64,000 nt of DNA from Astrocystis sublimbata (taxonomy: Eukaryota > Ascomycota > Sordariomycetes > Xylariales > Xylariaceae). Shown one piece after another: positions 1-64,000 of the stretch. The notes under the pieces were generated by a model. It was not told the DNA's origin and did not search any database. It worked only from the letters and a program-made list of their open reading frames with translations. Position numbers and translations under genes: made by a program. Every line of letters begins with the position of its first letter. Positions within the stretch are counted from its first letter, which is position 1. The DNA is taken from the NCBI GenBank assembly GCA_022453515.1, contig JAJNNY010000052.1:204173-268172 (forward strand). Direction: 5' to 3'.

Positions 1-1190
1 GAACCCCAAGACGGGCGAATACGAGGAGAAGCACCTCTCCGCCCCCCCTTCGGCTGAGACTGACAAGATCTCTCATCTTTACACCCTGATTGTTCAGCCG
101 AACAACACTTTCACCATCCAGAAGGATGGCGACACCGTCCGCGAGGGCAGCCTCCTTGAGCAGTTCAGCCCCGCTGTCAACCCCGAGAAGGAGATTGACG
201 ACGCTAAGGACTTCAAGCCTGAGGACTGGGTTGATGACGCCCGCATTCCCGACCCCGAGGCTACGAAGCCCGAGGACTGGGATGAGGATGCGCCATTCGA
301 GATCGTCGACGACGAGGCCACCAAGCCCGAGGATTGGCTCGACGACGAGGCCATCACTGTCTCCGACCCGGAGGCTCAGAAGCCCGAGGACTGGGATGAC
401 GAGGAGGACGGTGACTGGGTCGCCCCCGTCGTGCCCAACCCCAAGTGTGCCGAGGTCTCTGGCTGCGGCCCCTGGGAGAAGCCTATGGTCAAGAACCCCG
501 ATTACAAGGGCCCTTGGACTGCGCCTTACATCGACAACCCCGCCTACAAGGGCGTATGGGCTCCCCGCAAGATTGCCAACCCTGACTACTTCGAAGACAA
601 CACTCCTGCTAACTTCGAGCCCATTGGTGCTGTAAGTGGCCCGACTCGTTTGGTACCCCAAAATTTGCACGCACTAACTTGAATACTAGATTGGCTTCGA
701 GCTCTGGACAATGCAGGCTGACGTTTCGTTCGACAACATCTACATTGGTCACTCCGCCGAGGAGGCCAAGAAGCTGGCCGATGAGACTTTCTTTGTCAAG
801 TTCCCCGTCGAGAAGGCTCTTGAGCAGGCCGAGAAGCCCAAGGCAGCTGACAAGCCCAAGTCCCCCTCTGACCTCAAGTTCTTCGATGACCCGGTTCACT
901 ACATTAAGGAGAAGGTCGACCTCTTCATCACCATTGCCGCTAAGGACCCCGTCGAGGCTATCAAGTTCGTTCCTGAGGTGCCTACTGCCATTGGTGGTCT
1001 TCTCATCACCATCATCGCCCTCACTGGTATTCTGTCCTCTGGTGGCGCCCCTGCGCCTGTCAAGAAGGCCGCCGCTGATGCCAAGGACAAGGCCAAGGAC
1101 GCCAAGGACAAGGCTGCTGAAGCCGTTGCCTCTGGTGCCGAGAATGTGAAGGCCGAGGTCAACAAGCGGACCGCTAAGGGCTCTTCGTGA
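1..1190 (+). CDS. Calnexin, C-terminal part (5' end outside window)
   Basis: ER membrane chaperone that binds monoglucosylated N-glycoproteins during folding. Exons 2-631 (frame 2, open at the window edge) and 690-1190; the 58-nt intron has a CTAAC branch site and ends TAG. The visible 376 residues hold the P-domain: four copies of the KPEDW-type motif at nt 220-395, then the second repeat type (GPW/NPxYKG) at nt 470-565. Next comes the end of the lectin domain ([17 protein letters not shown]). One hydrophobic segment at about nt 980-1040 is the transmembrane helix, followed by a Lys/Ala-rich cytosolic tail. Only the N-terminal signal peptide and most of the lectin domain are missing, because they lie upstream. 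The family call is firm; the symbol is left blank because naming differs between fungi. Confidence 0.96.
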
Positions 1191-2029
1191 TGTTGCAGAT
1201 GATACAAGTACAGTAAAACATGAAAGCGACATCTGATCGCGGGTTGAGATTGGGGAGAAGCAGGCCTGTAATACTAAGGCAAGCACTGCTCTAGGTTTAC
1301 TTGCATGACTAGCCGTTTTATAGTCATACCAAAATACTTCATTTTATATATTGTTACAACCGATTCGGCTTTATGGTGAAAAGGTTGATGATCTATTGAA
1401 TGTTTGCTAAAGTATTGTGAAATGTAGTGGGTGGGGGGGTATTGACCATATCTTGCTGCTGATAGAAAGCACGTTGAATATGCAACGTGACATAGTTGTT
1501 GTAAGTGAGCATGAAGGGAGAGAGAGCTATGTCAATATACCTTAACAAGCAGTGTATACGAAAATAATACAATCAAGCACTGCAGCCGTTTCCCCCATGT
1601 GTCGTTGATGTTTTCAGTTTCACTCCGCATTAGCAAAAGTCAAAATGGCGGGTTTTTTCGTTTTCTTGTTTATCTGAAAGGTAAATGTGAATGTGGTATA
1701 TATTTCACTGTTCCATTGTTGCCTCTTTCGCGCTCACTCAAACCACCGGGTATCAATAGAATCGCAATCGCCATCAACAAACATCGCATCACCAACCCAA
1801 CCTAACCTAACCTAGGTAAAAACCAGACGCCTTCGGCCGTAGACGTCATCTCTTCGTAAACCCAAATCCAGATAACGTAGCTAGCTAGCTACTAGATAGA
1901 CATTACCTATTCCTCCATCATGTGAACAAAGGAAAATAAGTGGTGATTGTTGAAGAGCCTCGCGCTCAACTCCCCCTACCCCTAGGTTCAACTCTCCTAC
2001 CCTGTAGACTGGACAACAGCAAAGCTAAT
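1191..2029. other. Intergenic, convergent 3' ends
   Basis: This 839-bp stretch lies between the converging calnexin and methyltransferase genes and probably holds both 3' UTRs. It contains a short CCTAA-type run ending in CCTAGGTA at about 1796-1818 and another CCTAGGT at 1981. No coding region is supported. Confidence 0.6.
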
Positions 2030-4948
2030 TTAAGCTAGCTTGTCCAGACTCGGCTTCCTCGCGAAGCCGTTCAACATCCTGTATCCGGCACCACAGGCCC
2101 TCCCCTCCTCAATAACGTCATGCACACCCTCGAGGCACTTCCCGGCCTCTCTGACCTCCGCGGCGTCGAGGAAGAGTCTCCCCTCGCCCGCGACCTTCTC
2201 CATCTCGCAGCACAGGAGCCAGCGCTCCCAGGCCCAGCCGCCAGCGATGCCCGCAATGCTAGCGGCGCCGTCTGTCGAGCCTTGAAGGATGGCCTTGACC
2301 TCGACGGAGCGGTCGATGCCCTGGCTGTCGCGCACGGGGGGCAGCGGCTTCTCACCGGCGGGTAGCTTGGTGTGGCCCATGGGGAGGCACATCCACGCGC
2401 GGCGGACATCTGTGAAGCCAGCGCGGCCGAGACGGCTCAGGAAAAGGCGGGTCGGGTTGGGGTCGTAGCCGAGGGTCTTGAGGGCGAAGCCGAACTCGAC
2501 CGACTTGGCGAGCCCGTGCGGGCCCGCGTTCACGATGTCCGAGTCGAGCACCGAGAAGTCGAGGTAGCCGCCCGGCTTCAGCACGCGCATGACCTCGGTC
2601 AGGGCACCCTCCCACTCGTCTGTGCCGTTCTCGCCAATGAACTTGATGACGGAGTGCAGCTCGCGCGCCGACACGAGGTCGAAGTGCGCGTCGGGGAAGG
2701 GCAGCTTCGTGAGCCGCTCGACGGCGACCTGGCGGTGGTTGGCCGGCCCACGGATGTTGCAGTTGGACAGTTGGCGCATCGTCTTAGTGGACACTGTGTA
2801 GACCTTGGTGTTGGGGTATGCGATGGCACAGTGCCACGCCCACTCGCACGTCGCCTGGCCACCCAGGTCGAGAATGCGTGTGCGGTCTTGAGCGCCGCCG
2901 AGACGGGAGAGCCTCGCCATCTGCTTGGCAACGGGGGCAGAGAAGAGCTTCCCGCCGTTCAGGGCCTTCATTGCGCTTACGTGCCAGTTGGCCGTGGCCA
3001 TTTGAGCGAACGCCTCAGCCTCCTTTTCGTGCTTGAGTCTCTCTGGGTCATCTACGATGACATCGTCGCCGCGAACAACGTTGGCGCTCATACGCTTCTT
3101 GGCTGATTGGGGTACTACCGATAGTTGATACTTGCCAAGTAGCTGGTTGCGGTGCGCCTCGCGTAAGCAGACACGTTGTGTCTGTAGAGCTTCGAAACGG
3201 GGGAGGCGGTGGACAAAGGTGTCCTGTGGACGAGATCGAATGATGTAGTCTTGGAAGGCTCGGTAGTATGCAGACTCCTTGCGAGCAAATGCAGATGGCA
3301 GGGAGCGTGGGATTTGCTCTGGAATGGCGACTTCGGAGAATCGAACGGCCTTCTTGGTCTGTGCGACTGGCGAGACTTCGACTTCTGGTTCGGGTTTCTT
3401 TGCCTCTTCCACCATAGGAATCTCGATTGTCTTGTGTTCAGAGCCGGGACTGAACAGTGGCTCCTCCACATCAACTCCTTGAAGATAGGCCTTCTGGGCC
3501 GAAAGCCAAATTTCAGTGCGATCCAGGTTCGAGAGAGCCACTGCTTGCTGCTTCTTGGCATACTCTGGGTCATACACTTCCACAATCTCCGTAGCTACTA
3601 GGCTGTCGGTCGGCGAGATCGGGTCGTATGGAGCACTGGGCGAAATAACTGGGCTTGCGTGCTCGATCTTTCGTGCGGTGATGGGACCTTCCTGAGCAAT
3701 GTGCCTAGATTGCACGATCTGCTCAATAATGATAGGTCTGGCCGTGGGCATGCCATCCGACATAGTGCCTCTAACTTCAACGACATGTTCGATTGGTGCC
3801 GAGGGAGTAGTAGCTACCCAAGGGAGACGATAAAATTGTTCAGCAGTGGTCGATGTGGGAGGAGCAATGTCATTAGGGGTAAGATGCCAGGTGTGCCTTG
3901 CTCGCGGTGAAAGTCCAGAGAAGAAACCACCGGGCGATGGAATCTCCAGGCTTGTCAAGCCATTGGCGGTGGGCTGGTATTGTCCAGTCGCTAGCCTCAA
4001 TAATGGCCTAGATGCAGTACCGAATGGTTGACGGATCTGTTGGCTCATCTCTGGTACCCTGTCTTCGGGAAGTTCAATAACTTGCTCAGACTGATATTCA
4101 TCACCGGAATCCTCGCTGCCGGATAAGGCATGTAGCGTCTCCAAAGCAGCCGGCTGTAGTTGAACACCGGACCAGTCTGCCAGGGGAACCTCGTCTGATG
4201 CCATAACTGGTGTTACCGGAGCGGACATGGCAGCCATCTGATCAGATGTGAAACTGCCATCAAGCGAAGGTGGTGCTGAGATTGTCGGTACAGGTTGAGC
4301 TTGCTGAGACTGAAAATAAGAAATCACTGCTGGCGACATTTCAACCCTTGCAGGTGGCGTCGGAGGGATTGGCGAGTTGAATTTCTTCATATTGGATTTC
4401 GCAGACCAGTTTTCCGGAGCTGGATTTTGCTGGGCCGGGATAACCAAAGGTGGCAGGCCACGATGAGATGTCGAAGATGACGCTGAGTTGTTTCTTGAGT
4501 GCTTCACCGGAGCAACGCGTGACCGCCTCTGCAGGGAGTTTCTTGACACCTTTTGTCGGGCCCCTTCGTCCTCTGACACATCGTAGATATCGTCAAACTC
4601 TGTGACATCAGTACTCACACTAGCTCGGTTCCACGGGTTTGAGGATGACGATGGTGAGTTGCTCTCATCAAAGGAAGATGTCGAGGGAGAGCTAGGTAGT
4701 ATCGGTGCGGACATGTAATTAATGCCACGCGGGGTCGGAAAAGCATCACCTCGTGGTGATAGCCATTGTACGATCATGTCATTTGACTGGCGAGCCAGAG
4801 CCTTGCGTTGGCCCTGGGAAGCCCGTTTACGTTGTGCATTCTCAGGCTCTTCGATTATGGTATTAAGTGCTCCTCCCGGCCTTCGAGCCAGCGAAGGGCT
4901 CGGGGGTTGTTGATAGGTAGTCGACGGTAGGAAAATTAACTCGGACAT
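2030..4948 (-). CDS. SAM-dependent methyltransferase-domain protein with long disordered N-terminus
   Basis: Single exon, 972 residues from the first in-frame ATG (4948). The first 500-600 residues are Ser/Pro/Gln-rich, low in complexity and probably disordered. The C-terminal third has a class I Rossmann methyltransferase fold: motif I (ILDLGGQATCEWAW) near residue 692, an acidic PFPDAHFDLV segment typical of motif IV, and VMRVLKPGGYLDF typical of the motif V/VI region. The glycine motif is DLGGQ rather than the usual DxGxGxG, so cofactor binding is likely but not proven. The substrate cannot be told from sequence. Fungal proteins of this layout are widespread and mostly uncharacterised. No intron is needed. 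Confidence 0.85.
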   Translation of the reverse strand: MSELIFLPSTTYQQPPSPSLARRPGGALNTIIEEPENAQRKRASQGQRKALARQSNDMIVQWLSPRGDAFPTPRGINYMSAPILPSSPSTSSFDESNSPSSSSNPWNRASVSTDVTEFDDIYDVSEDEGARQKVSRNSLQRRSRVAPVKHSRNNSASSSTSHRGLPPLVIPAQQNPAPENWSAKSNMKKFNSPIPPTPPARVEMSPAVISYFQSQQAQPVPTISAPPSLDGSFTSDQMAAMSAPVTPVMASDEVPLADWSGVQLQPAALETLHALSGSEDSGDEYQSEQVIELPEDRVPEMSQQIRQPFGTASRPLLRLATGQYQPTANGLTSLEIPSPGGFFSGLSPRARHTWHLTPNDIAPPTSTTAEQFYRLPWVATTPSAPIEHVVEVRGTMSDGMPTARPIIIEQIVQSRHIAQEGPITARKIEHASPVISPSAPYDPISPTDSLVATEIVEVYDPEYAKKQQAVALSNLDRTEIWLSAQKAYLQGVDVEEPLFSPGSEHKTIEIPMVEEAKKPEPEVEVSPVAQTKKAVRFSEVAIPEQIPRSLPSAFARKESAYYRAFQDYIIRSRPQDTFVHRLPRFEALQTQRVCLREAHRNQLLGKYQLSVVPQSAKKRMSANVVRGDDVIVDDPERLKHEKEAEAFAQMATANWHVSAMKALNGGKLFSAPVAKQMARLSRLGGAQDRTRILDLGGQATCEWAWHCAIAYPNTKVYTVSTKTMRQLSNCNIRGPANHRQVAVERLTKLPFPDAHFDLVSARELHSVIKFIGENGTDEWEGALTEVMRVLKPGGYLDFSVLDSDIVNAGPHGLAKSVEFGFALKTLGYDPNPTRLFLSRLGRAGFTDVRRAWMCLPMGHTKLPAGEKPLPPVRDSQGIDRSVEVKAILQGSTDGAASIAGIAGGWAWERWLLCCEMEKVAGEGRLFLDAAEVREAGKCLEGVHDVIEEGRACGAGYRMLNGFARKPSLDKLA

Positions 4949-7011
4949 TTTCAATGCGATATTGCGGGCAAATACGGATAAAAACTGAAGAGCGGATCAC
5001 AAGAAGGAGGAATATGAGATTAAAGCGAGATTGATAAAAGACGTCCAGCGTCAGAGAAAGCAAGGAACATGAGAAGAAACGTCCCCAACGACTGGAAAAA
5101 AGCCCCGATCAACGAAGCGAAACAGGAATTGAGGTGACCTCAAGGAAGGCTGAAGAGAAGAGAACAGACGGAAACGTGACCTACCGAGGGCTTGGGTTCG
5201 GATAGTTTTATTCCTTTGGGGACGACGAACCTCAAGCGGCTAAGTTGGAAGCGCTTCTACGATCAGAGGGTAAGCGGAGTCACACAGGACGCACATAAGC
5301 CTGCATCCCTACTGCAGGTCGGCCCAGCACGCACACTGGCGCGAACCATGACTGGGGCGTGAGGGCGCGAAGACCCAGGGAGAAGCGCCGTTGAGGGAGG
5401 CTCGCGGCGGTGCTGGCAGTCAATAGCGTGCGGTGGAAAGTGAGCACAGCCCAATCACGCCCACGCAGCCGGTCGTTCTCCTGTCGGTCTGGCGGTTTAT
5501 TCTTGGAAACCCGGACTCTCGCGCAGGCTAGCACAGCCAATGATGGGGCCGGCGCGACGCTGTGGGGAAGCCGTCGATCCATGATTGGCACCCAGCTGCA
5601 TCTCTCCAAGACCTCCGCCAGGACACCGCTGCATCGGGCGCTTAACAGCCCAGCATCGCTTCGGCCGGCTCGCTTGACTGGACATGCAACCTTCACAATG
5701 TGATCGCAGTCGTCCATGAGAGGCGAGCCGATAGCGTCACAGTCGGATTATTGTTCCCTAGATTGGCGCGGGCATGGCCAGCTCCGGCAGGTGGCCCGTT
5801 CTGTGGTCTCCTCGTAGAAAAACCAGCGTGTGCCCAGGTGTTGTTGGCGGCAATTTGCAGATCTACTAGCAGTGAGGAGTTCTCGACATCTGCTCGACAT
5901 CTGCTGTGACAGGCATCGGCCACTTTCATAAGATCAATTGACCATGCTTCACGTGGGATGGCTGTGAGCACCCGAGCACCCTAGTTGCCTACCTAGGTAG
6001 TAGTCGGTGCCCAGGAACACGACATAGTGCATGTGAACTGTAGGGCCGGATAGCCGAAAGGCCAGGAATCGGAGATCATGCCCAGTGTCCTTTGGAGGCA
6101 TGTATCCATAGGATTGAAGGGAGAAAATTGAAGGGGGAGAATTGGAGGGAGGCAATTGAAGCAGCATTCAAATTGGGACCGATCTGGCATGTCTGGGTGG
6201 TGCCTCGTTGCTTGATTACGTAAAGATACCTACCTACACAAGGAACTTATCTCCTACCTGGTATTTAGAGATCAAGTTATTAAACTATTCCAGGTATTGT
6301 AATCCTAGACAACGAGATCGCAGATAGACCAAATTTATATTTATTTATTCGGACGGACTTCCCTTATGGCTGCAAACAGTTCAGCTACACGTACGTTGAA
6401 AAAGCTCTGCTCCGGAATGAGTTGAGGGGTCGAAGCACGATCCCAGCACGGGAACATCCATCTTTGCATGTTGCTGCATTCGATTGTTCAATAAAGTTCC
6501 AATGCACTCTCACACTCAGATAGGTAAACTCTTATTTCAATGTCTACTAGAATGTATTGGGCGCTCTATTGAACCTTATCTGGTCGTACGCATACCGTAA
6601 AACAGCTCGTACACAGGATTGCCAGGCTCTGCTTCCACAGATCTCCCACAACGCAATTAGATATTCTCAACCACATCAATGGAATAATGGGTCCCCATCG
6701 AGAGGTGAGCAGATGACGGTGCTTCTCGCTCGATGGTCGCTCCATCACAGCTAACCCAAAGTAGAGCCTACCTACCCTCGCCTACATACTTCAAACTACC
6801 TACCCCACCATCCCGCCGCGATCAACCCCGCCATCCCATCTCCTTTCAACAAGCCCAGCACAAAAACACCCACCAACCTCGTGTGTTAAATGCCGATTGC
6901 GAACGCGTGAACGCGGCATACCTCCCGAGTCAAATATAATTACTAGTACTGCTAAACTCTCGACCCCAACCATAAAGAATTGAATAATCGATTACATACC
7001 CCTATTATACC
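4949..7011. other. Intergenic, divergent promoter region
   Basis: About 2.06 kb between the divergently transcribed methyltransferase and TMA22 genes. It holds two CCTACC/TACCTAGGTA-type motifs (about 5988-6000 and 6225-6236) and an ACGCGT hexamer at 6903-6908 followed by a second ACGCG. All open frames are short and match no family I know. Confidence 0.6.
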
Positions 7012-7871
7012 ATGGCCGACACCGAGCAGCCAGAAGTTCCCAGTGAACCCCAGAGTCGTCATGTCACCTACTGCGGTGGTATGTACATAACCACTCTTAC
7101 ACGCTATCGCTCTTCATTTGTAAAGAGGAAAAACTATTTACTAATGCGCAGTTTTTGGACAGTATGCACGCTGCCCCCAGAGGTACGAATCTCCCTGCGG
7201 CTTCGCGACCCCTATCCCTCCGAGAGACGCGCCAGAAAAGCATAAACCTTCAAGCTAAGCTAACATAACACAAAACAGTTCTGCGAGTATGGCGGCACCG
7301 TCAAGAAATGCCAGGACTGGCTACAAAAAAAAGAGCCCTCCATGTATGAGCAGATATGGTCTCCCGGTACGTTAGGCTCTTCCACGCGCCGTGTCTCACG
7401 GTCGTCAAATTGGCGGTTTGTCGTAGAAATCAAACCCCTTCTAACCATGACTTCTATGCAGAAGCCCTAGCCGCCGCCACCGCGTCGCTATCTGTCGAGG
7501 CCCAGAAGCGGGCCACCAAGGACGCTCAGAAGAAAGCCGCCCAGGCCGAGAAGGCCGAGCAGAAGCAGGCCGACAAGAAGGCCAACAGCATCGTCACTAT
7601 CAAGCGTGTCGAGCGGAACAAGCGGAAGTACGTCACCGCCGTGTCCGGGCTCGAGGCGTTCGGCCTCGAGCTGAAGAAGGTCGCCAAGGAGTTCGGCAAA
7701 AAGTTCGCCACCGGCTCCTCCGTCACCAAGGTGCCCAGCGGCGGCGAGGAGATCGTGGTCCAGGGCGACGTGAGCGACGAGATAGAGGAGTTCCTGCTCG
7801 AGAAGTACAAGGACATCCCAGAGGACAACATTGAGCTAGTAGACGACAAGAAGAAGAAATCATCTTCATAA
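7012..7871 (+). CDS. TMA22: Translation machinery-associated protein 22 (DENR/DRP1 homologue)
   Basis: Ribosome-associated factor that, with Tma20/MCT-1, recycles 40S subunits and acts in re-initiation. Four exons: 7012-7078, 7163-7182, 7279-7366, 7462-7871 (194 residues). Exon 2 is only 20 nt, yet it restores the conserved YCG-VCTLPPE-FCEYGG string with its cysteines (a probable N-terminal zinc-binding site). The C-terminal half is a SUI1/eIF1-like domain (ITIKRVERNKRKYVTAVSGLEAFG type sequence, beginning IVTIKRVERNKRK, then KKFATGSSV and EEIVVQGDV). A Lys/Ala/Gln-rich charged helix links the two. Length is normal for the family. Confidence 0.95.
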
Positions 7872-8111
7872 AACGGGTGGCTTTTTTTCAGTTTCTCTTT
7901 CCATTTCGGCATGGATCACGGTCACGCTGGGGACCTTCAGAATATTCGAGCGTTGCATAAACAATAATTCTTGATACCCGAGCCAAGTACGATGGAACGA
8001 CCCCTCTAAGTGAACCTGGAGCCCTGTAGCCGCATCCGAGCGCCATACGCCATACGCCAAACCCATAGCCAATCCACCCCCTCATATACGTACAGCCTGA
8101 CTTTGACCCTC

Positions 8112-9299
8112 TTACGTCCGTTTTCTTAGCGTCCTTCCTGTTCTCGATGTTGCGGGCGGTGCCGCCGCTGCTGTAGCCGCTGGTTTGGCAGCAGCGGCCT
8201 TTTTGGTCGTGGCTGACTTGATCGTGCTCGCAACTGTCCGTTTGGCGGCAGGCGCTGCCGCTCTTGCGGTCCGTGTCGCCGTCGTCTTCTTCACCACGGT
8301 GGCCGTGCTTACTTCACTCGATTCACTCGCCTCGCTGACCTTCCGTCTCCCTCGAGTAGTGGCGGTAGATGGCGGAGGCGCTGCGGCTTTGCGTGTTCGG
8401 CCCGTCGCTGTGGTGGCTGTGGTGCCCGGGTTGGAACTTGCCGTCGAGGAAGCCGTAGTCTTTCTCGTCATAGCTGCTGGCCGCGTAGCTCTGGCTTTCT
8501 CTACTAGGCTGGACAGGATATTGGTGGAAGCTTTGGAGGTTGAGGCTTTGACTGGTGACGCAGGCCGGCTGATCATAGATTTAGCGGGCGAGGCCGGGCG
8601 CTCTCTAGGTATCAGGCGTGTGTTTGAGGATGTCGGGGACAGCACTTGGGATGCCGTGATGGGCACCTTGGCCTGGGCGGGAGGACCCCGTAACCTCTTC
8701 TTGGGGTTCTCTATGTCGCCATGGTTTTCTTTATCGGCGCCGGAGACCTCATGACTGCGAATGATTAGCCTGGTTGCACATAGAGTTTGAATAACGAGCC
8801 GCACCTCAATCGCTTGTGTCCGCGAGCGGGACTGGACGCGGGCACTGGCTTCCGGGGGATGGCTTTGGGCGACATGCCATCCTTGGCCGGGACGGGTGGA
8901 GGCTTCAGAACGTACTGGGACCTGGGGGCGGGCCGGGGGCGCTGTGACTGTTGGGCTTTGGCAGGGAGATCGCGCATCTTGAGCTTTCGTAGGGTTGTCG
9001 GTATGCGGTTGACGCGCATCTCGACACGCGATCGCAGTTGTTGTGCCTGGATGTTGTACTGGGCCCGCAAGCGCCGTGCGCGTTCGGTGACTGGTGCACT
9101 TTGTTAGGCACGGCTACTCGCGAGAAAGAAGGGACTGAGTAGTTCCCCATTGATACATACTCTCGAGCTGGAGGTTATCAATCAAAGCTTGTTTCTGAGA
9201 GAGCGTAACGCCCAGCTTGCGCCTCTTGATGGGGCTCCTCTGGGGTGAGGAGCTCGGCGACGCTTCGGACTTGCGTTTGCGCGGTCGTACGGGGGCCAT
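8112..9299 (-). CDS. Borealin N-terminal domain protein (chromosomal passenger complex, Nbl1/borealin-like)
   Basis: Exons, in transcript order: 9299-9161, 9090-8805, 8754-8112 (355 residues). All junctions have GT/AG ends and close in frame. The start MAPVRPRKRKSEASPSSSP leads into LSQKQALIDNLQLE, joined by the first splice to ITERARRLRAQYN...RVNRIPTTLRKLKM. This is the borealin N-terminal helix that bundles with survivin and INCENP to recruit Aurora B to centromeres. The rest is Ser/Pro/Ala/Lys-rich, basic and probably disordered, ending RTLRKRT, as expected for a DNA- or nucleosome-contacting tail. The N-terminal domain call is strong; how much of the tail is conserved is unknown. Confidence 0.9.
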
Positions 9300-10087
9300 G
9301 ATGAATGACTGAATGCGGCGTATCGTTTGAATTGAATAGTGTGGAGAAATAGTATCGAGTTCGAGGAGAGCAAGATGTTGCGGTTGCTGCGCGTGATGTT
9401 TACGTAGTTCGTTGTCTGTCTGCGGACGAGTAGATGTGGGTTGTAAGGTTGGATGTGGAATGGATGAAGCAATGCGCGCCAGGTCGGGCCAGGCGTGAGC
9501 GTGTCTTGAGTGCTCTGTTTACATCGACGAGGTACTTACCCCCCAGTGCAGGTCTGGACTAGATCGAATTCGGATTAGCGTATTTACCGCTCTTGCTCAA
9601 GCTTCCATCAATGAGACTAAAGTACTACACTCAGCGATTTTCCAGTGCTTTATTTTCTGTTCTAATCATTGTTTTAATCTTTTTTTTTTTAATTCGAGGT
9701 TTCATATTTGATTTATTGGTGTAAGCAGGCTGTCAATTGGTGCTCAAGTCTGACAGGTAAGTGGTGGTATTCAGCGTCATCTGTTTAGGCACATCCCGCA
9801 CAGGTCAAATACCACTTAAGGTAAAGTAGGTACTTAGGTACCTCATAGCTCAAGGCTGCACCGAGACTGACGTTGACCACCTGGAAGCTTCCCACCAGTA
9901 ACCCAGCACCCCAGCCCATAGCCCTCCCTTACGTATCATCCATTCACATCTGACGCAGATCCAGCCTTGTCATTGAACTTGGAACCGAGCAACAAACCCG
10001 ACAGCCTCTTTTCTATTCCACTGCCTTGTGGTTCTGAGCCGTTAACTACATACGATCCCGCCGACTCTATTCCAATCTCCGCCCAAG
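9300..10087. other. Intergenic, divergent promoters
   Basis: This 788-bp region lies between the borealin-like gene and RPN10, which diverge. It has an 11-nt T run near 9680 and a GGTACTTAGGTACC-type palindrome at about 9829-9842. No coding evidence. Confidence 0.6.
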
Positions 10088-11070
10088 ATGCCGCTCCAGG
10101 CTGTCATGCTAGTGGTGGACAACTCGGAGAGCAGTCGAAATGGCGATTACACACCATCCCGCTTCGATGCCCAGGTCGATGCCATAAACATCTTATTCGA
10201 CAGCGTCACACAAGGGAACCCCGAGTCGTCCGTCGGCTTGATGAGCATGGGCGGCAAGGGACCAGAGGTTCTGTCCACGCTGACAACAGAACGAGGAAAA
10301 CTGTTGGAGGGTCTGCACCGCACCAAGAAGAAGATATCAGGCTCGTCGCATCTGGCCACGGGCATCCAGATCGCCAGCGTACGTCTCTGGCTCTATACAC
10401 ATACTCCACCTATTCCCCAACACAACAGCCCGAGTCCGTCCCAGGAAGCTGACAGTCGTTGTCTCTATGATTATAGCTGGCCTTAAAACACCGACAGAAC
10501 AAGTCGCAACGTCAACGCATCATCGTGTTTGTGTGCTCGCCTGTAGCCGACGATGAAAAGAAGCTTGTTTCTCTGGCTAAGAAGATGAAGAAAGGCAACA
10601 TCGATATCGACTTTATCCTGTTCGGCGACCTGGACGACGACGATGTACAGAAGAAGCTCGAGGCTTTCAACAACGTTGTCAAAGGCAACGACAACTCCCA
10701 CCTCGTCGTCGTCCCTCCCAGCGGCAAACTTCTCAGCGACCAACTGATCTCGACACCAATTATGATGGGTGAGGGAGCGTCGGGCGGTGCGGGCGGTAGC
10801 GGCATGGCCGAAGGTGGCGGCGGCGACTTTGGCGGTTTCGACTTCGACCCTAGTGCGGACCCGGAGTTGGCCCTCGCTCTACGCATGAGCATGGAAGAGG
10901 AAAACGCCCGACAGGCCAGGGCCGCTCAGGAAGACGAGGCTTCCAAGGGCAAGACGGATCTGGAAGACATCAAGGAAGAAGGCGAGAATCAGCCTTTGTT
11001 AGACAAACGAGGCGGGCCGTCCGGAGACAAGAAGGACAAGGATGGCGATGACAAGATGGACACATCGTGA
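10088..11070 (+). CDS. RPN10: 26S proteasome regulatory subunit Rpn10
   Basis: Ubiquitin receptor of the 19S regulatory particle. Exons 10088-10378 and 10477-11070 (294 residues); the 98-nt intron begins GTACGT and is phase 0. The N-terminal von Willebrand A domain (about residues 1-190) begins MPLQAVMLVVDNSESSRNGD and crosses the splice at GIQIAS/LALKHRQNKSQRQRI. A Gly-rich linker leads to a ubiquitin-interacting motif at about residues 224-243 (DPELALALRMSMEEE). The C-terminus is acidic and Lys/Asp-rich. Its length and single UIM match fungal Rpn10 rather than the two-UIM human form. Confidence 0.97.
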
Positions 11071-11386
11071 TGGGTTGAAAGGGAGGTATGAACAAGCATC
11101 GCCTGGCTTCTCCATGACAAGGGCCTCGGAGTCGGGACTGTATTCTACTAGATAGGGAACGTCAACCACCAACAATTAGAGTCATCATTGATCGTCTCAT
11201 CACCAAGGTTAGATAGCTAGCTTTTCCACAATATCGAATTAATTGAGAAAGCGAACTAAACCCTCCTCCATCTATCACACACACACACACACAAGTCAAA
11301 CCCCTGAACGCCGTGCCATGCAGAGAATCCCGAAATGTAGCCTACGCCCCATAGCCGTTCCCTCTCGACTGAGAGCCCACTCACTC
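11071..11386. other. Convergent 3' intergenic with CA microsatellite
   Basis: This 316-bp stretch lies between the converging RPN10 and TRS23 genes. It is probably all 3' UTR and includes a (CA)n run of about 20 nt at 11274-11293. Confidence 0.6.
11274..11293. repeat. CA dinucleotide microsatellite
   Basis: An uninterrupted CA/AC run of about ten units in the probable 3' UTR shared by RPN10 and TRS23. Such runs are length-variable. Confidence 0.85.
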
Positions 11387-11993
11387 CTACCGAGCGTTGT
11401 TGACTTCCCGGATGTAGGAATTCAGCTTCCTGTCGAAGGTGTCGCAGCGCACGGGCATCTCGAGCTGGTAGAAGGGGTTCTTGGTGACAAAGTCGGCGTA
11501 GAGGTCGTAGATCTTGCGCATGGCCACGTCGACGTTGGCCTGCAGCGTGTCGGTGAAGAGCAGGAACTTGGTGCCCGTCAGGGTGTTGAAACACTGCAGC
11601 CGGAAGTTCTCAGACTCGAGCACCTCGAGTCCGGAAGGGGGATCTGGGCGGCTCGGTATGCTGCCGGCGCCATTCTGCTGTGATGATGGTTGAGCCTTGG
11701 CTGGGCACAGGCGGGTGGTGATGGCGTGGACTCTGGGAGTGGGTTAGCCGAGTGTTTATTTAGGAAGAGGGTCAGATAAGTGATGGCTACGTCGAGAGCA
11801 ACTCACCCATGAAAGGTTCCAGCAAGGACCAGGTAATCGTTCGTGTTGAGCTGATTTAAGCCTTCCCCAAAGGTGCGGTTGTAGATGAGACCCCCGGCCT
11901 TGTTAATGATGATGAGAGCTAAGATACCCCTTTCGATGTCATCGTGAGCTGACATTCAGTGCTTTGTTTTTTCAATGAGAGAGCAGCTTACAT
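11387..11993 (-). CDS. TRS23: TRAPP complex subunit Trs23 (TRAPPC4 homologue)
   Basis: Core longin-fold subunit of the TRAPP tether/Ypt1-Rab1 exchange factor at the Golgi. Proposed exons in transcript order: 11993-11992, 11929-11807, 11732-11387 (156 residues). The ATG is split, AT in the first exon and G in the second, across a 62-nt GTAAGC..AAAG intron. This gives [19 protein letters not shown], the family's expected N-terminus. The second splice (GTGAGT..CCCAG) joins LAGTFHG to VHAITTRL. The C-terminus [13 protein letters not shown]...[13 protein letters not shown] is diagnostic of Trs23/TRAPPC4. Only the start exon is uncertain, because no unsplit ATG gives a family-like N-terminus. Confidence 0.88.
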
Positions 11994-12713
11994 GATGGTG
12001 ATAAATAAGAGGATCACCACAACTCAAATTTCCATGTCTGTTGCCTCAGTAGGCTTCTCAACAGACTCTGGGGACGAGACTTGTATGTGTGAATGAATTG
12101 TGAGTGAGAGTGGTTGGACTAGGCATTCAATGAGCATGCGAAGATTCCCCACTAATACCTAATACCCTCAGTGCTGTTAGGGACCTAAAGTTAAGTACAG
12201 GGGAACAGCCCACTAGGTAGAACGCGCTAAGAGATCTAAGGTACAGTACCCCTGTAAGTGCTACGTGAAGGCACCCTTGACTGTTAGTAGGTACGTACCT
12301 ATCAACCAACCAGCAGTATCGATCCCGCTCGAATTTGACTTCAACGTCGCGTGCAGCCTGGAGGAAGCCAGACAACTCGACTTAACATTCATTCACCACA
12401 ACCACCTCAATCTACAAATTCGCTTCACAACCACCAAGTGCTACCACCAGACTACCCATCCGAAATACCGCCAACACATTGATCGTGATCTACCGACGTC
12501 AGCTTTGGGCTTGGAACTGCCCCGGCGCATCGCTCGCTCGCTCTCGTGCCGAAAACATCACCCTGCACTTTCTACGCTCTCCGCCTTTGTCGCCGCCGAC
12601 CGCGCTCGTTTCCCCGGCGTCGCAACCTGCCTCCCGCCCTCTCGCCCTCTTCACGACGCCCATCCGCAGCCGCTGCTATATAGCTACCCAATCCAATCCC
12701 GCTCATCGCTGTC
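11994..12713. other. Divergent TRS23-RPB4 promoter region
   Basis: This 720-bp region is shared by two divergent core genes. The 300 bp next to RPB4 is pyrimidine-rich on the plus strand, as is common in fungal 5' UTRs. A 167-residue plus-strand frame here runs out of frame into RPB4 and is not supported. Confidence 0.55.
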
Positions 12714-13358
12714 ATGTCGCGCCCCGAGCCAGAGCAGTTCCACCAGACATCGCGCGCGAAGACGGTAGCGGCCGGCAACGAGGAGGCCTCGACCACCATC
12801 AACCTCGGCGAGTTCCAGGAGGTCGATACCCTGACCTTGTCCGAGGCCGCGCTCGTCATCAATGCGCTCGTCTCGAAGCGGCGGAATGACCACAAGAATG
12901 TCAATGAGACCGAGTACGCATCCTGCTAGGCTCTGGGGGGCCCTGTGCGTTCCTGGTGTTGATCTGTCTGGCTAATCTGCGCTTTTCCGCGGGAACAACA
13001 GGATGTTGTCCAAGACGATCGACTATCTAGATGCCTTTTCTCGCTTCAAGAAGAAGGAGAACGTCGAGGCTGTCGAGCGACTGTTGAGCTCGCATAAGGA
13101 ATTCCACAAGTTCGAGCGCGCTCAGCTCGGTACGTTTGCTCTCCTCCTCTTTGACATGGCCTCACGGCAATCCGCAATCCCTGCTTCGCCACCTCAGAGC
13201 TGCAGACATGCTCACAGTCTATCCTGTAATCAATAGGCTCGTTGTGCTGCGAAACGGCCGAGGAGGCCAAGACGCTGATCCCCTCGCTCACCGACAAGAT
13301 AAACGACGAGGACCTGCAAGAGCTGCTCGATGAGGTGAACAAGCTGATGCCGAACTGA
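12714..13358 (+). CDS. RPB4: RNA polymerase II subunit Rpb4
   Basis: Forms the Rpb4/Rpb7 stalk of RNA polymerase II, acting in initiation and mRNA export and decay. Exons 12714-12913, 13002-13129, 13237-13358 (149 residues); all three close in frame with GTACGC and GTACGT donors. Conserved stretches include LTLSEAALVINALV, the splice-spanning ETE/MLSKTIDYLDAFSRFK, and C-terminal GSLCCETAEEAKTLIPSL...ELLDEVNKL. The protein has the compact filamentous-fungal length, without the long inserted acidic loop of the budding-yeast protein. Confidence 0.96.
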
Positions 13359-14611
13359 GCGCTTCTCATGCGCCGCGCTGCGCTGCTGATGTATGTATGA
13401 TCATGCTCTCTATGGTCATAAATTATCTCGGCAAAACAAAGTAAAAACATACCAACCAAACAACCATTCGACCGTCCCTGCGAAATTCGCTTCGTACAAG
13501 CGGTGAAGCACTATCAATTCTCAACCAATTGCTTGCCCAGCTCCTTCTAAAACGATAGACTACGGGTGCTATTTCTCTCCCGCCCTGCCCGGCGTTTTTT
13601 TTTGCATTTTCAGATTGCTTGCTTGCTTGGTCGCATAAGAAAGACTGATGCGCAAGAAATGGGGACACAGGCAGAGATTCCCCTTCCCTTCTCACGGTAC
13701 TTGCATGAACGGCGTTGGGTACAAGTTTTGCTCCAGCTAGCTACTTGACTGGCTGGTGGAGAAGAAAAAAGAAAATTGCTTTGGTGGAAAGACTGTCTTA
13801 AACCTTTTAACTTTCTTTGCTTATTTTGCCCCTTTCCGCTGTACTTTGATTATATCTGTATACCCTACTTTACTACTTTTTAAAAAGGCAAAAAGGGCTG
13901 GTCAGACTGAGCGCAAGAGGGAAAGCGACGACACAGAGGTCGAGTGCGGAAAGCTCGTTATGCAGACGATGAAAGGAAGGAAGACTGACTCAACACGCGG
14001 GCTGCGAGAAGAAGGGCCAGATTATCATAGAGGGAAAGTAAAATAACAGATCTCTATGGTATCAACCAGGTTGCCGGGGCACTTATTGGTCCTAATTACC
14101 TACATACACATCCTCCACTCTCAACGTGAAGAAATTTCTAGGATCGAGCCGAACGCAGGTTTGTCTATACTTTACAGTGCTTTACATCTTTCTGGACGTT
14201 CCTCGCTTTGAGGTTGTCTTCCCTCTCATACTGCAGTGACCGTCTCTCTCTCTCCATCCCTGGTTTGTGTCATTGTCCTCTTTCCTGCCTCTGGTCTTTG
14301 GGAGAGATGTAAATCATTCCAGTCAGCCCAATTTACTTTTCCCTTCCCCTTTCTCCTTTTTTGCGCCCTTGGATGAGTGAAACGATAACGACGACAACGA
14401 CGAACCAGATGGAATGAGAAGACGCATTCAGCCAGCCAGCCACTCAAATGAGCTGAGCATGCCGCCTCAACCCTTCCGTCCCTTCCGCCCCTCTCCCTTA
14501 TTACCTTGGCTTGTGGCTTCTTCCCCTTTCAAAACACTCTGCACTCCTCTCCCTTCCCTTCTTTCTTTCTTCCCTTCTCCCTCCCTGTCTCCGACTCCTC
14601 GGTCAACTCAC
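13359..14611. other. Intergenic, convergent 3' ends
   Basis: About 1.25 kb between the 3' ends of RPB4 and the membrane-protein gene. It is rich in A- or T-runs and pyrimidine tracts. Several short open frames show no family resemblance. Confidence 0.55.
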
Positions 14612-16360
14612 TCACGGCCCATGCGCCCAGCTATTCGCGTACGTGTTATTCTCCTTCTCGTCCTCGGTGGCGTTCAGCGTAGCTCTAGGCGACATATCAC
14701 TCACCTCCTCGACTCCCGATTCTTGGCCGTGGGAGTGGGAGTGGGGGTCAGCCGGAGTCAAAGGAGAGGGTAAACTGCTACCGGTACCGTCATCATTATT
14801 ACCGCGGCTAAAAACCCGACCCCAACCCTGTGCCTGAGACTGGGACTGAGACTGGGAAGACGGAGAACGCGCCCCCGCCCAACCCGGCGTCAGCGGCGAC
14901 GGATGCGGCTGCGGGTGCGTGGGCGGAACCACGCGCTGCGAGTAATGCTGGCGCGTGTTCGGGTCGTACGCGAGCCGGATATTCGGGTTCAGCGGCCGCA
15001 TCGACGGCAGGGTGCCGAGGTCGCCCAGCCTGGCCGAGCGCGAGTCGAGCTCCGCCGTAAAGTCGGGGCTCGGCGGCGAGTGCAGCGGTAGGGGTTGCGG
15101 GAGGCGTATGCCTCCTTGGTATTGAAAGCGCTGCTGCCGTTGCTGGTGCTGTTGCTGGTGCTGTTGCTGGTGCTGTTGCTGGTGCTGCTGCTGTTGCTGG
15201 TGCTGCTGCTGTCGGGTGTCGAGTTCTGCGGCCATGGTGCTGGGAGTGGGGCTGGGAGTGGCGGCAAGGGGCCAGCTCTCGTTCGGGTTCTGGGTGCTGG
15301 GGCTTTGAGGCGCTTCGGTTGGCGCGAGCTCGGAGATCGAGGCTTGTTCTGAGGCGGGGGCTGGGGCTTGGATTTGCTTGATGTCGTGGGGTGTGTTGGG
15401 GTATGTCTTGCTGGTCTTGTTGTTGTTGCCGGCGGTACACTGGCTTGGATCATGAGGTTGAGCGCCGCTATCATTGCCACCACCTCCAGCTTCAGGGGGG
15501 AATTGCGTGGTGCCAAGGGCGGTTCCAGTCAGGGAATGACGTGGGTCAGCACCGGACTTTTCGTTCGGGTTGTTCGAGCCAAAACCGTGATGCGAGTGGC
15601 TGGGGAGAGGACTGTCGCCGCGAAGCGAGGACATGCGCTTCGATAGACGACGGCGCCAGACGAGCCAGATGAGTAGCGCGAGCAGTGCTACTCCGCCTAC
15701 GACGCCGCCGACGGTGGCGCCTGTGACAGTGGACTTGTCTGAGGAGGCGGCGGCAGGTGTGGTGTCATTGTTGCCACCGTCACTTCCGTCGGAGGTCGGT
15801 GCTGGGAGCGCTGTCTCTGTTGTGGCGCTGGCACTGTCGGTCGGGGTACTCGTGATAGTGGTGCTGCTGTCTGTGGGAAGACAAGAACATGTTAGCTGTT
15901 GGATCCCGTTGGTGATTTTTATTATTATTCGTTTACTACGGGGACGTTACGGAGAGGAAACGGGCACGTCAAGGCATGAAGGGAAGCAATGTGAGCGACG
16001 AAAATGCCTACCTGTTATGATGATGAAAGTGCTGCCCACTGTTAACGAGGTGGTCGGTGTGGTCTCATCATCGGATGTAGATGTCGTCTTGCTGCTCGTC
16101 GTCGAGTGCGACGTTGACGTTGTAGTGGAAGTATGGCTCGTCGTGCTGGTAGTAGTGCTTCTATCTCCATCACTACTGCCACCATGATGTCCGTGGGCGA
16201 ACTCAGCGACGTTGCAAGCGTCGCTACCATAGGTGGTATAGGAACACGGATCCACGTCGCAACAGTTTGCGTAATCGCCGCATTTATAGTAACTCTTACC
16301 GCTAGGGCATTGAATCGCTGGGTCGTCCCCGGACCGAGGGGAAAGAGAAGGTTGTGTCAT
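14612..16360 (-). CDS. Single-pass membrane protein, Cys-rich ectodomain, Ser/Thr stalk, Gln/His-rich tail
   Basis: Exons 16360-16012 and 15870-14612 (535 residues; 141-nt intron, GTAGGC..CACAG). The N-terminus has a small cysteine-rich module, CPSGKSYYKCGDYANCC followed by DPCSY, then a Ser/Thr-rich stretch that looks like an O-mannosylated stalk. One transmembrane helix lies at about residues 167-188 (VGGVVGGVALLALLIWLVW), followed by basic RRRLSKR, so the N-terminus should be outside. No classical signal peptide precedes the Cys module. The cytosolic tail is disordered, with a Gln/His tract at about residues 337-363. The layout resembles fungal wall-stress sensors, but I recognise no WSC or Mid2 domain. 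The function is not known to me. Confidence 0.8.
15131..15211 (-). repeat. Imperfect Gln/His-coding tandem repeat
   Basis: About 80 bp of CAG/CAA/CAC codons on the minus strand, built largely from a 12-nt unit (plus strand CTGTTGCTGGTG) repeated several times. It encodes QQQH units in the cytosolic tail of the membrane protein. Antisense frames here give a spurious poly-Leu/Val protein. Confidence 0.9.
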
Positions 16361-17963
16361 TCTGATTCCATTCGCGTGGTTGCTCTCACGGTATGAGATG
16401 TGACAGACACGACCAGACCCTTTGCTCTAATACCTGAGAGTGTTGGGGTGGGCAATCTCGCAGGTGACAACACCGCCAGGAAATGGGAAAGCAGGGTGGA
16501 CAGAGGAGGAAACTGAATTCAGGGTTGATTGCTGGGTTGATTGCTGGGCTCGCTAAGGTTTGCGATGTGTGTTTGTACCCTCGGTGAACGGATGGTTGGG
16601 CTCATCCAAGGCTTCCGGGGAGCAGGAGTTGACATAACAACGCTACTGTTGGACCATGCCACTGATATCAGAGCGTCATCAGCTCCCAGAATGGGATGGC
16701 AATGATGTTGTGTTATGAACCCGTCCTCTCTGCTGGTAAAGTAGAGAGATTGGTAACGGTTGTACAGCCAGAGTGCAGTAGGAAGAGTTGGGCGCGCGGG
16801 TGGCAGATGAAATAGCCCTACTACGGGCAATAAAATGTTCAGCATTCAATCGTCACTGACTGCTTTCAATTTCCAGAATTCTAAAATCGCACGAACAGAA
16901 ATGCAGTGAATATCTCGGCTATTGCTAGATATCCATTGCTAATCGAGGCACCTAGACATCTATGACAGGTCTCAACGCTCCTGTTTCGGGGGCATTCACT
17001 CAAAGGTTATATACCATACTCGGTATAATCATGGCCGAACTGTGACATAACCAATATGAGAATACGTCGATTATTGGAAGGCAGAAATTGCACGAACCTA
17101 GATTGCCTCGGCAAAGACAGGAAGTAACACAGCCCATCCCGTCGTGCAATTCTTCTTGACCTGTCTTCCTCGCCTGCATAGCCGTCTCTCCCAAGAGCTC
17201 ATGTCGTTTACCCTACGCTCCTGCCTCCGTACCTGAGTAGATAATTGCTCTATGCACCTACGTTAATGGTGTTTGCACATGAAATGGATCTAAGACCGGC
17301 AGACTGCCGCCAGCTTTACCTGCCTACCTAGGTACTATACAATCATAGGGGAGAACTGCGTAATAACCTTCCTTGGAACCTTCAAATGGATGATTGGTCC
17401 CACTTGAGTTATGCAAGATGTCAAACCGGGCATAACATTGTGGCACAACAGGCACCTTTTTAATATCAAAAGTCTCACCTTCACCGATACGAGACCTGGC
17501 TCCTGTTACACAATTTCAACGAACCTGTTTGCTGAGGTGTCTCAGCTTTCTAAGCGTTGCCAAGATCAAGTCACTACATAAGCTTATCAAAGAGCCCGTC
17601 TACTTACTGTTTCAAGAAGCGATACCAAAATCAACATGTGACAGCTGGGTTTTTTTTTTTTGTGAATCGCCGTAGTCCCGCGCAAGCGACGTATTTGCTA
17701 CCATACAAGCGGCAGATTGCAGACAGATTGCGTGTAACCGAGAACAGTCTTCTGGCATAAAACATGTGGCATACACTACTACGCACGTACACCTATGTAT
17801 AGAGTGTACCCATTTGGTGAGCTATTCGACCAAATGGTGGTGGATGGATCATCACTTTGTTGAAGCAACTACCAGCATCTTTCGAGCAATTTATGTAAAA
17901 ATGAACATTTGCTTCCGCTTTTTCTATGTCGGAAATCGTAATTGCCTCTATCCAAACCCATCA
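16361..17963. other. Intergenic
   Basis: About 1.6 kb upstream of the membrane-protein gene and downstream of PUF6. It contains CCTACCTAGGTAC at about 17324-17336 and a T12 run near 17651. No supported gene. Confidence 0.55.
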
Positions 17964-20169
17964 TTAAGCTAATTTCTCGAGTAATAACTTGGAGCCCGTG
18001 TTGCCCACAGGCCTCTCCTTGGGCGCCGCTTTCTTGCCCTTCTTCGCCCCCTTCTTCCCTGTCTCCTCTGCTTCGCCATTCGGCTTAGCAGCCGCGGCTT
18101 CGCGCGCAGCCTTCTGCTCCGGCGTCTCTTCGGTCGCGGCCTTCTCCAGCTGCTTCTTGTGTTTCTTCAGGGTCTTGCGTAGCTCGCCTGCTTGGGAGAA
18201 ATCATCCGCCTCGAGCAGGTTGAGCACTACGAAAGAACTAGGGCCGGTGGCCCATGCCATTGTGTGCTCCTCGATGACCGGGTACAACACGTTGGCAAAG
18301 CCAAGTGGTGGGTCGCACGGTATCACCTTGCGAGACGCTCTGTCAAAGTGACCACCGGATATCAGAGTCTTGTACATGCGACCGCTATGAGGATATTTGG
18401 AGATGTGAGGTAGTGCAGGGACTTCGGCCACGGCTTCACTTTCTTCCTCGGTCTTCTCAGGCTCTGCGTTGGGGTCGCCGCCAGCCGTGGATGCCACAGC
18501 TTGGAGGGCTGCGGACTTGTCTCCGGTGCAAGTAATGAGGGCTTCTGTCACCAACTGACACCCAAACGAGGTGGCTACCAGGTCATCCGGTGCCGAGGCT
18601 ATAGCGGCTAGCAACGGCGGCGAGAGTGCTGCCACTAATTCTTTCCGTCGAACCTCCGGGTCTTTTTTGCTCGTCGTCTTTCGAATCTCCCAGATTTGCT
18701 CCAGTAATTGTAGGTCGCCTGAACGACTCCCGTCAAACAGTGCTTTACTCGCGCCTTCCAGTAGATACCGTACGGTTAATCTCGCGTTGGGGTCGTTCGC
18801 TAGACCAACAATATTCGACCCGTCTTCTTGATCCGACTTGCCGAGTAGCTCGCTGATAATGGATTTTGATGTTAGAACGGTGTCGTCAATGGTATCAAAG
18901 GCCGTTAGTATGATGAGGTGGCCATGGGCATCAGTCGACATGAGTCGGAACGTGTCCTTGTATGTCCTCAAGATCTGCTTTCGATCCTTAGCTGTGCCGT
19001 TGGCCAGAAGTAAGCATACAAGACGAGCGCCGTGTTTGGTGAAAGCCATGTTCTTGAGCAGATCACCGTTCTCGTCCTCCTTGATCATCTCAACGTATTC
19101 TTTGGCTTCCTCGGAGCCCGCTGTGACGTTCGTATAGTATTGGTACATGGCGTCATGGAGCATGGTGAAGCCAGTCATCTTCTTTTGTATCAGTTGGTTG
19201 GTCAGGTCGAGTAGGTACTTCATGATGAAAGGTCGTTTTCCCGGCTCGTTCTTGAGGATCTCGGAGAGGTCGGCCGTGGGCGCAGCCTCTCCCTCTCCGG
19301 TGCCATGGAAGAGGAAGGTGTCCGGCCCATACCACTCACGGAGCAGGATGGCCTTCTGTTCTGGAGAAGCGACACCTCGGTAGATATCGTCGAGGATCCA
19401 CGAGGCCTCGGCGTGGTTGATCATCTTTCGCACGCGGCCATAGAATTCGGGGACGATGATATCGCGGACCTCGCTGTCGCCTTCCACTATGAGCTTGCCT
19501 ATCAAGAACTTGGCGTATCTGCTCTCGGCGAGGAGGGCGTAGGTTCCCTTGAGTTCCCTTGCGATCATCTTCCGACGCTCGGGGGTGGAGTATTTGATGG
19601 CTGTCTGGACGACGCGGACGGCATCGTGCTTGAGGACGAAATCCTTCATGCGGCCGGTGGTGATGGCAAAAAGCTCTTCGACGAGCTTGTCACGCTCCTC
19701 CTTGGGCACATGGGACTTGCGGCGTAGTCGCTCCCATAGCTTCTTGGCTTTGGTCAGTTCGTCGGCTAGAGGCTTGCCCGCCTTACGTTCTTTCTCGAGC
19801 TGCTTCTGCTTCTGATGTGACTCCCTCGACGTTTGACCTGGGCAAGCGAAGTTAGTCCAGCCATTATAGCAAGCGCTCGGTGGCTAGATAGATAGCAAAC
19901 ACACCTCCTCGATCAAATGCCTTTCCGTCCTCGTCTTTGGAATCACCCGGCGCATCACCGTTCTTTTGCGACTTTGTTCCGGCTAGTGGAGCGCCACCCT
20001 CTTCTTCATTTTCGGAGAGGTCACCGAAGTCATCGTCGTCGCTAACACTGTCGGCTTCGTCTGCGGGAGGTGGCGGAGGGCGCTTCTCGAATTTGGGCTT
20101 CTTGGTGTTGGCGTCTTTGCTGCGACTGGGGAGCTTCCGTTTTGTTCCCACGTCGCCTTTGGGTGCCAT
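17964..20169 (-). CDS. PUF6: Pumilio-family ribosome biogenesis protein Puf6
   Basis: Nucleolar RNA-binding protein of the Puf6/Penguin class, needed for 60S assembly and, in yeast, ASH1 mRNA repression. Exons 20169-19905 and 19837-17964 (712 residues; 67-nt intron). The N-terminus is basic/acidic and disordered (MAPKGDVGTKRKLPSRSK, then an Asp/Glu run). The body carries divergent Puf repeats (KHDAVRVVQTAIKY, ESRYAKFLIGKL, FTKHGARLVCLLLA, DAHGHLIILTAFD, SFGCQLVTEALI), in the non-crescent Puf6 style. The C-terminus is Lys/Ala/Glu-rich. The gene diverges from the RWD gene across 472 bp. Confidence 0.94.
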
Positions 20170-20641
20170 GTTTGCTGTATTTTGGCTGATTGGGATTGAG
20201 ACGCTCAAATAACGTTCAGTTTGAACCGGACCTTTTGCGCTCACTGTCGAGTCAACGGGCGTACCTGAACTATGTACCTGGACTGGCTGCAGGTACTTCA
20301 GATCGCATAGAGCTGGAAATTTCCCAGGGTAGACTGGCAGAATAAAAAAAATATGGGCTCGAAAGCCGGGCGGTGAGGTCGCTAGTCGTTCCCTTCGCGG
20401 CGCTACTGGCTGCTACCCCACTATCGATAACGCCGATAGGTAGAGCTACAGCGGAGGGGGGGCCTAAAAGCTCGGGAGGCGCCCCGCGTCAGCTCCTCTT
20501 CGGAGAGAAGCACGCCGGAGCGCTGTGTTCAAGACTCCAACTTCAAATGCGATTATGACTTAGATCAAGGTACCTACATTCGACACCCTCCACCGTCACG
20601 CCGTTGCGCAGTCGTTTCAGTCCCCACACAACTTTGCCATC
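20170..20641. other. Divergent PUF6-RWD promoter
   Basis: This 472-bp region holds both promoters, for two ribosome/translation-linked genes. No distinct element stands out apart from an A-rich run at about 20342-20351. Confidence 0.55.
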
Positions 20642-21445
20642 ATGGGTAGAGAAGAGCAGATAGAAGAGCGCGAAGTTCTAGACTCTATATTTCCCGAAGA
20701 AATAACAGGTTCGACCACCCTACCTTAGGAATTCTAAGACAAAGCCATGGTCATAGCCATTGCTCGTACCTAGTATAGTGGTATTGACGAACGCCACGCT
20801 GGCTGCGACACAGACATCTCAGACACAGAGTACCGCATCGCCGTCAAGCTCGATCCGGCCGAATACGATACCCCTGAAGGAGAGGAATCCGAGCCGCCCA
20901 CCATCATCCTGCACGTGCGCTACCCCGACGCCTACCCCGACGAGGCCCCCATATTAGACCTCTCGCCGCCCGCCAACGCGCCGCCGCACCCGCGTTTCTC
21001 CGTTTCCGCCGACAAGGATGCGCTCCTCAAGGGGCTGGACGCCACCATCGAGGAGAACCTCGGCATGGCCATGGTGTTCACGCTCGTCACCACGCTGACC
21101 GAGCTGGCCGAGCAGCTGATGACGGACCGCAAGGACGCCGTCAACCGCGTGCGCGAGGAGGCCGCGCTGGCTGCCGAGCGCGAGGAGAATAAGAAGTTCC
21201 ACGGCACCCCCGTCACTCCCGAGACCTTCCTCAAGTGGCGCGACGACTTCCGCCGCGAGATGGAGGAGAACCGCCAGCGCGAGGAGGAGGAGCGCCTCGC
21301 CGAGCTCAAGAAAGCTAGGGTCAAGGAGGCCACTAGGCTTACGGGGAGGCAGCTCTGGGAGCGCGGTCTCGCCGGCAAGGGCGACGAGGAAGAGCTCGAC
21401 GAACCGCCCACGGAGCAAGTCGAGAAGCTCAAGGTCGCGGCATAA
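20642..21445 (+). CDS. RWD-domain protein, Gir2/RWDD1-like
   Basis: Exons 20642-20708 and 20814-21445 (232 residues; 105-nt intron). The RWD domain fills the N-terminal half: MGREEQIEEREVLDSIFPEEIT, spliced to DISDTEYRIAVKLD, then VRYPDAYPDEAPILDL, the hallmark YPxxxP segment. The C-terminal half is highly charged (GTPVTPETFLKWRDDFRREM and GRQLWERGLAGKGDEEE), the region that contacts DRG/Rbg GTPases in Gir2/RWDD1. In yeast Gir2 binds Gcn1 and Rbg2 on translating ribosomes. The domain call is firm and the orthology to Gir2 probable. Confidence 0.9.
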
Positions 21446-21784
21446 GAAGGGAGAGAGAAACATGGCGCAGCAACAGAAACTGCTCCTGTCAACAGACATT
21501 ATCATGAGAGAAGTTCCCCGCGAAATCATTATTACTCGCATTTGCACGGAGTTCTGGCGCAAGAGAGACTTTTGAAAAAAGACCATTATATTGTAAATGA
21601 GCTTGCAGGTTGGAAGACGTCTAAATTTACCTTTCACGCATCATGCAGGGGAAACTTGCCCCTTTTGGACTCCAGACGCCAGTGTTCTCTACCAGAATGA
21701 TCAAACCCGCATGTGGTCGTGGTATCTCCCTATCAAACTTTCAATCGTACTCTCCGTCATCCTGAGACCAACAGTCAGGATGCT
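21446..21784. other. Convergent 3' intergenic
   Basis: This 339-bp stretch lies between the RWD and TPR genes, which converge. It probably holds only 3' UTRs. Confidence 0.55.
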
Positions 21785-22957
21785 CTATTCTTGCATCTCT
21801 TCGTCGCTCTCGTCCTCCCACCCAGATCCATCTTCATCGTCATCCTCCATTCCAACCGGCGCCTCCCCGAGCTCTTTCGCAATCGCAGCAAGCAGCTCGC
21901 CGGCATGCTCCCCTAACCTGTCGTCTTCGTAGTCTTGTAGTTTGTAAAGGTGAAGACATTGGTTTAGCCATACTCGGCTTGATATCCACGACGCCTTGTA
22001 GTCCTCTTCGGCTTTGTTTTCTTTCTGCTTTTCACCAGTGACGAAGAGGCTCCAGCCGCCCAAGTACCACACTTCCACACTTTCGTCATCCTCACCAACC
22101 AGTCTCTCGAGTACCTCTATGGCCTCTTGGTCCATCCCGACCTCCATGAGTAACCTCGAAAGTCCGACTCGGCTGGGGAAGTGGGGCACGGAGGGGTCTT
22201 CAGGCGGCAGATCCTTCCACAGCTCGAGACTCCGGTTGAGCGCCGCCTTCGCTTCGTCCATGCGTGACTGGGAGATACGGACGTTGGCCAGGGTCTGCCA
22301 CGTCTCGGCGAAGTCGGGCGCGACCATGGTGGCTTCGGTCGTGAGGGACTCGCAGCGCTGTTCGCAGTCCTCCTCCCACGACAGATCGGTCATGTACACC
22401 TCGGCAACCGAGCAGAGGGTCATAGCCAGCTTCTTCCGTAGCTCCTCCAGCACACTACTTTGTTCATCGCTCTGCTTGCCCTTCCCGTTCCCGCTCGCGC
22501 TCTCGAGGGTCTGGATCTGCGCGCGCAGAGCCGCGGCGCCCTTCTCGAACCAGCCCACGCTGTCCTGGCCGCCCTCCTCGCTCAGCTGCGCCAGCGTCAG
22601 GAACTTCTCGGGCCCACCACCTATGCTCTCGTCCTTGGCACCATCCTCGTCAATGGCGACGGCGCGCAGCAGGTAGGCGCGGGCGGCGTCGAAGTCGCCG
22701 AGCTCGAGGTTGATCTGGCCGAGGAAGTTGAGGGCGCAGAGGGCGTCGTCGTTGGCGGGCGATGAGCCCTCGAGGGCCTTCTCGGCGAGGGTGGCGGCGT
22801 CCTGGACGTTGCCGGCCTGCAGCTGCAGCTCGGCGGCCCGGACGAGGACCTGCGGCGACGGTGGCTTCTCGTTGGCGCCGCTCGCGCCGGCGTCGCGCGA
22901 AGTGGCGCCTTTGCCCGACTTCTTGGCTTTCTTCTTGTCTGGACGCCGCGGGGCCAT
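21785..22957 (-). CDS. TPR protein, probable Acl4 (assembly chaperone of Rpl4)
   Basis: Single exon, 390 residues. The basic N-terminus MAPRRPDKKKAKKSGKG precedes helix-turn-helix TPR units: AELQLQAGNVQDAATLAEKAL, LNFLGQINLELGDFDAARAYLLRA, FAETWQTLANVRISQSRMDEA and later copies. It ends in a strongly acidic tail (MEDDDEDGSGWEDESDEEM). This combination fits Acl4, which escorts ribosomal protein Rpl4 to the nucleus by wrapping it with TPR repeats and an acidic end. The paralogy risk is another ribosome-linked TPR protein, so no symbol is given. Confidence 0.8.
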   Translation of the reverse strand: MAPRRPDKKKAKKSGKGATSRDAGASGANEKPPSPQVLVRAAELQLQAGNVQDAATLAEKALEGSSPANDDALCALNFLGQINLELGDFDAARAYLLRAVAIDEDGAKDESIGGGPEKFLTLAQLSEEGGQDSVGWFEKGAAALRAQIQTLESASGNGKGKQSDEQSSVLEELRKKLAMTLCSVAEVYMTDLSWEEDCEQRCESLTTEATMVAPDFAETWQTLANVRISQSRMDEAKAALNRSLELWKDLPPEDPSVPHFPSRVGLSRLLMEVGMDQEAIEVLERLVGEDDESVEVWYLGGWSLFVTGEKQKENKAEEDYKASWISSRVWLNQCLHLYKLQDYEDDRLGEHAGELLAAIAKELGEAPVGMEDDDEDGSGWEDESDEEMQE

Positions 22958-23800
22958 GGCAATGTGAGACTCCCTTGGTCGAATGGATCGGGTTGAAATC
23001 GCAATGTTGCTGCCCTTGGAGGTGGATTTGGCCGCTGGAGGGCAGAAAAAGTATTATCGATAAGGTTACAGTACTAGGTACTGGCTCAACAAGGGTCGTT
23101 AAGATGGTGGGGTAGGCCTTTCTGGGGCGGTCGTGGCGGGGAGTTGCGGTGACGACATAAGTCTGCATCTTGAATTGCACTTTATCACATCACATCTCAA
23201 AATTGGCGCCTTGGAGAAATCACAGAATGGGTAATTTACCAATATGTGGCCAAAGCCTGGACATCCGACATCCCGAAGCTCTCAATTGTGTCGCCTTAGA
23301 CGCCGGGTTACTTGCACGATCAGCCTCCAACAATGCTCACCACAATCGTGAGATACTGTAGGTACATCTGCGCATCACCATGCAATCAGCAATGTTGGAT
23401 ATTAACCCGTATGAAGGTATATAGCTAAACTGCAAATTTAATCAAACAAAGGCGTTGGTGTTGAACCGAGTCAGTGTCTTTGTCTCTACAGCCAGCAACC
23501 AATAGCGAAACAAAGTCTTTACCGAAGCACCGTGACGAAGTAAACACAGTTTTAGAACGAAAATAATGAAACAACATAAGTATAGCTTGAAGAATATAAT
23601 GTATAGTCGCCTAGACCTCGAGTAACAAAAATTTCGAGAGCCTTTTGTGACTTTTATCAACCATAAATGCACGCGCACACACAACACAACGACGATTCTT
23701 TGCTCAATCCAATTGTCCGCGGAAAACAACTAACCAACTGCCTTTTGGAATCTACCGAAGACATCGCAATTGTAGCCATTGCTCCTAGGTAGGATTCACA
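22958..23800. other. Divergent intergenic
   Basis: This 843-bp stretch lies between the ACL4-like gene and the first SprT-like gene. The 3' half is AT-richer. CCTAGGTAGG lies at about 23784-23793, just before the SprT-like ATG. No coding region seen. Confidence 0.55.
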
Positions 23801-24718
23801 ATGGGTCTGCTTAAAAGTGTATTAAATAAGCTTCATGGAAATGGAAATGGGTCTAATCTTCCGCGCAGGTCAACCGATCCAAACGGACCAAGAAGCTCTT
23901 CCGGCTCTGGCACTCTGAAAAGATCCTATACTTCAACAGGGTCGAATCAGTCTTCCGGTTATAGCTTAAAGAAACAGCCCACTAGTCCTGCTAATGGGGA
24001 AAGAGGACACCCTGGCCGAGGGGATGACGAGCAAGACAATGACTACGTGAGGTTTTTAGAGGGCCTTGCGGATAGACGCTACGCAAGTTCATATTCGATG
24101 TCCAAGCACATAAAAGCGCATTCTCATATCTCTTTCAATGCAGGCAGTTTAGTTAAACTTACAATGCGGCAAGCCCTAGCAGTGCGAGATCCCACATCGT
24201 ATCAGGTTCAACGGTTCATCGAACGCTTCCACGAGGACGTGAAGCTCGACATGAACGCTCTCAGTTACAATGAAGTATTGGATCTGTTCGACGAGTGGTG
24301 CGGTCGCATCGACGATATCTTCTACCTCGGTCTTCTAAGCAGAAAGATCAAGCGGGAACACGACGACGGACCGATCCTTGCCTTAGTTCCCGAGAGGAAC
24401 CATTCATACCTTAACGGCTGGTTTACTGTCAAATCTTGGGCTGAAATCCATATTGTTGTGGATCCGCACTTTAGAAACCGAAGGCGTCCGTTTACTCAGT
24501 ATTTATCGACTATAGCACACGAAATGTGCCATGCATACACGCAAATTTTCAGTAACAGGAGCCATAGCCGCGATCACGAGTGGATAAGAAGAAACGATTT
24601 TCACGGAACTATGTTTTGCTCGTTATTACGATGGATTCTCAACACTATTTTCACCCTCACACAATCTAGTGAATTTTGGGAACAAGTCGTGGTGGAAGAG
24701 GATAAAATGCCAAGTTAG
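23801..24718 (+). CDS. SprT-like metalloprotease-fold protein, copy A
   Basis: Single exon, 305 residues. The first 80 or so residues are Ser/Gly/Asn-rich and basic. The domain carries the zinc-binding HEMCHAY at residues 240-246 and a distal HGTMF (His268), the HExxHxY...HGxxF layout of SprT/SPRTN-type proteases. The third His sits 28 residues after the first rather than about 19 in SPRTN. No C-terminal zinc ribbon, PIP box or signal peptide is visible, so it is a minimal, fungal-type member. The substrate is unknown; DNA-protein crosslink repair is only the family precedent. It shares spacing and the LLRxxLNxIFxxTxS ending with the copies in the palindrome. Confidence 0.85.
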   Translation: MGLLKSVLNKLHGNGNGSNLPRRSTDPNGPRSSSGSGTLKRSYTSTGSNQSSGYSLKKQPTSPANGERGHPGRGDDEQDNDYVRFLEGLADRRYASSYSMSKHIKAHSHISFNAGSLVKLTMRQALAVRDPTSYQVQRFIERFHEDVKLDMNALSYNEVLDLFDEWCGRIDDIFYLGLLSRKIKREHDDGPILALVPERNHSYLNGWFTVKSWAEIHIVVDPHFRNRRRPFTQYLSTIAHEMCHAYTQIFSNRSHSRDHEWIRRNDFHGTMFCSLLRWILNTIFTLTQSSEFWEQVVVEEDKMPS

Positions 24719-25367
24719 TGGTAATTTAGAGAGATAGCTAATATCGTTGTTGACCTGGATCTAGGTAGGTAGGTAGGCGTCAACACGCAAGCGTGGGTTT
24801 TTCTCGTTTCATGCTCTGTAACGAGGTATGCTAATAACTAAACAAAATTTTCTTTTATAATACTTCGCCATGACGGCATCGTGCATCTTCAAACCTGAAT
24901 GTGTGACCGAGCAGCCTAATTGCGTAACTCTGTTATGTATTAGAGTAGTACTAGGTAGCGAGCATTGGGAGTCAAGGTTGTATGTGCGTACATGCATTGA
25001 GTTAATCAACAACAATACTGTACATAGTTACTGACGACAAAAACGTCAAACTGCATTGGTATCTATGGGCCGCATATACTATTGTAGGAATATCGAGGCC
25101 CGTGCTCGTCTATGCATTATCATTATATCCACCAACAAACAGCCCTTCCCAGCCGTGAAAGTTTTGGACCACCGGGTGATCTGTCTGAGAGACCACCGAA
25201 TAAGGTAACGAGCGCCAGACGGAAACCTGTCGAGTCTCCAGTAAAGGGGGCAAACGATCGCTTCTAATATCATGACTGCCGCAACCTATGCGAAACCGTC
25301 CGCCGCAAATCGATGCATGGGAAAAACAGGACAAATTGACAAGGAAAATCAGCAATGTTTTAACGTC
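24719..25367. other. Intergenic
   Basis: This 649-bp stretch lies downstream of both flanking genes. It includes a CTAGGTAGGTAGGTAGG run at about 24761-24777. No gene supported. Confidence 0.55.
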
Positions 25368-26311
25368 CTACTGTGCTTCTTGCGGCTGGACCGACTGGGA
25401 CGAGTTTGGCCTCTCCATCGGTCCAAGCTCGGCCCCTTGGCCGCTCTGTGCTCGCTTGCGACCGGGGATAAACCGTGCAAACCCCTCGCCGTGTGTGTTG
25501 GACTCCTGGGGCTCGGAGAATTTGGCGAAGAAGCTCTTCTTCTTCGGTTGCTGCTGCTGGTTGTGCTTCTGATCGTCATTCAGACCGACATCTTCGAAGC
25601 CCTCCTCCGCCGTTGGCAATTCTCTTTCAAAGGAACGATATTTGACAAATGACCTGGGATTTCGCATTGCGGCAGAGTCGAGACTCTGTCGGGGCATATC
25701 ATGCACAGGGATAGGAGACTTCGCGCAGATATCCTTCAAGGACAGAGGGGATTAGCACCAAGAAAGAAATGCGCCAATGGATGTGGGAGGATGCTTACGA
25801 ATGAACGGCGGTAGGAGTCGAATGATTCGCGAGAAATAGAGAAGTGTTCGATGTCGCCAATGCTACTGCGCGTGTCCATAGATGTGCGGGGGTTGGCAGG
25901 CAGTCTTGGCCAGAGACCCTTCTCCTTCTCGTCTGTAGGCGAAGGCTGTACGGAAATAGTAAGCAAAACCGAGCACACAAATGTCTGGGGAAGGCTGAGT
26001 GAGTCCTGCGCACCGGTAGATAAACACCACTATCATTGACGACTGGGAGCGACACTGGTTAGCCATGTTTCGTTCTCTCTCAGACACAAGAGCCCAGGGA
26101 TTGATATACCACTCATCTTGTAATCGCCGGTATCGCGGCTCTTTGTAGATTGGATGCTCCAAGCGGACGGAGTCCTGGACCCAACCGTGTTTACCCGCTC
26201 GAATCCGCTGTCCTTGGGAAGGCGGGTGGAAGGGGGCACATTCTCGTCGTTGGCGACGTCGGCGCCGGTGTTGAGAAAGGGTCGCTTGGCGAAGGGGTTG
26301 CGAATCGGCAT
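25368..26311 (-). CDS. Conserved fungal hypothetical protein
   Basis: Exons 26311-26110, 26042-26014 (29 nt), 25945-25799, 25733-25368 (247 residues); all donors and acceptors are GT/AG and phases match. The protein is low-complexity and probably disordered. Its islands are ones I associate with an unnamed Pezizomycotina family: MPIRNPFAKRP at the start, VVNDSGVYLPPSPT across the microexon, GDIEHFSISRESFDSYRRSF, and FARFIPGRKRAQSGQGAELG near the C-terminus. The Ser/Thr/Pro-rich islands suggest phosphorylation. No catalytic motif or membrane segment. Function unknown. Confidence 0.8.
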
Positions 26312-28269
26312 GGTCGGATAGTGGGATGGTGGGATGAATGGTGGGATGAGAGGTGGGGAGTCCCGAATGCTAGACACGGGCGCAAATTAACGGTAAAAGG
26401 TTGCGAGAGCAATTCGCGATTATATTGATGCGAGCACCAGCCGGCTTGTCTCTCGGTCGTTGGTCTTTATGGCTCGAAACGGTATCGATTCTGAGGAGGT
26501 AAATGGTGGTTTGCACTTGGTAAAGAAATAAGATGGGGAAACAGAGAAACAGCAGCGACTTGATTGACTTTGAGATTGCAGTTCGGAAGGGCGGGAACTA
26601 AGGACGACAGCACTGTGGACGACCTTAATTGGAATACACAAGGCTGGTTGGCGAGCTGGTAAGTGGTACCCACGCTGTGGTAAGCCCGTAGGCGGAGCGC
26701 TGCCGATGCCGACCGGCCGAAATCTACCACCTGGAGGTACTGTAACAAGTACCGCACTTACACGTGTGAGGCAGGGTCGATGTTCAATGGGCTGACGGTC
26801 GGACGAATGATCAACAACCGCCCATTCCCACTCTCGCCATGTCCTAAGCAGATCCGTAGTTTCAGTTACCATTAATAGCATGGGCGTGCCTGGCTCGCCT
26901 GGCAATGCACACATAGCCGAGACAGCCTGGCTCGCCTGGGGGAATAACAGTAGATCTCAGCTTGCATGCTGAGATTCTGACCTGTTGGGTACTTACACAG
27001 CCTAATTTCTTAGATCAGATACCTTTCAGAGGATGCAAGACCCTGCATCCCGCTAGACACTGCAAGAGGACGAGGAGGACTCAGATAGGTCGGTTCTTGA
27101 CCATGCTTTCGATTCGTGATTGGCTCTACAAATGATCGATGATTCAATCCACCGCTCGCAGTCGACGCCAACAGCGAAAACAGGAATAGTAATCGAGACC
27201 CCAGACCCGGATTGGGAAGCGCTTGCCTTGGCTGAGCGTGGTGTCAGCCATGAATCAAGATACCTAAAGATCCGCCGATCTGTGCCTGTCAGTAAGGCAC
27301 GCACCACCTGGGCAGTATTGAGCTAAGGGGAGCCAATGTCGTCACAAGTTCACATCCAAGAACCGCAAATGTTACTGTAACCAGGCCGACCTTTATTCCC
27401 TCAACTTCCGCCCAACATTGCATCCTAACAGTAACTCATCTATCTATATTGCCTTCCATGACTCGAATAGTCTGCAGCGAGCTGATCTTGGTGCACGTTT
27501 TGATCCTACAACCTCTCTGCCGCGGCACGGCACGGTCCTAGCTACAGGAAACGAGCAAAATTTAAACTAGATACCAGCCCTGGAGTGCAGGTAGGTATCG
27601 CGTACAATAATTAAATAGGTACATTGAAACTTGTAGATCGCGGAACGGATGGTGGCTGCGCTCGTGCATATGTACTAGTTCAATGATGGATAGTAATTCC
27701 AATTATTTTGAACTCGCTCTCGGTGTTAGTCAAAAAGTTCCTCTATCCAAAAAGAGCCTCGGGGGCCTTCATGATTGGTTAGTTCATGGCGTAACACCAA
27801 TGAGTCGGGTAAGTACCCCCTCGTCTACCGGTAATCTAACGACGAGTTGTTGCTCAAGGCCCCTCCATCCCCATTTCATAGTTGGTCAAGTCTACTCCCG
27901 GTACTGTACTGTAATTGCAAACTTACACATATACAGACTTCAATTGTTATGCCGGCAACACTTCAAAACATGTCTTAAGTTGTCTGGCAAATCAACATGT
28001 GAATCAGTGGACAGCGACGTAATGCCTGCGCATCGTTTGATAGGATTTGATTTTTCTCCCCAATTATCTTCTGACTCCGGATTTTGTCCTCTGGAATTGC
28101 AGTAAGCAACTAACATCATTCGCGCCATGTAACATACATGCAGATCGTCGAGATTGCTGCACTGCCGAGCTCGTGTCGGTTCACTTCGTTCTCCGAACAA
28201 CCCCCTCTCGCTCATATTCGAGAGGAAGACCGGATGCCAAGACCATGAGCACTCTCACGATTAACAATT
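26312..28269. other. Intergenic, no supported gene
   Basis: About 1.96 kb. Open frames on both strands are short (up to 164 residues), have skewed composition and resemble nothing known. A non-coding transcript cannot be excluded. Confidence 0.5.
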
Positions 28270-29270
28270 TCAGTTGAACACGATCGTTTTGTGGCCATTG
28301 AGGAAAACCCTCTTCTCGCTCCACCACTTGACGGCCGCCGCCAGGACCTGGCTTTCCACGTTACTGCCCTCCTCCACCAGCTCGTTCGGGCTCATCGCAT
28401 GGTCTACGCGCGCAACCCTCTGCTCGATAATCGGGCCCTCGTCCAAGTCGGCCGTGACGAAGTGCTTTCACCACTGAAGTCAGTAATTTTCTTTTCTTTG
28501 CTTCAAAGCGAAAGGAAATGCCCCACGGCTCAGGTGCTTCCCGTCAAGGTAGTCTAGGCCTCCGAGGCTTGATCAAAAGGGGGGGGGAACAAAGAACTTC
28601 AATGGTCACATACCGCCGTCGCACCAATGATCTTGACACCTCGCTCGAAAGCTTGATGGTACGGTTTGGCCCCCTTAAACGACGGCAAGAAACTGTGATG
28701 GATATTGATGATCTTGCCGCTCATCGCCTCGCATAGCCCGGGGCTAAGCACCTGCATGTATCGTGCCAGGACCACGAGCTCGATCTGGTGTTGCTTGATG
28801 AGTTCCAGAATCTGATTCTCCTGCTCGAGCTTCGTGTCCTTCGTGACGGGCAGATGGTGGAATGCGATGCCATAGCTCTCCGCAAGAGGGCGGTAATCGG
28901 GGTGGTTGGACACGATCAGCGGGACCTCGATGCCTAGTTTGTTGTTCTTGGCCCTGAACAGGAGATCGTTCAAACAATGGCCGATCTTCGAGACCATTAT
29001 CAAGACCCTGGGCTTTTGGCTGGCTGGCCGCAAGTCATAGGAGTCCCACTGCTGCTCTGTAGCCAGCTTGCCAATGGGCTCGGCAAGACTCTCCGTAGAC
29101 TCGGCATTCTCGAAATGGACTCTCATGAAGAATTTATGGGATGTCTTGTCAGAGAATTGCCGGAGGTCCAGGATATTCAGCCCATGACTAGCCAGCAGTC
29201 CGGTCACAGCATGAACAATACCAGACTTATCTGGACACGACAGTGTCAGAATGTGGTCATTTGCAGGCAT
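28270..29270 (-). CDS. Formyltetrahydrofolate deformylase (PurU family)
   Basis: Hydrolyses 10-formyl-THF to formate and THF, balancing one-carbon pools. Exons 29270-28614 and 28464-28270 (283 residues; 149-nt intron, GTATGT..GAAAG). N-terminal ACT domain about residues 1-85 (LTLSCPDKSGIVHAVTGLLA), then a formyltransferase fold from about residue 88. The catalytic Asn189, His191 and Asp227 of the NIHHSFLPSF and DLDEGPII motifs are present, the last only after splicing. The length is standard. The unspliced frame would stop soon after GATA. The intron includes a run of nine G at about 28579-28587. Confidence 0.94.
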
Positions 29271-32200
29271 TTTGAGGATTCGCTAGTAAAGTGAAGCAAT
29301 ATGAACTTCTTTATAAAATTCCTCTGACGATCACGAGTGTGACTCACTTCCCTCAACTTTGGGTGTGATGGAGGTTTTCACACTAAGTGCCTATATCCAG
29401 TCTTGACTATCGTCAGCTTATGTGATTAGTGCATGTCAAAAACGTCTTTATGCCAGTACCGAGTTGTGTGACATCGAGGAAATTCATGATCCGGTTACCT
29501 AATAGTGCCGCAGCATTTAACCTTGGCTTAGATCTTAGTCCTTGTCCGAACTCGATTAGCGCTAGTGCGAATGACTTCAGAAGTTCATCAATCAATCTTC
29601 AATCATCACCACCCCCGGGAGGCCTTCATGAAGAGGAAATCAAGTCATTGCCTCCTCTGCGGCAAGTGGCAGAGAGGCAAACGAGAAGACCGAACAATGG
29701 CTTCTCCCACACCCGGTAGCCTCAACCACATCCAAGGTCGGTAACTAGACCCAAGTTGGTACTTAGAGAACGTCTGGGCGTACTAAGCGTAACGTAAGTA
29801 TTGCGGAATTACATATTTTCCTCTCGTTTCCTAAAATTCTTAATTTGTAGATATGCATATTGTTGAATCATGACTTAGACATTGCTGTTCTATTTCAGCG
29901 CTGGCAGATACTTGCCGCACCATGTGGGACAGAAAGGTTGAGAGTTTACAGATGCGGCCTATGTACGCAACTTGTGGAAATGTTCGGAGTAGTTGCGGCG
30001 GCTTTCTTATTTTCCGCACTATATTCGGTAGCCAGCGGGACGGCACTTGGGGACCCAACGCTACAGAAGCGAGTGTGGGGAGGATCAGGATGGACCCCTT
30101 GGGTGGCCCGTGTGATTGGAGCAGACAAGGTCAGTTTGCCTGTTCTAGCCACAGGTACAATGGCAATGTGCCATCGTGAGTCTTGGGCGGGATATTCAGC
30201 CGGCAAGGTAACATCACCAATTCGCGAGGGTGCCGGTGCCGGTAAGCGTTGGCTCACCATGACATTTCGCTTTTTGATCCCCCAGAGGACCTCGCGTATG
30301 GCCGACTTCATACCCACGACTCCAACCGTCGGTTGTTGAACACGCAGGGATTCCATTTTTAGATGGAAAACTCGTTTGGCGGCATGTCTATGGTAGGTGT
30401 GTTTGGATGTCTGGGTATGACCACGTATGTATAAGTAGGTAAATCATGGGTAGAGCCCATCCAGTGCCGTGGCTGATTCCCCTGAAAGCGCAACACACAA
30501 CACACGCACTAATGCAGGACGTCTCTTAGTCAGTCACGGACAACCTGACACACACTTCGTATGGCGGAACTTGTCGAGCTTGTGAGCGAAAATGAAGTCG
30601 ACGGAGCGGCGTGGCTTGCATAAGTGCGAACTGAGTGGGAAACTGCGGTGCTGCACGGCCTTTCGCAACGCCTACCCTTCTCAGGAAACGCTAGAGGCGA
30701 GAAGCAAAATATTGTATGTATGTACGGAGTAAGTCGAGAGGCGAGATGCAGCGCTCGTGTTCACAGCGGTGCAGGTTAGTGGTCTCGGTGGTGTAGCACT
30801 GGGTAGGTAGGGTAGCAGCAAACCGCGCAGGGGTGCATGCAGCCTATTGTTTTTTACTTCCCTCTCCCTCTCCCTCTCCCTCTAGACTGCTGCTCGGTAG
30901 GCGCACCGCTGTCTGACCGCTCGATGCGACCAGCCAAAGGCAAAATATGACCCGGCTAGCTGTAGCCAAGTGTCTAGAACAAAACACATCATAACAACGA
31001 GATGCCCAATTCGGTCTCGACACCATCGCGAATGGTGTTAGTCCGCGTTTGAGGATCAACTCATCGCTCCGCTCGTTTGCGCGATATGGATTTTGGAGGT
31101 GCTCGCTTTCATACTGCGTGTTCGAGGCGCGAGGGCGTCCGTCCACTTGTCGTGTCGGCCGTCTCCCAGACACCCAGAGTGGCGAGAGTGGGTGAGGTTG
31201 AGACTTGGATCCCATCCCATGGATGTTATTGGTAGCACTGGTGAGGTGTGAGCTCCTGTTTGGCTGCTCGAGAGTCGACAGGGCCGAAGATGGGGGCCGC
31301 CAAGGATGGGCTCTTGGTCTTGAGCTGGTTTTTCATCTCATGACTGCCTCTGGGTATCTGGCTGCATGCACGTTTGCTCTGCTCAGCTCGCGTGTTGGAG
31401 AGGCTTGTGCCCAAGCCAGGAACGTGTGATGCACGTTCCCGGCTAATGCCACCGTCGATGGTACCAACCGACCAACTCACATTCTAGATCCTGACGATGG
31501 TACGTCTTGGCAATTAATCTATTCTTTCTCGCCGCTCAGGCGCACGCACGCACGGTACATCCCCATCTCCAGGACAAAGAGATATGATATGTATGACAGT
31601 TGCTGCACCGTCTGCGACACGGGCCCGATGGGGTGCGTGGGTTGATCTTAAGATGTCGCTATCGCCCACTCGGATTCGTTTTTCTTGGGTCATCCCCAGA
31701 TCCTGATCGACGCCAGGCGATCGCCCTTCGTTTTCAGCTTCTAGCCCTGTTTCAACCAGCTGCTGGCCGTTTGTTGTGGCTGAAAGCTTGTGCTTGTGCT
31801 TGCTGGTCTGAAAGAGGTCGACGATAATATTGCATGACCTTTATATCATCTACGACGACCCGCCTGTGCGACCTCGGTCTTCGTAAAGGGATCGTTGATA
31901 GTCTGTCTAGCAATCGGGCCGCACGTCAATCTACCTAGGTATCCAGGGGTTTTTGGGTAGCACAAGAACTCCCAAGCTTCCAAGGTTATATTTATAACCT
32001 TGCCATCGGGAGCCTGCTTGCCTGCTTGCCTGGCAAGAACGTCACTAGTGGTGAATGCGACTGCCTCGTCGCTCGTGTACAGCATCACCTTCTTCGCCGC
32101 TCGTGGTCCGGTCCAGTCCAGTCCAGTCCAATTCTATTCAACCTCATCACACCTGACAGATCGTTTGAATACATAAAGCACTCTCGCTCGTTTCGGTTTT

Positions 32201-32279
32201 CGACACAACCTGCCAAGCATACCACACAACCTTTGCGCCGGATATCGCCCTTCTCATCAGCTAGACTAGACATTTCAAG
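29271..32279. other. Gene-poor stretch spanning the outer part of the left palindrome arm
   Basis: About 3.0 kb upstream of the deformylase gene and of the membrane-anchored gene at 32280. Homology to the far right end of the window begins by 30385. It contains a GA/CT-rich GGGAGA-type repeat (30858-30884), CCTACCTAGGTATCC at about 31930-31944, and a tandem GTCCA run just before 32135. Frames such as 29860-30339 look random. Confidence 0.5.
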
Positions 32280-33312
32280 ATGGTGCAGTTCTTCACTAAT
32301 TGGGAGCTGTGGGAGGAGCTGTCCTTCGTAGGTCTTCCCTTCTTAGCTTGCTTGCATAATTTGAACTCTAGTTAACAGGGTGCAGGTGTTGGCCGCTGGT
32401 ATCGTCGCTGTATTTTTCGTGGGATGGATCAAGTTGTGGTGGACACAAAGGCTCCTGAAGAAGCATGTTCTACTTGACGAAGAAAAGAAAGCTCGGCAGT
32501 CAGAATTGCGCAAGAGTGGCCTCCCCCCCATGAAACGCAGGGAGATCCCCTTCGGCGTGCGCGCCATCCAGAGTGGTGTGGAAATCGAAGGCATCTGGAT
32601 TTCTCGACCGGCTACACCCATGGAGCGGTCCAGCAAATCATCCTCTACATCGCTCGACATCGATACCGAAATCAAGCCCGGAGATAAAGGGAAGGCTGTA
32701 TCAACCGTCGCCGAGATTGAGCCCACCCCTAAGGCAAGCCCACGCCTGAGCCCAGCCGGCAGTTTCGTCCGCCAGAGCACTCGGCCAGAAGCTGGCGATA
32801 CGCTGCCTCTGGAGCCGCAAACGACATACTCGCAGCGTGCGCCAAAGGTTGCCGGAAACACCACACGGTACCCTCAGTCGCCAGCGCCGACGCAAGGCAC
32901 AGCGACCCGACCACACATTGATACCTACATCCCTACCTCCTCATTCCTCGACACGAACTCGTTCCCGTCACCGCGCGCTGTCCCAACGGCGGATCGCAAC
33001 TCGATGTCTTCTGACGATGGCCTCAACTTCTCTGGCCCACGGAATCCGGCACAGGGGAAATACTGCTCGAGGGTTCGCGCCGAGACGAGCGGGAGCCCCT
33101 TCGAGGGCCCGGAAACTGACAGGATATCCAGCCCCCGCCCCCAGTTGACCCCTCGGCCATTCCAAGCGTCCATGCGGCCAACACCTGTTCGTACATATAC
33201 AGACCAGCCTTTGAGAACACCAACGCTTCCGAACATGGGCTTCGAAGCACTACCTGCTGTGACCTTCGAGCGCTCGGGCGCTGACGATAACTCCACTAGA
33301 CTCATGAAGTGA
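32280..33312 (+). CDS. Membrane-anchored conserved fungal protein (left copy)
   Basis: Exons 32280-32327 and 32386-33312 (324 residues; 58-nt intron GTAGGT..GTGCAG). Splicing gives MVQFFTNWELWEELSF joined to VLAAGIVAVFFVGWIKLWW. A single hydrophobic helix at about residues 17-35 anchors a long tail. The next segment is conserved in related fungal proteins: LLKKHVLLDEEKKARQSELRKSGLP and IPFGVRAIQSGVEIEGIWISR. The remaining 230 residues are Ser/Pro/Thr-rich and disordered. I know no function. It is probably an ER or other endomembrane signal-anchor protein. Confidence 0.82.
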
Positions 33313-33971
33313 TCTCTGGCTTTAATGAAGAGTTGTGTGCTTTGAACAGTGAGGAGAAGGACTCCAATGTATATAATGGTCTGGGAACGGCGTTAGGGAT
33401 ACCTGGGTACTCGGAAATATGCTTTCAATTTTTCTTCACCCCAAAAAGAGACGGAGCAGGTTGGTTTAACTAATGTTTACATGGTTTCGATCAATAGAGT
33501 AGTCCATGAAATGAAGCAACAGAATCAAGAGAGATATGCCACAGTATATGCAAATTCATTCACATCTCTTTGGCTTATAATCAAAATTCCCGAACCCTTG
33601 GACTTACAACCTTTCACAACGGCTAATTACGTCTTATCACCATGACAATAAATCAACTCGATGTCATGACTTTATGCGGAAGTAACGGTGTAATTATATG
33701 TGAAGGCCCACCTATCCACAAGACTTACGTGCGGGAAGTTCAAAATGATCGATCACGGTATGTTCCCTTGCTTGACTGACGTTGGAAATCAGGAAGGCGT
33801 TCGAAGACTTTGGCTTGTGTTATCAGCTTTAAATTTCTACGCGGATTCTACACCTACCTAGGTAACAAATCAAATTAGTTTTGGATGTGTGTACTACCAG
33901 AGGAAGATGTCGGTTCCAATCTCCTGGGCGTACTCAATTTTTCCATTTTATACCACGTTGGCTTGGTATTG
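33313..33971. other. Convergent 3' intergenic (left arm)
   Basis: This 659-bp stretch lies between converging genes. It is AT-richer and holds CACCTACCTAGGTAAC at about 33851-33866. No gene; mirrored at 60409-61067. Confidence 0.55.
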
Positions 33972-34883
33972 CTAGTTCAATATCTTTATTGTTTTAGGAT
34001 CTGGTTTGTCTGGTTTGTCTGAGTTGTTTGTAGATCTGGATGGGTTTGCCTCACGATTGAAGCACAAACGGTGAAACGTCTCTACCTCCATCACATTGTG
34101 CCACATGGTTTCCGATTTTGTAATGGAAAATATGTTATTAAGACAGAACCGGAGCAACATCCAAAACATCTGGCCGTGGCGGCCGTTGTCAAGCACCCAT
34201 TGTTGATGATATATATGTTTCGGATCACCGAAGAGATCGAAATACGCGTGAACCATCTCGTGAATGAGGATGGCGAGGTAATAATTGAGAGAGGTGTCAC
34301 CATCTGAAGGGCCATCTTGGCGTTGTTGAGCAATGTATATCATAGCACCCGAAGGATGTATGTTGAAAATGCCCCTCCAATGATGGTTGTTAGGATGAAG
34401 TGCAAGCGTGACGAGTGGCCTTGGGGGTATTGCTTTTCCCCGCCACTTATGTATTTCCATATGTAGTAGACGACAGAAGAACAACCTACTGAAGCATTTG
34501 AAATACTTCGGGATGAATACTTCAAGTTCTTCAGTTGTTAGAAGTCTGTTCCATGTATTATAACGATCGTAGTTGTAGTGGCGCAAGAAATGGCGTATGT
34601 ATTCCGAAACTGGGTCACAGACAGCCTCGCAATTATGCATCAAAAACTTTGTCAGAGTGCCGGCGTCATGCGGAAGGGTGGTCTTGATTTTGCCCTTGAT
34701 ATGGCCCTTAAGGAAGTCAATCATTTCCCTCCTATCTCGTAAGGAGGGATCTTCCTCTTCCTTGTCACCTGACTTCAAAGCGCTATCGGTAGTCGATTCG
34801 TTATCACGATTTGACTTCGAGGCACCTTTGGGAGTCGACTCTTTCCAGGCACCAGTGGCGGGTGGTTTAGTGTGGCTATGCAT
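33972..34883 (-). CDS. SprT-like metalloprotease-fold protein, copy B (left)
   Basis: Single exon, 303 residues from ATG 34883. The N-terminal 50 residues are charged and disordered. The domain has HEMVHAY at residues 208-214 and HGQMF with His236, again 28 residues after the first His, as in copy A at 23801. It is followed by LLRFCLNNIFSITKS, close to copy A's ending. The rest is strongly diverged, so the two are old paralogues rather than part of the palindrome duplication. The tail has a DKPDKPDPK repeat. No zinc ribbon or signal peptide. The substrate is unknown. Confidence 0.85.
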   Translation of the reverse strand: MHSHTKPPATGAWKESTPKGASKSNRDNESTTDSALKSGDKEEEDPSLRDRREMIDFLKGHIKGKIKTTLPHDAGTLTKFLMHNCEAVCDPVSEYIRHFLRHYNYDRYNTWNRLLTTEELEVFIPKYFKCFSRLFFCRLLHMEIHKWRGKAIPPRPLVTLALHPNNHHWRGIFNIHPSGAMIYIAQQRQDGPSDGDTSLNYYLAILIHEMVHAYFDLFGDPKHIYHQQWVLDNGRHGQMFWMLLRFCLNNIFSITKSETMWHNVMEVETFHRLCFNREANPSRSTNNSDKPDKPDPKTIKILN

Positions 34884-35709
34884 ATGCTAGCTGTTTTGTT
34901 GCCTTGTAGTTGGTGTTGTAGTTGTTGGCTGGAGCTTCTATTTATGACATGTCTGCGCTTATGAATCTTCCACCATTGTCCTCCTATATATACCCAGGGT
35001 CGATCATTGTATGGCCCCCGGGTTTGTTTGTCTTCTTTAACTCACGTTATTGGTACTTACACTTTGTTCTCTCCAGCACAATGAGATTGTTCTCTAAAGA
35101 ATGCGCACATATTGATTGAGGCTCGAATTGGGGGCTTGCGCCGAATGTGTAAGCTGCGTACTGCTGTCCATCAATTACCATAGAACCACCTACGTACCGG
35201 CTCACCTCAGGGGATGTTCTGGAGCCCGAGGTATCCGATCGCACGCCTTATGATTGTTTATTGCCTTTCGCACCCAATGGTCAACTCTGCCGAAGGAACA
35301 GGTTGACGACGAATACCTGGTATCAACCATTTTGACACAAAGTTGGCGCCATTTAATCTATACTTAGAGGAATTAGGATTCGAGCAAAGTCCGCTGGACT
35401 CACAAAGGATGTTGTAGGCAACCAACACCTAATGACCGCATTACACCCGTAAACCAGTAATCGGGAATTTAAGACACAACTCGTCATGATCTCACGACTG
35501 GAAAGCAGAAGCGAAGCGCTAATGCCACACAACTATTATGTTCAAGAAAGCGATATATATAGTATCAATTGAAGCTCATTATAACGCCTACCATGCAAAA
35601 CCGGCCATGCAGCTATGTTCGTCTCTTTCGTTACCTTATCCACACCCGACTAATACATGTTCATCAGAAGTTGCCAACATAGAAGCAAGATGGTGGGATA
35701 ATGCTGACT
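34884..35709. other. Intergenic (left arm)
   Basis: This 826-bp stretch lies between the 5' end of SprT-like copy B and the 3' end of RAD51. No gene seen; mirrored at 58671-59496. Confidence 0.55.
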
Positions 35710-36881
35710 CTATTCCTTCTCCATGTCTTTCGGGGCAGGGTCGCCAATTCCATTCTCATTGATGGCGAACAGACAATCGCTTTCCGGAAGGCAGGGACTG
35801 TCGTAAATCTTGGCAATACGGGTCTCGGCACGACCCTTCTTTAAGCTGATTCGTGTTGTGCTAGCGTGAGCCATGATATTACCACCAATTGGCTTTTTGG
35901 GGTCAGGGTTGAACATGGCGCTGGGGCCACCATCGACTTGAGCGACAACCTGATTGGTAATGACGACGGCGATCCCGAACTCATCAGCAAGCCGCTGCAG
36001 ACTGCGCAGGAACTTGGCGAGATGGGACTGTCTCGACGATAGCTCGCCTCGGCCGAGGAAATCAGTTCGGTAGAGGGCTGTGGCACTGTCCACAATCAGA
36101 AGGGAGAAGCGAGTCTCGCACATCATGGTCGCTGCCTGAGTGAGGAGCTGTAGCTGATGGTCGGAATTGTACGCGCGGGCATATGCGACGTTGTCTAGCA
36201 CCTCTTCACCGTTCAAACCATAACGGTTGGCGACCGCCAGCAAGCGTACAGGACGGAAAGTGCCTTCAGTGTCAATGTAAAGACATTTGCCTTCACCACC
36301 ACCCATGTCAAAAGGCAATTGGCAAGTCACGGCTAGGGTGTGGCAAATCTGGCTCTTCCCCGTCCGAAACTCGCCGAAGAGTTCTGTCACCGAGCCGGTC
36401 TCGATACCACCGGCGAGCAAGGTGTCCAGATTCTTGGAGCCCGTTGTGATGGAGATGAGCTCGCTCCTGCGCTGGTGCATCTCCGTTGCCGTGGTAAAGC
36501 CCAAGGGAACAATTTTGGAAGCTAAAAGGGGTTAGAAACCTAGATAGTGCGATACCGGAGGGTATGAGTAGTTACCCTCGGCAATGATCTTGGCAGCTTT
36601 CTGTTCAGAGATGCCCTTGACCTGCTCTAGGACACGCTTGGGTGTGTAGGCGACCGACTCGACGGTCTGAAAACCACCGTCCATCAGGAGTTGACAGTCG
36701 CGCTTCGTGAGGCCAGCAAGTCCCTACACACGCGGGGTCTGATGAGTACGGGTATGCCCCAAGGTCGGCAGGGCGGGAGAGAAGCGCTCACCTCCAGTTG
36801 ACTGACTGGAGTCGGGGCACCAGGGCCAGTCATGCTCGTATCCTCCTCGCCATTCATTTCTTCCTCATATTCTTCTGCCAT
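35710..36881 (-). CDS. RAD51: DNA recombinase Rad51 (left copy)
   Basis: ATP-dependent strand-exchange recombinase for homologous recombination. Exons 36881-36792, 36723-36576, 36521-35710 (349 residues, normal length). The acidic N-terminus is followed by a helix-hairpin-helix domain ([17 protein letters not shown]...[11 protein letters not shown]). The core has Walker A GEFRTGKS at 129-136, [14 protein letters not shown], and Walker B LLIVDSA at 220-226. The loop-2-adjacent [11 protein letters not shown] and the C-terminal [19 protein letters not shown] are typical of Rad51 rather than Dmc1. Start chosen at 36881, the first ATG giving the acidic N-terminus. An identical copy lies at 57499-58670. 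Confidence 0.97.
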
Positions 36882-37659
36882 TTTGGACAATGGGTACTGA
36901 CCGAACCTAAGGCAGCCTAACAGTCTGCCTGTCGAGGTATGATGGATTGGGTATTGAAATGGGAAGTTGGGAGAGGGACGAGGGAAGATCTACAGTAAAA
37001 CTGATCTGGATGCTCAGGTACGGAAGTAGGCAGGAACTCTAGGCATCTAAGTCAACAATAGGCAGTGCAGGTGGGCACCGGCTCGAACGCGTCAACGCGA
37101 CTGAGTGGCAATTACTCATACCTAGGCAGGTAGTACCTGCGGGGAGACAACAAGACTACACTAGCCCGAAATCACGGAATCACGTGACTTTATCCAATAG
37201 GGTAGCTTCCCGCGCCATGGATGATCCACGGCAGTGCTTCAAGCCGGAGCCCCCCACCAACCAGCCCAAGCTTCAACCACAAGGCGCACCGCACCGTCTA
37301 CGATAGTTGGGATAGCAGTAATACTATTACCTGCTAAGATATCAGGTACAATCACTACTACTCTACTACCTCCCATCTATGATAACCTTGTATTTACCTA
37401 CCTAGTACCTACCTAGGTCGTCACACAAAAGACGAAGACCGTTTATTGTTAACAGAATTGGAGTATAAGTTTACCTCTTACAGAACGGTCTGTACAGAAA
37501 TTGTCCAACCGACAAACAACCAAACGTAGGCGCAAAGATATGAAACAATAGCCATCAATCACTCTTCAACGCCAGACTCTTCTACCTGCCGACACTGATA
37601 AATCCAGACCAGAACACGTGGATGTGAGTGAGTAACGCAGACAAAGTTGCAACGCAACA
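36882..37659. other. Divergent RAD51-DUF6604 promoter region (left arm)
   Basis: This 778-bp region serves two divergent genes. It holds ACGCGT at 37087-37092, CACGTG at about 37182-37187 and 37614-37619, and TACCTAGGCAGGTAGTACC and CCTACCTAGGTC palindromic motifs at about 37120-37140 and 37408-37420. Confidence 0.55.
37087..37092. promoter_or_regulatory. Possible MCB/MluI cell-cycle box upstream of RAD51
   Basis: A perfect ACGCGT about 206 bp upstream of the RAD51 ATG, followed within 5 nt by another ACGCG. In yeasts RAD51 is a G1/S gene controlled by MBF through this hexamer. A role here is inference from one short site. The mirror copy is at 57288-57293. Confidence 0.4.
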
Positions 37660-40641
37660 ATGGTCACGCATAATGCCTATTTGACATACAAGCGGGACAC
37701 CCAGCGCCTGGTTTACTGGTTGATCAGAACATCAAATCAAATCATCAAATACCTGCCTGCCACCGACCCAGATGCCACAAGAGCCCCGAAAACATCCAGT
37801 CAAGCGACCGTGGCTGAGCTGCTGGCGCTCTCCCAGTTGATCGCAAAGCACATCGACCCTGTGCCGACCGCCATCTTCCGTCTGTTACAGGCCGTCATCC
37901 GGGCCAGAACACTTTCCTATGAAGCCTTTCAACAAATTGTCGCCAAAAAGCCCGACCCCTCAATGCAGAAAAGCAATGAGGCACACAAATTCTTTATTGA
38001 CGCTTTGACCAACGTCCTCAATTCTCTTGGCGGTGCATCGTCGCCTCCCGCTGCTCAGTCTGCCGACGACGATACCGACATTGACAAAGTTGTCTTCTCC
38101 AACCAATTCGCCTCCCTTAGGCTTGGCTCGTCCGAGCAACCCGGTTCACAAGATGATGAGAGCGATGTTCAAGACGATGTCTCGGATCAAGACGCCGGCC
38201 CGGTAGCTCAATCACAGAGACGTCAGCAGAAAAAGCCAAAGGGCAAGGGCAAGGGCAAGGGCAAAAAGCCAAGGGGCAAAAACCCCAAGAAAAAGGCCCC
38301 CGAAGCGTCGAAGGTGCCATCTCTCGAAGATATTCCCATCGAGAGTTACCGTATCATAGAAGATGGCGATGGCCAAGTAACCGATTACTTGCTTGCCGTG
38401 TACGCTCTGGCGAAAGAGTGGTCCGAGTTGCGTGGCTACCTGCAAGATCTCTGGTATGATGTTGCCTACCGCGGCCTTAATTCAGCTGTTGCCGGCACCA
38501 TGTCTAATATGGCAATTGCCATGATGAAACAATCCGAGACGGCTATTTTTGTCGACTTTCCGGGCCACGACTCGTTCGATGTAGTCTTGAAGACAATCAC
38601 CAGAGGCGACCCTGACGGTGCTCAGGGGCAATTTACGCTCGGCCTGCATGTTCTGAAACCTGGCTCTTCCGAAATGCACAAAGTCCAGGAAACCGAGGTC
38701 GACGTTAAGGAACAGTTCATGGTCTATACCTATCGCGACCTCCTCGATTTCGTTCGAGATTTTCAAAACACAAGGAGTGGGAAGCCAACAAAGGCCATGA
38801 CAGCTCGAATTCGCAACTGGGATCCCTATCTCGATCTCAAACGAGCCACCAAAGACCAACGAATGCAGTGGCGGCGCTCCTATACCATCAAATGGCTCTA
38901 CGACCTTGTGAATGTCTTTTCGTGTATTGTGGTGCAACGGAATAGACTGAAAGGCGAAAACCATGCCTACGAGCGTGTTGATTGGTCAACAAAAGGTCCT
39001 TGGAACGAACATCGCAGGTTGTTTGGCCTGAACGAATTTGCGGGTATAATCACCACTCTCGCTATGCAAAAACCTGGAACAGATGTTCGCAAAAGAATTC
39101 TTCCTAGCCACGTGCTCCAACTCCAGTCCATTGTAGATTCATTCTCCATCTGCCGTGGCTGGTCGAACAGCGCGCTACGTGGTCACATACTTAAGGTGCC
39201 TCCCCATAACTTCAGTCCGAGGCGTGACCTTGACTTGTTCTTAGACCGCGAGAACAAAAGAATGGGACATGGGATTTTGAATGCTGTAAACATACTGAAG
39301 CAATTCTACGACAAGAAAAGCGAGCGTGAACCTAACGCGCACCAACATGAACGGGTGTTACTTGACGGTATTATGTGGGAGTTCATGAATTGGCTGGGGG
39401 AATCTAAGTACCAGTCGGGATTGGATGCAATTCCGCCGTCGCAATTTTCCGATACAAATTCAAATGGGCTCTGGGAGTACTCCCCATTCCTCTGTGGCGT
39501 CGGACTGATGGAAGGTCTAGAGCTAGCATACGCTGCCGGCATGTATCTATGGGAACGCATCCCCGAGCCGATGCTGGTTATCCATTTGCATAACATGGTC
39601 GTGCAGAAAGGCTTCCTTGGGAAGCCCGTCGGACTATATGCGACGTTAGAACAACTGCACCCCTCGGAATTTTTTGCTGAAGGAAAAATCCCGACGTCAG
39701 ACTTCAACTCGGCCCTGCTGGCCGCGACTGGACAATCATCTTCAGCCTTTGTTCGCAGGCTGCGAGATCAAGCTGTTCGCATCGCGTCTCGCACATCTAC
39801 AGATCTACATGGTATTCTCGACACCAAGCTAAATCGCTTCTTCAAGTCCAAGACGATGATTACGTCGTATCGATTGGGCGAGTGGCATTATGAACGAGTC
39901 CCCGAGGAACATATACCAGAAGCCACGCTTCTGGCACGGATAAGGATTGCCGAAATGAAACCGGTAGTCGACGGCGCCTCGGGCAAGACACTGTTTGAGG
40001 GTAACCTTGCCGATAGGATGCGAGCGGCCGGCCTCGATCTTGAGACGACGAAAACTGAGTTCTTGAATTCCCTGGACTCTGAAAAACAAGATGAGATATC
40101 CCAGAAAGCTATGGAGTCTGCGATACCAGAAGGATACAAATTGGGACCGTCTTTGGCCCGCAGCCTCCGTGCACCAAAGATAGGCTCCCCCCAGTTCGGC
40201 GACGGTGATCTACAAGCCTCTGTAAAAACGAAGCTTGACCTCTTGAAGTTCGACATTCTCGTAGACGTGTTCGGTGAGCTACGTCCCCTGTCAAGTCTCA
40301 ACTACGTGTTTGTGACAACGATGTTCCATGTTTTCTTTCACACACTCGAGGGGGAACTAGGCCGTCTGCAGAATCGTTCGTTCTTGAACATATACGAGGG
40401 AACGGCAAACCACAAAACGAAGGCTGAAAAGAGGATCATGCTGGCAACAGTTGCGCTGCAGGGCGACGACGAGGGGTTATTGCGGGTGCTGGCGAAGGTA
40501 TTCGACGAGTCTAGGACGGGGTTCATGAGTCATATTTACTGGGAGGATCTTGCTGACTCGGAAGCGTTGTTCAAACTGATGGGGGATAGTGAAGATCATG
40601 GCATCGATAATCCTGGGGAAGCGAATTGTGTGGTCATGTGA
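37660..40641 (+). CDS. DUF6604-domain protein (left copy)
   Basis: Single exon, 993 residues. The N-terminus YLTYKRDTQRLVYWLIRTSNQIIKYL is the start I recognise from DUF6604, a domain of large uncharacterised fungal proteins. An acidic stretch then precedes a Lys/Gly tract (KGKGKGKGKKPRGKNPKKK, residues about 195-215, coded by tandem AAGGGC). The long helical remainder has no enzyme motif I can name. The acidic/basic tract may be a nuclear signal. It diverges from RAD51, which may only mean a shared promoter. Mirror copy 53739-56720. Confidence 0.85.
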   Translation: MVTHNAYLTYKRDTQRLVYWLIRTSNQIIKYLPATDPDATRAPKTSSQATVAELLALSQLIAKHIDPVPTAIFRLLQAVIRARTLSYEAFQQIVAKKPDPSMQKSNEAHKFFIDALTNVLNSLGGASSPPAAQSADDDTDIDKVVFSNQFASLRLGSSEQPGSQDDESDVQDDVSDQDAGPVAQSQRRQQKKPKGKGKGKGKKPRGKNPKKKAPEASKVPSLEDIPIESYRIIEDGDGQVTDYLLAVYALAKEWSELRGYLQDLWYDVAYRGLNSAVAGTMSNMAIAMMKQSETAIFVDFPGHDSFDVVLKTITRGDPDGAQGQFTLGLHVLKPGSSEMHKVQETEVDVKEQFMVYTYRDLLDFVRDFQNTRSGKPTKAMTARIRNWDPYLDLKRATKDQRMQWRRSYTIKWLYDLVNVFSCIVVQRNRLKGENHAYERVDWSTKGPWNEHRRLFGLNEFAGIITTLAMQKPGTDVRKRILPSHVLQLQSIVDSFSICRGWSNSALRGHILKVPPHNFSPRRDLDLFLDRENKRMGHGILNAVNILKQFYDKKSEREPNAHQHERVLLDGIMWEFMNWLGESKYQSGLDAIPPSQFSDTNSNGLWEYSPFLCGVGLMEGLELAYAAGMYLWERIPEPMLVIHLHNMVVQKGFLGKPVGLYATLEQLHPSEFFAEGKIPTSDFNSALLAATGQSSSAFVRRLRDQAVRIASRTSTDLHGILDTKLNRFFKSKTMITSYRLGEWHYERVPEEHIPEATLLARIRIAEMKPVVDGASGKTLFEGNLADRMRAAGLDLETTKTEFLNSLDSEKQDEISQKAMESAIPEGYKLGPSLARSLRAPKIGSPQFGDGDLQASVKTKLDLLKFDILVDVFGELRPLSSLNYVFVTTMFHVFFHTLEGELGRLQNRSFLNIYEGTANHKTKAEKRIMLATVALQGDDEGLLRVLAKVFDESRTGFMSHIYWEDLADSEALFKLMGDSEDHGIDNPGEANCVVM

Positions 40642-41481
40642 GACGTTTTGATTATGCGCGTTGGTTTTGGAAGCATCCATGATGTTGGTGATGATAATGA
40701 GGTGTGCACCCGGAACGCTCGTTTCGCCTTACAGCCATCAGATCAGCACCGGTCGCGAATATGTTTACCGTGCGGGCTAGTTTGCCCTTGAGTCTGGGGG
40801 ACGTATTTTATCTGTGTGCAGCTATCATAACATGAAAGAAACTGTACTATTGTGCGACTATACAGCCGATCCGATGCTTGATACTACCTGGTCATGGAGG
40901 TATTACCTCTACCTGCCTCCTAGCACAATTGACTCTGTGTATTGCTACCTGCTTAAGATATAACTTACTGACCTTACGATAGTTTCGCTATTATCTTCGA
41001 TCAAGTATCTTCTAATATAATGCACAATCGCACGATCGCCGTTTCAACAATTAAATCTTGAAGTTCATTCACCTTGAAATGGTTGAAGTCAACTACGAAA
41101 ACTTCGAAGGTTCCAAAAAGCTTCCAATTTGAGGGCGCCGAGGTACGTTGGTACCTAGGCTGTACCTAGAAGGGGAAAAAAGCTAGTACCCAATCGGTAA
41201 GACCACCTGCACCTGGGCAACCTTGCCCAGGTTGACATCCCTGCAGCTCCACTGGTGGCAGGCCAGCTCGCCAGGAGCTGGAGCTGCACTTTTATCGGTA
41301 GGTACGCGACTAGGTTAGCGAGGTTAGGTAGCTCGTAGCTGACAATTTAGTTGCAACACCTACCTCGCCTACCTAACCTACAGATCAACAATCGCGTCGC
41401 AGCTTGCCTTTCTCAACCTGCACATCCACAACACCCACCCTGATCCTCTGCAGCCCTTCACCGGGTGTTGATGGACTCAGC
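40642..41481. other. Intergenic (left arm)
   Basis: This 840-bp stretch lies between the DUF6604 and NUP120 genes, which run the same way. It holds GGTACCTAGGCTGTACCTAG at about 41150-41170 and AGGTTGACATCCC-like direct/inverted motifs near 41215-41285 (TGCACCTGGGCAACCTTGCCCAGG is a clear hairpin). Mirrored at 52899-53738. Confidence 0.55.
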
Positions 41482-44400
41482 ATGGCTTCGCGAGAGCCAC
41501 CCACCTTCTTCAGCGAGACGAGGCTGGATCTAGAGCCCACCTCGTCCACCTTTGTCGCCGACATCCAGCTCCCGTCTGCGACAAACTCATCCAAGGGTCG
41601 CCGTCACGCCCACGCCAGCGCCAACCTCAACGGTGCTGCGAGATCCAATGCCGATGACGGCCCCCTGCGCGCTCAGGGTTGCGCCGCTGCATCGGCCATC
41701 TACCACCGCAAGCACCACCAATACCCGCGAAGCTTCCTGTGGAGAGTCCTCGACCACAACACCATCCTAAGCCTCCGAGCCGTCGACCTCTACAAACCCG
41801 ACAGGGCCTCCGACGCTAGCATCGTTCTCAACTTCCACTTCCCCCACGCTATACGACCTGCCTGTGTTGCTCTCTGCGATCCGCCCGACCACGATGCGCT
41901 TGCCCTCTTCGTGCTCGACGAGGCCGGTCAACTATACAGTCTCTTCCTGCGACCCGATTCTTTTCGCAAACGCTCCTTCGTCGAGACCGGCTTGGGCGAT
42001 GCTTGCAAGATATTCGTCGTCAATGCTCTGCAAAGCTTCAAGACCCCCTACAGGCTCACCGCTGTTAGCACCGATCAGCTGATCGTTGCTCTTACCGATG
42101 GTGGTCATATCCGCCTGGACAGGAGCCAGCCTCACACCCGTGAGCCCGCCCCCTCCAGCGAAAAGATGGCTATGTGAAGACTGACGCGCTCTTAGTCCCC
42201 CAGTCCCCATGGAAGGAGACCTTTTACAACGCCAAAGGATGGGTCCAGGGCTTCAAGAGTATTCTCTCCAGCCGGGGCGAGTACGACCCTACCGCCGCCG
42301 CCGCCGCCGTGCAGACCAGCCTCGGCCTAGACGACGCCTCTTTCCTTCTGACCGTCTGTCTTGACCATCGATTACGGATATGGAATCTTAACGGTGGCCA
42401 GATCATTGGGACAATGGATATGTTGAACGCCGCCAGAGAACCCAACGAAACGGCCAGGTGGCGGCTTGACCCCACGCAGACCAACTTGATTCGCATAGTA
42501 GGCCGGGTCGAGGGCAAGCGGCTCTGCGTGACTTATTCCCCTGTCGGCACAGGCGAGTTCAAGTTTTGGAAGCTCGAGTCCGATGACAGCAACTCGATCG
42601 ATGTGGTGGACCTAGCCCCGGCCGCCCAACTAATACCCACATCCCCTCTTGGGTCTGATGTCTGGACGCTTACCGATTTCCATGTGGCGGAGCGTTCTGG
42701 AAGCCGCGATCTTCAGTTATGGGTTCTATGGAAAAACAATATCGCCTACCGTCCCCAGGAGCTATCCTTCCAGATGGATGAGCTTTCAGAGGCTTGGCAG
42801 AATCGCTGGAGATCTGTATACTCCGATACTGCCAACCCCTCGGCTCGCCTATCCGGCCCCTCTGATCCAGTCGATGTCAGCGAGAGATGGCTTCAACTGA
42901 TCCTATCCCCGCGCCGGTTCCCGCAGTCAACCTTGGAGACAGCCCTGGCTGCTTACGAGCGTGCAACCAGGGATGTCGACACTACCAATAAAATTCATCG
43001 CCCTAACCAAAGTATAGCTGAGTCAATATGTTCCGCGATCGCTGCAACCTCATCTTTGAAAAAGGCCCCATCAGGTGCATTGGAATACGAACAGTTTCGT
43101 ACTTCAAGTGAAGCGCAATGGCGCAAGTTCTATCGGATTCTGGTCGAAATTGACAAACCCAGAGGGGAGGCACTTGCGCTGGCGTACGAGCCGATTTCAG
43201 AAACACCATTGGTCGTCTGTGCCGACAATATCTCCGTAATTAGGGAGTGTAGCGACTTAGAGAGGATTTGCCGCAATCCACAGTCTCGACTTGGCGCGTC
43301 AAGTCATCTTTCATCACTCATAATGACGGGTCAGAACTTCGTCGAAGGCTTCTCGGATAGCATGCTGCAGATCTGCGAGTCCGTTCTTCGCGCAGAACTA
43401 CTCGAAGAGACGTCGAAAACAGACCAGGAACGTATCCAGTACTTCTTCGACAAGGCAGGCTTCTGGCGCCAGACCTCCGATGAAGATTGCGCCCAAGTGA
43501 CTGATGTTTTGGGCCCTACCTTTGACGTCGTCACCTCGGACGTCTACCAGCAGATGCTTGCTTGTTGCAACGAGACTTGGAATCCTCGACGCCCTCCGGA
43601 GTACCCTCTCACAGATTTCGGGCGCAGGCTCGTTGTGAAGGCAACTGAGAATGTTGCGGACCTACAATGGAACGTCTGCTTCAGTCAACTCATGTTGCTT
43701 GTTCATATGGAATTCGAATTTGATCGCCCAGAGGACGCCCTCCACAATAGGGTGAACATAGGCGCGGTCTACAGAACTCTGCTTCAGGCGTTAGGTCGGC
43801 TGCAGCTCATCCGCTGGTTGGCCAATGTTCGCGTACCTCCAACATCGAGAGCGGATAGATCAAACTCAACATCGAGCACCTTGGCTCCCTCTCAAAGAGC
43901 AAGCGAGGAATCCATGTTCAATACTGCCTTAGAAGAATGTATAGGACACCTTCTTGGCATATCAGACCTTGGATCAGGCCACTCATTACCAATGACTTCG
44001 GTCATTACCAAGATTGCCACCAACCTTTGCGCACCAGATAGCGACACTCAATTGCAACCTCATATTATCCAATGCACATTGCTGGTTCGCGACAGAGCAG
44101 ATCTAGCCTTGGAATTGGCCCCTTTCGCAGACCAAGCTTCTTTCTCTGTGTACATACAAGGTCGGGTCTCCTTGACACTTCAGGATTACGCTGGTGCTGC
44201 CATACACTTCAAGAAGGCAGCGTATGGCATGAGTAAGTCCACCCGCCCTCGCTTTTTGTTTTATTTATCTTTTTATTATCAAGATTAGAGTTGACAACGA
44301 GGACAGGTGTATCGCAAGCCGACCTCGGAAGACATAGCAGCGGCTTGCTTGATGATCACGAATGGAACGACCTATTTCACGGCATGCCGCGATACTATGC

Positions 44401-45151
44401 ACATATCGTCGCATTGTACGAAAAACAAAGGGCCTACAGCTACGTTGTGGATTTCGCACGCCTTGCGCTGCAGTTCATCAACAAGACGACAAAAGACGCA
44501 GAGTCTTTACGGACGGAGATGCAAAACCGCCTATTCAATGGAGCGACGGCCATGTCGCGGTTTACGCTCGCTCATTCAACACTTGTTGCCATGAAAGACC
44601 GCGCACTGCAACACTCAGCCTTACGGTCACTTATTCGGCAGATGTGTGATAATCATCATAATGCCGACCTAATGCAACTGCCATTCCCCGGTCTTGAAGG
44701 CGCTGTGGACGAGATCCTAGCACACAGGTGCCGAGATACAATGGATGTCATTACTGGCGTTCCCTATCATCAAATCCTCTACTCTTGGCGGATCAAGCGG
44801 AACGACTATCGCGGTGCAGCAGCTATACTGCTCGATCGCATACAGAAGCTCAGGCAGCTCGGTCAAGGAGACTCGTTTACGAGCGACGATGTCCTTGATA
44901 CCGTGATTACACGGCAATACCTAATGCTGATCAATGTCTTGAGTTGTGTTGAACAGAAACAAGCTTGGGTCACCACAGAAGAGGTTTTGATCCCCACTGC
45001 CAGCGCTGAGAAGGGGGTGGTTACTGGAAAGCGAAAGGTTGTGACGTTGGCTGACATTCGCAAAGAATACCAAGACGAGCTCGATCGCATCGCTGCCATA
45101 CAGAACAACCAATTTGGATTCGCAGCCGATGACGAAATGGAGATTCTCTAG
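41482..45151 (+). CDS. NUP120: Nucleoporin Nup120/Nup160 (left copy)
   Basis: Scaffold subunit of the Y-shaped (Nup84/Nup107) complex of the nuclear pore. Exons 41482-42139, 42196-44232, 44307-45151 (1179 residues). Intron 1 (56 nt) starts GTGAGC and has a CTGAC branch site 11 nt before its AG. Intron 2 (74 nt) starts GTAAGT. The N-terminal beta-propeller includes AIYHRKHHQYPRSFLWRVLDHNTILSLRAVDL and, after the first splice, LTVCLDHRLRIWNL, a characteristic blade. The C-terminal half is an alpha-solenoid. The length is normal. The first in-frame ATG was used. Mirror copy 49229-52898. Confidence 0.93.
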
Positions 45152-45439
45152 GAAAAGTGCTTTGAAGAGAAATCTCATGTACAATAGTGAGACGCGCGCT
45201 GTGCTTGGGACATGTGATACCTTTGAGATAGATAAGTCAGGCTACAGCGACGAAAGAAATTTTTAAATTTTTAAAAACACCAAATCTTATGTCTTAAAGT
45301 AGTAATCGTGCCTCGGCACAAACCGAACGCCACCCGGCCATGCTCCCAGGAGAATTCGTAGGTCGCTAATAGAGTTATGTACAAGTAAGTTGGTGAAGGC
45401 TCATTTTCAGGCCTACGGTGCAAAATTAAATTATGGGAT

Positions 45440-46608
45440 TCAAGCTGATGTAGGTAACGGCATGGGCCTGTTTCCCTCGGGAACCGTAACGACACCTTGC
45501 GGCTGGGTGCTCACGGCATCGGGAGCTTGCCGGTATAGAACAATCTCGGACTGCTTGAAATACCGCCTGGCGTCCTCATCTATCAGAACCAAACTTAAGT
45601 AATATCTTGTCGAGAACTTCTTGTTCACATCCCGGAATGTCGGTGTCAGGTCGAAACCGCCGAGGAAGAGTCGAATGGGAATCGTCTCGCCGCGCGATGG
45701 AGAACCATCCATTATCTAGGCCATACGTTAATACAGGCAAATAGCAAACCAAGGTGGTTTGCGAGGAAAGGGGTCTCCATACCTCAAAACGAACCAAAGT
45801 CTCGCTCTCGTTGTACTGGTTCGGCGTCGCACCCGTAGTCTCCCTCCGGATAATGCTCAGCTCCATGTGCTTGATCTTGAGGCGGACAAGCAGGAAGTAG
45901 ATACGGCCGACGATGACGTCCTTAAGGTGGTACTTGTTCTTGCTGTACTCGAACTCAATGTGCAGACAGTCTTCGATGCCGACGTCCATCTTGATGCTGC
46001 TGTTCATCTCGGGGGGGATGCGGTAGCTGTACACCCACATGTCCTTCTCGCGGATGACGTCGGCCATGCGCCGGGCGACGGTGACGCGCACAAAGTACCG
46101 TAGCTTGACGTTGATGCCGTTGTAGGACTCGTACTGCTTCTCGACGTTCTTGAAGTTGAAGTCGAAGGTCTGCGGGTGTTGCAGCTCGCCGGGGGCGGCG
46201 AGCTCCTGGTTGAGACACAGAAATTCATAGTGGTTGCCTCTGTCGAAGAACATCTCTGGAGATTGGGTCGATACGCATCAGTCTTGGGTCCCCTAGTGGT
46301 TCCTAGCTACCATGCGAAACTGACCTATGGTGCCGATGAACTGGACCTTGATGCCCATATGTTCTAATTTCTTGGAGTCCTTGGGCCGGACTGTCGCTTG
46401 TCCTGCGCAGATGCTCCGACGTCAGTAATCATGTCCATCCCAAGTCGCATTGAGCATGGGGTAACGAACCTCGCACGCTCTCCCCATCCATGTAAAGGGG
46501 AGCCTTCTCGCGCCTGTTCTTGTCCGTTTTTATGTCGACCATCTGTCTCGAGTCGGTGTCATCGAGGACGATGTCGATGTCGACCGGGGTCGAGAAGAAG
46601 TACGACAT
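45440..46608 (-). CDS. VPS26: Retromer subunit Vps26/Pep8 (left copy)
   Basis: Arrestin-fold subunit of the retromer coat that returns cargo from endosomes to the Golgi. Exons 46608-46470, 46402-46325, 46255-45783, 45715-45440 (321 residues). It begins MSYFFSTPVDIDIVLDDTDSRQ. Diagnostic segments are HMGIKVQFIGTIEMFFDRGN across two splices, MWVYSYRIPPEMNSSIKMDVGIEDCLHIEFEY, and SPSRGETIPIRLFLGGFDLTPT after the last splice. All phases close. The gene's 5' end lies 568 bp from the palindrome spacer, so it is the gene nearest the fold. Mirror copy 47772-48940. Confidence 0.96.
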
Positions 46609-46980
46609 CTTGAACGGCCGCTCCGGGAGTCAATTGAGCGAATGCTCGTAGTCTAGAGGTTAAGTCCAGCCCCGACCTCAAATGCGCTGTTGATGAGGGA
46701 CGGCCAAGTCTACACGAACCGAGGTATGCGAGTGACGTTCAAGCTGATACATTCATTGTAAGGGAGGCAGGCGGATACAGTTGGTTGCTTGGGTAGTTGT
46801 TACCTAGATGGAGCTTAGTACGCGGTTGTGGGGCTGATGCGAGCTGCGCTGATGCTATCCCTCAGGTCGCCCGCTTCGCAATCGGCGCAATAGGTACACT
46901 CCCGTACCAATTGAATCCGTGCATCAGGTATTTTATCACCTAAACTCACTAGTTTTAAAGCCTAATATCTCTACAGGGAC

Positions 46981-47399
46981 TATACAATTAAATAGTAAAA
47001 AATGTTCTATAGTTTTATTTTTGATTTAAATAATATTTAGTATTTCGTTTTTATTTTTAACATTCTTACTTATAAAGTTATTTAATATTAAACATAAGTT
47101 ATAAAATATTATCCTTAAAATTATATAGTGCCCCACTAAAATAATAGGAAATATAAAAACATTAAACTTTAATTATTTTACTATTTTTGTAAGTTCTTAG
47201 TATATAATTAAAGTTTAATGTTTTTATATTTCCTATTATTTTAGTGGGGCACTATATAATTTTAAGGATAATATTTTATAACTTATGTTTAATATTAAAT
47301 AACTTTATAAGTAAGAATGTTAAAAATAAAAACGAAATACTAAATATTATTTAAATCAAAAATAAAACTATAGAACATTTTTTACTATTTAATTGTATA
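46981..47399. other. AT-rich block at the fold
   Basis: About 420 bp dominated by A/T, symmetric about 47190, unlike the flanking gene DNA. It resembles the edge of a RIP-degraded, AT-rich repeat island, but it is too short and too mutated to assign to an element. Confidence 0.6.
47177..47203. other. 27-nt unique spacer between palindrome arms
   Basis: Pairing runs outward from 47176/47204. The first mismatch inward is 47177 against 47203, both T. The spacer is the only single-copy DNA in the inverted repeat and would form the loop of a hairpin. Confidence 0.95.
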
Positions 47400-47771
47400 G
47401 TCCCTGTAGAGATATTAGGCTTTAAAACTAGTGAGTTTAGGTGATAAAATACCTGATGCACGGATTCAATTGGTACGGGAGTGTACCTATTGCGCCGATT
47501 GCGAAGCGGGCGACCTGAGGGATAGCATCAGCGCAGCTCGCATCAGCCCCACAACCGCGTACTAAGCTCCATCTAGGTAACAACTACCCAAGCAACCAAC
47601 TGTATCCGCCTGCCTCCCTTACAATGAATGTATCAGCTTGAACGTCACTCGCATACCTCGGTTCGTGTAGACTTGGCCGTCCCTCATCAACAGCGCATTT
47701 GAGGTCGGGGCTGGACTTAACCTCTAGACTACGAGCATTCGCTCAATTGACTCCCGGAGCGGCCGTTCAAG

Positions 47772-48940
47772 ATGTCGTACTTCTTCTCGACCCCGGTCGA
47801 CATCGACATCGTCCTCGATGACACCGACTCGAGACAGATGGTCGACATAAAAACGGACAAGAACAGGCGCGAGAAGGCTCCCCTTTACATGGATGGGGAG
47901 AGCGTGCGAGGTTCGTTACCCCATGCTCAATGCGACTTGGGATGGACATGATTACTGACGTCGGAGCATCTGCGCAGGACAAGCGACAGTCCGGCCCAAG
48001 GACTCCAAGAAATTAGAACATATGGGCATCAAGGTCCAGTTCATCGGCACCATAGGTCAGTTTCGCATGGTAGCTAGGAACCACTAGGGGACCCAAGACT
48101 GATGCGTATCGACCCAATCTCCAGAGATGTTCTTCGACAGAGGCAACCACTATGAATTTCTGTGTCTCAACCAGGAGCTCGCCGCCCCCGGCGAGCTGCA
48201 ACACCCGCAGACCTTCGACTTCAACTTCAAGAACGTCGAGAAGCAGTACGAGTCCTACAACGGCATCAACGTCAAGCTACGGTACTTTGTGCGCGTCACC
48301 GTCGCCCGGCGCATGGCCGACGTCATCCGCGAGAAGGACATGTGGGTGTACAGCTACCGCATCCCCCCCGAGATGAACAGCAGCATCAAGATGGACGTCG
48401 GCATCGAAGACTGTCTGCACATTGAGTTCGAGTACAGCAAGAACAAGTACCACCTTAAGGACGTCATCGTCGGCCGTATCTACTTCCTGCTTGTCCGCCT
48501 CAAGATCAAGCACATGGAGCTGAGCATTATCCGGAGGGAGACTACGGGTGCGACGCCGAACCAGTACAACGAGAGCGAGACTTTGGTTCGTTTTGAGGTA
48601 TGGAGACCCCTTTCCTCGCAAACCACCTTGGTTTGCTATTTGCCTGTATTAACGTATGGCCTAGATAATGGATGGTTCTCCATCGCGCGGCGAGACGATT
48701 CCCATTCGACTCTTCCTCGGCGGTTTCGACCTGACACCGACATTCCGGGATGTGAACAAGAAGTTCTCGACAAGATATTACTTAAGTTTGGTTCTGATAG
48801 ATGAGGACGCCAGGCGGTATTTCAAGCAGTCCGAGATTGTTCTATACCGGCAAGCTCCCGATGCCGTGAGCACCCAGCCGCAAGGTGTCGTTACGGTTCC
48901 CGAGGGAAACAGGCCCATGCCGTTACCTACATCAGCTTGA
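47772..48940 (+). CDS. VPS26: Retromer subunit Vps26/Pep8 (right copy)
   Basis: Mirror image of the gene at 45440-46608, with the same 321-residue protein. Exons 47772-47910, 47978-48055, 48125-48597, 48665-48940. The exon 1/2 intron has a CTGAC branch site. The two copies are head to head, 1163 bp apart, so both promoters include the AT-rich fold. Whether two copies exist in the organism depends on whether the palindrome is real. Confidence 0.94.
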
Positions 48941-49228
48941 ATCCCATAATTTAATTTTGCACCGTAGGCCTGAAAATGAGCCTTCACCAACTTACTTGTA
49001 CATAACTCTATTAGCGACCTACGAATTCTCCTGGGAGCATGGCCGGGTGGCGTTCGGTTTGTGCCGAGGCACGATTACTACTTTAAGACATAAGATTTGG
49101 TGTTTTTAAAAATTTAAAAATTTCTTTCGTCGCTGTAGCCTGACTTATCTATCTCAAAGGTATCACATGTCCCAAGCACAGCGCGCGTCTCACTATTGTA
49201 CATGAGATTTCTCTTCAAAGCACTTTTC

Positions 49229-52200
49229 CTAGAGAATCTCCATTTCGTCATCGGCTGCGAATCCAAATTGGTTGTTCTGTATGGCAGCGATGCGATCGAG
49301 CTCGTCTTGGTATTCTTTGCGAATGTCAGCCAACGTCACAACCTTTCGCTTTCCAGTAACCACCCCCTTCTCAGCGCTGGCAGTGGGGATCAAAACCTCT
49401 TCTGTGGTGACCCAAGCTTGTTTCTGTTCAACACAACTCAAGACATTGATCAGCATTAGGTATTGCCGTGTAATCACGGTATCAAGGACATCGTCGCTCG
49501 TAAACGAGTCTCCTTGACCGAGCTGCCTGAGCTTCTGTATGCGATCGAGCAGTATAGCTGCTGCACCGCGATAGTCGTTCCGCTTGATCCGCCAAGAGTA
49601 GAGGATTTGATGATAGGGAACGCCAGTAATGACATCCATTGTATCTCGGCACCTGTGTGCTAGGATCTCGTCCACAGCGCCTTCAAGACCGGGGAATGGC
49701 AGTTGCATTAGGTCGGCATTATGATGATTATCACACATCTGCCGAATAAGTGACCGTAAGGCTGAGTGTTGCAGTGCGCGGTCTTTCATGGCAACAAGTG
49801 TTGAATGAGCGAGCGTAAACCGCGACATGGCCGTCGCTCCATTGAATAGGCGGTTTTGCATCTCCGTCCGTAAAGACTCTGCGTCTTTTGTCGTCTTGTT
49901 GATGAACTGCAGCGCAAGGCGTGCGAAATCCACAACGTAGCTGTAGGCCCTTTGTTTTTCGTACAATGCGACGATATGTGCATAGTATCGCGGCATGCCG
50001 TGAAATAGGTCGTTCCATTCGTGATCATCAAGCAAGCCGCTGCTATGTCTTCCGAGGTCGGCTTGCGATACACCTGTCCTCGTTGTCAACTCTAATCTTG
50101 ATAATAAAAAGATAAATAAAACAAAAAGCGAGGGCGGGTGGACTTACTCATGCCATACGCTGCCTTCTTGAAGTGTATGGCAGCACCAGCGTAATCCTGA
50201 AGTGTCAAGGAGACCCGACCTTGTATGTACACAGAGAAAGAAGCTTGGTCTGCGAAAGGGGCCAATTCCAAGGCTAGATCTGCTCTGTCGCGAACCAGCA
50301 ATGTGCATTGGATAATATGAGGTTGCAATTGAGTGTCGCTATCTGGTGCGCAAAGGTTGGTGGCAATCTTGGTAATGACCGAAGTCATTGGTAATGAGTG
50401 GCCTGATCCAAGGTCTGATATGCCAAGAAGGTGTCCTATACATTCTTCTAAGGCAGTATTGAACATGGATTCCTCGCTTGCTCTTTGAGAGGGAGCCAAG
50501 GTGCTCGATGTTGAGTTTGATCTATCCGCTCTCGATGTTGGAGGTACGCGAACATTGGCCAACCAGCGGATGAGCTGCAGCCGACCTAACGCCTGAAGCA
50601 GAGTTCTGTAGACCGCGCCTATGTTCACCCTATTGTGGAGGGCGTCCTCTGGGCGATCAAATTCGAATTCCATATGAACAAGCAACATGAGTTGACTGAA
50701 GCAGACGTTCCATTGTAGGTCCGCAACATTCTCAGTTGCCTTCACAACGAGCCTGCGCCCGAAATCTGTGAGAGGGTACTCCGGAGGGCGTCGAGGATTC
50801 CAAGTCTCGTTGCAACAAGCAAGCATCTGCTGGTAGACGTCCGAGGTGACGACGTCAAAGGTAGGGCCCAAAACATCAGTCACTTGGGCGCAATCTTCAT
50901 CGGAGGTCTGGCGCCAGAAGCCTGCCTTGTCGAAGAAGTACTGGATACGTTCCTGGTCTGTTTTCGACGTCTCTTCGAGTAGTTCTGCGCGAAGAACGGA
51001 CTCGCAGATCTGCAGCATGCTATCCGAGAAGCCTTCGACGAAGTTCTGACCCGTCATTATGAGTGATGAAAGATGACTTGACGCGCCAAGTCGAGACTGT
51101 GGATTGCGGCAAATCCTCTCTAAGTCGCTACACTCCCTAATTACGGAGATATTGTCGGCACAGACGACCAATGGTGTTTCTGAAATCGGCTCGTACGCCA
51201 GCGCAAGTGCCTCCCCTCTGGGTTTGTCAATTTCGACCAGAATCCGATAGAACTTGCGCCATTGCGCTTCACTTGAAGTACGAAACTGTTCGTATTCCAA
51301 TGCACCTGATGGGGCCTTTTTCAAAGATGAGGTTGCAGCGATCGCGGAACATATTGACTCAGCTATACTTTGGTTAGGGCGATGAATTTTATTGGTAGTG
51401 TCGACATCCCTGGTTGCACGCTCGTAAGCAGCCAGGGCTGTCTCCAAGGTTGACTGCGGGAACCGGCGCGGGGATAGGATCAGTTGAAGCCATCTCTCGC
51501 TGACATCGACTGGATCAGAGGGGCCGGATAGGCGAGCCGAGGGGTTGGCAGTATCGGAGTATACAGATCTCCAGCGATTCTGCCAAGCCTCTGAAAGCTC
51601 ATCCATCTGGAAGGATAGCTCCTGGGGACGGTAGGCGATATTGTTTTTCCATAGAACCCATAACTGAAGATCGCGGCTTCCAGAACGCTCCGCCACATGG
51701 AAATCGGTAAGCGTCCAGACATCAGACCCAAGAGGGGATGTGGGTATTAGTTGGGCGGCCGGGGCTAGGTCCACCACATCGATCGAGTTGCTGTCATCGG
51801 ACTCGAGCTTCCAAAACTTGAACTCGCCTGTGCCGACAGGGGAATAAGTCACGCAGAGCCGCTTGCCCTCGACCCGGCCTACTATGCGAATCAAGTTGGT
51901 CTGCGTGGGGTCAAGCCGCCACCTGGCCGTTTCGTTGGGTTCTCTGGCGGCGTTCAACATATCCATTGTCCCAATGATCTGGCCACCGTTAAGATTCCAT
52001 ATCCGTAATCGATGGTCAAGACAGACGGTCAGAAGGAAAGAGGCGTCGTCTAGGCCGAGGCTGGTCTGCACGGCGGCGGCGGCGGCGGTAGGGTCGTACT
52101 CGCCCCGGCTGGAGAGAATACTCTTGAAGCCCTGGACCCATCCTTTGGCGTTGTAAAAGGTCTCCTTCCATGGGGACTGGGGGACTAAGAGCGCGTCAGT

Positions 52201-52898
52201 CTTCACATAGCCATCTTTTCGCTGGAGGGGGCGGGCTCACGGGTGTGAGGCTGGCTCCTGTCCAGGCGGATATGACCACCATCGGTAAGAGCAACGATCA
52301 GCTGATCGGTGCTAACAGCGGTGAGCCTGTAGGGGGTCTTGAAGCTTTGCAGAGCATTGACGACGAATATCTTGCAAGCATCGCCCAAGCCGGTCTCGAC
52401 GAAGGAGCGTTTGCGAAAAGAATCGGGTCGCAGGAAGAGACTGTATAGTTGACCGGCCTCGTCGAGCACGAAGAGGGCAAGCGCATCGTGGTCGGGCGGA
52501 TCGCAGAGAGCAACACAGGCAGGTCGTATAGCGTGGGGGAAGTGGAAGTTGAGAACGATGCTAGCGTCGGAGGCCCTGTCGGGTTTGTAGAGGTCGACGG
52601 CTCGGAGGCTTAGGATGGTGTTGTGGTCGAGGACTCTCCACAGGAAGCTTCGCGGGTATTGGTGGTGCTTGCGGTGGTAGATGGCCGATGCAGCGGCGCA
52701 ACCCTGAGCGCGCAGGGGGCCGTCATCGGCATTGGATCTCGCAGCACCGTTGAGGTTGGCGCTGGCGTGGGCGTGACGGCGACCCTTGGATGAGTTTGTC
52801 GCAGACGGGAGCTGGATGTCGGCGACAAAGGTGGACGAGGTGGGCTCTAGATCCAGCCTCGTCTCGCTGAAGAAGGTGGGTGGCTCTCGCGAAGCCAT
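49229..52898 (-). CDS. NUP120: Nucleoporin Nup120/Nup160 (right copy)
   Basis: Mirror of 41482-45151, identical 1179-residue product. Exons in transcript order: 52898-52241, 52184-50148, 50073-49229. No frame or splice-site change from the left copy, so nothing suggests it is decaying as a pseudogene. Confidence 0.92.
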
Positions 52899-53738
52899 GC
52901 TGAGTCCATCAACACCCGGTGAAGGGCTGCAGAGGATCAGGGTGGGTGTTGTGGATGTGCAGGTTGAGAAAGGCAAGCTGCGACGCGATTGTTGATCTGT
53001 AGGTTAGGTAGGCGAGGTAGGTGTTGCAACTAAATTGTCAGCTACGAGCTACCTAACCTCGCTAACCTAGTCGCGTACCTACCGATAAAAGTGCAGCTCC
53101 AGCTCCTGGCGAGCTGGCCTGCCACCAGTGGAGCTGCAGGGATGTCAACCTGGGCAAGGTTGCCCAGGTGCAGGTGGTCTTACCGATTGGGTACTAGCTT
53201 TTTTCCCCTTCTAGGTACAGCCTAGGTACCAACGTACCTCGGCGCCCTCAAATTGGAAGCTTTTTGGAACCTTCGAAGTTTTCGTAGTTGACTTCAACCA
53301 TTTCAAGGTGAATGAACTTCAAGATTTAATTGTTGAAACGGCGATCGTGCGATTGTGCATTATATTAGAAGATACTTGATCGAAGATAATAGCGAAACTA
53401 TCGTAAGGTCAGTAAGTTATATCTTAAGCAGGTAGCAATACACAGAGTCAATTGTGCTAGGAGGCAGGTAGAGGTAATACCTCCATGACCAGGTAGTATC
53501 AAGCATCGGATCGGCTGTATAGTCGCACAATAGTACAGTTTCTTTCATGTTATGATAGCTGCACACAGATAAAATACGTCCCCCAGACTCAAGGGCAAAC
53601 TAGCCCGCACGGTAAACATATTCGCGACCGGTGCTGATCTGATGGCTGTAAGGCGAAACGAGCGTTCCGGGTGCACACCTCATTATCATCACCAACATCA
53701 TGGATGCTTCCAAAACCAACGCGCATAATCAAAACGTC
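52899..53738. other. Intergenic (right arm)
   Basis: Mirror of 40642-41481. It includes the same TGGGCAAGGTTGCCCA hairpin, here at about 53151-53166. No gene. Confidence 0.55.
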
Positions 53739-56720
53739 TCACATGACCACACAATTCGCTTCCCCAGGATTATCGATGCCATGATCTTCACTATCCCCCA
53801 TCAGTTTGAACAACGCTTCCGAGTCAGCAAGATCCTCCCAGTAAATATGACTCATGAACCCCGTCCTAGACTCGTCGAATACCTTCGCCAGCACCCGCAA
53901 TAACCCCTCGTCGTCGCCCTGCAGCGCAACTGTTGCCAGCATGATCCTCTTTTCAGCCTTCGTTTTGTGGTTTGCCGTTCCCTCGTATATGTTCAAGAAC
54001 GAACGATTCTGCAGACGGCCTAGTTCCCCCTCGAGTGTGTGAAAGAAAACATGGAACATCGTTGTCACAAACACGTAGTTGAGACTTGACAGGGGACGTA
54101 GCTCACCGAACACGTCTACGAGAATGTCGAACTTCAAGAGGTCAAGCTTCGTTTTTACAGAGGCTTGTAGATCACCGTCGCCGAACTGGGGGGAGCCTAT
54201 CTTTGGTGCACGGAGGCTGCGGGCCAAAGACGGTCCCAATTTGTATCCTTCTGGTATCGCAGACTCCATAGCTTTCTGGGATATCTCATCTTGTTTTTCA
54301 GAGTCCAGGGAATTCAAGAACTCAGTTTTCGTCGTCTCAAGATCGAGGCCGGCCGCTCGCATCCTATCGGCAAGGTTACCCTCAAACAGTGTCTTGCCCG
54401 AGGCGCCGTCGACTACCGGTTTCATTTCGGCAATCCTTATCCGTGCCAGAAGCGTGGCTTCTGGTATATGTTCCTCGGGGACTCGTTCATAATGCCACTC
54501 GCCCAATCGATACGACGTAATCATCGTCTTGGACTTGAAGAAGCGATTTAGCTTGGTGTCGAGAATACCATGTAGATCTGTAGATGTGCGAGACGCGATG
54601 CGAACAGCTTGATCTCGCAGCCTGCGAACAAAGGCTGAAGATGATTGTCCAGTCGCGGCCAGCAGGGCCGAGTTGAAGTCTGACGTCGGGATTTTTCCTT
54701 CAGCAAAAAATTCCGAGGGGTGCAGTTGTTCTAACGTCGCATATAGTCCGACGGGCTTCCCAAGGAAGCCTTTCTGCACGACCATGTTATGCAAATGGAT
54801 AACCAGCATCGGCTCGGGGATGCGTTCCCATAGATACATGCCGGCAGCGTATGCTAGCTCTAGACCTTCCATCAGTCCGACGCCACAGAGGAATGGGGAG
54901 TACTCCCAGAGCCCATTTGAATTTGTATCGGAAAATTGCGACGGCGGAATTGCATCCAATCCCGACTGGTACTTAGATTCCCCCAGCCAATTCATGAACT
55001 CCCACATAATACCGTCAAGTAACACCCGTTCATGTTGGTGCGCGTTAGGTTCACGCTCGCTTTTCTTGTCGTAGAATTGCTTCAGTATGTTTACAGCATT
55101 CAAAATCCCATGTCCCATTCTTTTGTTCTCGCGGTCTAAGAACAAGTCAAGGTCACGCCTCGGACTGAAGTTATGGGGAGGCACCTTAAGTATGTGACCA
55201 CGTAGCGCGCTGTTCGACCAGCCACGGCAGATGGAGAATGAATCTACAATGGACTGGAGTTGGAGCACGTGGCTAGGAAGAATTCTTTTGCGAACATCTG
55301 TTCCAGGTTTTTGCATAGCGAGAGTGGTGATTATACCCGCAAATTCGTTCAGGCCAAACAACCTGCGATGTTCGTTCCAAGGACCTTTTGTTGACCAATC
55401 AACACGCTCGTAGGCATGGTTTTCGCCTTTCAGTCTATTCCGTTGCACCACAATACACGAAAAGACATTCACAAGGTCGTAGAGCCATTTGATGGTATAG
55501 GAGCGCCGCCACTGCATTCGTTGGTCTTTGGTGGCTCGTTTGAGATCGAGATAGGGATCCCAGTTGCGAATTCGAGCTGTCATGGCCTTTGTTGGCTTCC
55601 CACTCCTTGTGTTTTGAAAATCTCGAACGAAATCGAGGAGGTCGCGATAGGTATAGACCATGAACTGTTCCTTAACGTCGACCTCGGTTTCCTGGACTTT
55701 GTGCATTTCGGAAGAGCCAGGTTTCAGAACATGCAGGCCGAGCGTAAATTGCCCCTGAGCACCGTCAGGGTCGCCTCTGGTGATTGTCTTCAAGACTACA
55801 TCGAACGAGTCGTGGCCCGGAAAGTCGACAAAAATAGCCGTCTCGGATTGTTTCATCATGGCAATTGCCATATTAGACATGGTGCCGGCAACAGCTGAAT
55901 TAAGGCCGCGGTAGGCAACATCATACCAGAGATCTTGCAGGTAGCCACGCAACTCGGACCACTCTTTCGCCAGAGCGTACACGGCAAGCAAGTAATCGGT
56001 TACTTGGCCATCGCCATCTTCTATGATACGGTAACTCTCGATGGGAATATCTTCGAGAGATGGCACCTTCGACGCTTCGGGGGCCTTTTTCTTGGGGTTT
56101 TTGCCCCTTGGCTTTTTGCCCTTGCCCTTGCCCTTGCCCTTTGGCTTTTTCTGCTGACGTCTCTGTGATTGAGCTACCGGGCCGGCGTCTTGATCCGAGA
56201 CATCGTCTTGAACATCGCTCTCATCATCTTGTGAACCGGGTTGCTCGGACGAGCCAAGCCTAAGGGAGGCGAATTGGTTGGAGAAGACAACTTTGTCAAT
56301 GTCGGTATCGTCGTCGGCAGACTGAGCAGCGGGAGGCGACGATGCACCGCCAAGAGAATTGAGGACGTTGGTCAAAGCGTCAATAAAGAATTTGTGTGCC
56401 TCATTGCTTTTCTGCATTGAGGGGTCGGGCTTTTTGGCGACAATTTGTTGAAAGGCTTCATAGGAAAGTGTTCTGGCCCGGATGACGGCCTGTAACAGAC
56501 GGAAGATGGCGGTCGGCACAGGGTCGATGTGCTTTGCGATCAACTGGGAGAGCGCCAGCAGCTCAGCCACGGTCGCTTGACTGGATGTTTTCGGGGCTCT
56601 TGTGGCATCTGGGTCGGTGGCAGGCAGGTATTTGATGATTTGATTTGATGTTCTGATCAACCAGTAAACCAGGCGCTGGGTGTCCCGCTTGTATGTCAAA
56701 TAGGCATTATGCGTGACCAT
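53739..56720 (-). CDS. DUF6604-domain protein (right copy)
   Basis: Mirror of 37660-40641, identical 993 residues, intact. Even the Lys/Gly-coding tandem repeat has the same unit number in both arms. Such repeats usually drift, so this argues for a very young or artefactual duplication. Confidence 0.85.
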   Translation of the reverse strand: MVTHNAYLTYKRDTQRLVYWLIRTSNQIIKYLPATDPDATRAPKTSSQATVAELLALSQLIAKHIDPVPTAIFRLLQAVIRARTLSYEAFQQIVAKKPDPSMQKSNEAHKFFIDALTNVLNSLGGASSPPAAQSADDDTDIDKVVFSNQFASLRLGSSEQPGSQDDESDVQDDVSDQDAGPVAQSQRRQQKKPKGKGKGKGKKPRGKNPKKKAPEASKVPSLEDIPIESYRIIEDGDGQVTDYLLAVYALAKEWSELRGYLQDLWYDVAYRGLNSAVAGTMSNMAIAMMKQSETAIFVDFPGHDSFDVVLKTITRGDPDGAQGQFTLGLHVLKPGSSEMHKVQETEVDVKEQFMVYTYRDLLDFVRDFQNTRSGKPTKAMTARIRNWDPYLDLKRATKDQRMQWRRSYTIKWLYDLVNVFSCIVVQRNRLKGENHAYERVDWSTKGPWNEHRRLFGLNEFAGIITTLAMQKPGTDVRKRILPSHVLQLQSIVDSFSICRGWSNSALRGHILKVPPHNFSPRRDLDLFLDRENKRMGHGILNAVNILKQFYDKKSEREPNAHQHERVLLDGIMWEFMNWLGESKYQSGLDAIPPSQFSDTNSNGLWEYSPFLCGVGLMEGLELAYAAGMYLWERIPEPMLVIHLHNMVVQKGFLGKPVGLYATLEQLHPSEFFAEGKIPTSDFNSALLAATGQSSSAFVRRLRDQAVRIASRTSTDLHGILDTKLNRFFKSKTMITSYRLGEWHYERVPEEHIPEATLLARIRIAEMKPVVDGASGKTLFEGNLADRMRAAGLDLETTKTEFLNSLDSEKQDEISQKAMESAIPEGYKLGPSLARSLRAPKIGSPQFGDGDLQASVKTKLDLLKFDILVDVFGELRPLSSLNYVFVTTMFHVFFHTLEGELGRLQNRSFLNIYEGTANHKTKAEKRIMLATVALQGDDEGLLRVLAKVFDESRTGFMSHIYWEDLADSEALFKLMGDSEDHGIDNPGEANCVVM

Positions 56721-57498
56721 TGTTGCGTTGCAACTTTGTCTGCGTTACTCACTCACATCCACGTGTTCTGGTCTGGATTTATCAGTGTCGGCAGGTAGAA
56801 GAGTCTGGCGTTGAAGAGTGATTGATGGCTATTGTTTCATATCTTTGCGCCTACGTTTGGTTGTTTGTCGGTTGGACAATTTCTGTACAGACCGTTCTGT
56901 AAGAGGTAAACTTATACTCCAATTCTGTTAACAATAAACGGTCTTCGTCTTTTGTGTGACGACCTAGGTAGGTACTAGGTAGGTAAATACAAGGTTATCA
57001 TAGATGGGAGGTAGTAGAGTAGTAGTGATTGTACCTGATATCTTAGCAGGTAATAGTATTACTGCTATCCCAACTATCGTAGACGGTGCGGTGCGCCTTG
57101 TGGTTGAAGCTTGGGCTGGTTGGTGGGGGGCTCCGGCTTGAAGCACTGCCGTGGATCATCCATGGCGCGGGAAGCTACCCTATTGGATAAAGTCACGTGA
57201 TTCCGTGATTTCGGGCTAGTGTAGTCTTGTTGTCTCCCCGCAGGTACTACCTGCCTAGGTATGAGTAATTGCCACTCAGTCGCGTTGACGCGTTCGAGCC
57301 GGTGCCCACCTGCACTGCCTATTGTTGACTTAGATGCCTAGAGTTCCTGCCTACTTCCGTACCTGAGCATCCAGATCAGTTTTACTGTAGATCTTCCCTC
57401 GTCCCTCTCCCAACTTCCCATTTCAATACCCAATCCATCATACCTCGACAGGCAGACTGTTAGGCTGCCTTAGGTTCGGTCAGTACCCATTGTCCAAA
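56721..57498. other. Divergent RAD51-DUF6604 promoter region (right arm)
   Basis: Mirror of 36882-37659, with the ACGCGT at 57288-57293 and the CCTAGGT motifs retained. Confidence 0.55.
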
Positions 57499-58670
57499 AT
57501 GGCAGAAGAATATGAGGAAGAAATGAATGGCGAGGAGGATACGAGCATGACTGGCCCTGGTGCCCCGACTCCAGTCAGTCAACTGGAGGTGAGCGCTTCT
57601 CTCCCGCCCTGCCGACCTTGGGGCATACCCGTACTCATCAGACCCCGCGTGTGTAGGGACTTGCTGGCCTCACGAAGCGCGACTGTCAACTCCTGATGGA
57701 CGGTGGTTTTCAGACCGTCGAGTCGGTCGCCTACACACCCAAGCGTGTCCTAGAGCAGGTCAAGGGCATCTCTGAACAGAAAGCTGCCAAGATCATTGCC
57801 GAGGGTAACTACTCATACCCTCCGGTATCGCACTATCTAGGTTTCTAACCCCTTTTAGCTTCCAAAATTGTTCCCTTGGGCTTTACCACGGCAACGGAGA
57901 TGCACCAGCGCAGGAGCGAGCTCATCTCCATCACAACGGGCTCCAAGAATCTGGACACCTTGCTCGCCGGTGGTATCGAGACCGGCTCGGTGACAGAACT
58001 CTTCGGCGAGTTTCGGACGGGGAAGAGCCAGATTTGCCACACCCTAGCCGTGACTTGCCAATTGCCTTTTGACATGGGTGGTGGTGAAGGCAAATGTCTT
58101 TACATTGACACTGAAGGCACTTTCCGTCCTGTACGCTTGCTGGCGGTCGCCAACCGTTATGGTTTGAACGGTGAAGAGGTGCTAGACAACGTCGCATATG
58201 CCCGCGCGTACAATTCCGACCATCAGCTACAGCTCCTCACTCAGGCAGCGACCATGATGTGCGAGACTCGCTTCTCCCTTCTGATTGTGGACAGTGCCAC
58301 AGCCCTCTACCGAACTGATTTCCTCGGCCGAGGCGAGCTATCGTCGAGACAGTCCCATCTCGCCAAGTTCCTGCGCAGTCTGCAGCGGCTTGCTGATGAG
58401 TTCGGGATCGCCGTCGTCATTACCAATCAGGTTGTCGCTCAAGTCGATGGTGGCCCCAGCGCCATGTTCAACCCTGACCCCAAAAAGCCAATTGGTGGTA
58501 ATATCATGGCTCACGCTAGCACAACACGAATCAGCTTAAAGAAGGGTCGTGCCGAGACCCGTATTGCCAAGATTTACGACAGTCCCTGCCTTCCGGAAAG
58601 CGATTGTCTGTTCGCCATCAATGAGAATGGAATTGGCGACCCTGCCCCGAAAGACATGGAGAAGGAATAG
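57499..58670 (+). CDS. RAD51: DNA recombinase Rad51 (right copy)
   Basis: Mirror of 35710-36881. Exons 57499-57588, 57657-57804, 57859-58670. Identical 349-residue protein with Walker A and B intact. Two identical RAD51 genes would be unusual, since fungi normally keep one. Confidence 0.95.
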
Positions 58671-59496
58671 AGTCAGCATTATCCCACCATCTTGCTTCTA
58701 TGTTGGCAACTTCTGATGAACATGTATTAGTCGGGTGTGGATAAGGTAACGAAAGAGACGAACATAGCTGCATGGCCGGTTTTGCATGGTAGGCGTTATA
58801 ATGAGCTTCAATTGATACTATATATATCGCTTTCTTGAACATAATAGTTGTGTGGCATTAGCGCTTCGCTTCTGCTTTCCAGTCGTGAGATCATGACGAG
58901 TTGTGTCTTAAATTCCCGATTACTGGTTTACGGGTGTAATGCGGTCATTAGGTGTTGGTTGCCTACAACATCCTTTGTGAGTCCAGCGGACTTTGCTCGA
59001 ATCCTAATTCCTCTAAGTATAGATTAAATGGCGCCAACTTTGTGTCAAAATGGTTGATACCAGGTATTCGTCGTCAACCTGTTCCTTCGGCAGAGTTGAC
59101 CATTGGGTGCGAAAGGCAATAAACAATCATAAGGCGTGCGATCGGATACCTCGGGCTCCAGAACATCCCCTGAGGTGAGCCGGTACGTAGGTGGTTCTAT
59201 GGTAATTGATGGACAGCAGTACGCAGCTTACACATTCGGCGCAAGCCCCCAATTCGAGCCTCAATCAATATGTGCGCATTCTTTAGAGAACAATCTCATT
59301 GTGCTGGAGAGAACAAAGTGTAAGTACCAATAACGTGAGTTAAAGAAGACAAACAAACCCGGGGGCCATACAATGATCGACCCTGGGTATATATAGGAGG
59401 ACAATGGTGGAAGATTCATAAGCGCAGACATGTCATAAATAGAAGCTCCAGCCAACAACTACAACACCAACTACAAGGCAACAAAACAGCTAGCAT
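58671..59496. other. Intergenic (right arm)
   Basis: Mirror of 34884-35709. No gene. Confidence 0.55.
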
Positions 59497-60408
59497 ATGC
59501 ATAGCCACACTAAACCACCCGCCACTGGTGCCTGGAAAGAGTCGACTCCCAAAGGTGCCTCGAAGTCAAATCGTGATAACGAATCGACTACCGATAGCGC
59601 TTTGAAGTCAGGTGACAAGGAAGAGGAAGATCCCTCCTTACGAGATAGGAGGGAAATGATTGACTTCCTTAAGGGCCATATCAAGGGCAAAATCAAGACC
59701 ACCCTTCCGCATGACGCCGGCACTCTGACAAAGTTTTTGATGCATAATTGCGAGGCTGTCTGTGACCCAGTTTCGGAATACATACGCCATTTCTTGCGCC
59801 ACTACAACTACGATCGTTATAATACATGGAACAGACTTCTAACAACTGAAGAACTTGAAGTATTCATCCCGAAGTATTTCAAATGCTTCAGTAGGTTGTT
59901 CTTCTGTCGTCTACTACATATGGAAATACATAAGTGGCGGGGAAAAGCAATACCCCCAAGGCCACTCGTCACGCTTGCACTTCATCCTAACAACCATCAT
60001 TGGAGGGGCATTTTCAACATACATCCTTCGGGTGCTATGATATACATTGCTCAACAACGCCAAGATGGCCCTTCAGATGGTGACACCTCTCTCAATTATT
60101 ACCTCGCCATCCTCATTCACGAGATGGTTCACGCGTATTTCGATCTCTTCGGTGATCCGAAACATATATATCATCAACAATGGGTGCTTGACAACGGCCG
60201 CCACGGCCAGATGTTTTGGATGTTGCTCCGGTTCTGTCTTAATAACATATTTTCCATTACAAAATCGGAAACCATGTGGCACAATGTGATGGAGGTAGAG
60301 ACGTTTCACCGTTTGTGCTTCAATCGTGAGGCAAACCCATCCAGATCTACAAACAACTCAGACAAACCAGACAAACCAGATCCTAAAACAATAAAGATAT
60401 TGAACTAG
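59497..60408 (+). CDS. SprT-like metalloprotease-fold protein, copy B (right)
   Basis: Mirror of 33972-34883, identical 303 residues with HEMVHAY and HGQMF intact. With copy A at 23801 the window shows three SprT-like genes, two of them identical. Confidence 0.85.
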   Translation: MHSHTKPPATGAWKESTPKGASKSNRDNESTTDSALKSGDKEEEDPSLRDRREMIDFLKGHIKGKIKTTLPHDAGTLTKFLMHNCEAVCDPVSEYIRHFLRHYNYDRYNTWNRLLTTEELEVFIPKYFKCFSRLFFCRLLHMEIHKWRGKAIPPRPLVTLALHPNNHHWRGIFNIHPSGAMIYIAQQRQDGPSDGDTSLNYYLAILIHEMVHAYFDLFGDPKHIYHQQWVLDNGRHGQMFWMLLRFCLNNIFSITKSETMWHNVMEVETFHRLCFNREANPSRSTNNSDKPDKPDPKTIKILN

Positions 60409-61067
60409 CAATACCAAGCCAACGTGGTATAAAATGGAAAAATTGAGTACGCCCAGGAGATTGGAACCGACATCTTCCTCTGGTAGTACACACATCCAAA
60501 ACTAATTTGATTTGTTACCTAGGTAGGTGTAGAATCCGCGTAGAAATTTAAAGCTGATAACACAAGCCAAAGTCTTCGAACGCCTTCCTGATTTCCAACG
60601 TCAGTCAAGCAAGGGAACATACCGTGATCGATCATTTTGAACTTCCCGCACGTAAGTCTTGTGGATAGGTGGGCCTTCACATATAATTACACCGTTACTT
60701 CCGCATAAAGTCATGACATCGAGTTGATTTATTGTCATGGTGATAAGACGTAATTAGCCGTTGTGAAAGGTTGTAAGTCCAAGGGTTCGGGAATTTTGAT
60801 TATAAGCCAAAGAGATGTGAATGAATTTGCATATACTGTGGCATATCTCTCTTGATTCTGTTGCTTCATTTCATGGACTACTCTATTGATCGAAACCATG
60901 TAAACATTAGTTAAACCAACCTGCTCCGTCTCTTTTTGGGGTGAAGAAAAATTGAAAGCATATTTCCGAGTACCCAGGTATCCCTAACGCCGTTCCCAGA
61001 CCATTATATACATTGGAGTCCTTCTCCTCACTGTTCAAAGCACACAACTCTTCATTAAAGCCAGAGA
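60409..61067. other. Convergent 3' intergenic (right arm)
   Basis: Mirror of 33313-33971. No gene. Confidence 0.55.
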
Positions 61068-62100
61068 TCACTTCATGAGTCTAGTGGAGTTATCGTCAGC
61101 GCCCGAGCGCTCGAAGGTCACAGCAGGTAGTGCTTCGAAGCCCATGTTCGGAAGCGTTGGTGTTCTCAAAGGCTGGTCTGTATATGTACGAACAGGTGTT
61201 GGCCGCATGGACGCTTGGAATGGCCGAGGGGTCAACTGGGGGCGGGGGCTGGATATCCTGTCAGTTTCCGGGCCCTCGAAGGGGCTCCCGCTCGTCTCGG
61301 CGCGAACCCTCGAGCAGTATTTCCCCTGTGCCGGATTCCGTGGGCCAGAGAAGTTGAGGCCATCGTCAGAAGACATCGAGTTGCGATCCGCCGTTGGGAC
61401 AGCGCGCGGTGACGGGAACGAGTTCGTGTCGAGGAATGAGGAGGTAGGGATGTAGGTATCAATGTGTGGTCGGGTCGCTGTGCCTTGCGTCGGCGCTGGC
61501 GACTGAGGGTACCGTGTGGTGTTTCCGGCAACCTTTGGCGCACGCTGCGAGTATGTCGTTTGCGGCTCCAGAGGCAGCGTATCGCCAGCTTCTGGCCGAG
61601 TGCTCTGGCGGACGAAACTGCCGGCTGGGCTCAGGCGTGGGCTTGCCTTAGGGGTGGGCTCAATCTCGGCGACGGTTGATACAGCCTTCCCTTTATCTCC
61701 GGGCTTGATTTCGGTATCGATGTCGAGCGATGTAGAGGATGATTTGCTGGACCGCTCCATGGGTGTAGCCGGTCGAGAAATCCAGATGCCTTCGATTTCC
61801 ACACCACTCTGGATGGCGCGCACGCCGAAGGGGATCTCCCTGCGTTTCATGGGGGGGAGGCCACTCTTGCGCAATTCTGACTGCCGAGCTTTCTTTTCTT
61901 CGTCAAGTAGAACATGCTTCTTCAGGAGCCTTTGTGTCCACCACAACTTGATCCATCCCACGAAAAATACAGCGACGATACCAGCGGCCAACACCTGCAC
62001 CCTGTTAACTAGAGTTCAAATTATGCAAGCAAGCTAAGAAGGGAAGACCTACGAAGGACAGCTCCTCCCACAGCTCCCAATTAGTGAAGAACTGCACCAT
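61068..62100 (-). CDS. Membrane-anchored conserved fungal protein (right copy)
   Basis: Mirror of 32280-33312. Exons 62100-62053 and 61994-61068, 324 residues, identical. It is the outermost gene of the right arm, about 1.1 kb inside the point where the arms begin to differ. Confidence 0.82.
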
Positions 62101-64000
62101 CTTGAAATGTCTAGTCTAGCTGATGAGAAGGGCGATATCCGGCGCAAAGGTTGTGTGGTATGCTTGGCAGGTTGTGTCGAAAACCGAAACGAGCGAGAGT
62201 GCTTTATGTATTCAAACGATCTGTCAGGTGTGATGAGGTTGAATAGAATTGGACTGGACTGGACTGGACCGGACCACGAGCGGCGAAGAAGGTGATGCTG
62301 TACACGAGCGACGAGGCAGTCGCATTCACCACTAGTGACGTTCTTGCCAGGCAAGCAGGCAAGCAGGCTCCCGATGGCAAGGTTATAAATATAACCTTGG
62401 AAGCTTGGGAGTTCTTGTGCTACCCAAAAACCCCTGGATACCTAGGTAGATTGACGTGCGGCCCGATTGCTAGACAGACTATCAACGATCCCTTTACGAA
62501 GACCGAGGTCGCACAGGCGGGTCGTCGTAGATGATATAAAGGTCATGCAATATTATCGTCGACCTCTTTCAGACCAGCAAGCACAAGCACAAGCTTTCAG
62601 CCACAACAAACGGCCAGCAGCTGGTTGAAACAGGGCTAGAAGCTGAAAACGAAGGGCGATCGCCTGGCGTCGATCAGGATCTGGGGATGACCCAAGAAAA
62701 ACGAATCCGAGTGGGCGATAGCGACATCTTAAGATCAACCCACGCACCCCATCGGGCCCGTGTCGCAGACGGTGCAGCAACTGTCATACATATCATATCT
62801 CTTTGTCCTGGAGATGGGGATGTACCGTGCGTGCGTGCGCCTGAGCGGCGAGAAAGAATAGATTAATTGCCAAGACGTACCATCGTCAGGATCTAGAATG
62901 TGAGTTGGTCGGTTGGTACCATCGACGGTGGCATTAGCCGGGAACGTGCATCACACGTTCCTGGCTTGGGCACAAGCCTCTCCAACACGCGAGCTGAGCA
63001 GAGCAAACGTGCATGCAGCCAGATACCCAGAGGCAGTCATGAGATGAAAAACCAGCTCAAGACCAAGAGCCCATCCTTGGCGGCCCCCATCTTCGGCCCT
63101 GTCGACTCTCGAGCAGCCAAACAGGAGCTCACACCTCACCAGTGCTACCAATAACATCCATGGGATGGGATCCAAGTCTCAACCTCACCCACTCTCGCCA
63201 CTCTGGGTGTCTGGGAGACGGACGACACGACAAAGTGGACGGGACGCCCTCGCGCCTCGAAACACGCAGTATGAAAGCGAGCACCTCCAAAATCCATATC
63301 GCGCAAACGAGCGGAGCGATGAGTTGATCCTCAAACGCGGACTAACACCATTCGCGATTGTGTCGAGACCGAATTGGGCATCTCGTTGTTATGATGTGTT
63401 TGTTCTAGACACTTGGCTACAGCTAGCCGGGTCATATTTTGCCTTTGGCTGGTCGCATCGAGCGGTCAGAACAGCGGGCGCCTACGAGCAGCAGTCTAGA
63501 GGGAGAGGGAGAGGGAGAGGGAAGTAAAAAACAATAGGCTGCATGCACCCCTGCGCGGTTTGCTGCTACACCTACCTACCCCAGTGCTACACCACCGAGG
63601 ACCACCTAACCTGCACCGCTGTGAACACGAGCGCTGCATCTCGCCTCTCGACTTACTCCGTACATACATACAATATTTTGCTTCTCGCCTCTAGCGTTTC
63701 CTGAGAAGGGTAGGCGTTGCGAAAGGCCGTGCAGCACCGCAGTTTCCCAACTCAGTTCGCACTTATGCAAGCCACGCCGCTCCGTCGACTTCATTTTCGC
63801 TCACAAGCTCGACAAGTTTCCCGCCATACGAAGTGTGTGTCAGGTTGTCGTGACTGACTACAGAGACGTCCTGCATTAGTGCGTGTGTTGTTGTTGCGCT
63901 TTCAGGGGAATCAGCCACGGCACTGGATGGGCTCTACCCATGATTACTACTTATACATACGTGGTCATACCCAGACATCCAAACACACCTACCATAGACA
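62101..64000. other. Gene-poor right end of window
   Basis: Mirror of 30385-32279. It matches exactly to 63221, then differs by small indels to the window edge. No gene supported. Confidence 0.55.

Follow-up and report, generated by a model that had tools for sequence, protein, structure and literature searches.

The distal part of the 64,000-nt window analyzed here (bases 204173-268172 of contig C138, in an assembly of 42.6 Mb and 189 contigs) folds back onto itself as a giant palindrome. The question this locus raises is whether the genes on its arms are doubled in the genome of Astrocystis sublimbata, or whether the second arm belongs to the assembly and not to the fungus. The initial annotation had offered both readings, a fold-back artefact and a real, very recent palindromic duplication. 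The first of these was supported by the position of the palindrome at a contig end, by its overlap with contig C146, by the origin of its spacer, and by similar structures at other contig tips; the second was left unsupported.

Geometry and gene content of the arms

Comparison of the window with itself revealed a single inverted match, of 30385-64000 against 64000-30385, at 99.83% identity. The left arm (30385-47176, forward strand) spans 16,792 bp, and the right arm (47204-64000, reverse strand), its reverse complement, spans 16,797 bp. A spacer of 27 nt (47177-47203) lies between the arms. The mirror-image recurrence described at the outset was thus confirmed, spacer included, with the qualification that the sum of 94380 for mirrored coordinates holds within the inner part alone; farther out, indels shift the register. 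The inner 16,018 bp showed zero differences between arms when aligned, as had been proposed for an inner stretch of 16.0 kb. An identical inverted pair of 16 kb cannot be the product of chance. The arms differ at 21 positions (2 mismatches and 19 gap positions), all of which fall in the outer alignment of 774 bp of the left arm (30385-31158) with the 779 bp that form the outer tip of the right arm (63222-64000, reverse strand).

The outer edge of the right arm coincides with the final base of C138 (268,172 of 268,172), with no flank beyond it. Unique DNA outside both arms is expected of a real palindromic duplication, and on the side of the right arm this flank was absent. Note that the contig end alone does not constitute proof, because the assembly of a real palindrome whose arms exceed the read length could break off at the same place. 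Differences confined to the 779 bp nearest the contig end would be typical of a corrected long read that loses coverage, and perfect inner identity would follow if reads of one real locus had corrected both halves. A telomere was rejected as an explanation of the C138 tips: no telomere was found in the 600 nt at the start of the contig, and the contig end is the arm itself. Among the tips examined, the end of contig C15 was the one with telomere repeats.

The left arm, which would represent the real locus, carries four genes whose proposed identities were upheld by Pfam. These are a Rad51-domain ORF on the reverse strand (35710-36504; PF08423, E 1.6e-131), a DUF6604 ORF on the forward strand (37660-40641; PF20253, E 1.5e-47), a Nup120 gene made up of three ORFs on the forward strand (41404-45151; PF11715, PF21486, PF23300, and PF23354), and a Vps26 ORF on the reverse strand (45576-46253; PF03643, E 4.4e-78). 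The remaining two genes had been named membrane protein and SprT-like, and we take them to be the ORFs at 32380-33312 and 33972-34883, respectively. These names did not gain similar backing, as neither ORF matched a Pfam family at E<=0.001; inspection by eye revealed an HEMVH motif in the ORF at 33972-34883. A search for homologues of the DUF6604 protein, in which the 7,998 candidates with most words in common were scored, returned best-scoring named matches that were mostly from Xylariales, the top one at 52% identity, as would suit an ascomycete and probably a member of the Sordariomycetes.

Continuation of the locus in contig C146

An undisturbed locus that runs past the breakpoint is expected of a long-read fold-back artefact, and such a locus was found in C146. 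Positions 43984-47176 of the window (forward strand) match the last 3,193 bp of C146, in inverted orientation and with zero differences, and past the palindrome center C146 proceeds into other DNA. When the genome was searched with the left arm (three of four candidates scored), the matches listed were C146, over the inner 3.2 kb, and an AT-rich repeat on contigs C113 and C118; the copies carried by C138 itself were absent from the matches listed. Past VPS26, the next ORFs recognized in C146 were an L6-like ribosomal-protein ORF, with a weak match to ribosomal protein L6 whose 23.1 bits fell short of the curated cut-off (27), and a radical-SAM ORF. C146 ends within the NUP120 ORF at 42174-44288, and C138 carries this ORF onward. 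On the simplest reading of these sequences, C138 and C146 are probably neighbors with 3.2 kb in common; it is conceivable that C146 represents a third real copy, at least 3.2 kb long.

The spacer provides a second line of evidence. In a string test, its 27 nt proved identical to the reverse complement of the 27 bases lying directly past the arm in C146. Copying of the second arm would thus have begun on the other strand of the normal locus, 27 bases past the place where the first arm breaks off. The reversed spacer of C138 is compatible with template switching in amplification and also with a reading of both strands of one molecule in which a few bases were dropped at the turn. Snap-back, in which a strand primes on its own end, is disfavored, since it would leave the spacer in native orientation. 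A missed sequencing adapter was rejected because the spacer is genomic DNA.

The palindrome center also cuts a dispersed AT-rich repeat, part of which occupies positions 46891-47176 (forward strand). The repeat was unbroken across the breakpoint in alignments of C146 with C113 (477 bp, 93% identity) and with C118 (470 bp, 91% identity). Since it is intact in C146, C113, and C118 and cut in C138, the undisturbed order would be the older of the two.

The palindrome is almost certainly a fold-back chimera, a chimeric long read that extended the contig end, and the genes on its arm are very probably not doubled. A long DNA molecule or read would have followed the left arm as far as the AT-rich repeat, where a strand switch would have let it enter the opposite strand 27 bases further on and return along the same path. 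The assembler would have used this chimeric read to lengthen C138, and normal reads from the one real locus would have corrected both halves alike, except at the thinly covered outer tip. The genome itself would have the left arm running on into C146, with each gene of the arm present once. We infer this order of assembly steps, and also that the join was made during library preparation, amplification, or sequencing and not in the living fungus. The fold-back read is preferred because each alternative needs more assumptions than this already described kind of artefact.

One such alternative is a real palindromic duplication of very recent origin that is fixed in the genome and doubles six genes, the contig stopping because the arms exceed the read length. 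Two observations speak for it: the arms are identical over 16 kb, and the junction lies within an AT-rich repeat, a place at which DNA could break. However, the undisturbed continuation and intact repeat of C146 would oblige it to include a third copy of the locus, the right arm lacks an outer flank, the differences (nearly all of them gap positions) are confined to the outer tip, and similar structures recur at other contig tips. We consider it extremely unlikely. Large palindromes reportedly arise in vivo from short inverted repeats, as in the work of Tanaka and colleagues in 2002. They resemble the palindrome of C138 in being long inverted duplications with a short center, but the assembly with the C138 palindrome also includes the undisturbed locus, and the second arm has no flank. 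The doubling of RAD51, NUP120, VPS26, DUF6604, and the other genes, raised in the initial annotation for the case of a real palindrome, thus lacks support, given that C146 continues the locus undisturbed. A false lead is thereby removed: RAD51, NUP120, VPS26, and the other genes are very probably not doubled.

Inverted copies at other contig tips

Segments of 75-110 nt from each contig tip were searched for a near-exact inverted copy on their own contig. The contigs surveyed were a non-random draw composed of C1 to C18, C113, C138, C146, every tenth contig from C20 to C180, and C48, C77, and C118; two tips, the C15 end with its telomere and the C60 start, lay outside the search. Excluding the end of C138 itself, an inverted copy was found at no fewer than 13 of the 38 contig ends tested, with at least 8 of 18 in a first set (C1, C7, C9, C11, C12, C13, C14, and C16) and at least 5 of 20 in a second (C40, C130, C150, C160, and C170). 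Contig starts yielded at least 4 of 39 (C2 and C9 among 20, and C20 and C120 among 19). These counts are lower bounds, since 40 candidates were scored in most tip searches and repeats crowded some of the candidate lists. The ends of C60 and C100, with own-contig inverted matches that were short-range or repeated elsewhere, and the start of C13, a short local hairpin, were left uncounted. Of 10 interior pieces, taken in pairs from C138, C146, C113, C118, and C77, none had an inverted counterpart on the contig it came from, in a control that was small and whose AT content was not matched to that of the tips. The excess at ends over starts has no explanation in the fold-back reading.

The middles of these structures were inspected at 11 of 18 places, C138 included (C40, C130, C150, C160, C170, C20, and C120 were left out). 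All nine of the expected middles that were fetched by position showed an inverted self-match across the middle, at 85.8-100% identity, the weakest being that of C7, with many gaps. Reading of C2 as a whole showed a palindrome that spans bases 1-7062. The two tips of C9 were less clean than the others because further copies exist in C60 and C62. Over the 18 places, the arms measured 3.5-20.7 kb (median, 15.7 kb). Such lengths fit long reads and, together with the position at tips, point to reads that were folded back. It is conceivable that the recurrence reflects the organism and not the data.

Some of these structures appear to be related to each other. C2 and C48 are identical in their first 110 bases and have a common arm with different fold points, and the end of C48 is also present in C2. 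Similarly, the first central half of C13 has two inverted copies in C68, 454 bp apart. Both pairs suggest that one locus was folded at two points, a pattern that fits separate accidents better than one fixed duplication. Searches with the middles of C12 and C13 found no near-identical undisturbed continuation for either: the C12 middle matched dispersed repeats that were 82-92% alike, and the C13 middle matched C68, itself with two inverted copies. Consequently, the proof afforded by C146 is limited to C138.

The assembly probably carries many terminal fold-backs, and the 18 places, with middles inspected at 11 of them, would total about 250 kb of duplicated sequence. Contig tips should therefore be trimmed before gene counts, synteny, or recent duplications are analyzed in this assembly. 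The biological interest of the structures is low, and their recognition is of practical use for anyone working with the assembly.

AT-rich middles, strand switching, and described fold-backs

The central 1 kb of the nine fetched middles, of C2, and of C138 had a GC content of 0.20-0.47 (0.8 kb in the case of the C9 start). By comparison, GC was below 0.48 in 30 of 184 overlapping 1 kb bins of positions 1-46000 of the window. AT-rich stretches occur inside other contigs too, with a minimum of 0.345 in L011. Contigs tend to break at AT-rich repeats in any case, and because of this tendency the AT-richness of the middles is confounded.

It is in this context that true fold-back molecules must be considered, present in a minority of nuclei, formed by breakage and fold-back repair or by template switching at AT-rich tracts, and sequenced faithfully. 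They would be in line with the AT-rich nature of all nine fetched middles, C2, and C138, with a spacer in the orientation that a strand switch leaves, and with the C2/C48 and C13/C68 pairs, which suggest one locus folded twice at different points. Against them stand the confounded AT composition, with AT-rich stretches found inside other contigs as well, and the fact that library artefacts yield the same structure at known rates; the probability we assign to such molecules is exceedingly small. The more general proposition that, in some nuclei of this fungus, strand switching during replication or repair at AT-rich repeats often gives rise to long palindromic chromosome ends, and that the assembly caught many such ends, is likewise highly improbable.

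Artificial fold-backs have been described from long-read data. In the portions of the Breakinator study drawn upon here (PMC12870357), the fold-back or duplicated inversion artefact is defined by a breakpoint near the middle of the read and accounts for about 0.55-0.6% of ONT genomic reads, with PacBio HiFi and Mas-Seq samples being virtually free of fold-backs. Those fold-backs were seen in reads, whereas that of C138 is known from an assembled contig alone. The Pacasus study (PMC6218980), in the portions concerned, deals with chimeras of whole-genome amplification and missed SMRTbell adapters, and gives palindromic reads at 45.8% and 11.8% in two amplified PacBio data sets and at 0.5% in an unamplified control. 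The likeness lies in artificial long read palindromes that damage assemblies.

A join of the contig to its reverse complement made by the assembler itself, with no chimeric read involved, has a next to negligible probability: the structure does sit at a contig end and C2 and C48 do begin with the same 110 bases, but the 27-nt step is copied from real neighboring DNA, as would happen most readily if that DNA were present inverted in a molecule, and the arm lengths are plausible for reads.

Fold-back reads thus remain the preferred explanation. The fold of C48 has a 223-nt spacer that, by eye, is apparently in native orientation, and therefore the fold-backs in the assembly may not all share one kind. 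In palindromes that result from whole-genome amplification, the junction lies at short inverted homology. Junction homology estimated by eye was 1 nt in C138 (4 nt should one T have dropped out of a run) and 8 nt in C2 when compared with C48.

Inverted copies at contig tips

Among the chosen contigs of the Astrocystis sublimbata assembly (G000) that were surveyed, near-exact inverted copies of the tip sequence were present on the same contig at the end tips of C1, C7, C9, C11, C12, C13, C14, C16, C40, C130, C150, C160 and C170 and at the start tips of C2, C9, C20 and C120, and were commoner at ends than at starts. These tips probably represent a widespread set of terminal fold-backs. The end of C15 is built of telomere repeats (C15:57828-58027), with 33 TTAGGG hexamers within 200 bp.

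Related contigs

The initial bases of C2:1-8000 and C48:1-8000 are identical, the fold-back points of the two differ, and the folds surround an ORF encoding tRNA-synt_2c and tRNA_SAD domains. C48 looks redundant, its end matching C2 as well. Two inverted copies of the first central half of C13 (C13:817321-818321) lie 454 bp apart in C68:8661-10130.

Elements within and beyond the palindrome

An AT-rich repeat roughly 470 bp long, possibly a mobile element that has mutated, is dispersed in the assembly: part of it lies at window 46891-47176, and it is unbroken in C146, which holds the undisturbed continuation past the palindrome centre, at C113:479.3 kb and at C118:88.4 kb. Outside the palindrome, a possible SprT-like ORF (window 23801-24718) scored 23.3 bits against PF10263, slightly below the curated cut-off of 25.6.
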